In this document: one piece after another, positions 1 to 45,511 of the stretch
How positions within the stretch are numbered: position 1 is the first letter of the stretch
Layout: each line of letters begins with the position of its first letter
Assembly (NCBI GenBank): GCA_937928555.1
Contig: CALFWR010000128.1
Span: forward strand, 1-45,511
Direction of reading: 5' to 3'
Length of the DNA stretch: 45,511 nucleotides
Source of the DNA: an uncultured Pirellulaceae bacterium
GTDB lineage: Bacteria > Planctomycetota > Planctomycetia > Pirellulales > Pirellulaceae
Notes under the pieces: generated by a model
The model's input: only the letters and a program-made list of their open reading frames with translations
What the model was told of the DNA's origin: nothing
Database searches by the model: none
Position numbers and translations under genes: made by a program

Positions 1-137
1 AGCAAGGGAAAACTGAATTTCAACAAGAAATGTGAATCATTCGGTAGGTGAAAGCCACAGCGATCGTTTCATCGCATCAGAGTCGCGGATCACTGTCTCA
101 ACTGATTCTGACGCCCACGCCTCGTGAATAATTCGGG
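1..137 (+). mobile_element. MITE copy A (right 137 bp; left end outside window)
   Basis: This is the right-hand part of the 187-bp repeat seen complete at 9446, 10609 and 32232. It begins inside the core (AGCAAGGGAAAACTG) and ends with the right inverted end, which closes in GTGAATAATTCGGG at 124-137. One base differs from the usual AATAATCCGGG. The flank after the end is CTAAA (138-142), which fits the N-T-N-A-N target of the family. The left end and its duplication lie outside the window. Reading through it on the minus strand gives a spurious peptide containing IIHEAWA. Confidence 0.9.
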
Positions 138-262
138 CTAAAGTGGCATCGGCTTCCAGCGCGTGATCGACCGGTGAGAACCGGCCCTGCGGCTTTTGTT
201 TCAAGTTGGACCTGCGATGGTGCGATGACAACAATGAATCATTGCCTTTTGCGATACCGGTC

Positions 263-1060
263 ATGAAACCCTACGACCCTGAAAAACCGATTCTTTACAC
301 GCACATCCCCAAATGTGCGGGCACCAGTGTCGTGCGATTGCTGCGTGACTGGTACGGACGCTACTACCACAAACTCAATCAGGACGAGACCCGGGACATC
401 GTTCTTCCTCGCGTTGAAACAAAAGACGATCGCGGCTGCTGGTACAGCATGATCAAATGCGTTCACGGCCACTTCAATCATGGCCGTGGCTATGGGCTGC
501 CCTACTTTTACCCCGAAGTCGATCAGTATTTCACGATTCTGCGAGACCCCTTCGACCTGGTCGTGTCGATGTACTTCTTTGCCAAAGGCCGCAGCGCCAA
601 AGGCCAATTCTGGTTCCGTGGCCAACCGGTCGACATCCGCGACCAGTTCCCCGGCGTGGCCAGCTACGTGCGTTCGTATCCGTATTGGCTCTTTGACCAT
701 CTTCCCCAGGACATCACGCTTGCCAACTACGAACAGAAGTTGTCCTCAAAGTTTGTGTACATAGGAATCTTTGAAGACCTGCAGACCTCAATTGATAATC
801 TGGGCAAGGTACTGGGCAAGCCACAAACGCAACTACCGAAGTTCAACGTTTCCACATACGATGAGCCGGTTCCCGAATCGCTTCGCGACCAGTTTTACCA
901 TGACTACCCGCTGCTCAAACGTGTTTACCAGTTCGCGATCGATCGCTATCGCGATCCCAACGTCATGTCGGAGCAGAAGCGTCTTGAAATCATTGCCGCC
1001 GAAGAGTCCGAAAGCGAATCGCTTCGCAAAGACTCGATCCGCATCAGCGGCGTGGCCTAG
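263..1060 (+). CDS. Sulfotransferase-family protein
   Basis: Probable sulfotransferase (Sulfotransfer_2-like fold) that would move a sulfuryl group from PAPS to a glycan or similar acceptor. Near the N-terminus is the 5'-phosphosulfate loop HIPKCAGTSV, and about 90 residues later the 3'-phosphate motif ILRDPFDLVVSMY. These are the two hallmark PAPS-binding elements. I chose the ATG at 263 because it puts the first strand and PAPS loop directly at the N-terminus. An in-frame ATG at 206 would add 19 residues without similarity to the family. About 265 residues is normal for the group. A GT4 glycosyltransferase follows 111 bp later on the same strand, so a joint role in surface or exported glycan synthesis is reasonable but inferred. 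The acceptor is unknown. Confidence 0.85.
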   Translation: MKPYDPEKPILYTHIPKCAGTSVVRLLRDWYGRYYHKLNQDETRDIVLPRVETKDDRGCWYSMIKCVHGHFNHGRGYGLPYFYPEVDQYFTILRDPFDLVVSMYFFAKGRSAKGQFWFRGQPVDIRDQFPGVASYVRSYPYWLFDHLPQDITLANYEQKLSSKFVYIGIFEDLQTSIDNLGKVLGKPQTQLPKFNVSTYDEPVPESLRDQFYHDYPLLKRVYQFAIDRYRDPNVMSEQKRLEIIAAEESESESLRKDSIRISGVA

Positions 1061-1171
1061 CAACTTTCTCCGCTGGTTGCCTGGATGGATTCGTTGGGCG
1101 ACCTTTGGTGGTGGCATGGTTGATTCTCCACCTCATCGAATCACGCAACCACTTTTCAGGATCGCCTCAAA

Positions 1172-2293
1172 GTGAAGTTCGGATTCTATTCCTGCATGAG
1201 TGGCATGCCCTGGGGCGGCAGCGAAGTTCTCTGGTACAAGGCCGCGCGCCGACTGCAACATCAGAACCACGACGTGGCAGTGAATTTCAAATGGTGGCCC
1301 TACAAAGCCTTTCAGCTCGAAGAGCTGGAAAAGCATGGTGCCCTATTGCATCGACGCTACGCACGGCAACCCAAATGGAAAAAGTTCCTTGGTCCGATCG
1401 GCAAAGTCGATGAGTCGCCCGAAGCCTGGCTTGCCAAAACCCAGCCCGATGCGGTCTTGATCACCCTTGGTTACCACCCCGATCAGATCCTCATCGCCGA
1501 CGCCTGCCTGCGCAGGAAAATACCTTACGCCATCAATCTCCAGTGCGCCAGCAACTTTTTCTTCATCGCGTCGGACCGCCTCGAAAGCTACCAACGGTGG
1601 TATTCCCAAGCCAATAAAGTCCTGTTCGTCTCGCGTGAAAACCAGGACAAACTTCAAAACAACATCGCCTTGAAACTCGACAACGCCGAAATCGTCGCCA
1701 ACCCGTTCAACGTTGACTACAACGTCAACGTCCCCTGGCCCAAATCGGCCCAGCCATTGCGGGTCGCGGTTGTGGGCCGAGTCCATTTTCAGTCCAAAGG
1801 CCAGGACGTCATCGTCGACGTGATGAAGCAACCGAAGTGGAAAGACCGTCCGATCGAGATCACCTTTTATGGACACGACCAGGGTAACAAAGGCCAGTTG
1901 GAATCGCTGATCAAAATCCATGGCCTGGAAAAGCAACTCAAGTTCGGTGGCTTTGTTCGGGACGTCACCGAAATCTGGGCAGACAACCACGCGTTGCTGC
2001 TTCCGTCCCGCTACGAAGGAGCCCCCTTGGTGGTCACCGAAGCGATGCTTTGCGGCCGATTCGCGATCACCACCAACCTTGGCCGCAACGCCGAACTGAT
2101 GGACGATAACGAATCGGGATTTATCGCCGAAAGCCCCACCGTCCGCTTGCTCGACGAAGCCATGGAACGAGCGTGGGAAAAGCGTCAACAGTGGCAACAG
2201 ATCGGCCAGTTGGCTCGACAACACATCCGCGAACGCTATCCTGAAGACCCGGTGGGCGAGTACACCGCCCAGATCCTGTCCTTGGTAAAGTAG
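1172..2293 (+). CDS. Glycosyltransferase family 4 (GT-B fold)
   Basis: Retaining glycosyltransferase of the GT4 type, about 373 residues, expected in the cytoplasm or at the inner membrane. The start is GTG at 1172 (MKFGFYSCM, the first Rossmann strand). The C-terminal half shows the family pattern: RVAVVGRVHFQSKGQD opening the donor domain, then LLLPSRYEGAPLVVTEAM with the E-x7-E pair that holds the nucleotide sugar, then a helix running to the C-terminus. Donor and acceptor cannot be told from sequence. The sulfotransferase upstream suggests a small locus for a sulfated glycan. No terminator with a U-tract follows, only a GC-rich repeat. Confidence 0.88.
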   Translation: MKFGFYSCMSGMPWGGSEVLWYKAARRLQHQNHDVAVNFKWWPYKAFQLEELEKHGALLHRRYARQPKWKKFLGPIGKVDESPEAWLAKTQPDAVLITLGYHPDQILIADACLRRKIPYAINLQCASNFFFIASDRLESYQRWYSQANKVLFVSRENQDKLQNNIALKLDNAEIVANPFNVDYNVNVPWPKSAQPLRVAVVGRVHFQSKGQDVIVDVMKQPKWKDRPIEITFYGHDQGNKGQLESLIKIHGLEKQLKFGGFVRDVTEIWADNHALLLPSRYEGAPLVVTEAMLCGRFAITTNLGRNAELMDDNESGFIAESPTVRLLDEAMERAWEKRQQWQQIGQLARQHIRERYPEDPVGEYTAQILSLVK

Positions 2294-2444
2294 CAGGCTC
2301 CAAAGCAGTAAGCACCAAAGTAGTAGGCACACTCCGTGTGCCGTCGCGCGCACCACCCACCCACCGTCGCGCGCGACAGCCTCCAACAGTCGCACGACCA
2401 CATCGCAAACCTGAACCCAGCCAACTTCAGTAACGCCCATCACC
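2294..2444. repeat. GC-rich intergenic REP-like repeat
   Basis: This spacer carries a short near-repeat (AAAGCAGTA, then AAAGTAGTA), a perfect 7-bp stem-loop GGCACAC-TCC-GTGTGCC at 2326-2342, and the block GTCGCGCGC twice (from 2343 and about 2370). There is no U-tract, so it is more likely a dispersed palindromic repeat than a terminator. The rest leads to asnS, with no recognisable promoter. Confidence 0.5.
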
Positions 2445-3845
2445 ATGAACAAACTCTCTGTCAAAACTGCCCGCGACGAAACTTCCATCGGCCAAACCGC
2501 ATCGGTCAATGGCTGGGTCCGCACTCGCCGCGACTCCAAAGCCGGATTCAGCTTTATCGAAATCAACGACGGATCCTCCCAGGGCAACATTCAGATCGTC
2601 GCACCGGGGGAGCTTGCCAACTACGAAAGCGAAATCAAAAAACTGAGCGCCGGCTGCAGCATCACCGTCGAAGGCCAAATCAAGGAATCCGGCGGACGCG
2701 GACAAGCCACCGAAATTGCGGCCACCAAAGTCCACGTCTGGGGCTGGGCGGACCCCGAAGAGTATCCTCTACAAAAGAAACGCCACTCGTTTGAGAAACT
2801 TCGCCAGTGGGCTCACCTGCGTCCCCGCACCAACACCTTCGGCGCCGTCGCACGCGTTCGCAACTGCATCTGCAACTCCATCCACCAGTTCTACCAGGAA
2901 CAGGGATTCCTCTACGTCAACACGCCGGTGATCACCGCCAGTGACTGCGAGGGTGCCGGCGAAATGTTTCAGGTTACGACAATGAACCTGGAACAGATCG
3001 CCAAACAGGAACTCGAAAAACTGAACTACCGGTTTGACTTCTTTGACCGGCCATCGTTTCTGACCGTCAGTGGCCAACTGGAAGCCGAAACCTACGCCTG
3101 TGCCTTGGGAAAGGTCTACACCTTTGGCCCCACCTTCCGCGCCGAAAACTCGAACACGTCGCGGCACCTTGCCGAATTCTGGATGGTTGAACCAGAGGTC
3201 GCGTTTGCCGAACTGAGCGACAACATGGACCTCGCGGAAGCCTTTCTCAAGCGAATCTTTGCCGACGCTTTGCAGAAATGCCCCGACGACATGGCGTTCT
3301 TTAATGAGCGGATCGATGAAAGCCACACGCTGCTGGAGAACATGACCAACATCGTCGACAGTGACTTTGTGCGATTGCCTTACATCGAAGCGGTCGAAAT
3401 CCTCGAATCCTGTGGGCAAAAGTTCGAGTATCCCGTCAGCTGGGGTACCGACCTGCAAAGCGAACACGAACGTTTCCTGACCGAAGAGCATTTCAAAAAG
3501 CCGGTCATCCTGTTTGATTATCCGCGTTCGATCAAACCGTTCTACATGTACTGCAACGACGACGAAAAAACCGTCCGCGCGATGGACGTTCTGGTTCCCG
3601 GCGTCGGCGAAATTATTGGCGGCAGCCAGCGTGAACACCGCCTGGATGTTTTGACCGGGCGGATGGCCGAACAGGAACTCGATATCGATCACTACTGGTG
3701 GTACACCGACTTGCGGAAGTACGGCACCGTCCCGCACGCCGGGTTTGGCTTGGGCCTTGAGCGGGCGGTTCAGTTTGTCACCGGCATGGGCAACATCCGC
3801 GACGTGATCCCCTTCCCGCGCACACCCGGCAACGTCGACTTCTAG
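2445..3845 (+). CDS. asnS: Asparagine--tRNA ligase
   Basis: Class IIb aminoacyl-tRNA synthetase charging tRNA-Asn with asparagine in the cytoplasm. It has 466 residues, the normal AsnRS length. An N-terminal OB-fold anticodon-binding domain (about residues 15-105, with [20 protein letters not shown]) is followed by the class II catalytic core. Motif 1 region: [21 protein letters not shown]. Motif 2: [21 protein letters not shown]. Motif 3: [15 protein letters not shown] near the C-terminus. The SNTSRH stretch and the EGAGEMF insert favour AsnRS over AspRS. The start is ATG at 2445. It stands alone and is followed by a remnant of the 187-bp repeat. Confidence 0.97.
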
Positions 3846-3878
3846 CTACAGCTGGCTTGGGACGTCGCATTGTCTCAA

Positions 3879-3914
3879 CCGGAATGATTCACGACGACAG
3901 ACGTCGATTCGCGC
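3879..3914 (+). mobile_element. MITE remnant E (single left end)
   Basis: A single degenerate left end, CCGGAATGATTCACGACGAC, continues as AGACGTCGATTCGCG. It matches the first ~36 bp of the 187-bp family and is closest to remnant F at 12962. The base-by-base flank before it is CTCAA (3874-3878), again N-T-N-A-N. No matching right end lies within the next 1 kb, so this is a broken copy. It sits about 30 bp after the asnS stop codon. Confidence 0.6.
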
Positions 3915-4020
3915 CGAATCAGGCTGAAACGAAGGCCAAAGCCGAACAGATGACCGCCGAGCACCAGGAAATTCGCCACAGCGGACGACGGACCACACCG
4001 ATACCCCCGGCGACAACACC

Positions 4021-5064
4021 CTAAAACCGCGGGTAGTCATATTCCGGATTGGAAGTGTCAAAATCGGCATCTTTCAGGCCGCAATTGAGTTCCAGTTCGG
4101 TGTAGATGTAACGCTCAAGCAACGGTGGCTCCTGGCCTTTTTCCTCCGGCCACAAAAACCCCTCGTAGCCAATTGGAATTTCCAGTTCTTCGTCGATGTA
4201 GATTTTTGCAATGTGGTACTCGAAGTGCTCGCGCTTGTGCGGATGTGTCACCGTCAGCAACACGCACTTGCGATCGCCCACCATCACGTCACGCTCAACT
4301 TCGACTTCGCACTCACCGTACTTGCGATCGTTTTCCCCGAACTCTTTCATTTTCACGATCAGATTACGAAAGCCCAATTGGAAAATTGGGTAGCGGTTGC
4401 CACGCATCGCAAAACTGCTTTCCGGATCCAAGCTGACTGTCTTGAAGTTCAACAACCCAGTGGCATGACCAAGAATATTGTTTTCATTCTGGCCCTCAAC
4501 CCAGATCGCTTCCTGCCCGACTTTCGACCGTGGGCTGAGAAATTTTGTGTAAATGCTGAAAGGAATTTCCTTGCCATCTTCGGAATTCCTGACATGGCGA
4601 AGCTTCACAAACATGACCGTTTCATCATTTAGCACGTTGGTGCGGACCTGTGAAACAATTCGCGTTTTGTAATCTAGGTACTTTTCATCGATGAGCTTCA
4701 TGCTGCCGTCTGCTAGTTCCATCAGGGGGTCAAGCGGGTGCTTGGCTGCCTTGACCTTTGCCGCCGAAAGGCCATCGGTGATCTTCACCGGCCCAACCGG
4801 CACGACATCGGCACTTTGACCCTCCGGATTGTTGGCAACTGCGGCAGCACCGGTTTTTTCACTGTCAGAAACCGCTTTCGCTTTCTTGATCGCGACCCCG
4901 GGCTGGTCGATTACCTCGGGCGTTACGAGTTGTTGCACCAGCCACAGGCCCGAAATGGTCGCAATCAAAGCCAGTAAAGCCACTATCAAGCAGCCCAAGG
5001 GCGATCTTTTTCTTTTGGTGGAGTTTTCAGTCACGGCACTTCCATAAAGCTTCCCAAACTCCAT
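4021..5064 (-). CDS. DUF1571-type membrane-anchored protein
   Basis: About 347 residues starting at ATG 5064 (MEFGKLYGSAV). A longer open frame upstream overlaps the divergent gene and is unlikely to be coding. A basic segment (KRKRS) precedes a single transmembrane helix, GCLIVALLALIATISGLWLV (about residues 22-41), so the body should be outside the cytoplasm. A low-complexity linker leads to a domain starting LMELADGSMKLIDEKY and rich in beta strands. The pattern, including SPRSKVGQEAIWVEGQN and CEVEVERDVMVGDRKC, matches what I know of DUF1571, a family with many planctomycete members and possibly a lipoprotein-carrier-like fold. Function is unknown. It diverges from the very large helical protein at 5167. 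Confidence 0.75.
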   Translation of the reverse strand: MEFGKLYGSAVTENSTKRKRSPLGCLIVALLALIATISGLWLVQQLVTPEVIDQPGVAIKKAKAVSDSEKTGAAAVANNPEGQSADVVPVGPVKITDGLSAAKVKAAKHPLDPLMELADGSMKLIDEKYLDYKTRIVSQVRTNVLNDETVMFVKLRHVRNSEDGKEIPFSIYTKFLSPRSKVGQEAIWVEGQNENNILGHATGLLNFKTVSLDPESSFAMRGNRYPIFQLGFRNLIVKMKEFGENDRKYGECEVEVERDVMVGDRKCVLLTVTHPHKREHFEYHIAKIYIDEELEIPIGYEGFLWPEEKGQEPPLLERYIYTELELNCGLKDADFDTSNPEYDYPRF

Positions 5065-5166
5065 GGTACGACTTTCGGCAAATTTTTTCGACGAAGGTTT
5101 GCTCTTGTTGGTCACTTTTTTTGTCTCTGCTATCGGGCCTAGACCAAATTGCAAGCGATTTTTACG

Positions 5167-8100
5167 ATGACATTCCAACGTTCGGGGACCAACTCCCCAT
5201 CCTTCCGAGACAATTCTACAACTGGCGCAATGGGTAGACCTACTTCTGAAAACCCGATCTCGGTCTGCCTGGACAGCGTCATTGGCTATTTGAATTTTGC
5301 ATCCGGCAGCCACGATGTGCGATTCTTTGCCAATCTGGACGAACTGTTCCGTCAGCACAGCCAACCGCTCGCACTCCTGGACGAGCTACTGGAATCCGAT
5401 GCCCACAGTGTCGCCAGGAGCAACAAACGGGCGAACGCGGAAACCACCATCGAGCAGTTGCTTGATCGCAACGACCTGTTCGAACCCGCGATGTTCTCGT
5501 GGTCTTCGCTGTCTAGCGAATGCCGTGAAGAAACCTGGATCAGGATTCATGCCCAGATAATCCAGCGGCTTGACTGGCTCGAAGAGAACAACGAAACGTT
5601 TCGCAATTCGGCTCAGGTTCGGGACGTGCTGGGATTTGTCTACGAGGATCTGCTGCCGGCTTTTCTCAAATTCCACCGTGACCAACTTTTCCATCAGCGA
5701 ACTGAATTTCTTTTCAATTCCTTTTTCCTTGCAAGGGCTTTTGAGACCTCGCTGAAGAACATCGAACTGCCGCGAGCGGATCGCTTACGCACCGTCCTGG
5801 AGCAGTTCAACGACCACCTCGGACATCGACCGGTTGCCACACTCGAATCCCAAAACGTCGAACCCTACGATCACGAATGGATTCGCCCGGTTCCTGTCTG
5901 GGTCAAGGAATACGGCGCTGCGGTGGGCCCCTACGAAACCCTTGTCGGCCGCGCCATTGAAATCATCAAGGCAACTTCTGCGGAAATTTTGCACCAGGCG
6001 TGTTTCGATCCGGAAAACCTGGACGAATTGGCAATCGATCCGCGTGCGTTTGACTTTGACCATCCGATCAACAAACGACCCAATCACCACTTCGGGACGT
6101 GGGACGAGCAACAAATTGGCCCCGAAGGCTACTACCGTCGCTACATCATTCATCAGGTTACCCTTGATGGACTTTGCAAGCGAGTCAAAACCGAACTCGA
6201 AACAAGCAAGGTCTCCGAAGAAGAACTTCTCACCGAAGCCGCTTCTGTGCTGGCGTGCACCATCCTGATGGCGTCCGCGATCTGCGGCGACCGTGTCGGC
6301 ACCTGGGATTCGGAAACTGCAATCGAAACACTGCTGCCACGCATCGCCGCTTACCGGGACGAGTTTTACCGGCAACTGCTTCAGACCCTTCCCGAAACCC
6401 ATCGCCAGCGACTCGAAGCCGAAGCGGTCGAACGCCATCAACCTTTCGGCGCCGCCCGCCAGGCACTCAACGCCAACCTTTCGCAACGACGTGCCTCTCA
6501 GTTGGTCAACTGTCGGCTCGCTTCGATCTTTGCCCGGATGGGTTTTCCTGTTGCCGCCCAAATGCAACTCGAAGCCGTCCCGGTTGCTTCGGCTCGCGTT
6601 GTTTGCCGTATCGATTGCCTGCTGGCGGCATGCTCACAGGCGATCGAACGCAAGAACTTCGACGGAGCCCTAGGTGCGATTGAACGGATGGTCGAGCTTC
6701 TCAAACGGGGAATTCGCTGCGGTGCGATTGTCGATCCGTGGAACATCCTGGGATTCGACGCCAACTACAGCCTGTTTCCGGCACTGCAAAACTCGGTTCG
6801 AGACCACCGCGCGTTTGAATTGGTCGACTTGGTTGAAAGCGTCCTTGGCCTGTTTTCAAAACTCTGGAGTGCCGCCGCCGCCCAAGACGACGCTGTCACG
6901 TCGGCCAAAGTTCGCAGCCGCTTTGACGAAGTCGTCACCTGGTGGCGAAAGTACGCGGCCCACGAAGTCATGTCCGTCGATGCGGTCGATCCGGTCGAGA
7001 TTTTCGAAGCCGCCGAGTTGGTGTCCACCGCGCTAAACCTCTGGCACCGAGGCGGCGCTGCGGCGGGCGACATCCAGTTTTGGGCTCAACACGCACAACT
7101 TTTCGATTCACCCAAAGCCTACAAACTGGTGATCGATGCGCTGATGCAGCACAAGGACTATCGAACCGCCACGGCACTGTTGATTCACTGGGTTGGCAAT
7201 TCGCGAACCGTTGGGCTTCAGCAGGGAGCAAGCTCCTTTCACGATCTGATGTATCGCTGGATCGTGGAACAGAAGCAGTTACTGACCAACAATGTCCCGG
7301 ATTCCAATTGCAACATTCAGAGCAACGCCGAACCCGTTTCGCCCGAAGCGATGGACCAGGCATGGAAGCAGATCCGCCGTTTCCATGACTTCCTCGAAGC
7401 TAACGCCGAACTTTACTGGCAAGTACCCGAGTTCCAGATCGGTTGCGTGATCAGCAAAACCGACCCACCGCTGGAACCACTCGAGCCCGAGGATCCGACG
7501 GAAGACATTTTCAAAGGCGCCTATCCCGAAAACTTCATCTACGTCGACACCACCGACGATGGCATCGACGGATCAGTTCACGATGGTGGTAACGACATCG
7601 ATCCTTCTGAAGAAGCCCTCGCCGCTGAAGTCGATCGAGTTCTGGATCGACTGGAGTTTTTGGGGACACTCGCTTCGTGGTGGCGGATCGCTGCCACGGT
7701 TCCTTTTCCCGTTTCAGCGCCTTCAGAAAAGTTCTCCGACGCCGTTCGCGATCGCCTGCAACTGCGACGCCAGTGTGCCATGGACTGGGTCCGCCAGGCA
7801 TCGACCAACCGCGACAAACTGGCGGACCTGCTCGATTCGATCAATGCCCACAAACTTCCCCGCTCCGGAGGCACTCAGGCAGACAACGTCATCTACGATC
7901 AACATCGGCTCTTCAAAGAGTCTCTGCTTGAGCAGACGATTCGGACCAGCGTCGAAACCGAAAACGCGATTCATGCCTTGCTGGCGGTCGTCAACGCAGT
8001 CGATTCGCTCCTGGAAGAAACGCCCAACGCACTTACCGCCGAATCAGGTAGCGCCCGTTGGACCGATTCGCTGGTCAAAGTTCTGACCGGTGTCGTCCTT

Positions 8101-9444
8101 CAGGATCCCCATCGAGTTCACGAACATTTCGAACAACTCATCGCCGGCCTTTCAGCCCACCCGGTGCTCTACGTGCCTCTGGTCCGCGGCGGCGACCCTC
8201 GCCGGATCGTTGAAGTCCGCGTTGTCCAGTCCACCATTCATGAACTGCTACAAACCCTACCGCGGATGGGCATGTTTTCCGAAACCAGCATGCTGACCCA
8301 AACCGTGCTGCACATGGAACAGAACCATCCGGTTTCGATGGGCGCGGTCACCGAATTCGATGAACTCTTCAAAGTCGCGTATTGCGGGATGGTGAGCGCC
8401 CTGGTCAACGCCAACGACTCTCCCAATCCTCCCGGCGAAAGCAAAAATGGCGACCAAATGCTGTTTCGTTGCCTACATCTGTTAACCGAATCGATGCTTG
8501 GCCTGTGGCTTGACCACAGCAAAACGCTGCGACTGAGCGTTGTGGAAAAAGTCAACAGCAACCACCGCTGGAAACCACTGGTCGAATTCATCGAAAAATA
8601 CGGCGACGGTCTTTTGATCCAACATTTCCTGCACCCGGGAAATATCCGGGCCATTCTTCATCAGGGCGTGGAGAACTGGATCCAACAGATCGAAACCACA
8701 GGCGAATCCACCGGACTGAAGCTGTTTGACGATATTGCAGCGGGTGTCATTTCCCGGCCCACCGTCGTGGCACACCTGTCCCTGATCCTTGAAGCCATCG
8801 TCGAAAACTTCAACGAGTACCGCGACTACAACACGACCACAACCCAATCCGATCAAGGCAGCAAGCTCCACATCATGCTGGACTTTCTCCGGCTTCGCAG
8901 TCGTTACGATCGCGTCTGCTGGAAACTCAAGCCCGTGGTCTGGGCACACAAAATTCTGGTCGACAAAAAAGCCGCCAACGTCGCGAGAATGTGGCGTCGG
9001 TCCCTGAACGAAAAAATCCTCGAAAAAGCCCAGCAGTATCTTGGCTTGCTCGAAGAGCTTCGATCCCGCTACTCGATTCGTCTCGAATCGGTCGGCCGCC
9101 GTATCGAAGGACGATTTGAATCGCAAATCCAGATCGACCGCTTGATTGCCCTGATTGAACCGGCCGTCGCCAAACCGCCAACACACCAGTCGCGCAAGGC
9201 TTTCGATTTACTGCAGCGCGAAGCACAAACGTTTTGTAAAACAACAACCGGCGTCGGCATTGACCTTCCTCCATGGCTCGCGGCCCTTGAGCGCGAAGTC
9301 GACCAGATATACCTTCCCGCCCGACTCAAGCAGCGCAGCGAGACCAGCCAGTGGCACTGCGAGAACAATCTAGAACTTGCCGACCTGCGCCAACAGCTCA
9401 AAGAAATCGCCGAAGAACTCCGCGCCGAAACCGAAGAGCAATAA
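5167..9444 (+). CDS. Very large helical protein of unknown function (~1,425 aa)
   Basis: I do not recognise this protein. It is cytosolic by appearance: no signal peptide and no clear membrane segment. It is almost entirely alpha-helical, with regular hydrophobic spacing and many Leu, Glu and Arg residues, suggesting an alpha-solenoid or scaffold. A short acidic, Gly/Asp-rich break (about residues 775-815, with TTDDGIDGS) separates two helical halves. The C-terminus is a probable coiled coil (ELADLRQQLKEIAEELRAETEEQ). No nucleotide-binding loop or catalytic motif is visible. The first ATG is at 5167. ATG 5230 (MGRPTSEN) is an equally good start, and neither has a Shine-Dalgarno site. The stop codon TAA (9442-9444) lies inside the 5-bp target duplication of MITE copy B. 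Confidence 0.8.
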   Translation: MTFQRSGTNSPSFRDNSTTGAMGRPTSENPISVCLDSVIGYLNFASGSHDVRFFANLDELFRQHSQPLALLDELLESDAHSVARSNKRANAETTIEQLLDRNDLFEPAMFSWSSLSSECREETWIRIHAQIIQRLDWLEENNETFRNSAQVRDVLGFVYEDLLPAFLKFHRDQLFHQRTEFLFNSFFLARAFETSLKNIELPRADRLRTVLEQFNDHLGHRPVATLESQNVEPYDHEWIRPVPVWVKEYGAAVGPYETLVGRAIEIIKATSAEILHQACFDPENLDELAIDPRAFDFDHPINKRPNHHFGTWDEQQIGPEGYYRRYIIHQVTLDGLCKRVKTELETSKVSEEELLTEAASVLACTILMASAICGDRVGTWDSETAIETLLPRIAAYRDEFYRQLLQTLPETHRQRLEAEAVERHQPFGAARQALNANLSQRRASQLVNCRLASIFARMGFPVAAQMQLEAVPVASARVVCRIDCLLAACSQAIERKNFDGALGAIERMVELLKRGIRCGAIVDPWNILGFDANYSLFPALQNSVRDHRAFELVDLVESVLGLFSKLWSAAAAQDDAVTSAKVRSRFDEVVTWWRKYAAHEVMSVDAVDPVEIFEAAELVSTALNLWHRGGAAAGDIQFWAQHAQLFDSPKAYKLVIDALMQHKDYRTATALLIHWVGNSRTVGLQQGASSFHDLMYRWIVEQKQLLTNNVPDSNCNIQSNAEPVSPEAMDQAWKQIRRFHDFLEANAELYWQVPEFQIGCVISKTDPPLEPLEPEDPTEDIFKGAYPENFIYVDTTDDGIDGSVHDGGNDIDPSEEALAAEVDRVLDRLEFLGTLASWWRIAATVPFPVSAPSEKFSDAVRDRLQLRRQCAMDWVRQASTNRDKLADLLDSINAHKLPRSGGTQADNVIYDQHRLFKESLLEQTIRTSVETENAIHALLAVVNAVDSLLEETPNALTAESGSARWTDSLVKVLTGVVLQDPHRVHEHFEQLIAGLSAHPVLYVPLVRGGDPRRIVEVRVVQSTIHELLQTLPRMGMFSETSMLTQTVLHMEQNHPVSMGAVTEFDELFKVAYCGMVSALVNANDSPNPPGESKNGDQMLFRCLHLLTESMLGLWLDHSKTLRLSVVEKVNSNHRWKPLVEFIEKYGDGLLIQHFLHPGNIRAILHQGVENWIQQIETTGESTGLKLFDDIAAGVISRPTVVAHLSLILEAIVENFNEYRDYNTTTTQSDQGSKLHIMLDFLRLRSRYDRVCWKLKPVVWAHKILVDKKAANVARMWRRSLNEKILEKAQQYLGLLEELRSRYSIRLESVGRRIEGRFESQIQIDRLIALIEPAVAKPPTHQSRKAFDLLQREAQTFCKTTTGVGIDLPPWLAALEREVDQIYLPARLKQRSETSQWHCENNLELADLRQQLKEIAEELRAETEEQ

Positions 9445-9445
9445 A

Positions 9446-9632
9446 CGCGGATTATTCACGACGACGGGCGTTGATTCTACGTCTGGCCAACCGGAGTAAG
9501 GGAAAAGCTGAATCTCAACAAGAAATGTGAATCATCCGGTAGATGAAAACCACAGCGATCGTTTCATCGCATCAGCGTCGCGGATCACTGTCGCAACTGA
9601 TTCTGACGCCCACGCCTCGTGAATAATCCGGG
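9446..9632 (+). mobile_element. MITE copy B, complete, 187 bp, TSD ATAAA
   Basis: A complete copy of the 187-bp element. The left end is CGCGGATTATTCACGACGAC (second base changed from the usual CCCGG). The right end closes in CGTGAATAATCCGGG. It is bordered by a perfect 5-bp direct repeat ATAAA at 9441-9445 and 9633-9637. The left copy of that repeat contains the TAA stop codon of the large upstream gene, so insertion preserved the protein. The core matches copies A, C and D. No open frame of useful length is inside. Confidence 0.95.
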
Positions 9633-10077
9633 ATAAACCTCGCGGACAATAGTAGGCCGGATCCAGGCCGCCGAATCACAAAACCACAAAACCACATCAT
9701 CTAACAACAACCCTGGCAGAACATCCCAACTCCCACAGTGCGGCCGCCGCTCCGGCAACGCCCTGCCTCCAAACTCCAAACCTGCCCTACGCCCGAACAA
9801 CCGAGGCCTCACGGCCAGCGGCTCACGCGCGCACCGGTGAATGGCGACTCAACGCCGGATGCCATAGTAGGCCGGATCAAGGCCGCCGCGTTCGCTCCGC
9901 CACTGGAAACAGGCAATCCCAATCATCAATATTCCAACCCGCGCAATCCTACGCGGTCGCCGCTCCGGCAAAGCCGCGCAGTAGCTCGCACTCGAAAAAA
10001 ACGAGCGTCTAATCTCCGCTCCAACGCACTGGAATTGCATTGGGCCCCGCCACCCGAGTTTGCACTCGGACAATGAC
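9633..10077. repeat. Gene-free stretch with REP-like palindromic repeats
   Basis: This 445-bp stretch has no believable gene. It holds a direct repeat ATAGTAGGCCGGATC(C/A)AGGCCGCCG at 9649-9673 and 9864-9888. Two copies of a CGCCGCTCCGGCAA block occur (near 9744 and 9959). CCGAGGCCTCACGGCCAGCGGCTCA (9801-9825) is a variant of the unit found twice at 26646-26714. All are GC-rich and palindromic, like REP or BIME elements that collect between genes. Convergent transcripts may end here, but I see no U-tract. Confidence 0.65.
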
Positions 10078-10455
10078 TCACCATCGAGACATCACCGCCA
10101 CGACCAGCAGCAAAACCACATAAGCAACAATCAGGCCGTCACGGACTGTCACCCAAGCCCCACGCCAAATCGAATACACCGCCAACAGGACCGAAGCCGG
10201 AATCCCAACCAGCCACGGCACAGAAAACAAAGCAACCAGAGCGAATCCAATCGACAAGAAACCAAGTGCCCGAATCCAATGAACGGTTGTGAATTGCCAA
10301 CCAGCCACTTCGGAATCGGCGGCGATGGTCTCACACACGATCTGGAGTTCAGCATCCACTCTTTGCAGATAATTTCGGCAGAGTTCGTTTCGGCAAACAA
10401 ACGGCAACGAAGATACGGTCGCTCCGCAACTGCTGCATGTTCTTTTGATCGTCAT
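10078..10455 (-). CDS. Small zinc-ribbon membrane protein
   Basis: A 125-residue protein I cannot name. The N-terminus has two cysteine pairs, CSSC at residues 7-10 and C-x4-C in FVCRNELCRN, which should bind one zinc in a short ribbon. After a soluble linker come two or three hydrophobic helices: ALGFLSIGFALVALFSVPWL, VGIPASVLLAVYSIW, and DGLIVAYVVLLLVVAVM running to the C-terminus. It looks like a planctomycete inner-membrane protein with a cytoplasmic zinc ribbon. It starts at ATG 10455. It lies between MITE copies B and C and reads away from the disrupted gene upstream. Confidence 0.65.
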   Translation of the reverse strand: MTIKRTCSSCGATVSSLPFVCRNELCRNYLQRVDAELQIVCETIAADSEVAGWQFTTVHWIRALGFLSIGFALVALFSVPWLVGIPASVLLAVYSIWRGAWVTVRDGLIVAYVVLLLVVAVMSRW

Positions 10456-10560
10456 AGACGTTCAGCTCGAAAAAGAATCCTCACACGCCGCTTGATCGGC
10501 GGCATTGCGAAACCAGGTGACTCCTGCACAGAGGCTGAATCAAAACCCAATCGTTCAACC

Positions 10561-11184
10561 TTACAACGATTCCAGTTCCAGTTCAATCTTTCGAGCCTCG
10601 TCTCTCAACCCGGATTATTCACGACGACGGGCGTCGATTCTACGTTTGGCCAACAGGAGCAAGGGAAAAACTGAATTTCAACAAGAAATGTGAATCATTC
10701 GGCAGATGAAAGCCACAGCGATCGTTTCATCGCATTAGAGTAACCGATCACTGTCTCAACTGATTCTCACGCCCACGCCTCGTGAATAATCCGGGCTCAA
10801 ATCATCTCGCCAAACCGATAGCGCATTAAGAACCTGATCTTTTTGCAAGGTCATTGCCGCATCCATGCTTTTCCGCTGCGCCCAAAGAATCGGCCAAAAC
10901 AGGGGAACGATTGCATAGCAACCTTGCGCAACCCCGAACCCTGACATGCTGATCTTGATCGCCTTCAACCGGCTCAATTCATTCTTCAGAAAAAGCAACT
11001 TCGCCTTGCGGACTTCGTCCTCACTTAAACCCGACAGACCTGCTACGAACAGTTGCAATTTTTCGGGCGTTAATCCCTGGTTTGAGGTGAAATCCAATTT
11101 AGCTCCTTGAAATTTCGACAGGCTTGGAACTTCTTCGTCTCGGCACACAAAATATTGGCAAACACCTGGTTGATTTGGGTCCAT
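10561..11184 (-). pseudogene. Helical membrane protein gene split by MITE copy C
   Basis: From ATG 11184 the frame encodes about 129 native residues: a helical, charged segment (LSEDEVRKAKLLFLKNELSRL), one hydrophobic stretch (GCYAIVPLFWPILW) and a second helix ending VWRDDL. There MITE copy C (10609-10795) interrupts it and adds a foreign tail SPDYSRGVGVRIS before a stop. On the far side the same frame resumes as LRDEARKIELELESL and stops at 10561. Removing the element and one copy of the 5-bp duplication joins the halves in frame as WRDDLRDEARK, giving about 143 residues. The family is not recognised. The true start is uncertain. An overlapping 49-residue frame (11219-11070, containing KLGWTQINQVFANIL) also looks protein-like, so older frameshifts are possible. 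Confidence 0.7.
10609..10795 (+). mobile_element. MITE copy C, complete, 187 bp, TSD CTCAA
   Basis: A complete element with perfect outer ends CCCGGATTATTCACGA at the left and TCGTGAATAATCCGGG at the right. The inverted similarity continues inward to GGGCGT / ACGCCC, giving terminal repeats of about 26 bp with a few mismatches. It is bordered by direct repeats CTCAA at 10604-10608 and 10796-10800. It interrupts the coding frame described at 10561-11184. Only about one base in ten of the core differs from copy B by eye. Confidence 0.97.
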
Positions 11185-11333
11185 CCAAGTTTGTTATCGA
11201 TGAATATCCCGTAGGCCATTGCCACCGACAATGAATGGAGTTGGATTTGTCAGAATTCTTTTTGTATCCCAGCAGGAATTCTGGCGAATCCCACGACGCC
11301 TCCCTGGTCACCAAAAACATTCCGGGAAGGGCC

Positions 11334-12086
11334 TTAATTTCCAATCCGGTGGGATCGATCAACAATCGGTGCGATCCACTTTTTCACAAACAGCGGGTTG
11401 GTCGCGCCGAGATGCCCGCCGTGGTGAAAGTCCGAAAGCATCCGTGGATCATAACCAAACTGGAACAGCTTGGGTGCGTTCGATTTGAAGCCATAACTAC
11501 CTGCTGCCGGTCCGTAGCGTCGGTCAACGCTGCCCAAAAGAGACGTTCCTGCCGTTAGCTGAACGTCAAGCGGCGAGTTGAAAGACCAAATCCCAAGCCG
11601 GGTTTTGGGTGCCACATTTTCAACAAGGTAAGTCCTCGATATCGCCGGCGCGATCAGCACGACCGAGGCGATTTGCGGGTGTGGGGGAAGCAACTCCAGC
11701 GCCCCCAGAGCAACACCCGCTCCGCCAGAATGCGCCACAATGGAGATCGGTATCCCCGGTGTCTGCCTCTGAACGGATTCGATGCTACCGGCAAAGATGC
11801 ACGCCTGCTCGAGCACCCGCTGCTTGTCGGTCAAGTGTTCGAGGCTTCGAATCGGGTTTCCCGATGTCCAATCGAAAACCCGGATCTCACCTCCGACACC
11901 GCCTCTTCGCAGCCCGTCGGTGATGTTCCGGTTAACAAAACTTTCTCCTTCAATGCCTGGCAGAACAAACGTCAACCCATTGGTCGAATCGAATTGATTC
12001 AGTGGCACCGTGTGGTGGCAACCGGCAGCGAATAGCCCCAGCAGCGCACACAATGCGGTGATCAGGTTTGGGGTTTCGACGTTCAT
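11334..12086 (-). CDS. Lipoprotein-like alpha/beta-hydrolase
   Basis: About 250 residues from ATG 12086 (MNVETPNLITAL). An N-terminal hydrophobic stretch ending LFAAGC (Cys23) reads as a lipoprotein signal, so the enzyme is likely anchored outside the cytoplasm. The body has the alpha/beta-hydrolase layout: a strand with LTFVLPGIEG, then the nucleophile elbow IVAHSGGAG (Ser120), and a late HHGGHLG that could supply the catalytic His. The C-terminus NPLFVKKWIAPIV reads as a natural end. The substrate is unknown. It is 115 bp downstream of the PP2C gene on the same strand and may be co-transcribed. Downstream, 11100-11333 holds overlapping short frames that look like decayed coding DNA. Confidence 0.75.
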   Translation of the reverse strand: MNVETPNLITALCALLGLFAAGCHHTVPLNQFDSTNGLTFVLPGIEGESFVNRNITDGLRRGGVGGEIRVFDWTSGNPIRSLEHLTDKQRVLEQACIFAGSIESVQRQTPGIPISIVAHSGGAGVALGALELLPPHPQIASVVLIAPAISRTYLVENVAPKTRLGIWSFNSPLDVQLTAGTSLLGSVDRRYGPAAGSYGFKSNAPKLFQFGYDPRMLSDFHHGGHLGATNPLFVKKWIAPIVDRSHRIGN

Positions 12087-12201
12087 GACAGGGTTGAAGT
12101 AGCATAATCGCCGCACCGCTTCAATCCCGAGCCAACAGCACGGCACCTGAGGCGACAAACTCTGGCTAAAGCTGGCAATTAAGTCCTCGATGCAGCCCGT
12201 G

Positions 12202-12840
12202 TCATATTTCGTATTTGGTTCGTGTGGGGTGTTGAGGTTTGTTGCGGCTAACAACGATACCGACGTCGTCCCACATCTCGCCTGATGGTAGCCTTACCAA
12301 CTCAACGCATTTGCGGGCTATCTCGTAGAATTCGCTCTGCCCGACCATCCGGGCAATGTCATCACGTTTTGCATAGTCAAACAATCCATCGGTCGCGGCG
12401 ATCAACAGGCCATTCAATGGCGGGAAGGAAAATCCAACTGGTTGTGCGACTCCTGAACCAATCAGCGGTTTCCGGGTTTGGTCGCGGGTTAAATCAATGA
12501 TCTCGGTGTCATCGACAATCCATGCCTGACTGTCACCCACACTGGCACCCGCGATTCCGTAAGGGCGAATGTCCACAACGACCGCGGTTGATTCACCCGC
12601 GCCGATCTGTCTGTCAATCTGACGCAGCAAGTCAACCCATTCGTCCGCCGAATGAATGGATTCAAAATTGGCTCGAACTTCCCGGACGACGGACTCGGCG
12701 GCAAGATCACCTGAACCAACACCACCGGCACCGTCAGCAACCACGATCACCGATCGTTTCTCACCATGAATGACGTCAACACGATCTTCGCATCGCTGGC
12801 GATACTTCTGGGTGGTCAATGTGGATTCAATCAACGACAT
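12202..12840 (-). CDS. PP2C-family protein serine/threonine phosphatase
   Basis: Single-domain metal-dependent (PPM) phosphatase of 212 residues, cytosolic, expected to remove phosphate from Ser/Thr on proteins. Family motifs are in order: CED (Glu18-Asp19) near the N-terminus, VVADGAGGVGSG (Asp36), GESTAVVVDI, SVGDSQAWIV (Gly102-Asp103), IAATDGLFD (Asp151) and WDDVGIVV (Asp191/192). All metal-binding aspartates appear present, so it should be active. The length is slightly short for PP2C. ATG 12840 abuts remnant F of the mobile element, so its promoter must lie in or across that remnant. No partner kinase is in the window. Confidence 0.9.
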   Translation of the reverse strand: MSLIESTLTTQKYRQRCEDRVDVIHGEKRSVIVVADGAGGVGSGDLAAESVVREVRANFESIHSADEWVDLLRQIDRQIGAGESTAVVVDIRPYGIAGASVGDSQAWIVDDTEIIDLTRDQTRKPLIGSGVAQPVGFSFPPLNGLLIAATDGLFDYAKRDDIARMVGQSEFYEIARKCVELVRLPSGEMWDDVGIVVSRNKPQHPTRTKYEI

Positions 12841-12962
12841 GCATCAATCCAAAAAGCCATTGAACACCGCATCGTTTCGAAAAAGCCCCAGCGATACGGC
12901 TTTGCTGTTCGCTTACGCGCAACTCAACGCGAATCGACGGCTGCCGTCGTGAATAATTCCGG
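12841..12962 (-). mobile_element. MITE remnant F (divergent-core subfamily)
   Basis: Read on the minus strand from 12962, it begins CCGGAATTATTCACGACGGC, an outer end of the family. It later contains GGGCTTTTTCG and CGGTGTTCAATGG. The same two blocks (GGGCTTTTTTCGG, CGGTGTTCATTG) occur in copy G at 27081-27267, about 40 bp farther from the end. F therefore looks like an internally shortened relative of G that has also lost its other end, where the PP2C gene starts. The flank TTCAG (12963-12967) contains the stop codon of the neighbouring 180-residue gene. Confidence 0.6.
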
Positions 12963-12963
12963 T

Positions 12964-13506
12964 TCAGTTTACCGGCTTTCGCAAAATTTCGACCGCAATC
13001 ACTCTCGAGCCCTCCAGAAAGGGCTTGGAACCCATGCTTAGCATCGAAGAATCGGATGCGAGGTAAATTAAATCTCCATCAGCTAAAGGCGGGTTCGGCG
13101 CACAAGCGCGACTACTTCCATCGAAGTAATTATCCAATTTGGTCCCAATTCCACCCCCGCCGCACAGCGACTTGAGCGTGACAATTCCATCCGTCTCTGT
13201 CGTGGACACAGTTAGCACGGGCCATTGATTGGTATCAAACAGTTCGTATCCACCGGAAGTCAGAAGTCGCTTTTTCGATTTTGGATCGCCTTCGGTCAAG
13301 CTCACCAAGGCCACACCATAAAACTGCCCAAACGGCCTCAAGTCAACTTTCCAAATCCTTGCACCGGTAGCCCACGCAACGTCGGCGGCCGAGATCGTCA
13401 AATCCGGCTCGGACGACTCTTTGCGGTAGTTCCAGTAGGCCGCAACAACAGACACCCCCAAAATGACAATCATCAGCCATCGCAGGCTGTATTTAAATCG
13501 CGGCAT
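12964..13506 (-). CDS. Membrane-anchored protein of unknown function
   Basis: A 180-residue protein starting MPRFKYSLRWLMIVILGVSV. This N-terminus, basic residues followed by LRWLMIVILGVSVVAAYW, is a pattern I associate with many planctomycete proteins and gives one membrane anchor with the rest outside. The body (residues 35-180) is beta-rich with a glycine cluster LCGGGGIGTKLD and no catalytic motif I recognise. The TGA stop (12966-12964) lies inside the TTCAG flank of MITE remnant F, so an element inserted exactly at the end of this gene. Function unknown. Confidence 0.65.
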   Translation of the reverse strand: MPRFKYSLRWLMIVILGVSVVAAYWNYRKESSEPDLTISAADVAWATGARIWKVDLRPFGQFYGVALVSLTEGDPKSKKRLLTSGGYELFDTNQWPVLTVSTTETDGIVTLKSLCGGGGIGTKLDNYFDGSSRACAPNPPLADGDLIYLASDSSMLSMGSKPFLEGSRVIAVEILRKPVN

Positions 13507-13573
13507 ATGATTCTCTATTTCGTTGCTGACTGAATGCGAACTGACTTTCGCCCGCTCAACCCGGCATATCGAT

Positions 13574-13930
13574 TCAGGAATCTACCGGGTAGATCTCGAA
13601 TTCTTCCATCAGCTCCATCAGCAGTTCCACCTTATCAAGCGAATCGGCGCCCAACGAAGCCGCATCAAGGTCTTCGAGGTTCGGTGGTATTCTATCAACC
13701 GATACGCCAAGCTGATCCGCAATGAACTGCCGAATTTTGTCTTTTCGGATTTCTGCAGAAATCGAATCGTAGAACATGACACCGTCGCGTTGCAGGTTAA
13801 ACCAAAGCAACACACCGCAAGAAGGACATGGCGCATCTCCAAACGTTGTGGAGGGTTCGATAAAAAATTCGTGGGAACAGAGTGGGCATCGGTTGGGTTG
13901 CCCTTCCGGGGTCCGCGACGAGACGGTCAT
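13574..13930 (-). CDS. Zinc-ribbon / acyl-carrier-protein fusion
   Basis: A 118-residue two-domain protein. Residues 15-38 hold two CxxC pairs (CPLC, CPSC) forming a zinc ribbon followed by GVLLWF. Residues 62-118 match an acyl carrier protein: a first helix KIRQFIADQLGV, a loop, then LGADSLDKVELLMELMEEFE, where Ser97 in GADSL is the expected 4'-phosphopantetheine site. Ordinary AcpP is about 80 residues with no ribbon. The ribbon could let it dock to a specific enzyme. The window has no fatty-acid or polyketide synthase genes nearby, so its client is unknown. Start is ATG 13930. Confidence 0.8.
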   Translation of the reverse strand: MTVSSRTPEGQPNRCPLCSHEFFIEPSTTFGDAPCPSCGVLLWFNLQRDGVMFYDSISAEIRKDKIRQFIADQLGVSVDRIPPNLEDLDAASLGADSLDKVELLMELMEEFEIYPVDS

Positions 13931-14062
13931 AACAACTCACCTGAATACGAAAAATCGTGCTCCGTACCTCGGGGCCAAAATCCCAATCGCGCAATGGTGA
14001 CCGCTGGAAGCCGTCACCACGGTCGCGAACATCAATCGCTCGATGTAAACGCGCCTGGTCGC

Positions 14063-16468
14063 CTAGTCCCCTCGCAAACGGTAAAGCAACACATTGACCC
14101 CAATTCGTTCGGCGTCTTCGCGTTTATAGCCTTCGCATTGGGATACCGCTGCGTTCTCCATCGCACAGCTCAGGTCGTTTTCAGAAAACACGATGGCTAA
14201 ACGGTCTTCGATCATCGCGCCTTCAAGTCGTGGTGGCCCCTCGACGGCTTCAAATTGGCCATCGGCGCGTTTTTTTCGCAGCGTGACGCGTTTGATCGGA
14301 AACAGAAACTTGCGGTCGGTCCAAATCGCGTGATCCGGATCGATAGGCTTCAGTGGGGCACCTAAGATCAACTGCATTTCACTGCGGAAGCTTTTGGTGA
14401 ACTCCTCTGACGAACAAATTGAATCCGCAAAAATGAACCCGCCCATCCGTAGCCACTGCCCCAAAGCCTCGCGTTCTTCCTCGCTGAACTCAAACGAACT
14501 TCTGCCGTGCATGAACACAAACGGATAATTCGAAAGCTGCTCCAGATCGGGTTCGACTTTGAGTTTTTGCGGATTGATCGAGATACCCGTTTCGGCAAAT
14601 CGTTTCTGGATGTTCCGCCACGCGTTGGGGGCTTCGTCCCAGCCACCACCATGCACCAGTTTGGGAAGTTCCAGCGAACGGTTAACCAGAACAGATTTTG
14701 CCCGCCCCTCGAGCTTCGGCGTGTCGCCTTTGTCTTTTAACTCCTGACCGGTCGCATAGGTCACCACGTTGACGCCGACTTTGGTTGCGTACTGTGTCTG
14801 GTCCAGCAGTTTGTCGTAGCGTGGCGCGAACTTCTTCATCCGCCGCTCAATCCCCGGGCGATCGATGTTCCAGTAACAGCTCAAGTTGGTGGGGCAGTAG
14901 ATCACACTGGTCTTGCAACAGGCCTGCAGCCCCAGCAGTGGTCGTTGGTCGGGCCGATCAAGCTTGTACCTTGCCGTCCAGACCGGATGGTTTGGCGGCA
15001 ACGCCTCCAGTTCGTTGTCCGGGAAAAGCTCCGCCATCAACTGCCGGAACGAGCGATCAAATTCTGCCTGACCGCAACCGTCGCCCTGGCAGGCTTCGGC
15101 AAAAACAAAGCCACCGTTTTCGATGTACTTCTTCAGGTTGGCTTTCTGTTGGTCGTCCATCACGATCGCACCGTTACCGGACATGAACAACACGGGAGTT
15201 TCCAGCAGGTCATTGACGCTCGCCGACTCGCCGTGGACTTCCTGCCAGTTAAGTTTTTGCTTCCATGTGTCTTCGAGTTTCCGCGTGAGATAGTGAACGC
15301 CCATCCGGTGAAATTCGTCGTCGGAGTTGTTGAAAAGATATTTGCCGATGGCTACCGGGCGTTTGCCCTTGGACAGGAATAGCAACGCCATCGAAGTCGC
15401 GATAGCACTGGACGCGTCTTTGGATGTGCCTCTGACATTGCCAGAATTGGACCAAGCCCCTGAAGTGCTTTGCTGGCTGATCAGATAGGAAACACCTTCG
15501 CGATACCAGTCGTGTGCACCAAAGAATCGCCGTCCCGACAGACGCCCCGCACGTTCAAGGCCATAAAGGAGATAGAACGGCCGATCGGGTTTGCCACCGC
15601 CCTGGGCTCGACCCCGAATTCGGAAATGGCTCCCCATCCACTTGATCGACTTTTCCAGTTGGTCCGATTCGCCTTCGCTCGAACAGCATTTGACACGTTG
15701 ACCGTCGAGCAATTTATCGAGGTCCGGATAGTTCTCATCGATGATGATCGCGCTGGAAATTCCCGCGCACGTCATTGTCCGTGTCGCATCTTTCGCTCGT
15801 CCGGGATGATAGCCGTAGCCGCCGCCCTGCACGCCACAATCGTTCCAGTACTTGCGGGCCATCTTCCATGTTTCGTCCGGAACGTGGGCACCCATGCGAC
15901 TGGCTTCGTGAAGTGCCAACAGCGCAAACTGACTGTTGGAAGAGTCGGGCCTGCCGCCCCCTCTACCGGCGCCGTAAGTCCATCCGCCCTGTTGCGTTTG
16001 GCCACGCACCAGCAAGTCGATATCGTCCTGAACAAGCCGAAGGTACTTCTTGCCTTCGGGATCAACGCTGGCCAGCACCATGATCCGCAGCGCCACAACA
16101 TAAGTTTGCTGAAGGTTAAGAGAGGTGAGGTGTTGGACGCCTTTGACGACGGCTTCATCGTTGGGGTCTTCGGTGGCGTTGTAGATTGCCAGAGTGGCCA
16201 GGGCGCTAACGCCGCCTTTGAATGAGCTGAATGGCGACCAGCGACCGTCGGCTTGCTGTCGCCCTTTGAGTGACTGAACTCCGTGCTCGATGGCGATGCG
16301 AACTTCTTTGGCCGAGACATCGCGTACCACTCGCTGGATGTTTCTTCCCCGGCCGAAAATGCCCTGGGCCGCGAGAGGTTCGGCGGAAAGACACGCCCCA
16401 AGCAAAAGCAGGGCTGCAACGGCCCTCGTACACATTGAGTGAAACGGTTTCTTGCCAGTCGCTTTCAT
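14063..16468 (-). CDS. Secreted protein: alpha/alpha-toroid repeats plus two DUF4159 domains
   Basis: About 801 residues. I start at ATG 16468 because GGAG lies 6 bases before it (16478-16475). The longer frame begins with GTG at 16480, upstream of that site. A signal peptide (AVAALLLLGACLSAEPLAAQ) sends it out of the cytoplasm. Residues about 50-400 resemble the helical toroid of prenyltransferases and squalene cyclases (QADGRWSPF, QQGGWTYGAGRGGG, TSGAWSNSG), which here may be structural. Two DUF4159-like, glutamine-amidotransferase-fold domains follow, marked by PVLFMSGNG...GGFVFAEACQ and PFVFMHGR...GGFIFADSIC. It diverges from the MoxR/vWA genes, and DUF4159 proteins often accompany such clusters. 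Confidence 0.85.
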   Translation of the reverse strand: MKATGKKPFHSMCTRAVAALLLLGACLSAEPLAAQGIFGRGRNIQRVVRDVSAKEVRIAIEHGVQSLKGRQQADGRWSPFSSFKGGVSALATLAIYNATEDPNDEAVVKGVQHLTSLNLQQTYVVALRIMVLASVDPEGKKYLRLVQDDIDLLVRGQTQQGGWTYGAGRGGGRPDSSNSQFALLALHEASRMGAHVPDETWKMARKYWNDCGVQGGGYGYHPGRAKDATRTMTCAGISSAIIIDENYPDLDKLLDGQRVKCCSSEGESDQLEKSIKWMGSHFRIRGRAQGGGKPDRPFYLLYGLERAGRLSGRRFFGAHDWYREGVSYLISQQSTSGAWSNSGNVRGTSKDASSAIATSMALLFLSKGKRPVAIGKYLFNNSDDEFHRMGVHYLTRKLEDTWKQKLNWQEVHGESASVNDLLETPVLFMSGNGAIVMDDQQKANLKKYIENGGFVFAEACQGDGCGQAEFDRSFRQLMAELFPDNELEALPPNHPVWTARYKLDRPDQRPLLGLQACCKTSVIYCPTNLSCYWNIDRPGIERRMKKFAPRYDKLLDQTQYATKVGVNVVTYATGQELKDKGDTPKLEGRAKSVLVNRSLELPKLVHGGGWDEAPNAWRNIQKRFAETGISINPQKLKVEPDLEQLSNYPFVFMHGRSSFEFSEEEREALGQWLRMGGFIFADSICSSEEFTKSFRSEMQLILGAPLKPIDPDHAIWTDRKFLFPIKRVTLRKKRADGQFEAVEGPPRLEGAMIEDRLAIVFSENDLSCAMENAAVSQCEGYKREDAERIGVNVLLYRLRGD

Positions 16469-16769
16469 CAGCATCTCCACATGGCGAGCAATTTTCGGTT
16501 CATAACAGCCATACCAACTATCTTAATGCGTTTTCGGCGGAATTGTTCACCTTGCCCTGTCCGTTGCCCGGCAGAGATCCGAAATTTACAATTGAGGTGG
16601 GGATTGGGAGCGTTTTTCCAGGAAATAGGTAATGATTTACCCCGAACTGCGAAAGATCCCGTGAGTGGCCCTTTCATTTTCAATCCCTCGACATCAACCT
16701 GACCCCTGTGCCCAAATGTCCGCACAGACATTGGCACCGGGTTAAAAGACAACTTGCTCTGGAGAACTT
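16469..16769. promoter_or_regulatory. Divergent control region of the MoxR/vWA cluster
   Basis: A 301-bp gene-free stretch between the DUF4159 gene (minus) and the MoxR gene (plus), which should hold promoters in both directions. The clear elements are the ribosome sites at each edge: GGAG before ATG 16468 and GGAG at 16761-16764 before GTG 16770. An inverted repeat AATGTC-n6-GACATT sits at 16715-16732 and might bind a regulator. I cannot pick convincing -35/-10 boxes. Confidence 0.4.
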
Positions 16770-17786
16770 GTGACAGGAAAGCAGCGCAGCCTTGGAGACG
16801 TACTACAGGAGTTCAGTCAGCACCGTCGGCTGATGGAAGAAGAACTCCACAAAGTCATCGTCGGCCAGGAAGAAGTCATCGAGCAGGTGTTTGCGGCGAT
16901 CTTTACTCGCGGCCACTGCTTGCTCGAAGGGGTTCCCGGACTGGCAAAGACCCTGATGGTCAGCACGATCGCCAAAATTCTTGACGTAAACTTCAAGCGT
17001 ATTCAGTTCACGCCGGACTTGATGCCATCGGATATCACCGGCACCAATGTTCTCGACGAGGACGAAGAAGGGCGTCGTCAATTTCGCTTTGTCGAAGGTC
17101 CGATCTTCACAAATATCTTGCTTGCCGACGAGATCAACCGTACGCCGCCGAAAACCCAGGCGGCGCTACTCCAGGCGATGCAGGAACGCGAAGTCACCAT
17201 CGGTCGCAAGACGTACAACCTGGAACCCCCGTTCTTTACCATCGCGACGCAGAACCCGATCGAGCAGGAAGGAACCTATCCGCTTCCCGAAGCCCAGCTT
17301 GACCGATTCATGTTCAACATCAAAGTCGGCTATCCGACTGCCGACGACGAAGAGAAAATTCTTTCCGCCGCCAGTCGCGGTGAAAAGCAGGAGGTCCGCA
17401 AGGTCCTTTCTGCCAAAGCCATCGTCAACCTGCAAAAGCTCGTTCACTCCGTCGCGGTCAGCGACTACATCATCCAGTACGTGGCCCGCATCGTTCGCGC
17501 TACCCGTCCGGCGGATCCCCGCACGCCGGACTTTGTCAAAGAACTCGTCGACTGGGGCGCAGGTCCACGTGCCGGGCAGTTCCTGATCTCTGGCGGCAAA
17601 GCCATGGCGGCGATGGAAGGTCGTTTTTCGGTTGCCGTGGCCGACATCCAGAAAGTCGCACTGCCTGTTCTTCGTCACCGCGTCAGCACCAACTTTCAGG
17701 CGCAAGCCGAAGGCATGACCACCGAAGACGTCATCAAACGTTTGCTTGACGAAATCCCGGCACCCAAAATCGAAAAGTTCGAGTAG
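16770..17786 (+). CDS. MoxR-family AAA+ ATPase
   Basis: Cytosolic AAA+ ATPase of 338 residues thought to act as a chaperone or remodelling factor for vWA-domain partners. Walker A is GVPGLAKT (residues 54-61). Walker B is NILLADEINR (Asp120-Glu121). Sensor 1 is FTIATQNPIEQEGTYPLPEAQLDRF, the classic MoxR signature. The helical lid follows. The start is GTG at 16770 with GGAG 5 bases ahead. It is the first gene of a plus-strand run with a DUF58 protein, a BatA-like protein and a vWA protein. This arrangement is known from many bacteria and supports joint function at the membrane. Confidence 0.95.
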   Translation: MTGKQRSLGDVLQEFSQHRRLMEEELHKVIVGQEEVIEQVFAAIFTRGHCLLEGVPGLAKTLMVSTIAKILDVNFKRIQFTPDLMPSDITGTNVLDEDEEGRRQFRFVEGPIFTNILLADEINRTPPKTQAALLQAMQEREVTIGRKTYNLEPPFFTIATQNPIEQEGTYPLPEAQLDRFMFNIKVGYPTADDEEKILSAASRGEKQEVRKVLSAKAIVNLQKLVHSVAVSDYIIQYVARIVRATRPADPRTPDFVKELVDWGAGPRAGQFLISGGKAMAAMEGRFSVAVADIQKVALPVLRHRVSTNFQAQAEGMTTEDVIKRLLDEIPAPKIEKFE

Positions 17787-17829
17787 CCGCGACAACCTGG
17801 ACCGCGACAACCCGGACCGCGACACCCAA
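17787..17829 (+). repeat. Short direct repeat after the MoxR gene
   Basis: Three imperfect 15-bp units, CCGCGACAACCTGGA / CCGCGACAACCCGGA / CCGCGACACCC, stand in tandem directly after the stop codon. The function is unknown, and they may come from local slippage. The remaining 87 bp to the next gene are AT-richer with no clear terminator, so the operon probably continues through. Confidence 0.6.
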
Positions 17830-17916
17830 GGGCGGAACAACTCGAACTACAAACGCTTTCCTACACCTCAAAATCTGTACTCCAATTTCAAACCTCACGC
17901 CAAAGACGCTTAAACT

Positions 17917-18810
17917 TTGTCTGTAGAAAAATACCTCAAACCCGAAGTCATCAATCAGATCAAGCGGCTCGATCTGCGGGCTCAGTTTGTGGTCAAAGGG
18001 TTCCTGCATGGCCTGCATGCGAGCCCCTTTCAGGGCTTCAGCGTCGAATTCAGCGAACACCGACGGTACGCTCAGGGCGACGACCTCAAAGATATCGACT
18101 GGCAGGTGTACGCCAAAACGGACAAGTACTACGTCAAGAAATTCGAAGCAGAAACCAATATCACCGGCTACCTGGTGATGGATTTGAGCAGCTCGATGGG
18201 GTACACCTACCAGCAGACGCTGACCAAGTTCGACTATGCGGTTTGCCTTGCGGCGGCACTTGCCTACCTGATGGTCCAGCAGCTTGATCCCGTCGGACTG
18301 GTGACCTTCAACGACAAAATCAGAGCCAGCCTCGCACCTCGCAGCAAACGAACGCAACTGGCGAACCTGCTGACGTTACTCTCCAAAGCCAAACCCGACG
18401 GCACCACGGATTTCAAACAGAGCATGCAGCAGTTGGCGGCGATGCTGAAAACGAGAAGCCTGATCATGGTGTTCTCTGACTTTTTGGTTGACGAACAGGA
18501 AACGCTCGATGCCCTGTATCGAATTCGTCACGGCGGACACGACGTGATTCTGTTTCACGTTCTCGACGAAGCCGAAGTCACGTTTCCGTTTCGCGGCCTG
18601 TACAAAATGACCGATCCCGAAACCGGCGACGAACTCAAGATCGACGGCGATGGCTTCCGCGCCGATTACGTCAAGCAGATCGAAGCGTTCCGCGAGAATC
18701 TCAATCGCGAGTGCCGCAAAAGCGGTATCGACTACGTGCCGCTGGACACGAGCATGCAGTTTGACAAAGCCCTCCTGGGCTACCTTCTCAGTCGTCGAGC
18801 GAGGGGGTAA
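17917..18810 (+). CDS. DUF58 domain protein (vWA-like)
   Basis: A 297-residue DUF58 protein, usual partner of MoxR ATPases. The start is TTG at 17917 (SVEKYLKPEVINQIKRLDLR). No ATG lies near the family's N-terminus. The family signature FSEHRRYAQGDDLKDIDWQVYAKTDKYYVKKFEAE is at residues 43-78. It is followed by the vWA-like core with YLVMDLSSSMGY, a metal-site DLSSS motif. No membrane segment is seen, so it is probably cytosolic. It lies 130 bp after the MoxR gene and 3 bp before the BatA-like gene, and is very likely translated from the same message. Confidence 0.93.
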   Translation: MSVEKYLKPEVINQIKRLDLRAQFVVKGFLHGLHASPFQGFSVEFSEHRRYAQGDDLKDIDWQVYAKTDKYYVKKFEAETNITGYLVMDLSSSMGYTYQQTLTKFDYAVCLAAALAYLMVQQLDPVGLVTFNDKIRASLAPRSKRTQLANLLTLLSKAKPDGTTDFKQSMQQLAAMLKTRSLIMVFSDFLVDEQETLDALYRIRHGGHDVILFHVLDEAEVTFPFRGLYKMTDPETGDELKIDGDGFRADYVKQIEAFRENLNRECRKSGIDYVPLDTSMQFDKALLGYLLSRRARG

Positions 18811-18813
18811 GCG

Positions 18814-21222
18814 ATGGCGTGGGCAAATATCGCACTGCTGGGAGTTGGCGGGCTGCTTGTTAGCGTCCCGGTCCTGATTCACTTTCTGATGCAACCCAAA
18901 CCGGTCGAAGTCGTCTTTCCGGCGATGCGATTCCTCAAAGAGAAACAGCTGATCAACCGCTCGCGCAATCGATTGCGGCATCTGCTATTGATGCTGCTGC
19001 GTTGCATCCTGATCGGGCTGTTGGTCCTGGCACTGGCCGGTCCGTCGGTGGCTTCGCAGCAGTTCGGCAAGTGGCTGACTTTTGGCGGGATTTCGTTCAT
19101 CGCCGCGATGCTTGGAATCGTGTTGGCTTTTTCGGCGCTCTCGGGTAACGCCAACAAGCTGTTCAATGGGATCCTCGCCACGATGCTTGCGATGGTTGTA
19201 GGCCTGGCGGGCTGGTACGGGCTCAAGCTTTTTGACGACGAAGACTCCGGCCAGTTGCTCGGCGACGACGGCGAACCGGTCAGCGCCCTGGTTTTGCTCG
19301 ACACCTCCCCGACAATGCAGTACCAACAGCAAAACGAAACCCGCTTGACCGAAGCGGCCGGGATCGCCAAATGGATCGTCGAACAGTTTCCCGTCGGATC
19401 ACAAATCTGCGTCGCGAGTGTCGCCGGCGACCAGCCGTTCTTTTCAGTTGACGGTGCCGCGGCAGTCCGGCGAATCGAATCGCTCAAGACTTCCTATGCA
19501 CCCCGAACGATTCCCGAAACCCTTGCCGACGCCTGGACGTTGGTCGAAAAATCTCCGCTGCAACGCAAAGAAGTCTACGTCATTTCGGATCTGACCCGAG
19601 CCGGATGGGCGGTCAGCGGTTCCCAGGCAGCACTGAATCGGCTTGCCGAAGACAAAGGCGTCGGTGTGTTTGTGGTCGATGTGGGTGTCGAAGATCCAGT
19701 CGACTTTTCCCTCGGCAGCCTGGAACTTTCGACACGCAAAGTCACCACCAACGGCTCGATCGAAGTCAGTGCTTCGGTGAACCGGATCGGAGCCGCGTCC
19801 CAGAGAACGGTCCAACTGACGGTCGAAAAACCCGACACCAGTCGCCCGGTGGTTCGCGATGGCAAAGCACTGTTTCCCGAAAACACTTGGAGCAAAACGC
19901 AGACCATCGACATTCGGGAAAACGGCCAGGCGAAAACCAAACTGGAGTTCCAGGAGTCCCTCCCGCCCGGCGTTTACCACGGCAAAGTCGAAATCGTGGG
20001 AAGCGACCCGCTGGCCGTCAACGACCAACAGTATTTCACTTTCGAAGTCAGCGAACCGTGGCAGGCACTCACCGTCAGCCCCGTGGGCACCGATGCGACG
20101 GTGATCCGCAGCGTGATCGCACCGCAGTCCCTGGGCAACGCATCGTTTGAAGAAACATCCATCACCCAACAGACGCTTTCGGAGATGAAATCGCTGGATC
20201 AATTTCAGGCGGTCTTTTTGGTGGACCCGGGCCCTCTGGCCGAAGAGACCTGGCAGATGCTCGAAGACCACGTTGTCGCTGGCGGCGGTTTGGCGATCTT
20301 TCTGGGTCACAATGCGGCGGGGCTTAATGGCTTGCCCGATCCAAGCTTCTTTAATCCCACCGCACGGAAACTGCTTACCGGTTCACTCACGGTTCAGTTC
20401 CACTGCCCGGACCGATCCACCGAACCGTTTTTGCTCAGCCCCTCCGGTTTGCAGCACCCAATTTTGGCTCCGTTTCGAAGAGTCTCCGGCAGCATCCCGT
20501 GGTACCGCAATCCGGTGTTTACGTTTTGGGGGATCGAACCGGACAACAACGAAGAAGAAAAACTTCCCACCGGTACGGTCATCAACTTCAGCAATTTCGA
20601 ACCTGCACTCATTGAACGTCAAATTGGACTTGGCCGCGTGGTTGTGATGACCACTCCGGTTTCAGAGCCCGCGAACCTTCGCGATCGCGAGACGTGGAAC
20701 CAACTCAGGTACGCCGACATGCAAGCGTGGGCGTCGTTTGTGGTTCTGCATGGAATTGCCCGTTACATCGTGAACGCGGATTCGGATTCCCTGGACATTA
20801 AAGTCGGACAGGTCGCATCGCTAACCAACGACCTGACGCGGTACCCCGATACCTGGGCGGTCTTTTCGCCGGACCCCGAAAAGCCACCGGCCAAAGTCGG
20901 CACCGTGGGCGGTAACGTCAGCTACCGATTCACCGACACCCCCGGCCACTACCGACTCAAAGGCGCACTTGATGGACCGGTGCTGAGGGGATTCTCTGCC
21001 AACCTTGACCCGGCTTCGATTGATATGACTCGCATCGAACCCGACGAACTGGACAAAGTCCTCGGGGCCGGTCGCTATCAACTGGCCAAACAGAAAGACG
21101 AAATCACCCGCCAGCAGGGCCATGCCCGCAAAGGCCGCGAGTTCTATCCGCTGCTAATGATGATGCTATTCGCGGCGATCATGATCGAGTATTTGGTGTC
21201 CAACAGATTTTATAAAGCTTAA
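18814..21222 (+). CDS. BatA-like membrane protein (aerotolerance regulator N-terminal type)
   Basis: An 802-residue inner-membrane protein. The N-terminus matches the BatA/CcoX-like module: a helix with GVGGLLVSVPVLIHFLM, the PxxVEVVFPAMRFLKEK stretch, then LRHLLLMLLRCILIGLLVLALAGP. Two more helices follow (about 90-130). A vWA-like domain comes next (ALVLLDTSPTMQY, a DxSxx metal motif variant), then beta-rich domains and a glutamine-amidotransferase-like segment (AVFLVDPGPLAEETWQML, GGGLAIFLGHNA). A final helix PLLMMMLFAAIMIEYLV anchors the C-terminus. It starts 3 bp after the DUF58 stop. Roles of such proteins are poorly defined; envelope maintenance is an inference. Confidence 0.9.
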   Translation: MAWANIALLGVGGLLVSVPVLIHFLMQPKPVEVVFPAMRFLKEKQLINRSRNRLRHLLLMLLRCILIGLLVLALAGPSVASQQFGKWLTFGGISFIAAMLGIVLAFSALSGNANKLFNGILATMLAMVVGLAGWYGLKLFDDEDSGQLLGDDGEPVSALVLLDTSPTMQYQQQNETRLTEAAGIAKWIVEQFPVGSQICVASVAGDQPFFSVDGAAAVRRIESLKTSYAPRTIPETLADAWTLVEKSPLQRKEVYVISDLTRAGWAVSGSQAALNRLAEDKGVGVFVVDVGVEDPVDFSLGSLELSTRKVTTNGSIEVSASVNRIGAASQRTVQLTVEKPDTSRPVVRDGKALFPENTWSKTQTIDIRENGQAKTKLEFQESLPPGVYHGKVEIVGSDPLAVNDQQYFTFEVSEPWQALTVSPVGTDATVIRSVIAPQSLGNASFEETSITQQTLSEMKSLDQFQAVFLVDPGPLAEETWQMLEDHVVAGGGLAIFLGHNAAGLNGLPDPSFFNPTARKLLTGSLTVQFHCPDRSTEPFLLSPSGLQHPILAPFRRVSGSIPWYRNPVFTFWGIEPDNNEEEKLPTGTVINFSNFEPALIERQIGLGRVVVMTTPVSEPANLRDRETWNQLRYADMQAWASFVVLHGIARYIVNADSDSLDIKVGQVASLTNDLTRYPDTWAVFSPDPEKPPAKVGTVGGNVSYRFTDTPGHYRLKGALDGPVLRGFSANLDPASIDMTRIEPDELDKVLGAGRYQLAKQKDEITRQQGHARKGREFYPLLMMMLFAAIMIEYLVSNRFYKA

Positions 21223-21239
21223 AACAACCAGCCGTATCG

Positions 21240-23537
21240 ATGTCCACACTGTCATTCCAACCCGTCACCAGCATCTGGATCATCTTGATCTTTGCTTGCG
21301 CTGCGCTGTTGATGCTGTTCGTGCGACCCTCCTTTGCCAACATCAACGACTCGCAGCGAAAGAAGCTTAATCTCCTGCGTAGCTTTGTGGTGTTGATGGC
21401 ACTGCTGGGATTGATGCGACCGGGATGCGTTCAGACCGAAGAGAAACTTCAAGCCGGCGTAATGCTTTTCCTGCTGGACATCAGTCGCAGCATGCAACTG
21501 CCTCACATCGACGACAACTCGACCCGCTGGGATACGATCAAAAAAGCCCTGACCGACAACCAACACAAGTTTCAGAAGTTGGCCGAAAAGCAAATCGAAA
21601 CGCGATTCTTTGGCTTTGACAATCTTGTGTCACCGATCGAATTCGACACCAGGCTCAACCTGCCAAAATCTCCCGAAGGCGGCGAAACGGACATCGGCAC
21701 TCCGATCTTCAACAGCACCCTGGAAACGCGTGGCGAAAGGCTGATCGGCGTCTTCCTCGCGTCTGACGGCGTACAAACGGTGCTCAATCCAGCCGTCGAA
21801 ATCTCTCAGGCGATCACGCCGCTGGTGGACATGGAAACGCCGCTGTTCAGCATCCCGCTTGGCAGCCCCGCCGACACCGGCCAAATCGCAGACGTCTCGA
21901 TCAAGAACTTTGCCGAACAGCACGTCGTCAACGTCAAGAACAAACTTTCGGCCACCGCGACGATCGTCTCCCGCGGCTACCGCGATCAGGACATCCGCAT
22001 CGAACTGGTGATCATCGATTCACTGGGCCGGGAAAAAGTCGTCGATCCGCCCACGATCGTGACGCCTACCCGCGGCGTCGAAGAAACCAACGTCGAAATC
22101 ACTTACAAGCCAACCGAACCTGGCGAATACCGCATGAAAATCCGGGCGGTCCCGATGCCGGGTGAACTGGCACTGCGCAACAACGAACTCGATGCCTTCC
22201 TGACCGTCAACGACAAAGGCCTCAGCGTTGCCTTCATCGATGGCGGCGTGGCGTGGGAGCAGAGTTACCTGCGCCGCTCCCTGGCTTCGGCGGAGTTCAT
22301 TGATCTGACGTTTGTGCCCATATATCCGTCCGAAATCGAAGCCGGTTCGCAGGATCTGGAAGAGCTTTTCAGCGACGATTCGATCGATGTCTTTATTCTC
22401 AGCAACGTCAGCTCGCGTTTGCTGTACGACAAAAATGACAATCCCAACGGACTCCAGGCTCTTCACGACGCCGTCACCGATCGCGGCAAAGGCCTGATGA
22501 TGATGGGCGGCTACCACAGCTTTGGACCAGGGCTATACCATTCCACACCCCTTGCCGAAATTTTGCCGATCAAGATGTCGGGCCGTGAAAGGCAGGACTT
22601 TAACGCCGACATCCGCCGCGAACTGCACATCGTCGACGAACTGACCATGAAACCGGCACAACCTAGCGAGATGACCAATTTGGGCGAGGATGCAGTGGAC
22701 TGGTCGGAATTGCCGCCGCTGGTGGGGGCAAACCGCTTTGCAGAAATCAGCCGCAACGGAACGGTGATCCTGGAAAGCAACGACGCCGCCCGCCACCCAC
22801 TGATGGTTGCTTCGGCAGTCAACGGCCGCGTGCTCGCGTTCGCTGGCGACAGCCTCTGGCGATGGAACCTCAAGGGCATCAAAAAACACGGGCGAACGTT
22901 CAAACTCGAGTACGACCGGTTTTGGCGTCAGATCATTCTCTGGCTTTCCAGGGCTCCCAAGGACGATGAATCGATCTCGATTGACTTTCCCCAGCGACGT
23001 TTCTTGCCGCGCGGCAGAGTTCGTTTTGGGGTCAAAGCCCAGTCGGTTGCCGGCGAAGAGCTTAACGGCGTCAGCTATGCGGGGACTTTGATTCAACCCG
23101 ATGGCCAGAAACAGATTGTGTCCGTTCCTGCCAGCGGCGAGGGGAACTGGAACGAAGTCGACCGCGACATGCTGACCACGCCGGGCGTCTACATGCTCGA
23201 AATCGAAGGCCAACGCGACCAGCAGTCTCTGGGCACCGCCCGCCGCCAGTTTGTGGTGATGGATCGTGACATCGAAAAATCCAACCCGGTCGCCAACATT
23301 GAACGCATGACCATGTTGGCCAACCAGACACGGGACTTTGGCGGCAAAGTCCTCGAACCGGCGCAACTGGGTCAACTTCTGGATGAGCTGATCGCAAATC
23401 CGCCGGTCGAAAAGATCCAGATCCCAACCCGCTGGCGATTCGGCGAAACGAAATATGACTCGGGAGCCTTCCTGATCCTGTTCGTGTTGCTGCTGGCCGC
23501 TGAGTGGATTCTGCGAAAGAAATGGGGACTGGTTTAG
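21240..23537 (+). CDS. Membrane vWA / amidotransferase-fold protein
   Basis: A 765-residue protein, last in the MoxR run, 17 bp after its neighbour. Two N-terminal helices (IWIILIFACAALLMLFV and LRSFVVLMALLGLM) precede a vWA domain with a full metal motif, FLLDISRSMQLP. Middle domains are beta-sandwich-like. A class I amidotransferase-like segment has DVFILSNVS and GKGLMMMGGYHSFGPG, without a clear Cys nucleophile, so it is likely a binding domain. A C-terminal helix FLILFVLLLAAEWIL is followed by a short basic tail. It ends 41 bp from the convergent nucleoside transporter gene. Planctomycete MoxR clusters commonly carry such a protein; its partner is unknown. Confidence 0.88.
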   Translation: MSTLSFQPVTSIWIILIFACAALLMLFVRPSFANINDSQRKKLNLLRSFVVLMALLGLMRPGCVQTEEKLQAGVMLFLLDISRSMQLPHIDDNSTRWDTIKKALTDNQHKFQKLAEKQIETRFFGFDNLVSPIEFDTRLNLPKSPEGGETDIGTPIFNSTLETRGERLIGVFLASDGVQTVLNPAVEISQAITPLVDMETPLFSIPLGSPADTGQIADVSIKNFAEQHVVNVKNKLSATATIVSRGYRDQDIRIELVIIDSLGREKVVDPPTIVTPTRGVEETNVEITYKPTEPGEYRMKIRAVPMPGELALRNNELDAFLTVNDKGLSVAFIDGGVAWEQSYLRRSLASAEFIDLTFVPIYPSEIEAGSQDLEELFSDDSIDVFILSNVSSRLLYDKNDNPNGLQALHDAVTDRGKGLMMMGGYHSFGPGLYHSTPLAEILPIKMSGRERQDFNADIRRELHIVDELTMKPAQPSEMTNLGEDAVDWSELPPLVGANRFAEISRNGTVILESNDAARHPLMVASAVNGRVLAFAGDSLWRWNLKGIKKHGRTFKLEYDRFWRQIILWLSRAPKDDESISIDFPQRRFLPRGRVRFGVKAQSVAGEELNGVSYAGTLIQPDGQKQIVSVPASGEGNWNEVDRDMLTTPGVYMLEIEGQRDQQSLGTARRQFVVMDRDIEKSNPVANIERMTMLANQTRDFGGKVLEPAQLGQLLDELIANPPVEKIQIPTRWRFGETKYDSGAFLILFVLLLAAEWILRKKWGLV

Positions 23538-23578
23538 GTCTTCCAACTACCACCGCAACCCGATCTTTGCTCAGGCAT

Positions 23579-24967
23579 TTACCATTTGAGCACGCCGTAG
23601 AGCAGGCCCGCCATGCAAGCTGTCATACAGCAGGCAAGCATACCACCGAACATCGCACGCAGTCCAAGCTGAGCCAAATCACCGCGACGCTCTGGAGCCA
23701 GCGGACCGATCCCTCCGATCTGAATTCCGATCGCAGCGAAGTTCGAAAAACCACACAATGCGTAGGTCAGAATGACGTGGGTCCGATCAGAGATCTTTAC
23801 GACCTCGTCCTGACCATCAACACTCTGAGTAAAGACTCCTTTTTCGATATCGCCAAGATGCAGATACGCGACAAACTCATTGATCGCCATCTTCTCACCC
23901 AGCAGCACGCCCGCAGCCGTACAGTCGTTCGATTCAATTCCCATGACCCAAGCCAGGGGATAGAAAAGAAATCCAAGCAACCCGTTGATCGACCAGTTCA
24001 GGTCGATCAAATCTTTGGGGCCACGCGTCAGGTTAACGCAATACTGGGCCAATTCTCCCAATCCACCCAGGATCGTGTCCAGCATCGCCAGCAGAGCAAG
24101 GAATGCGATCAACATCGCGGCAATGTTGATCGCCAACTTCATCCCTTCGCTGGCTCCAATCGCGGCCGCTTCAATCACATTGGACGCAGGCTTTTCCATC
24201 TTCTGGGTCACCAAATCGATATCAGCGGTCTCTTCGGTTTCCGGCTGCAAGAGCTTTGCAATCACAAGCGCCGCCGGTGCCGAGATAATCGACGCGGTCA
24301 GGATATGGCCAGCGCTGACCTGAAAATCATTGACAAAAATCGCCATCAGGCTGCCACTGATCGTGGAAAAGCCACCCACCATCAGTGCATTAAGTTCACT
24401 GCGGGTCATCAGTCCCACGAATGGCTTGACCACCAACGGCGCTTCGGTGTGGCCGACCAATACGTTCGCCGCCGCGGCAAGGCTTTCGGGTCCCGAAGTG
24501 CCCAGCGTTTTGCTCATCACCCACGCCATACCCCGAATCACGATCTGCATCAGCCCAATGTGATACAGAATTGACATCAGCGAGGCAAAGAAAATCACCG
24601 TTGGCAACACGCCAAACGCAAATGACTTCAACAGCGTAAGTGGATCCGTTGAAGTCGCTGGATCGAGCCCATTTGATTTGAACACAAAATGCGAACCGGC
24701 ATCCACCCACTGCTTGATCGACTTAAAGAGCATATCGACATAGTGAAACAGAATACCGCCTTCGAATCGTCCGCCGAAGGTCCAGTTCTGCGAGCCAAAA
24801 AACAAAGCCGCAAGCAGGAACTGTAGCACCACACCGGAGGCCACCAACCGCCAATTGACCTTCGACCGATGCGAACTCAACAGCCATGCGAAGCCCAGCA
24901 TCGTGAAAATGCCCAACAGGCTCACAAGGTTGAGATAACTGAAGGCGGCTTCTGTGGTTTCTGGCAT
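23579..24967 (-). CDS. Concentrative nucleoside transporter (NupC/CNT family)
   Basis: A 462-residue inner-membrane symporter that imports nucleosides with Na+ or H+. Family motifs are plain: ESLAAAANVLVGHTEAPLV, then GGFSTISGSLMAIFV, GASEGMKLAINIAAMLIAFLALLAML and GEKMAINEFVAYLHL. These belong to the CNT core that binds base and ribose. An N-terminal helix (LLGIFTMLGFAWLLS) and about nine further hydrophobic segments are present. The stretch about residues 245-265 (ETEETADIDLVTQKMEK) is a soluble loop. Nucleoside specificity cannot be predicted. It converges with the vWA gene and lies 76 bp downstream of the next membrane protein. Confidence 0.95.
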   Translation of the reverse strand: MPETTEAAFSYLNLVSLLGIFTMLGFAWLLSSHRSKVNWRLVASGVVLQFLLAALFFGSQNWTFGGRFEGGILFHYVDMLFKSIKQWVDAGSHFVFKSNGLDPATSTDPLTLLKSFAFGVLPTVIFFASLMSILYHIGLMQIVIRGMAWVMSKTLGTSGPESLAAAANVLVGHTEAPLVVKPFVGLMTRSELNALMVGGFSTISGSLMAIFVNDFQVSAGHILTASIISAPAALVIAKLLQPETEETADIDLVTQKMEKPASNVIEAAAIGASEGMKLAINIAAMLIAFLALLAMLDTILGGLGELAQYCVNLTRGPKDLIDLNWSINGLLGFLFYPLAWVMGIESNDCTAAGVLLGEKMAINEFVAYLHLGDIEKGVFTQSVDGQDEVVKISDRTHVILTYALCGFSNFAAIGIQIGGIGPLAPERRGDLAQLGLRAMFGGMLACCMTACMAGLLYGVLKW

Positions 24968-25043
24968 CTTGCTCTCTGGAAAAATCTCTACCCAACAACG
25001 GACCCAAAAACTCGTCTACGCGAAACCTGCCGCTGGATTTCAG

Positions 25044-26408
25044 CTACGTTTCGCTTCCCGCATCGTTGGCCGGCGCGTCATCCGTCGGTGTGGGCGTCTG
25101 AACCTGCGGGACGCCGCTCGCATCGGACTTCAGCGGCGGAAGCTCGTACGTTCGCCGTTCGTCCACGATGTAGATCTCGTCCATCTCGGTGTCGTCGACG
25201 TCTTTGCGAAGCAACAGATAAATCGCCGAAGCCATACACCAGAACAACCCATACAAAAACGCCACCGCCACCGTACTAATGAGCCCGTTCCAGAATCCCA
25301 TCGCATCCTGGGCAAACCCAAGAGCGCTGCTGGGATCCGCGGATTCGATTTTGGTGACGTCGCCTTCAACGACAGACTTTACCTGCGCCGTTATCCCCTG
25401 GATCACTTCGATGCGAGACGCTTCGACCTGAGTCGCTCCGCCGCCAAAACGATTGGCTCCCCATGACGTTGACCAATAGCTCAAATCGATCACAGCCCCG
25501 CACAACCAGGCGACAACCAGCCAGCACAACCCTCCAAAGAGAACCGCGATCACTCCGTACAGCAGATAGTTCAGCGGACGCTGGAACACGTAAGCATAAG
25601 CCCGGGTCATCGCATCGAAAGCGTTCTGGCCTTCGCAACCGGCGCTGGAGATCACCAGTGGCCACGCGAAAGTCAAACCCAGCAGCAACAACGCCATGAT
25701 CGCGCTGACCGCCAACACCACAATCCAGATGATCCCCACGAACGCCGCCCCGTAGTCGAACGTCATCAGCAGACCAAGCAGAAACGTAGGGACGCAAAGC
25801 GCGAATACCGCGATGATCGGAGCCCCGATGCCACCCATGCTTGCCGGCCAGTGGTCGAAAGCAAAATCAACCGCGTCGTCAATTCCGATCGTCTCATTCC
25901 GGGTCAGCCTGAGCAGGCAAACCCGCGCAATCGCCATCCCAAAGAAACTCCATACCGCCAGAGAACAAACCGATCCAAACAGAAAGTACAAAAATCCCCA
26001 ACCGCCCAACGTCTGCTTCTGACCAGGTTCAGTCGTCGGAAACTGCGAGCGAAACATGAAACCAAAGGGCTCGCTGATCCGATTGAACACCGCTCGCGGA
26101 CCGCTGACCTTTGTGCCCAACAGATGAAATGAGTTCTGATCCGATACCGAATCAATGAACACGCCCTGGAAAGGGCTGGTGTTCTTGTTGAGCGCGGTGG
26201 TGAATACTTCGTTGTTCCGCAGTGGCGAATCGGAACCAATAAAAATGCTTTCGCTTAACCACCACGTAAACGACGCCGCCAACACGCCCACCAGGGCAAG
26301 GGCAAGCACGGTAATGCTGGCCGCCACAGGCAGGGTACGAAAAATGATCGTCCAGGGACACAGGTCCGACCAGGACACTTTTTTGACGATGACAGGTTGG
26401 TCGCTCAT
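25044..26408 (-). CDS. Multi-pass membrane protein of unknown function
   Basis: A 454-residue protein with about seven hydrophobic helices, including AASITVLALALVGVLAASFTWWL, FLYFLFGSVCSLAVWSFFGMA, IIAVFALCVPTFLLGLLM, WIVVLAVSAIMALLLLGLTF, LLYGVIAVLFGGLCWLVVAWL and a final VAVAFLYGLFWCMASAIYLLL. The segment GQNAFDAMTRAYAYVFQRPL sits between helices and resembles the linker in other multi-spanning DUF-type permease-like proteins. The C-terminus is a soluble, proline- and acid-rich tail (DVDDTEMDEIYIVDE). I do not recognise a family with confidence. It starts at ATG 26408 and may be in one transcript with the nucleoside transporter. Confidence 0.75.
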   Translation of the reverse strand: MSDQPVIVKKVSWSDLCPWTIIFRTLPVAASITVLALALVGVLAASFTWWLSESIFIGSDSPLRNNEVFTTALNKNTSPFQGVFIDSVSDQNSFHLLGTKVSGPRAVFNRISEPFGFMFRSQFPTTEPGQKQTLGGWGFLYFLFGSVCSLAVWSFFGMAIARVCLLRLTRNETIGIDDAVDFAFDHWPASMGGIGAPIIAVFALCVPTFLLGLLMTFDYGAAFVGIIWIVVLAVSAIMALLLLGLTFAWPLVISSAGCEGQNAFDAMTRAYAYVFQRPLNYLLYGVIAVLFGGLCWLVVAWLCGAVIDLSYWSTSWGANRFGGGATQVEASRIEVIQGITAQVKSVVEGDVTKIESADPSSALGFAQDAMGFWNGLISTVAVAFLYGLFWCMASAIYLLLRKDVDDTEMDEIYIVDERRTYELPPLKSDASGVPQVQTPTPTDDAPANDAGSET

Positions 26409-26728
26409 GATTGCTCACGGAAAGTGAAAGGTGAGCCGAACATTATAGGTAAGCGACTTTGGGTTTGCAGGTACCCAGTGGTCCGACTTCGATTCAGTGT
26501 CGGGCTATTGCGTATCCGGACTCGCCAGAGATCGGGGGATGTTGGACCAGCTTTGCGAGACCGGACAATTTCGCCAATTGAAGTGAACCACGGGTTGGCA
26601 CCCGTGGCTACAACATGCCGTCCCTTCGGGACTGATCGCGCAACCGCACCCGAGGCCTTACGGCCAACGGCTCACATCGCGCAACGCACCCGAGGCCTTA
26701 CGGCCAACGGCTCACTGTGCTGAACATC
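26409..26728. repeat. Gene-free stretch with REP-like hairpins and a 40-bp tandem pair
   Basis: No gene is supported here. From 26588 there are three palindromic blocks: stem-loop CCACGGG-TTGGCA-CCCGTGG (26588-26607), GTCCC-TTC-GGGAC (26620-26632), and two tandem copies of GCACCCGAGGCCTTACGG...GGCTCA (26646-26674 and 26686-26714) repeating with a 40-bp period. The same unit occurs once at 9801-9825 with two changes. These are typical REP/BIME-like intergenic repeats. They may also stop transcripts after yacG, but there is no U-tract. Confidence 0.7.
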
Positions 26729-26992
26729 TCAGGCTTCTTCCTCGTTGTCCTCGCGGAACTCCCGCACCCCTTCGCCTTCGTAGGGCAAGCCGTAAGATTC
26801 GTTCAGCCAGTTGCCCAGATCGATCCGCTGACAGCGGATACTGCAAAATGGCTTGCAGGGCGAAGTCGCCATGTCGAATTTCTGCCCGCAATGCGCGCAG
26901 CGAAGAAGACCGCTTTGCCTCGCAGCGGTCGTGGAGGTTTCAGATCCTTGCGAATCCGTCATGGGCTGCTTGTTCTCTTCGTGTTGGTACAT
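26729..26992 (-). CDS. yacG: DNA gyrase inhibitor YacG
   Basis: Small zinc protein that, in E. coli, binds GyrB and blocks its DNA binding. The diagnostic zinc ribbon is complete: LRCAHCGQKF, then CKPFCSIRCQRIDLGNWLNE, followed by SYGLPYEGEG and an acidic tail. The Cys-x2-Cys and Cys-x3-Cys spacing and the IDLGNWL signature are those of YacG. About 87 residues if it starts at ATG 26992 (MYQHEENKQP); ATG 26962 (MTDSQGSET) would give 77. Neither has a good ribosome site. It stands alone, between REP-like repeats and MITE copy G. Confidence 0.9.
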   Translation of the reverse strand: MYQHEENKQPMTDSQGSETSTTAARQSGLLRCAHCGQKFDMATSPCKPFCSIRCQRIDLGNWLNESYGLPYEGEGVREFREDNEEEA

Positions 26993-27080
26993 CGCAGAGC
27001 CCCGCACAATCGCGGAACCGAAAGCCACATTCATCAAGAAATGGGAAGGGAGCTGACTCCCTTCCGTTTCACCATTTCAA

Positions 27081-27267
27081 CCCGGATTATTCACGAGGCG
27101 TGGGCATGACTTTTCGCTCGGTCAATGAACACCGTATCTGTCCGAAAAAAGCCCTGTTTTGGAACTCATCAGCGAGGTGAATCGCATTTTCCGGAGGCGG
27201 TCCAGCTTTGGGCACCTCTGGTGTGACGTAAACGGCAATCAACGCCCGTCGTCGTGAATAATTCCGG
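27081..27267 (-). mobile_element. MITE copy G, 187 bp, divergent core, TSD TTCAA
   Basis: Its ends match the family (CCCGGATTATTCACGAGGCG at the left, CGTCGTGAATAATTCCGG at the right). The orientation is reversed relative to copies A-D. The length is again exactly 187 bp. The perfect direct repeats TTCAA at 27076-27080 and 27268-27272 prove an insertion event. The core is very different from A-D: only patches such as AAATGYGAWTCA and GATGA line up at the same distance from the end. The right duplication directly abuts the stop codon of the small basic protein gene. Confidence 0.92.
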
Positions 27268-27272
27268 TTCAA

Positions 27273-27455
27273 TTACTTCTTGTTCAGCCCCATGGACTCG
27301 ATCAGCGCAGGAGCACCGGGAGTCATGTTACGAAGCTTGTCCGCGATCACCTGCTTTTCTGAACCATTCGCCCGCGCCGCACGATCACGAAGCTTGGCAA
27401 CTGCCTTTTTACGCTTACGACGCCGCTTGATTTCTTTTTCCCGTTCGCTTGCCAT
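27273..27455 (-). CDS. Small basic protein (60 aa)
   Basis: A 60-residue, strongly basic protein starting MASEREKEIKRRRKRKKAVA and continuing KLRDRAARANGSEKQVIADKLRNMTPG. I recall short proteins of this form from planctomycetes (possibly the group called DUF6800), but this is from memory. The first half is a charged helix that could contact nucleic acid; the second half contains MTPGAPALIESMGL. The start is ATG 27455, 48 bp from the divergent gene at 27504, so they share a promoter region. The stop TAA directly touches the target duplication of MITE copy G, so the element inserted just after the gene end. Confidence 0.75.
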   Translation of the reverse strand: MASEREKEIKRRRKRKKAVAKLRDRAARANGSEKQVIADKLRNMTPGAPALIESMGLNKK

Positions 27456-27503
27456 TTGTATATGATCCGGTGATTGAGACTCTTCGTATTTTTCCGAGCA
27501 AGA

Positions 27504-28565
27504 ATGATAGTAGATCGATTTCCTGAAATCAATCGATACACGCGAATCGCCGTAATGGCCGCTTGCGGGGCACTTCTGGCTGCAATTTCCGCTTTCGCTC
27601 AGGATGCCCACACCAACAAACGCTCGCCTTCCACGACCAAGCCCCCGAAATCGGACAAAGACACCAAATCCGGACCCTACGAGATCCTGGGGGCTTTCAC
27701 CGACCCTGAAATCACCGAAAGCAGCGGAGTCGCGATGGCGAGTCCGTTGGCAGACCCACAGGCCACGCCGGCGTTTTGGACATTTAATGACTCCGGTGGC
27801 AAGCCGGCGTTGTTTCGCGTTGACCTCTCGGGCAACACAACCGCCACCATCAAAATCGCTAAGACGATCAATCGCGACTGGGAGTGCATGTGCGCCTTTG
27901 ACCTGCAAGGCAAACGGCACCTCGCCATTGCCGATGTCGGCGACAACGCGAAACGCCGCAAGAATTGCCAAGTCTACATTCTGCCCGAACCGGTCGATCC
28001 ACTGCCCAAGACCGCCAATTGCAAAAAAGTAATCGACTTCACCTACGAGGATGGTCCGCACGACTGCGAAGCAATCGGCTACAACGCGGCCGACAACAGC
28101 TTCTGGCTGGTCGAAAAAGTCTACCTTGGAGCCAAACGAAAGAATCCGCCAGGAATCTATCGCCTGGAAAATCCATTTCTCGTCGACAAAAAAGACCGGA
28201 ACAACAAACCGCTGGTCGCCAGGAAAGTTGGCACCTTCAATGTTCGCAACGTCACCGGGATGGCTTTCTCTCCCGACCGAACCAAACTGATCATCCGCAG
28301 TTACTTCGTCTGCTACCTGTTCACAAAAGCCAACAACAAAACGTGGCTGGAAACGGTTCAGCAAACCAAACCCAAAACCATCGTGTGTCCGCTGCAAAGC
28401 CAGGGGGAAGCCATCTGCTTTATGCCCGATTCCAAATCTTTGTTGCTGACATCCGAACTGGCCAGAGCCCAATTTTGGAAAATCGATCTGGAACACGAAT
28501 CGACCAAGCCTCCTTCGCCGACGAAACCCGCCCAACCCAAACCACCGAAAACCGCAAACGAATGA
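27504..28565 (+). CDS. Secreted beta-propeller-like protein of unknown function
   Basis: About 353 residues from ATG 27504. A signal peptide (RIAVMAACGALLAAISAFAQ) is followed by a Lys/Pro/Thr-rich linker and a domain with repeated WTFNDSGG, HLAIADVGDNAKRR, SFWLVEKVY, VTGMAFSPDRTKLIIRS and GEAICFMPDSKSLLLTSE. This sequence of strands with Asp/Gly turns suggests a beta-propeller of the phytase or WD-like type. ADVGDN and DCEAIGY look like conserved calcium or active-site edges but I cannot name the enzyme. The C-terminus is Pro/Lys-rich. Its stop codon overlaps the M20 peptidase start (ATGA at 28562), implying coupled translation. Confidence 0.75.
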   Translation: MIVDRFPEINRYTRIAVMAACGALLAAISAFAQDAHTNKRSPSTTKPPKSDKDTKSGPYEILGAFTDPEITESSGVAMASPLADPQATPAFWTFNDSGGKPALFRVDLSGNTTATIKIAKTINRDWECMCAFDLQGKRHLAIADVGDNAKRRKNCQVYILPEPVDPLPKTANCKKVIDFTYEDGPHDCEAIGYNAADNSFWLVEKVYLGAKRKNPPGIYRLENPFLVDKKDRNNKPLVARKVGTFNVRNVTGMAFSPDRTKLIIRSYFVCYLFTKANNKTWLETVQQTKPKTIVCPLQSQGEAICFMPDSKSLLLTSELARAQFWKIDLEHESTKPPSPTKPAQPKPPKTANE

Positions 28566-29770
28566 GCCTAACCCACGAACAAGCCAGCACCCTTGCCTGG
28601 TTGGACGACAAACAGGACGAGATGGCATCGCTGATCGTCGAACTTTGCGACATCAACTCGGGCACCCACAACCTGGATGGACTGGCCAAAGTCCGTGACA
28701 GGATCGCGGCCGCTTTTACCGCGCTCGGCGGTGAACTGAACATCGTCGCATCCGATCCATGGGAGTCGGTCGACGATGAAGGCAACGCCAAAATAAAAAC
28801 TTCCGGCGACATGATCCACGTTCGCAAATGGCCTGACGCCAAACAGAAAGTCATGCTTTGCATCCACATGGACACGGTTTTCGGCATCCAGCACCCGTTT
28901 CAAAAATGCCGCCACGCCGAAGACGGAACCATCAATGGGCCGGGCGTGATCGACGCCAAAGGCGGCATCGTCCTGATGTTGTACGCCCTCCAAGCCCTCG
29001 AACAGGGTCCGCTGGCCGGCAAAGTCGGCTGGGAAGTCATCATCAACGCGGACGAAGAAATTGGCTCCCCCGGCAGCGACAAATTCATGCGACAAAGAGC
29101 ACCGCACTGCGACGCAGGAATTCTTTTCGAGCCCTCGCTTCCCGATGGAACGCTGGTTTCCTGGCGAAAGGGATCCGGCAATTTCGCCTTTGTCGTTCGC
29201 GGCAAATCAGCCCACACCGGTCGGGACTTTGCCTCCGGTCGCAACGCTTTGGCGGCACTTTCAAGAATGATGGTCCAAGTCGATGCCTGGAACGACGACC
29301 CCTCGGATGTCACCTACAACGTCGGTCGAATCCGTGGTGGTTCGGCACTGAACATGGTTCCCGACATGGCCGTGGGCAGAATCAACATTCGCGTCAAAAC
29401 TTTGGATCAGAAAGAACAGGCCATCGAACGCATGACCCAACTGGTCGAGCAACACGGCCAACAGGACGGCATCTCGGTCAGCCTGCACGGTGACTTCAAG
29501 TCGCCACCCAAACCGATGGATGCCGGAATCGAATCGATGCAGCGGCGCATCGAAGCTTGCGGCAAAAAGCTGGGCATGGAAATCAAGTGGCGAGGGACCG
29601 GAGGTGCTTGCGATGGAAACCGGTTCGCCGACGCGGGCCTTCCCAACATCGATACGCTTGGCCCCTGCGGTGACTTTATTCACAGCGATCGCGAGTTCCT
29701 GATGCCCGAGAGCCTCGTTCCGCGTGCCAAACTGGCCAGTCTGGTTCTGGCCAGTTTTGTCGGCCAGTAG
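28562..29770 (+). CDS. M20-family metallopeptidase / amidohydrolase
   Basis: A 402-residue zinc hydrolase of the M20 family (carboxypeptidase G2, ArgE and DapE relatives). Metal ligands and catalytic residues sit in the usual order: LCIHMDTVFG (His102, Asp104), GPGVIDAKGG (bridging Asp131), NADEEIGSPGS (catalytic Glu165, ligand Glu166), and a late CGDFIHSDREFL with the last His ligand. The dimerisation insert is marked by GKSAHTGRDFASGRNAL. No signal peptide is present, so it is cytosolic. The substrate is open; closeness to glutamate carboxypeptidases suggests an N-acyl amino acid or peptide. ATG 28562 overlaps the previous stop by 4 bases. Confidence 0.92.
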   Translation: MSLTHEQASTLAWLDDKQDEMASLIVELCDINSGTHNLDGLAKVRDRIAAAFTALGGELNIVASDPWESVDDEGNAKIKTSGDMIHVRKWPDAKQKVMLCIHMDTVFGIQHPFQKCRHAEDGTINGPGVIDAKGGIVLMLYALQALEQGPLAGKVGWEVIINADEEIGSPGSDKFMRQRAPHCDAGILFEPSLPDGTLVSWRKGSGNFAFVVRGKSAHTGRDFASGRNALAALSRMMVQVDAWNDDPSDVTYNVGRIRGGSALNMVPDMAVGRINIRVKTLDQKEQAIERMTQLVEQHGQQDGISVSLHGDFKSPPKPMDAGIESMQRRIEACGKKLGMEIKWRGTGGACDGNRFADAGLPNIDTLGPCGDFIHSDREFLMPESLVPRAKLASLVLASFVGQ

Positions 29771-29922
29771 TGGTTTGCTTTGGGGACGTGGCGTTTTGCT
29801 GGCGAAATCAGATGTCAAAAAATTCCGGTTAGCCCGCCGCTGAGAGTTCTGGCAAATTTCCGCAATGCGCGTGTTCTGAGACGCCGATAGCACTCCCGGA
29901 TACGGTCAAGCCCCGGACAATC

Positions 29923-30672
29923 ATGATTGCCAAACTCAACATCCCGTCGATTGGAGCGATTTGCGTCTGTGCATTGCTCGCTTTCACCACAGAAGTCCGC
30001 GGACAGCAGAACCGCCTGTTGCTCATCACCGGCACGTCGAGCACTCGCGTTCAGCAGCAGGCTGAAAAGCCCAGCGAAGACCTGTCGCCGGAGACGGCCA
30101 GCGAGCAGAGCCCTCCGGACCCTGAACAGTTTTCAAGCCGTGCCGACGATCCACTGATGGACCGATCCGCCCAAGACAAAGATTCCGCCATGGACCGGTT
30201 AAAGGCCATGGAAGATCTCGATGACTTGGGTGACTTCGACGACGAGTATGATTCCGACGAACCTCAGGCACGGCCAGTGACGCAATGGTCACTCAAGCCA
30301 ATGACGTCGCTCCGCGCGGGCCTGGGGGCATCGTCTACCAAACTTCCAGCCGACCAATCATTTCAGCTCACCGCCCGCCCGCTGCAATCGCTGGCGACTT
30401 CGGAAAAGCTGTTCGCGTGGGCGGCTCCGGAAATCCGGTACCAGCCGCTTCTGTTCGAAGACGTTGCCCTTGAGCGATACGGACAAACCCGCGGGTTCTA
30501 CCGGCAACCAGTTTATTCAGCGGCACACTTTCTCAAGTCCGCTGTTCTCCTGCCGTACAACTCCTTTTACGATCCGGTCGACTCTTGCGACTATCCCCTG
30601 GGCTACTGCCGCCCCGGCGACGCGGTGCCCTGCGTCAAGCAACGCGTGATGCTTCGCGGCCCCCGACGATAG
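29923..30672 (+). CDS. Secreted protein of unknown function
   Basis: A 249-residue protein with a signal peptide (IPSIGAICVCALLAFTTEVRGQ). After a long low-complexity, acidic stretch (about 45-115, with DDLGDFDDEYDSDE) comes a conserved-looking domain: LFAWAAPEIRYQPLLFEDVALERYG, then QPVYSAAHFLKSAVLLPYNSF, DSCDYPLGYCRPGDAVPC. I associate this pattern with planctomycete proteins that have no assigned function. Two or three cysteines in the final part could form disulfides. The start is ATG 29923. It stands alone, 152 bp after the peptidase gene, followed by a REP-like repeat and MITE remnant H. Confidence 0.7.
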   Translation: MIAKLNIPSIGAICVCALLAFTTEVRGQQNRLLLITGTSSTRVQQQAEKPSEDLSPETASEQSPPDPEQFSSRADDPLMDRSAQDKDSAMDRLKAMEDLDDLGDFDDEYDSDEPQARPVTQWSLKPMTSLRAGLGASSTKLPADQSFQLTARPLQSLATSEKLFAWAAPEIRYQPLLFEDVALERYGQTRGFYRQPVYSAAHFLKSAVLLPYNSFYDPVDSCDYPLGYCRPGDAVPCVKQRVMLRGPRR

Positions 30673-30847
30673 CCCTGGCAACACGACGCGTAGGTCCTGA
30701 AGTTGCAGATCATCAGCCGCGAAGCGGAGACAGGATATAGCCCCGTGCGCCAGCGGCGCCAGCGTGGGGTCATCGGTTCGCAGAACCACCCAAGCCGCGA
30801 AGCGGCGACATGAGAACCTGACGCCCACGCCTAGTGAATAATCCGGG
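30673..30847 (+). mobile_element. MITE remnant H (single right end) after a REP-like block
   Basis: The right-hand family end GACGCCCACGCCTAGTGAATAATCCGGG closes at 30847 (one base differs from the consensus CTCGTG). The flank TTTAA (30848-30852) fits the N-T-N-A-N target. The remaining 160 bp is not family sequence. It carries AGCCGCGAAGCGG twice (about 30716 and 30793), a GC-rich palindromic unit found in REP-like repeats. The left end is missing, so this is a broken copy, perhaps cut by recombination. Confidence 0.6.
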
Positions 30848-30902
30848 TTTAAAAGCCAGATTTTTACGAACATGGGGCATCTACACATTCTGTAAATGCT
30901 TT

Positions 30903-32189
30903 CTAGGGATGCAGCTCAGCTCTCAATACCTCAAGAAAGAACTGCTTGACTCCAGGAGCAATGAAACTATCGCCAGATTCAAACATAGGAATCGACTTGA
31001 TCGGTTCTGGGCGGTTTGGCGTTGAATCTGATGCCATCAACCATCTTTGGTTCAATTTCGGTTGGCCGACAATCCGGAATTCCTCTGGAAAAACCGCGTC
31101 GACCCATCGGTTTGCCTCTATCAGTGACAGCCCTTTCTTTCTCATCAACATCTTCATTTGCAAGCTTGCTGTTAGCAAGAAGTCCGGAGCAGCACGCGTT
31201 TTGAATTGATAATCCTTGGTTACCTGTTCCTTTTCGTGCCACTTATTCCATTTCTCCAAAATACCGTCTACGGTCGCCGGGGAGCAGAATTCGGAACACA
31301 AAAACAATTGAGATTCAATTGCATGGTTAGTCTGATACGGAACAAGTACCCCTGTTTCCCAAACGTCTTGAAACTCTGCAAATTCACGATCAAAATTTGC
31401 TTTTGCAATTTCGCCAGCCGCATTTTTGTCGAGTGTTGAGAGTAGCTCATGAATTCGTGCCACACGGCGATCAGCGAGGATTCCTCTCAATGAAATACTT
31501 GGTCCAGATGACGGCAGTCTTGCTGGCACAATGATCTTTCGCAGGGCTTGAGAGTTTTGATTCAACGACTCATTTAGCTCTTCGAAAGACATCTTGGCTG
31601 TTTCCAACAAAAATGCTTCTTGGACGGCTTGAAACCTGTTCTTGGGAAAAGTCCTCCATCGCTTCAATTGCTTGTCGAAGTCTGTGTCAACACCTCGATT
31701 AGATCGAATCGCGATTTCTGAAAGCTTGATCTCTATTTCCGCCGAAACAGAAATCTTAAGAGGACTTTGGGGGTGGTTTCTGGGCAAGTAAAACGCCAGA
31801 TAGTCACTACCTGCGGCAAACTGTTTTAGCGGCAATTCTTTTTCTCCCTCACTCAAAAGGGATACTGACTTGATATCCTCAATATTGTCGAGAGGTCGCA
31901 GCACCAGTAAGTCGAAAAGCCCGATCACTTTCTCAGTATGCTTTGGCAACGTGTATCCGTCACTTGGCATGACAAAATCGCCTGCGTGAAGCTGCACTTG
32001 AATCAACTGCGTCTTTTCTTTGTTCCACTGACACTTTTTGTCCAGAACAAATTCCTTCAACAAATAACTATGAGATTCCCTTCTCTGTTCTGTTCTGCTT
32101 TTTACTTCCGTTTGTCTTGCAAACAATTCAGGAACCTGAAACAAAACCACCACAAAAAGAGTCGTCAGAAAGAGTTGCATCTGCATCAC
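30903..32189 (-). CDS. AT-rich secreted protein of unknown function
   Basis: A 428-residue protein that I do not recognise. A signal peptide (QLFLTTLFVVVLFQVPELFA) sends it out of the cell. The mature part is a mix of helix and strand with many Lys and Glu, and includes WRTFPKNRFQAVQEAFLLE and RWVDAVFPEEFRIVGQPK. No catalytic motif is evident. Base composition is clearly lower in GC than the neighbouring genes (e.g. 31201-31260), suggesting recent arrival. It lies between MITE remnant H and the complete copy D, which breaks into a ruined ygiQ. The start is ATG 32189 or 32186 (two Met codons in tandem). Confidence 0.7.
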   Translation of the reverse strand: MMQMQLFLTTLFVVVLFQVPELFARQTEVKSRTEQRRESHSYLLKEFVLDKKCQWNKEKTQLIQVQLHAGDFVMPSDGYTLPKHTEKVIGLFDLLVLRPLDNIEDIKSVSLLSEGEKELPLKQFAAGSDYLAFYLPRNHPQSPLKISVSAEIEIKLSEIAIRSNRGVDTDFDKQLKRWRTFPKNRFQAVQEAFLLETAKMSFEELNESLNQNSQALRKIIVPARLPSSGPSISLRGILADRRVARIHELLSTLDKNAAGEIAKANFDREFAEFQDVWETGVLVPYQTNHAIESQLFLCSEFCSPATVDGILEKWNKWHEKEQVTKDYQFKTRAAPDFLLTASLQMKMLMRKKGLSLIEANRWVDAVFPEEFRIVGQPKLNQRWLMASDSTPNRPEPIKSIPMFESGDSFIAPGVKQFFLEVLRAELHP

Positions 32190-32231
32190 TTACTTCTCCC
32201 CAAAGTCTTATTGGATTCAAAGGCTTATTAG

Positions 32232-32418
32232 CCCGGATTATTCACGACGACGGGCGTTGATTCTACGTCTGGCCAACAGCAGCAAAGGAAAAGCTGAATT
32301 TCAACAAGAAATGTAAACCATCCCGTAAATGAAAACCACAGCGATCGTTTCATCGCATCAGAGTCGCGGATCGCTGCCGCAACTGATTCTGGCGCCCACG
32401 CCTCGTGAATAATCCGGG
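32232..32418 (+). mobile_element. MITE copy D, complete, 187 bp, degenerate TSD
   Basis: A complete element with outer ends CCCGGATTATTCACGACGACG and CTCGTGAATAATCCGGG. The core matches A-C. The flanks are ATTAG (32227-32231) and GTAAG (32419-32423): three of five bases agree and both fit N-T-N-A-N. This is either an aged duplication or a sign that sequence on one side was replaced. The right end abuts the broken ygiQ directly. Confidence 0.93.
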
Positions 32419-32814
32419 GTAAGGCAAACCGTAGACCGCGTCCATGGCTTCCTAAGAGATCGGAAACTGGGGCGAATTGACGACGGCCGTTTGGGTGCCA
32501 CGCTGCTGCGTTAATCGATTTGCGTTGTAGGGGTTGGTTTCGTGGTGAATGATGCGGGTCCGTCGGCGAAAGCAAGTTTGGAATCGCAGACTTCTTGGTA
32601 GGACGGCATGTCGATGGCTTGGTCGTCGGCGGGAACTTCTTCGCTGGCACCAAGGGTGTAGGCGACACCGCGCATGCCACGCAAGTCCTTGACGGCCTCG
32701 CCGGCGTCAAGCCGTTTTGCCAGCTCGACGATCGGGTTTTCACCCATGCCAAAACAGACAAGGTCTGCCTCCACTTGAAAACGCACACGTCGGGTTACCG
32801 TTGCGCGGCGGAGA
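32419..32814 (-). pseudogene. ygiQ: ygiQ-type radical SAM gene fragment (ruined)
   Basis: A fragment of the YgiQ (UPF0313) radical SAM family. In one frame: LRRATVTRRVRFQVEADLVC...FGMGENPIVELAKRLDAGE, then LRGMRGVAYTLGASEEVP and CDSKLAFA, a close match to YgiQ proteins. After about 32560 a frameshift moves similarity to another frame: RRTRIIHHETNPYNANRLTQQRG, VVNSPQFPIS, then an in-frame TAG (32454-32452) and EAMDAVYGLPY. The CxxxCxxC cluster and everything beyond are gone: the sequence breaks at MITE copy D. A small internal deletion also removed the AHYDYW region. The fragment begins directly after the CorC-like stop codon. Confidence 0.88.
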
Positions 32815-34080
32815 TCACTCCGGATCGATAAGCTTCACTTTCACCTTGCGGATGCTGCGGCGGTTGGCTTCGAGGATTTCGAACTGCACCCCTTCGATTT
32901 CAATCTCATGGCCGGGCCTTGGGATCTCGTTGAGGCTATTCATGATCAACCCGCCAATGGTGGCGAATTCTTCTTCCTCGGGTAACGTCAGGCCCATTCG
33001 CTCGTTGAGCAAATCGATCGGAACATCGCCGCGAACATCCGCTTCCAGCTTTCCGATCTTGCGAATCATTTGCGTGGGAAGCTGATCGGTCTCATCCGAT
33101 ATCTCGCCAACGATTTCTTCAAGAACATCCTCGATCGTGACCACACCGGCAAGGCCACCGTATTCGTCCTGCACCACCGCCATGTGCATCCTGCCGGCAA
33201 GGAACTTCTTCAGCATCTCGTCCAACTGCGTGCTTTCGGGAGCCAGAATCGGCTGCCGCAAAAGCTTCTTCAGCGACCGGCGTTTGCTTTCGCTTTTCAT
33301 GGACTCCCGCAACAGGTCTTTGGCGTAAAGAATCCCCTGAATATTGTCCGTTTTGTCCTGGTAGACCGGAATTCGTGTGCGTCCCGATTCGACCACAAAC
33401 TGGAACATCTGATCCCAGGACGTTGCGATATCCAGCATGTCGATGCTCGACCGTGGCGTCATGACCTTGGTCACGTCGTTGTCGTCTAGGTCCATCACGC
33501 CTTCGATCATGTCAGCCCGGTCGGGTTCCAGGACGCCATCATTTTCGGCTTCGCTGACGATCGTGAGAATTTCTTCTTCATAGGCTTCTTCTTCGTCTTC
33601 TTCGTCGTCCTGACCGCTGGCTCGCTGAAAAACGGCCACGACAAAATTTCTTCCCACAAACAACGGCCAAAAGATTGCAGAAATCAACCACCACCAGCGC
33701 CACGAACGAAACAGAAACTCTTCAGCACCAATCTGGGCAACCGCCTGGGGCACCCATGTCGAACAGGCAACCAGCACCATCGATATCAAAATCAGGTTGC
33801 CAATCAATAGCGACCAGGACTGTTGAAGAACCGCAATGTCTCCCGCCAACCACGAAATCGCAAGGCACGCCGTCAACGAAATCGCAACGACCTGCAGGAT
33901 GCTGACGCCAAATTCCAACTGATCGCGCAGATCAAAAATTTTGCTGAACAGTTCGCCTTTGCGACGCTGCTGACAAAGCTCTTCAAGTTCATGCCACGCC
34001 GTTTCATGCAAACTACGCACCGCTACCGATGCCAGCGTCGTGACCACAATGCCAATCAGGACCAACACCCCAATCCACAT
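32815..34080 (-). CDS. CorC/HlyC-type transporter-associated protein (CNNM fold)
   Basis: A 421-residue membrane protein of the DUF21-CBS-CorC_HlyC type, implicated in Mg2+ or other cation handling. Residues 1-150 contain about four hydrophobic helices (IGVLVLIGIVVTTLASV, ILQVVAISLTACLAISW, LLIGNLILISMVLVAC, WWWLISAIFWPLFVG). An acidic loop (QDDEEDEEEAYEEE) follows. A CBS pair spans about 210-320 (MTPRSSIDMLDI; RIPVYQDKTDNIQGILYAKD; MAVVQDEYGGLAGVVTIEDVLEEIVGEI). The C-terminal transporter domain (VRGDVPIDLLNERMGL, EEEFATIGGLIMNSL, EIPRPGHEIEIEGVQFE) is complete. The start ATG 34080 overlaps the ybeY stop by 1 base. ybeY next to corC is a common pairing. Confidence 0.93.
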   Translation of the reverse strand: MWIGVLVLIGIVVTTLASVAVRSLHETAWHELEELCQQRRKGELFSKIFDLRDQLEFGVSILQVVAISLTACLAISWLAGDIAVLQQSWSLLIGNLILISMVLVACSTWVPQAVAQIGAEEFLFRSWRWWWLISAIFWPLFVGRNFVVAVFQRASGQDDEEDEEEAYEEEILTIVSEAENDGVLEPDRADMIEGVMDLDDNDVTKVMTPRSSIDMLDIATSWDQMFQFVVESGRTRIPVYQDKTDNIQGILYAKDLLRESMKSESKRRSLKKLLRQPILAPESTQLDEMLKKFLAGRMHMAVVQDEYGGLAGVVTIEDVLEEIVGEISDETDQLPTQMIRKIGKLEADVRGDVPIDLLNERMGLTLPEEEEFATIGGLIMNSLNEIPRPGHEIEIEGVQFEILEANRRSIRKVKVKLIDPE

Positions 34081-34565
34081 CAGGAAATCTCCCGCTGACG
34101 GTCCAGGGAATCAGTCGCAAAACCAAACAGTTCAAGGTATTTCTGTTCCTGCTGCTGCATCTCGGCGATGTCCTCTGGCTGATGATCGTCCAGACCACAC
34201 AGGTGCAAGGTGCCGTGAATCAGATACAGAATCAGTTCCGTTTCCATGCTGTGATTCAGTTGGGCAGCAAAACGGGTCGCCGTTTCGGTGCTGATAATCA
34301 ACTGACCGCAGAGCCGCTTTTGACCCGAGTCGGTCTGCACAATATCCAACACAAAACTGATCACATCGGTTTCCCAATCGTGATCTAGGTACTGGCGATT
34401 GAGCTCCCGGATACTCCTGTCGTCCACCAGCGCGATGCTCAATTCGGATTCGCAGAATTCGTAATCGTCCAGGATCCGCGCCGCGACCCGGGTCAGTAAC
34501 TCCACCGGAACAGGGAGTGTTTGCTCGTCGGCGATCTCAATTTTGTGGGTAGTTTGTTGGCTCAC
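34080..34565 (-). CDS. ybeY: Endoribonuclease YbeY (16S rRNA maturation)
   Basis: A 161-residue zinc endonuclease involved in maturing 16S rRNA and ribosome quality control. The motif LIHGTLHLCGLDDH (His117, His121, His128) holds the zinc. The usual spacing is H-x3-H-x5-H, but here the third His is one residue later because of DDH. The TDVISF segment and RELNRQYLDHDWETD before it are typical. It starts at ATG 34565. The stop overlaps the CorC-like start (TGATG), suggesting translational coupling. This looks functional, but the His spacing deserves a check. Confidence 0.93.
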   Translation of the reverse strand: MSQQTTHKIEIADEQTLPVPVELLTRVAARILDDYEFCESELSIALVDDRSIRELNRQYLDHDWETDVISFVLDIVQTDSGQKRLCGQLIISTETATRFAAQLNHSMETELILYLIHGTLHLCGLDDHQPEDIAEMQQQEQKYLELFGFATDSLDRQREIS

Positions 34566-34711
34566 TTGAAAGCGATTGCGGGGTGAAAGAGGAGCGGCGA
34601 TGTGCCATTTCGACCGAATTTACGTATCGTTGCAGAAAAATGGGCCTTAGTGGTGCCCACACTGGTTGACTTTAGCAGAGATTGCGTCAATTTTTCGGAA
34701 TTGTGACTTTC

Positions 34712-34731
34712 CCACCTCAGACCCGAGGTGG
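34712..34731 (+). promoter_or_regulatory. Stem-loop upstream of the Ala-Pro-Cys protein
   Basis: A perfect 7-bp stem CCACCTC-AGACCC-GAGGTGG followed by AATTTTC, in the 225-bp spacer between ybeY and the plus-strand gene at 34792. It could end an upstream transcript or shape the 5' leader of the gene. The short A/T run after it is too weak for a firm terminator call. TTGACT at 34666-34671 may be a -35 box, but no good -10 box follows. Confidence 0.35.
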
Positions 34732-34791
34732 AATTTTCGCCGCTAATGATGAAACGTCAGATGCGGTTCACCAAGATACGGGAGTATACAC

Positions 34792-35469
34792 GTGTCAAAG
34801 AATCGAGTTTTTCTTTCGGTATTCGCGGTCGTCGCGATGGTTTGCATGATCTCCGAATCAGCAAATGCCCAACTGTTCAAAGGCCGTCTGTTGAAAGGCC
34901 GTCGCGCCAACAACTGCTGCCAGGCTCCTGCTCCAGCAACGTGCTGTAGCACACCAGCACCTGCCCCAGCAGCACCATGCTGCGGCACACCCGCTCCTGC
35001 TCCTGCTCCTGCTCCAGCACCATGCTGTGGCACTCCAGCACCCGCACCTGCTCCAGCTCCTTGCTGTGGCACACCTGCTCCCGCTCCAGCTGCAGCACCT
35101 TGCTGTGGTGGTGTTGCAGGCCCAATGGTTGCACCGGCTCCAGTTTCAATCGCTCCCGCTGTCGTTTCTGCTCCCGTTGTTTCAGGAGTTTCGTCCTGCT
35201 GCGGTGGTTCAATGGCAATGGCACCGGTCCTCGGTTCACAACCAGTAGTCACTTCGGCTCCAGCAGTCGGAGGCATTGTCGCCGGTTCTGTCATCAATGG
35301 CGAAACGGTTGTCTCTGTTGAATCTGTCGTCGCGGGCGAAACTGTCGTCGCGGGCGAAACTGTCATGGCTGAAGGAACCGTTCAAGGCTCTGTTTCAGAC
35401 ACAGCTCCAATGGAAGAAACCGTTACTTCAGCGGTTACTCCAATCGAGCCTCCAGCAGAAGAAAACTAG
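34792..35469 (+). CDS. Secreted Ala-Pro-Cys repeat protein
   Basis: A 225-residue exported protein, start GTG 34792, with GGGAG 9 bases ahead (34779-34783). A signal peptide (VFLSVFAVVAMVCMISESANAQ) precedes a central repeat (about 41-107) of PAPAPAPAPCCGTPAP units, each with a CC pair, five copies of varying length. The C-terminal third is rich in Val, Ser and Glu (VVAGETVVAGETV). The CC pairs could bind metal or form disulfide cross-links, and Ala-Pro runs give an extended rod. The biological role is unknown; a wall or appendage protein is a guess. It has its own strong terminator, and repetitive units are prone to copy-number changes. Confidence 0.8.
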   Translation: MSKNRVFLSVFAVVAMVCMISESANAQLFKGRLLKGRRANNCCQAPAPATCCSTPAPAPAAPCCGTPAPAPAPAPAPCCGTPAPAPAPAPCCGTPAPAPAAAPCCGGVAGPMVAPAPVSIAPAVVSAPVVSGVSSCCGGSMAMAPVLGSQPVVTSAPAVGGIVAGSVINGETVVSVESVVAGETVVAGETVMAEGTVQGSVSDTAPMEETVTSAVTPIEPPAEEN

Positions 35470-35502
35470 TTCACACCAGAACTGTAGTTTGAGAATCAGA
35501 GA

Positions 35503-35528
35503 GGCCGGTCCATGGACCGGCCTTTTTC
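35503..35528 (+). terminator. Rho-independent terminator of the Ala-Pro-Cys gene
   Basis: A perfect palindrome GGCCGGTCCATGGACCGGCC (35503-35522) followed by TTTTTCTTTT. It begins 34 bases after the stop codon. It is strong on the plus strand and also separates this gene from the convergent ATPase gene. Confidence 0.95.
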
Positions 35529-35601
35529 TTTTGTGCGTTTACCTGATTCACCAAACTGACTGATCCAGTAAGCCATCGATAAACATGAGTTTTCGCCGAT
35601 G

Positions 35602-38600
35602 CTAAGCTGCCTGAAGCGACCGGTTGTGCTGGGCAAACTCGATCCAGTCCGTGACTTCTGCCAAATCAGGCTTCTTGCCGTTGCGAATAATTTTCAGCCC
35701 CTCTTTGGTATCCGAAAACGGTGCCACTCTCTCGAACAGCGCATCGGGCCTCATTGAAGCCAACTCTTCGGCATCCACGACGCCGCAACCGACCAGCAAC
35801 TGAGCGTCGTGGCCGCGCAGATTCGGAATCCGGCAAACCAGCCGCGTTTGGTGCTGATACTGACGAACCACGTTCGCGTTCAGACGCTTGTAGTCCAGAC
35901 GTTCGGCTAGGGCCTCGGCGGTGACTTTGAGGAATTCCGAAATCGTGTGAATACCAATGGCCTCGAAACGTTCAGCCGTTCGCGGCCCGATCGAAGGCGC
36001 GGCTTCGATGTGGTCGGTCAAATCAAGGTAGAACTTCAGCTTGCGGGCGCGAGGCTTGGGCTGGCTTTCGGCAGCCGGTTTTTGCTGGCGTGGGGTCTGG
36101 CGCACTGCCCGGGGCTTGCTGTAGCGGTCCGACTGGCGGTCCGACTGGCGATCTTCTTTCAGACGTGCAGGGGCCTGAAACACGCGGTCTGCTGACGCAT
36201 CCATTCGGGGCGGTCGAGGCGAATAGTCCCTTGCTGCCCGATCCTCCGATTCGTTTTCGCGAGGCTGAAAGGCCCGCAGGCGATGGGAGTTGGAACGCCG
36301 GTAACTCTGCCGGTCCTGATTTCGATAGTTTCGGCTCGAACGCAGGGTGCTTTGCCAACGCGACAGCGAATCGCGTGACAATGAACTTCGCGACGAATAC
36401 TTCCGTCCTTCAGTCGAACGCAGGAAACGGGAAACACGCTCATTCAAGCTATCGATGTTGGAAGTCAGCAAATGCGAGGGCTCGGAAATACCGCAAGCGA
36501 CCAACGCCTGAGCGTCGACTGATGACACTCCGGGAATCCACATCATCAGCCACGCCGCTGACTGAAAATTGGAAAGACTGTCTCCGCTCAGGTAGCACCT
36601 AGCCATTTCGCGATTCTCCGGATCGTCCACCAGGGACAGAAAATCGGCGACGTTGCGCACGTTCAGATCAATCAGGCAGCGAAGCTGCTGCGGGTTGAAC
36701 ATCCCCAGGCTTTCGATCGTCGATGCATCATCAACGCAAACAATTTCGCTCGGGCTGGTAATCTGCGATGGAACAATCGAAGCGATCGGAGCAGGCATTG
36801 ATGGACGCGTCTGCTGAACAATCGGATACTCGTACTCCATCCACGACGATTCGGGCACCATTTGCTGGTTTGCAAATCGGTCACGATCCAACGTTCTGGG
36901 ATACTTCGACAGCGGATACGGGCGAGGCAGGGGGCTGCGCGGATATTCGGCGACCGATTCCACAGGCCACTGCTCGAAATCCCAACTACCGGCACCGACA
37001 CCGCTGGCCAACGACGCCGAAACGGCTTGAGCCACCACGGGCGTTTGCACCGCAGGACTCGGCACCACTGCAGCAACCGAAGGAATCGAAGGAACCGTTT
37101 CGCGGCTGACCGCTTGCCACGCCAGATGATTTGTTTGCTGAACGGACTCAAGATCAAAAAAGGCACTCGAAGGAAGCTGGTCCGCGAGAAAACGATGCTG
37201 CGTGAGCACGATGATTTGACGTTCGAACTTTTGACACCAGGCATTGAGGAAATCCAGCACTACCGGAATTCGTGATTTGCTCAATTCAGCAAACAGATCG
37301 TCACAGACAAGGGGAAACTCCGAACCCGATGAACCCAACTGTGCCGAAGCGAGCACAATCGCCAGGCGAACAATGTCCTTCAGGCCTCGTTCGGTGGCCG
37401 ATTCGACCACCATCCGACTTCCGCCGTGGTTGACGACCGAAAATGTTCCCGGCAGCAGTTCGACATCCATCCGGACGTACTCCGCTGCGGTGAGTGAATT
37501 CAAAATCTCGCTGGCCACGTCAAGCACCGGGCTGCGCACCGGTTGCGGAACAGGAGCCGGTTTAAGGCTCGCCATTTGCTGCCGAAGCAGATCGATCTCT
37601 CGTCGCAGCGCCTCGATCCGCTGATCAAGGTCCGCCGTCGCGGGAGCCGAATAAGCCAACGCGTCTTTGTCGGTTCGCAACTGAGCGATCTGCTGCGTGA
37701 TCCGCATCGTTTCGCCCTGCTGGTTGGTCGCGGTCAATCGCAGCGAATTCAGACGACTTTCCAGCGCCGCAATTTGCTGCGTTCGCAAGCCCGATTCCGC
37801 GTGAGCGGTCAGCGAAACGGACTGCTGCTCCGGCAGGGCTCCGACCACTTGAGTCCTCGCCGTGAGGTTGCCTTTGTGGATCGCGACTCGCGAGTAATCA
37901 TTGGAAGGATTCTCAATCGCCGCAGCACCTGCTGGATCTTTCGAGCGAATTTGTTCAACGGCCCCGGATCGACGCGACATGATTCGCTGCATCGACTCTT
38001 CGATCTGGTTGTAGCTTTCACGCAACTGTTTCAGTTCCAGGGTGGCGGACCGTTGGCGGATCTCGCGGTACTGAACCGACAACTCGTCGCACAGATTCTG
38101 CAAATCGGTGCGGATCGACTGACAAGTCTCACTCAGGAATCGCTGCACCATTTGCGAGTCGACCGCTGAATGATCTTCAGCCCACTGCTGCGCGTGCCCG
38201 TTGACCGAATCGATGCGTGTTTCGATGTGTTGCAGGATGTCCCGCGTGTTGTGGTAGGGGTGTACCTGCTGGTCCATGGAAACCTGTTTCCACTGTTCCA
38301 TTTCCTCTTTAAGACGGACACGGTGCTGCTGAACGTTCAGTTGAATCGATCGCAACTCACGCATCTGAGCCTCGATTTCGTCGAGAGTCCGATACATCGC
38401 CGGCAAAGGTGAATCGGTCTGTCTCACAACCGGCGCCGGGACAATCTCCGCTCGCAAACGGACAAGCTCTCTTTCGCTGTTCGCGATCTCATTGGCCAAA
38501 GCTCCCGCGTCCAAACCCGAAAGCTGCAGGGTCAACGCCTGGATTTGGCTTTCCAGATCAGCAAGCCGCGCATGGTTGCTCGCGCCGGCAGAAAGTCGCT

Positions 38601-39078
38601 CGCTGCGCTGCGTGGCAAGCAACGCCAACTCGGATTCAAGCTGCTGGATCTTTTGCAACAATCCATTTCGCTGCAACTCGACGCGTGCCGCTTCCTGGCT
38701 GGCGAGTTCTTTCGAGTTGTCGCTTTGAACATTGAAGGCACTGGCAAGCGTTTGCCGCAATTGCGAAAAGTCGGTGCTTCCAAAACTGGCGCAGTAAACC
38801 GCATCGATCAGACCACGATCCACGACCGGAAACCCGTTCGCTGTCGTCGACGCAGCGGTATGCTGGCCACGGACACCATCGACAAACGACGCCGTCAAAC
38901 CAAAGCCCTGCCCGGGAGGCAACTGCATGTTGGCGTAAAGCTTGCGAAATCTGTCGCAGATCGTTGACTTGCCTGCATGGCGTTCGCCATAGACAAAGTT
39001 CAGTCCATTTTGAAATGGCCCAAGCGACCTGGTTGAAAAGTCTTTGTACTTCTCAATTTTGAGCTCGGTCAGTCTCAT
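35602..39078 (-). CDS. Rad50/YhaN-like ATPase fused to DUF4332-type HhH modules
   Basis: A 1,158-residue chimera. I start at ATG 39078 because GGAG sits 6 bases before it; a 4-residue longer start begins at 39090. N-terminus: an SMC/Rad50/YhaN-like ATP-binding head with MRLTELKIEKYKDF and Walker A GERHAGKST (31-39). Residues about 120-510 are coiled coil. The second head half has a degenerate signature ATERGLKDIVRLAIVLA, Walker B FPLVCDDLFAEL (about 588-598) and H-loop VLTQH. A proline-rich linker follows. Then come two DUF4332-like helix-hairpin-helix modules (about 820-930, LIDLNVRNVADFLSLVDDPE; and 1040-1158, PSIGPRTAERFEAIGIHTISEF) separated by a Ser/Arg-rich linker. No SbcD-like nuclease is nearby. 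A DNA-structure or repair role is inferred. Confidence 0.85.
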   Translation of the reverse strand: MRLTELKIEKYKDFSTRSLGPFQNGLNFVYGERHAGKSTICDRFRKLYANMQLPPGQGFGLTASFVDGVRGQHTAASTTANGFPVVDRGLIDAVYCASFGSTDFSQLRQTLASAFNVQSDNSKELASQEAARVELQRNGLLQKIQQLESELALLATQRSERLSAGASNHARLADLESQIQALTLQLSGLDAGALANEIANSERELVRLRAEIVPAPVVRQTDSPLPAMYRTLDEIEAQMRELRSIQLNVQQHRVRLKEEMEQWKQVSMDQQVHPYHNTRDILQHIETRIDSVNGHAQQWAEDHSAVDSQMVQRFLSETCQSIRTDLQNLCDELSVQYREIRQRSATLELKQLRESYNQIEESMQRIMSRRSGAVEQIRSKDPAGAAAIENPSNDYSRVAIHKGNLTARTQVVGALPEQQSVSLTAHAESGLRTQQIAALESRLNSLRLTATNQQGETMRITQQIAQLRTDKDALAYSAPATADLDQRIEALRREIDLLRQQMASLKPAPVPQPVRSPVLDVASEILNSLTAAEYVRMDVELLPGTFSVVNHGGSRMVVESATERGLKDIVRLAIVLASAQLGSSGSEFPLVCDDLFAELSKSRIPVVLDFLNAWCQKFERQIIVLTQHRFLADQLPSSAFFDLESVQQTNHLAWQAVSRETVPSIPSVAAVVPSPAVQTPVVAQAVSASLASGVGAGSWDFEQWPVESVAEYPRSPLPRPYPLSKYPRTLDRDRFANQQMVPESSWMEYEYPIVQQTRPSMPAPIASIVPSQITSPSEIVCVDDASTIESLGMFNPQQLRCLIDLNVRNVADFLSLVDDPENREMARCYLSGDSLSNFQSAAWLMMWIPGVSSVDAQALVACGISEPSHLLTSNIDSLNERVSRFLRSTEGRKYSSRSSLSRDSLSRWQSTLRSSRNYRNQDRQSYRRSNSHRLRAFQPRENESEDRAARDYSPRPPRMDASADRVFQAPARLKEDRQSDRQSDRYSKPRAVRQTPRQQKPAAESQPKPRARKLKFYLDLTDHIEAAPSIGPRTAERFEAIGIHTISEFLKVTAEALAERLDYKRLNANVVRQYQHQTRLVCRIPNLRGHDAQLLVGCGVVDAEELASMRPDALFERVAPFSDTKEGLKIIRNGKKPDLAEVTDWIEFAQHNRSLQAA

Positions 39079-39319
39079 CACTAACTCCATTTAATACGGG
39101 CTCGTCATGCACGAACCGTTCGCCTTCCTTTGCGAGAATCAGGCAAAATCTAATCCATCCCATTTTTTTCACCTAGATCAGTTTGAACGACCCGCTGCCA
39201 TGCTCGGCCCGCGAATAACGCAATCCCGTCATTTCCGGTCCTTGGGCCGCACTTTGAAGGCTCAAATGTGGCGTTCAGGCAACATCACAGCGTGAAATGC
39301 TGGCTTTGTGCACGGGTTT

Positions 39320-39347
39320 TTGACTCCTCGCCGACACGACCTATGTT
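39320..39347 (+). promoter_or_regulatory. Candidate sigma-70 promoter for a small RNA
   Basis: TTGACT (39320-39325, 5 of 6 to TTGACA), a 16-bp spacer, then TATGTT (39342-39347, 4 of 6 to TATAAT). A transcript would start near 39354, which leads into two stem-loops and a terminator. There is no matching plus-strand gene downstream for it to serve. The score is moderate and could be chance. Confidence 0.35.
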
Positions 39348-39353
39348 TTGCCA

Positions 39354-39434
39354 CTGCTTGTGCTGGGGAGCAACAGGCAGCTGACGGCAAGGGTTGGACA
39401 GGATGCCAAAAAAGGGGCCTTGCCGTCTTTTTTT
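39354..39434 (+). ncRNA. Candidate small RNA with intrinsic terminator
   Basis: About 81 nt. A short stem-loop TGCT-GGGG-AGCA (39361-39372) is followed by a 10-bp perfect stem GACGGCAAGG (39383-39392) / CCTTGCCGTC (39418-39427) and then TTTTTTT (39428-39434). The last part is a textbook rho-independent terminator on the plus strand, yet no open frame of the plus strand ends here. The rest of the 524-bp gap (39079-39602) shows nothing else. It does not carry the signatures of 4.5S, 6S or tmRNA. It might instead be the terminator of an unseen gene. Confidence 0.4.
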
Positions 39435-39602
39435 ATGCGCCAACGATGCCTCGGCCCAAACGCCGCCCGACCGCGGCCCGACCGCGCAAGTGATGTGCTG
39501 GCACCAAAACGCACCAAACTAGATCGATCGCCCTGAGAAGCCATCTGCTGACCAGGCAACGCAGGCCTGATAGCTATCCACCCTCGCCGCCAGCCATCCT
39601 TG

Positions 39603-39807
39603 CTATTGCTCAACAGGAGTCTTGAGTGCAACGCTATGGCCCATTTCCGACATCAACTTTTCAATCGCGCGGTCCAGTCGATCAGAATAAACTTCCTTGT
39701 ATCGAATGGAGCCCTGGGCATCAATCAGATAGGTCGTTGGCCAACCGGTGATGCACCAGTCCCGCCAATTGTTTTGGGCTCGCGCCGTGCCCCGGCAAAT
39801 CACGTAC
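39603..39807 (-). pseudogene. 3' remnant of a thioredoxin/TlpA-like gene
   Basis: The frame ending at TAG 39603 reads WRDWCITGWPTTYLIDAQGSIRYKEV, then SDRLDRAIEKLMSEMGHS. GWPTTYLIDAQG is the cis-proline region of thioredoxin-like redoxins (TlpA/AhpC-TSA). The active-site CxxC and the first half are missing. It begins directly after the pgl stop at 39808, so a 5' deletion has joined it to pgl. There is no start codon in this frame upstream of the fold, and it is very likely dead. Confidence 0.65.
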
Positions 39808-40542
39808 TTACTTACCAGGCAATGCGGCCTTGTCCGCGTAGATCGTGATCGGCCCGGCGGTTTCCAAATGGGAAGTCGGATACGTCTCCCACTGGCCCGA
39901 TCGTTCCAGAATTTCGGCAAGCACTTTGGTCTTGGATGAACCGGTAATCAAAAAGGCAACTTTCTTTGACGCGTCGAGCACCGGGCCCGTCATGCTGACC
40001 CGCTTTTGTCCCGATTCAGGATGAGTCGCCACCGCGCAGATGGACTCTTCTTTGAGCAACTCCATCTGATGCGGAAAGATCGACGCCGTATGTCCGTCGC
40101 CCCCCATCCCCAGAATCATCAAGTCCATCGCTGGATAACCGCCGGGACCGGCCGAGACCTGCTCGCTAATCTCCTTGCCGTAGCGAACTGCTTCACCAAC
40201 CGGATCGTCTTCGCCACGAACGCGATGAATATTCTTGGCCGGTATCGGAACGTGGTCCAGCAGCAGAGCCTTACACTGACCGAAGTTACTTTCCGGGTCT
40301 TCGGGCGTAACACAGCGCTCGTCCCCCCAGAAAAGATGAAGCCGTGACCAGTCGAGCTGGTCCGCAAAATCTCTGGCAAGGATCTCGAAAAGAAGCTTGG
40401 GTGTGCTCCCCCCAGAGAGCGAGACGTTGACCGATTCACCCGGCTGGTCCGCAAGCCACTGGACGAAGTCGCTGGCGAATCCCCTGGCTACCGCCGGGTT
40501 GTCATCGAAAACTTTACGCTGGGCATCTACGATCGTGGGCAT
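39808..40542 (-). CDS. pgl: 6-phosphogluconolactonase
   Basis: A 244-residue cytosolic hydrolase, second step of the oxidative pentose-phosphate pathway (6-phosphogluconolactone to 6-phosphogluconate). Of the NagB/PGL fold: NVSLSGGSTPKLLFEIL, then HLFWGDERCVTPEDPESN and DLMILGMGGDGHTASIFP, all characteristic of the DevB type. The length is normal. I chose ATG 40542 (MPTIVDAQRKV); the open frame extends farther upstream through GC-rich repeats without family similarity. No glucose-6-phosphate dehydrogenase gene lies in the window. Confidence 0.95.
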   Translation of the reverse strand: MPTIVDAQRKVFDDNPAVARGFASDFVQWLADQPGESVNVSLSGGSTPKLLFEILARDFADQLDWSRLHLFWGDERCVTPEDPESNFGQCKALLLDHVPIPAKNIHRVRGEDDPVGEAVRYGKEISEQVSAGPGGYPAMDLMILGMGGDGHTASIFPHQMELLKEESICAVATHPESGQKRVSMTGPVLDASKKVAFLITGSSKTKVLAEILERSGQWETYPTSHLETAGPITIYADKAALPGK

Positions 40543-40869
40543 TTTTCTGGGTTCAGTCTGGTAATTCAAATGCGGAAAAGCAGCTAATATAACGTCCTCC
40601 AAAAATATTCGCCCCAGCCAGGACGCTCGATTCGCCAAGGCAGCAATTTTTTCGAACACCCTCCCACCCGCGCCCACCCGGGAGGCCCGGGAGGGTCGGC
40701 GGCTCACCGCCGGGAAGGGTTGCGCGACGGGCATTGCTAAAGGAAGGATACTGGGAGAGCATGGACATTGCGGGGAGTAAAATCGCAGCCTCCCCAAATC
40801 GATTTTTCACGCCTCGGAGAGGCGTGCCACTAAAATTCCATTGAAGACGCCAACTCAAAAGCCAGCGAC
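40543..40869. repeat. Gene-free stretch with GC-rich hairpins
   Basis: Between the divergent pgl and kbl genes. It contains CCCTCCC (40659-40665) pairing with GGGAGGG (40689-40695), stem-loop GGCGG-CTCA-CCGCC (40698-40711), and CACGCCTC-GGA-GAGGCGTG (40808-40826). These are REP-like palindromes. Promoters for both genes must also lie here; none is clear. Confidence 0.6.
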
Positions 40870-42081
40870 ATGATCAAAGAAGCTTACTCCCAACAACTCT
40901 CCGGCACCCTGCAAGACATCAAAACCCAGGGCCTTTACAAGTCCGAGCGCCTGATCGGTGGCATGCAGGCCGCCGCAATCGAAGTCCAACAGCAATCCGA
41001 ATCCAAGCAAGTCCTCAACTTCTGCGCCAACAACTACCTCGGCCTTGCCGACCACGGCGACCTGATCGCAGCCGCCAAATCTTCACTGGACCAATTCGGG
41101 TTCGGGATGGCGTCGGTCCGCTTCATCTGCGGCACCCAAACGATCCACCGTCAACTCGAACAACAGATCGCAAACTGGTTGGGTTTTGAAGATTCGATTT
41201 TGTACGCCGCCTGCTTTGATGCCAACGGTGGACTGTTCGAACCTCTGCTCACCGCCGAAGACGCGATCGTGTCGGACTCGCTCAATCATGCTTCGATCAT
41301 CGACGGCATCCGGCTCTGCAAAGCCAAACGGTATCGCTACGCCAACTCGGACATGGACAGTCTCAAATCCCAACTCGTGTCCGCCCGCGACGACGGAGCT
41401 CGCAACATCATGATCGCCACCGATGGCGTGTTTTCGATGGACGGCTTTATCGCCAACCTGGCCGGCGTCTGTGACCTGGCCGATGAATTTGGCGCGATGG
41501 TGATGGTCGACGACTGTCACTCAACGGGCTTTCTAGGTCCCGGCGGGCGGGGCACCGCAGCGTTCTGTGGCTGTGAAGGACGCATCGACATTCTCACCGG
41601 AACCTTGGGAAAAGCCCTTGGAGGCGCAATGGGAGGCTTCACCTGCGCCAGCCAGCAGATCATCGACTTGCTCAGACAGCGATCACGGCCCTACCTGTTC
41701 TCCAACAGCCTCGCGCCATCGCTGGTGGGGGCTTCGATGAAAGCCATCGACATGGTCAGTTCGGCGACCGGTGACCAACTGCGGGAGCAACTTTTTGCCA
41801 ACGCGAATCGGTTCCGCTCCGGCATGCAAGCAGCAGGCTTCAAGCTTCAACCTGGCGAACATCCGATCATTCCGGTGATGCTCGGCGATGCGGAACTTTC
41901 CCAACGCATGTCCGTAAAACTTCTGGAACAGGGCATCTATGCGATCGGGTTTTTCTACCCCGTGGTCCCCAAAGACACCGCTCGCATCCGCACTCAAATG
42001 TCGGCCGGCCACACGCCGGAACAAATCGATCAAGCCATCGCGGCATTCACCAAAGTGGGCAAAGAATTGTCCGTCATCTAG
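40870..42081 (+). CDS. kbl: Glycine C-acetyltransferase (2-amino-3-ketobutyrate CoA ligase)
   Basis: A 403-residue PLP enzyme that splits 2-amino-3-ketobutyrate with CoA into glycine and acetyl-CoA. It belongs to the alpha-oxoamine synthase family: [12 protein letters not shown] near the N-terminus, [37 protein letters not shown], and the PLP-lysine motif [16 protein letters not shown]. The length is as expected. ATG 40870 is used. tdh follows 21 bp later, and the two catalyse consecutive steps of threonine catabolism. Confidence 0.96.
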
Positions 42082-42102
42082 CAAACAGCCCAATCCAAAA
42101 TC

Positions 42103-43131
42103 ATGAAAGCACTCGCCAAAGCAAAACCCGAAGTCGGCATCTGGATGCAGGACGTCCCGGTTCCGCAAATCGAAGCAGACGAAGTCCTGATCCGCGTCAA
42201 CAAAGCCTCCATCTGTGGCACCGATATGCACATTTACAAGTGGGACCCGTGGGCGCAAGCCAACGTTCCGGTGCCGATGGTCACCGGCCATGAGTACGGC
42301 GGCGAAGTCGTCGAAGTCGGATCGACGGTGCGGCGCGTGAAAGTCGGCGACCGCGTTTCGGGTGAAGGCCACGTGGTGGGCAACAAAAGCCGCAACGCCC
42401 GATCCGGTCGCTGGCACCTGGATCCAGAAACCAAAGGCATCGGTGTCAACCTGCCGGGGGCTTTCGCTCAGTACGTTCGACTTCCCGAGTTCAACGTGAT
42501 CCCCTTGCCCGACGATCTGCCGATGGAGATCGCGGCGATACTCGATCCCCTGGGCAACGCGGTTCATACGGCACTGGCTTTCGACCTGGTCGGCGAAGAC
42601 GTCCTGATCACCGGCGCAGGGCCGATCGGAGTCATGTCCGCGGCGGTAGCCCGCAAAGCCGGAGCACGCCGGATTGTGATCACCGACGTTAACCCGTGGC
42701 GACTTGAGTTCGCGACCAGGATCAATCCGGACATTCACACCGTGAACGTGGCCTCGGAGTCGCTCCGCGAAAAGATGATCGAGATCGGGATGAAAGAAGG
42801 CTTTGACGTTGGCTTTGAGATGAGCGGCGTGGCTTCGGCGTTCGATCAGATGGTCGACACAATGATCATGGGCGGCAACATTGCAATGCTGGGACTTCCA
42901 CCCAAGCCTTTCGAAGCCGACTTTGGCAAAATCGTTCTCAAAGCGCTCACCATCCGCGGCATCTACGGCCGTCAGATGTACGACACGTGGTACAAGATGC
43001 TGGCGTTACTGGACAACGGCCTGGACGTCTCGGGCATGATCACGCATACCTTTTCCTGCGACGACTATCAGGCCGCCTTCGACGTCATGCTCACCGGCGA
43101 GTGCGGCAAGGTGATTCTCGACTGGCAGTAG
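42103..43131 (+). CDS. tdh: L-threonine 3-dehydrogenase (no structural-zinc cysteines)
   Basis: A 342-residue medium-chain NAD dehydrogenase oxidising threonine to 2-amino-3-ketobutyrate, substrate of kbl. The catalytic zinc site is intact: Cys38 in SICGTDMH, then GHEYGG (His63, Glu64). The dinucleotide fold has GAGPIGVMSAAVARKAGA. The usual four Cys of the structural zinc (C93, C96, C99, C107 in E. coli numbering) are Gly93, Ser96, Ala99 and Asp107 in the aligned loop GHVVGNKSRNARSGRWHLD. The remainder aligns well (DPLGNAVHTALAFDLVGEDV; GIYGRQMYDTWYKMLALL). It is probably an active enzyme lacking the second zinc. Confidence 0.94.
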   Translation: MKALAKAKPEVGIWMQDVPVPQIEADEVLIRVNKASICGTDMHIYKWDPWAQANVPVPMVTGHEYGGEVVEVGSTVRRVKVGDRVSGEGHVVGNKSRNARSGRWHLDPETKGIGVNLPGAFAQYVRLPEFNVIPLPDDLPMEIAAILDPLGNAVHTALAFDLVGEDVLITGAGPIGVMSAAVARKAGARRIVITDVNPWRLEFATRINPDIHTVNVASESLREKMIEIGMKEGFDVGFEMSGVASAFDQMVDTMIMGGNIAMLGLPPKPFEADFGKIVLKALTIRGIYGRQMYDTWYKMLALLDNGLDVSGMITHTFSCDDYQAAFDVMLTGECGKVILDWQ

Positions 43132-43149
43132 CCGGCATCACCACTGTGG

Positions 43150-43374
43150 TCAGGGCTTCAAGGCGAAACTCTCCGCCGTGCGGACTTTGAAAGGGATATC
43201 GGTTTTGAGTTCACGGTCGTTGCCTGCCGCGGCAAATCGGTGTCGCGAATTCATGTGCAGCGGTTCTCTTCGACCGGAGAAAACCACCGGATCTCCGACC
43301 CAATCCGGATCGGTCACATGAATAAACTGAAGATCGGGTAATCGCGTCGAACAACCGGGCGTTGATTCGTCGAC
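43150..43374 (-). pseudogene. 3' remnant of an unknown gene
   Basis: An open frame in GC-rich DNA reads LQFIHVTDPDWVGDPVVFSG, RREPLHMNSRHRFAAAGNDR, ELKTDIPFKVRTAESFALKP and stops at 43150. It has no believable start. It is in the same frame as the AT-rich gene upstream (stop TAG at 43377-43375), separated by just that stop. The change in base composition at the junction suggests the two are unrelated and were joined by a rearrangement. The family is unknown. GGGCGTTGATTC near 43358-43369 resembles the subterminal part of the MITE and may mark the join. Confidence 0.45.
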
Positions 43375-44433
43375 CTACTTCATAATGTGGATGCTTCGTT
43401 TCTCTACCTCTTTTTTCATGACCTCCTCTGATGTCAGCTTGATCATCGCGTCGAGATCTTCAAGAACTGACTCCGAAAAGTCCGAATCGGGAATTTCACT
43501 GTTTAGTCCCTTCCAAATCATCGATACCTCAACAGACTTTTCTACGATAAATCGCTGCTTCGCAATCGAGGTTACATCGATAGATTCCTTTACTACTGAA
43601 GAGGGTACCATTACCCCCTCAAGGCTCTCCCATTCGAATTTTTCTTGAGATTGAGGGCTGAGTTCAGTTTGGCCGTCTTCGACCTCCTCGACTTCAATCT
43701 TGTTGCTTAAAGGCACGAACTTATTTAGATCGAACTCCACTGTAGACACAAACACTTGTTTGTCGTTTCCTGGAATTGGTGTTCGCCTGACCAGCTTTAC
43801 CAAGTCTTGCTCGACTAGATCGGCGCTAACGATACCTTCACCACTGGATAGCCTTGCGATGGCATTTTGCAATTCACCAAAACCTGCCGAATTTCCAAAA
43901 CTGATCAATCCAATGGTTCTCAGATTCGGAACCTTGAATGACCTCATGAGCTGTTCAATGGCAATACTCTCTTTTGGCTTAGCAACCTTTCTCGGAAGCA
44001 CCCTAACGTGAAGTCCCTTATCATTCTTTGCAAATCCTTGAACCCACCGCCGCATTCGCTCGATTTTAAGCTCTTCAGGAATCTTCGGATGAGCGAGAAG
44101 CGGAATCTGCTGATCCTTCACACGCACGCACAAGTATCGATGTTTTGTATAGTCGAATCGAAAACGCCAATACTCTGTCGTTTCAACAATTAAGTCGCCT
44201 TTGTTTGGATAATCAATGCCGGTAGAGTCGAGTATTGTAACAACCTTAACCAACACATCTCCCTGCTCCCAAGCCACGTTGTTGGCAAAAAACGCTTCGT
44301 AGATTGAGCCATACTCATACGCATCCTCCTCAGGAAGCGATGACATTTCATTCCAAGCTTCACGAACCGGATTCTGGGCGTAGGAGGTCGAGCATAATGC
44401 AAACAACAAAACCAAACAAATCCACATTCTCAT
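43375..44433 (-). CDS. AT-rich secreted protein of unknown function
   Basis: About 352 residues from ATG 44433 with GGAG 8 bases before it. A signal peptide (MRMWICLVLLFALCSTSYAQ) sends it out. The mature protein has a helical start (NPVREAWNEMSSLPEED), a beta-rich middle (VVETTEYWRFRFDYTKHRYLCVRV), and a charged helical end (LTSEEVMKKEVEKRSIHIMK). I recognise no family and no catalytic motif. Codon and base composition resemble the AT-rich gene upstream and differ from kbl-tdh, so the pair may have arrived together. A terminator sits just before its start. Confidence 0.7.
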   Translation of the reverse strand: MRMWICLVLLFALCSTSYAQNPVREAWNEMSSLPEEDAYEYGSIYEAFFANNVAWEQGDVLVKVVTILDSTGIDYPNKGDLIVETTEYWRFRFDYTKHRYLCVRVKDQQIPLLAHPKIPEELKIERMRRWVQGFAKNDKGLHVRVLPRKVAKPKESIAIEQLMRSFKVPNLRTIGLISFGNSAGFGELQNAIARLSSGEGIVSADLVEQDLVKLVRRTPIPGNDKQVFVSTVEFDLNKFVPLSNKIEVEEVEDGQTELSPQSQEKFEWESLEGVMVPSSVVKESIDVTSIAKQRFIVEKSVEVSMIWKGLNSEIPDSDFSESVLEDLDAMIKLTSEEVMKKEVEKRSIHIMK

Positions 44434-44445
44434 GATTGTTTCTCC

Positions 44446-44476
44446 AAAATAGAAAGGGCACCGCAAGGCGGCGCCC
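44446..44476 (-). terminator. Rho-independent terminator after the DUF1573-type gene
   Basis: On the minus strand: GGGCGCCGC-CTT-GCGGTGCCC (44476-44456), a stem of 8-9 pairs with one G-T style mismatch, followed by TTTCTATTTT. It lies 13 bp after the stop codon at 44490 and just before the ribosome site of the next gene. This suggests that the two genes have partly separate transcription. Confidence 0.8.
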
Positions 44477-44489
44477 TGAATAGCCAGAA

Positions 44490-45503
44490 TTACGGTGAGA
44501 ACCTGATTGTCACGAATTTAGTGTCAGCCCGTACGGTTTCTTCGCCGTCGCTAATTTGCCAACGAATCGTCGCCTGCTCAGTCTTGCTCGCCTCTTTGAG
44601 ATCGTGTTCATTCGAAGTAACGGTCGCTTTGTAGATTCGACTCGAAAGTTTCTTCAAATCCACGCCAACTCTTTTCCCGTTCATCATCAGAGACGCCGTA
44701 ACCGCGCTCTCACCCGACGATTGATCTCCGCTAGACGTAGGCGCTACCTGTATCAGTGCATTAGCAATCCATTCCGAACCTTCTTTTGTCTTCTTGAATC
44801 GAAGAGTCGACGGACTTACTCGAATTCTCGACACCTTCCTTGCAGTCACAAAGAATCCATCTTTTCTCTTTGACTGATCATGAACCACCCGAACCTCACC
44901 ACTAACAGGACCAGACTCAATAGCAGGCACAAACACATCAGCGGTGATAAACACACGTCCGTCCTCTTCCAACAACTCAAAAGAAAGGTCCCGAAGCGAT
45001 TTTGAACACTCGATCTTCAAGTCCGACGGCTTAAGTGGTGGTGTAACCAACACAGGAACCTTGATGCTTTTCGATTCCTTGTTGTGTGGGATTTCAAGCA
45101 AGACCATTCCTGGCTCAATAGATAGAACACCAGAAAGTCGAAAGTTCATTTTCAAGTTTATAACTGGCCTTTTTTGGTCTTCCGTCTCCTCAATCAAAGC
45201 AATACTGGAGAAAACTCTCGCGTTCTCAGCAGTTTCAGGGGTCTTCAACGACATAGTGAACTTCTTCGAAGAATTCCCCTCGATGCCGTAAGAGTCGGAC
45301 TGCAGATTCATGCAGTTACAGGTCTTATTCATTGCGCTGAATTCGAAAGCTGTATCAAATGGATTCCTTAGCAGTAGTGTTACCTTTCCCGATTTCCCAG
45401 CCGGTAACGTTCCCAAGTCAAATTCTGCCATGTGAAAATCAGCCTGTGGATGTTTACTGAGCGTTGCCTCAACTTCTATTTCAAAGGAGGGCTCTTCTGA
45501 CAT
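44490..45503 (-). CDS. DUF1573-like Ig-fold protein (5' end may lie outside the window)
   Basis: 337 residues from ATG 45503, but the frame stays open to the window edge with no ribosome site or signal peptide. The true start is probably outside. The visible N-terminus has FDLGTLPAGKSGKVTLLLRNP and NKTCNCMN, the DUF1573 pattern of an Ig-like domain with a conserved Cys pair, common in planctomycete envelope proteins. The rest is a row of beta-sandwich-like segments (LSIEPGMVLLEIPHN; VSRIRVSPSTLRFKKTKEG). No enzyme motif is seen. AT-rich, like the downstream gene. Confidence 0.75.
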   Translation of the reverse strand: MSEEPSFEIEVEATLSKHPQADFHMAEFDLGTLPAGKSGKVTLLLRNPFDTAFEFSAMNKTCNCMNLQSDSYGIEGNSSKKFTMSLKTPETAENARVFSSIALIEETEDQKRPVINLKMNFRLSGVLSIEPGMVLLEIPHNKESKSIKVPVLVTPPLKPSDLKIECSKSLRDLSFELLEEDGRVFITADVFVPAIESGPVSGEVRVVHDQSKRKDGFFVTARKVSRIRVSPSTLRFKKTKEGSEWIANALIQVAPTSSGDQSSGESAVTASLMMNGKRVGVDLKKLSSRIYKATVTSNEHDLKEASKTEQATIRWQISDGEETVRADTKFVTIRFSP

Positions 45504-45511
45504 GACATTTA

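What the first reader, a model, noticed from the sequence alone, without database searches (positions are those of the whole stretch)
1..32418. Family of 187-bp non-autonomous elements with terminal inverted repeats, at least eight copies or remnants in 33 kb
Seen directly: complete copies at 9446-9632, 10609-10795, 27081-27267 and 32232-32418, each exactly 187 bp. A further copy (1-137) is cut by the window edge, and remnants lie at 3879, 12841-12962 and about 30819-30847. Outer ends are CCCGGATTATTCACGA in inverted orientation and extend to about 26 bp. Three complete copies have perfect 5-bp duplications. All but one lie between genes. Reading through them gives a spurious peptide with IIHEAWA and DSDAMKRSLW that may be misannotated as protein. 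Inference: a MITE mobilised by a DDE transposase elsewhere in the genome. The 5-bp duplication and CC-rich ends would suit the IS1380 group, but I cannot test this.
Basis: partly seen in the sequence, partly recalled or inferred. Interest (0 to 1): 0.8.

Follow-up and report, generated by a model that had tools for sequence, protein, structure and literature searches.

The report
Abundant IS1380-type MITE in a planctomycete
The 187-base repeats are small parasitic DNA elements that cannot move by themselves; an estimated 500 or more copies are spread through this one bacterium's genome, and their ends match those of a known family of transposons (IS1380), whose enzyme most likely moved them.

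Summary
The finding is real. They belong to a genome-wide family: about 530-580 near-full-length copies by scaling, 2.5% of a 1.24-Mb sample. Of 134 sampled elements, 82 have a perfect 5-bp target duplication (4 bp: 4; 6 bp: 1), target NTNAN. Sampled insertion points avoid long ORFs (19 of 136, against 77% of random points). Tests for coding and for internal RNA structure gave no convincing signal. At least four subfamilies share ends and length; copy 27081 belongs to a minor one. Of 27 congeners only G015 carries relics with these ends. The exact 16-bp end CCCGGATTATTCACGA caps IS1380-family (PF13701) insertion sequences in G087, G494 and Planctomycetes bacterium CA13, and MITE-like elements in other planctomycetes. 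Caveats: no IS1380 with these ends was found in this draft genome, and the close-end relatives duplicate 4 bp, not 5. A new, unusually abundant member of a known kind.

The parts
1..137 (+). MITE main subfamily, cut by the contig edge (positions 50-187 of the element); right flank CTAAA
   Evidence: (93% to copy 9446)
3879..3944 (+). remnant with a left end (CCGGAATGATTCACGACGACAG), 77% similar to the remnant at 12897-12967
9446..9632 (+). complete MITE, main subfamily, TSD ATAAA; sits at the TAA stop codon of ORF 5149-9444
10609..10795 (+). complete MITE, main subfamily, perfect 16-bp TIR, TSD CTCAA
27081..27267 (-). complete MITE of a minor subfamily (same ends, different interior), TSD TTCAA
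30818..30847 (+). remnant: right end only (30 bp, 97%)
32232..32418 (+). complete MITE, main subfamily, perfect 16-bp TIR, degenerate TSD ATTAG/GTAAG

Best explanation
A high-copy family of non-autonomous DNA transposons (MITEs). A DDE transposase of the IS1380 family (Pfam PF13701), supplied in trans, bound the ends (16-bp core CCCGGATTATTCACGA plus a GGGCGT block), moved the element and joined it to a target with a 5-bp stagger at NTNAN; repair gave the 5-bp duplications. Shown: the ends, the exact 5-bp TSDs, the target preference, high copy number, subfamilies, and the same end core on IS1380 elements elsewhere in the phylum. Inferred: that an IS1380 transposase did the mobilising here, how the ends are bound, and that the partner was lost from, or is missing in, this assembly. 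Insertion points avoid long ORFs, probably because insertions into genes were selected against (inference).
For: 1001 end cores in G000, control 0. 82 of 134 sampled elements with perfect 5-bp TSDs, 4 at 4 bp, 1 at 6 bp; in the 82, T at base 2 in 80 and A at base 4 in 78. Exact 16-mer at both ends of a PF13701 IS in G087; exact at one end and 2 mismatches at the other in G494; 16/16 and 15/16 in two IS copies of Planctomycetes bacterium CA13. MITE-like elements of 144-268 bp with this end core in other planctomycetes, five of them with CTAG on both sides. Elements inserted in elements. Insertion points outside long ORFs.
Against: No IS1380 with these ends was found in G000. PF13701 gives three hits: L061 has other ends (CCTAGTCCTTAAACAAG); L062 is a C-terminal remnant whose nearby end reads CCCGAATATTTCATC; L063 is weak, and the one end found near it has the main-subfamily sequence and runs away from it towards the contig end. 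Close-end ISs make 4-bp duplications, these elements 5 bp at NTNAN. In the 40 best BLAST rows printed against the IS1380 and 16-mer loci in hand, matches are 17-18 bp of end, plus one of 28 bp at 86% (L228), so no parent IS is identified.
Confidence: 0.9

Rival explanations
1. A MITE mobilised by a transposase of another family that also uses CC-rich ends and 5-bp duplications; the shared 16-mer would be convergence or end capture.
For: TSD length (5) differs from the 4 bp seen in close-end IS1380s. No partner found in the assembly.
Against: Exact 16-mer on IS1380s in three planctomycetes. An IS1380 member with a 5-bp duplication is on record (ISPsp9, PMC4133298).
Confidence: 0.07
2. The interior is a functional RNA or coding unit (structured RNA or palindromic peptide element), and mobility is secondary.
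For: Uneven conservation inside the element (positions 100-121 differ about 3% from consensus, 78-99 about 11%). One frame open on one strand in two minor subfamilies. Weak 3-base periodicity in the main subfamily (permutation p 0.024; 0.15 and 0.60 in two minor ones).
Against: Synonymous/nonsynonymous/stop changes are close to expectation in all six frames of three subfamilies. No Pfam or NCBIfam match for four peptides at E up to 1. On the consensus fold of 89 copies, 4-5 two-sided and 108-132 one-sided changes keep pairs, 52-58 cells break them. Interior of one copy folds no better than shuffles, z -0.58. The only Rfam match in the window is outside the elements.
Confidence: 0.03
3. REP/RAYT-type or other palindromic intergenic repeats spread without a DDE transposase.
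For: Mostly outside long ORFs, hairpin-forming ends; a REP-like repeat does exist elsewhere in this genome.
Against: Exact 5-bp duplications and long non-palindromic interiors.
Confidence: 0.01

Closest known systems
IS1380 family insertion sequences of planctomycetes (1682-bp IS of Planctomycetes bacterium CA13, L221/L222; IS of G087, L129)
   Same: 16/16 (G087 both ends; CA13 left end) or 15/16 (CA13 right end) identity in the terminal 16 bp; T and A at fixed places in the target
   Different: They carry a PF13701 transposase and duplicate 4 bp (CTAG/TTAG), against 5 bp (NTNAN) here; no similarity seen beyond the 16-18 bp ends
ERIC, Correia, MITEAba12 and other prokaryotic MITEs (review PMC10969869 and PMC6382973, passages read)
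   Same: Short, multicopy; MITEAba12 also has a near-constant length (90% at 113 bp, abstract passage)
   Different: MITEAba12 makes 9-bp duplications. The estimated copy number here (about 530-580) is near the largest named in the review passages, ERIC in Photorhabdus (711). The word search in that review gave 0 occurrences of IS1380 and of Planctomycet
TIMEs (Tn3-derived MITEs, PMC4133298, passages read)
   Same: Non-autonomous, 5-6 bp duplications
   Different: 38-bp Tn3-type ends, 262 bp for TIME1-4, usually single copy

Membership tests
MITE | Short (about 30-300 bp), many copies | tested here: met
   187 bp; 134 elements of 183-191 bp in 1.243 Mb
MITE | Terminal inverted repeats | tested here: met
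   16-bp perfect TIR in the main consensus and in window copies 10609 and 32232
MITE | Target site duplication of fixed length | tested here: met
   82/134 perfect 5 bp; 4/134 at 4 bp; 1/134 at 6 bp
MITE | No transposase gene | tested here: met
   187 bp; changes near neutral expectation in six frames, no Pfam/NCBIfam match for four peptides
MITE | Ends shared with an autonomous element (not required to be in the same genome) | tested here: met
   16-bp core on PF13701 ISs of G087, G494, CA13; none found in G000 itself, a 91%-complete draft that often breaks at these repeats
IS1380-derived | Ends like those of IS1380 elements | tested here: met
   Exact 16-mer on PF13701 ISs in G087 (both ends) and G494 (one end), 16/16 and 15/16 in CA13
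IS1380-derived | 4-5 bp duplications | tested here: met
   5 bp here; 4 and 5 bp listed for two IS1380 members in PMC4133298. The close-end relatives seen here make 4 bp
IS1380-derived | Internal sequence left from a parent IS (not required: end-only MITEs are a recognised type, PMC6382973 passage) | tested here: inconclusive
   40 best BLAST rows against loci in hand: end matches of 17-18 bp and one of 28 bp; the true partner may not be among the loci
IS1380-derived | Partner IS1380 with these ends in the same genome | tested here: inconclusive
   Three PF13701 hits, none with these ends; draft incomplete
IS1380-derived | Moved by an IS1380 transposase | not testable with these tools
   needs an in vivo or in vitro assay

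The most novel reading that the evidence does not exclude
A species-specific burst to an estimated 500 or more copies, driven by an IS1380 transposase of a branch that cuts with a 5-bp rather than 4-bp stagger (NTNAN in place of YTAR) while keeping the same end core, and that has since been lost, leaving four or more divergent subfamilies as a fossil record. It would be among the largest bacterial MITE expansions, and an IS1380 one.
Probability: 0.45. Interest if true: 0.5.

Novelty: new member of a known kind. Interest (0 to 1): 0.38.

Why it matters
It adds to planctomycetes a very abundant MITE family tied by its ends to IS1380. It probably explains part of this draft genome's fragmentation (13 of 40 sampled contig starts begin in a copy), and it gives a clear 5-bp NTNAN target rule to test against the 4-bp, mostly YTAR, rule of its closest end relatives. 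Peptides read through it (RIIHEAWA..., PDYSRGVGV...) should not be annotated as protein.

Tried and rejected
Coding interior: rejected; the frames open in two minor subfamilies are not supported by substitution patterns, though the main subfamily's weak periodicity (p 0.024) stays unexplained. Structured RNA: rejected. A special constraint on the 187-bp length: not needed in my view. 109 anchored main-subfamily copies show 21 gaps per 1155 substitutions (1.8%), and the three minor subfamilies align to each other with 1, 1 and 5 gaps; but the main subfamily aligns to the minor ones with 2, 7 and 8 gaps that nearly cancel in length, which this does not explain fully (mononucleotide shuffles as control). 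Internal third end (element positions about 81-95): a 95-bp element ending there has a 4/5 duplication (L211:973-1067), but it is one case. Autonomous IS in the sample: end pairs up to 2.5 kb apart were listed; ORFs were printed only for the six pairs over 900 bp, and none looked like a transposase (by eye, no Pfam search). Hits in congeners G004, G007 and G019 lie inside a long ORF that by eye reads like a zinc peptidase, so taken as chance. Twelve further single hits in family and order genomes were not opened; the control pattern gave 7 single hits in the same call. Literature: the nine listings showed no title or abstract start about an IS1380-end MITE in planctomycetes; only open-licence PMC papers are held. 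I read passages of five papers (PMC4133298, PMC10813416, PMC10969869, PMC9208149, PMC6382973), none in full.

Full report
What is there. The four complete copies, the cut copy and the remnants are at the stated places, except that the left bound of the remnant ending at 12962 is shown only to about 12897. Three of the four complete copies have perfect 5-bp duplications, the fourth a degenerate one. The copy at 9446 sits on the stop codon of the ORF 5149-9444, within the duplication ATAAA. The copy at 27081 shares only its ends with the other three at BLAST level and belongs to a minor subfamily.

How many. The window is a whole contig (C128) of a 4.87-Mb draft in 168 contigs. The exact right-end pattern occurs 435 times with 0 in the reversed control; a pattern for both end types occurs 1001 times with 0 in the control. 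Pairing ends gives 134 elements of 183-191 bp. Scaling 136 elements (183-194 bp) by length or by end counts gives about 533 or 579 per genome; BLAST with four consensuses marks 176 places and 2.48% of the sample. 13 of 40 sampled contig starts have a copy beginning within their first 30 bases, so the assembly often breaks at these repeats and counts may be low.

Mobility. 82 of the 134 have a perfect 5-bp duplication; 4-bp and 6-bp duplications number 4 and 1. In the 82, base 2 is T in 80 and base 4 is A in 78. Copies also sit inside or against other copies. With 10.4 substitutions per 187 bases from the consensus on average (89 main-subfamily copies), about 56% of duplications would be expected still perfect if they decayed at that rate and all divergence came after insertion (my arithmetic), against 61% seen. 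No two of these 89 copies are identical (nearest neighbours differ at 2-20 places), which fits a burst that is over, though identical copies may have collapsed in assembly.

Subfamilies. 136 elements, selected at 183-194 bp, fall into clusters of 106, 14, 8, 5 and three singles. Their interiors are homologous: the six consensus pairs score above shuffles, z 3.7-12.1; the weakest pair is reached by 3 of 500 shuffles, the others by none. The left and right ends differ consistently after base 16 (CGACGGGC against GGCGTGGGC). The same asymmetric ends, with other short interiors, occur as two relics in one congener, G015. Among the other 26 congeners held, 23 have no hit and three (G004, G007, G019) have one hit each inside an ORF.

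Placement. After taking the elements out, 19 of 136 insertion points fall inside ORFs of 200 codons or more, against 77% of random points (28 of 136 against 82% at 150 codons); ORFs were called mechanically.

Not convincingly coding, not a structured RNA. Changes among copies are close to neutral expectation in all six frames of three subfamilies; the main one has a weak 3-base periodicity (p 0.024), two minor ones none (0.15, 0.60). Four peptides have no Pfam or NCBIfam match. On the consensus fold of 89 copies 4-5 cells are two-sided changes and 52-58 are broken, and the interior of copy 10609 folds no better than shuffles. One promoter/terminator scan around two copies gave 0 promoter-like and 2 terminator-like sites, no more than in shuffles.

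The link to IS1380. PF13701 was sought in 197 genomes including the own one; 83 have a match. I looked for inverted ends around the 30 loci given: L129 (G087, same taxonomic family) has the exact 16-mer on both sides of a transposase gene (331.7 bits to PF13701) with CTAG on both sides, 1684 bp by the coordinates. Some others have related ends (CCCGGATATTTCAT, CCCGGATTATTCATTGG and the like) with mostly YTAR duplications; many loci, often fragments, gave no clear ends. The exact 16-mer is found in 6 of 391 other genomes sampled over the phylum, at 23 places, control 0. I read 21 of the 23; the other two are opposite ends of elements read. They hold MITE-like elements of 144-268 bp, five with CTAG on both sides, some with imperfect duplications, and in G494 a 1721-bp PF13701 element (407 bits) with one exact and one 2-mismatch end. 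29 of 72 gave ends starting CC with such a duplication, 28 of them 4 bp, several being copies within one genome. Planctomycetes bacterium CA13 has 16/16 and 15/16 with CTAG and TTAG; L224 shows TTTAA, 5 bp.

Against. No IS1380 with these ends was found in the draft: three PF13701 hits, one with quite different ends (L061), one remnant with a CCCGAATATTTCATC end (L062, read), one weak (L063, the ORF that is also the only PF01609 hit). The one end found near L063 has the main-subfamily sequence and runs away from it to the contig end. The 4-bp against 5-bp difference is real. Both lengths occur in the family: PMC4133298 (table passage) lists ISPa33a with 4 and ISPsp9 with 5. That the partner was lost rather than missed is inference.

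Verdict. An ordinary kind of thing, a MITE, at an unusual number, with a well supported family assignment of its ends. The review passages read (PMC10969869) name ERIC in Photorhabdus at 711 copies as a high count, so an estimated 550 or so in 4.9 Mb is among the larger.

Noticed in passing
window 26588-26633 (+): Rfam match Acido-Lenti-1 RNA (49.7 bits, gathering 37), about 450 bp from copy 27081.
   Followed up: no
L321 (G000:C32:1-600) and L314 (G000:C22:1-600); by eye a similar motif in the window at about 9651 and 9871: Another palindromic repeat, GTAGGGCCGGTTCCCACCGGCC, in tandem units of about 181 bp (L321) and at about 40-50-bp spacing (L314), REP-like.
   Followed up: no
L062 1608-2531 (G000:C30): ORF that looks (by eye) like a REP-associated (RAYT/Y1) transposase next to an IS1380 C-terminal remnant.
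   Followed up: no
L148, L155, L162 (G596): Pairs of the same 16-bp end (0 and 2 mismatches) only 55-57 bp apart around a hairpin-like core.
   Followed up: no
L060:973 = L211:973-1067: 95-bp half element that ends at the internal end-like motif of the main subfamily, flanked by TTGAG/TTCAG.
   Followed up: partly
window 34924-35108: Degenerate tandem repeat, offset about 80 bp (79% identity).
   Followed up: no
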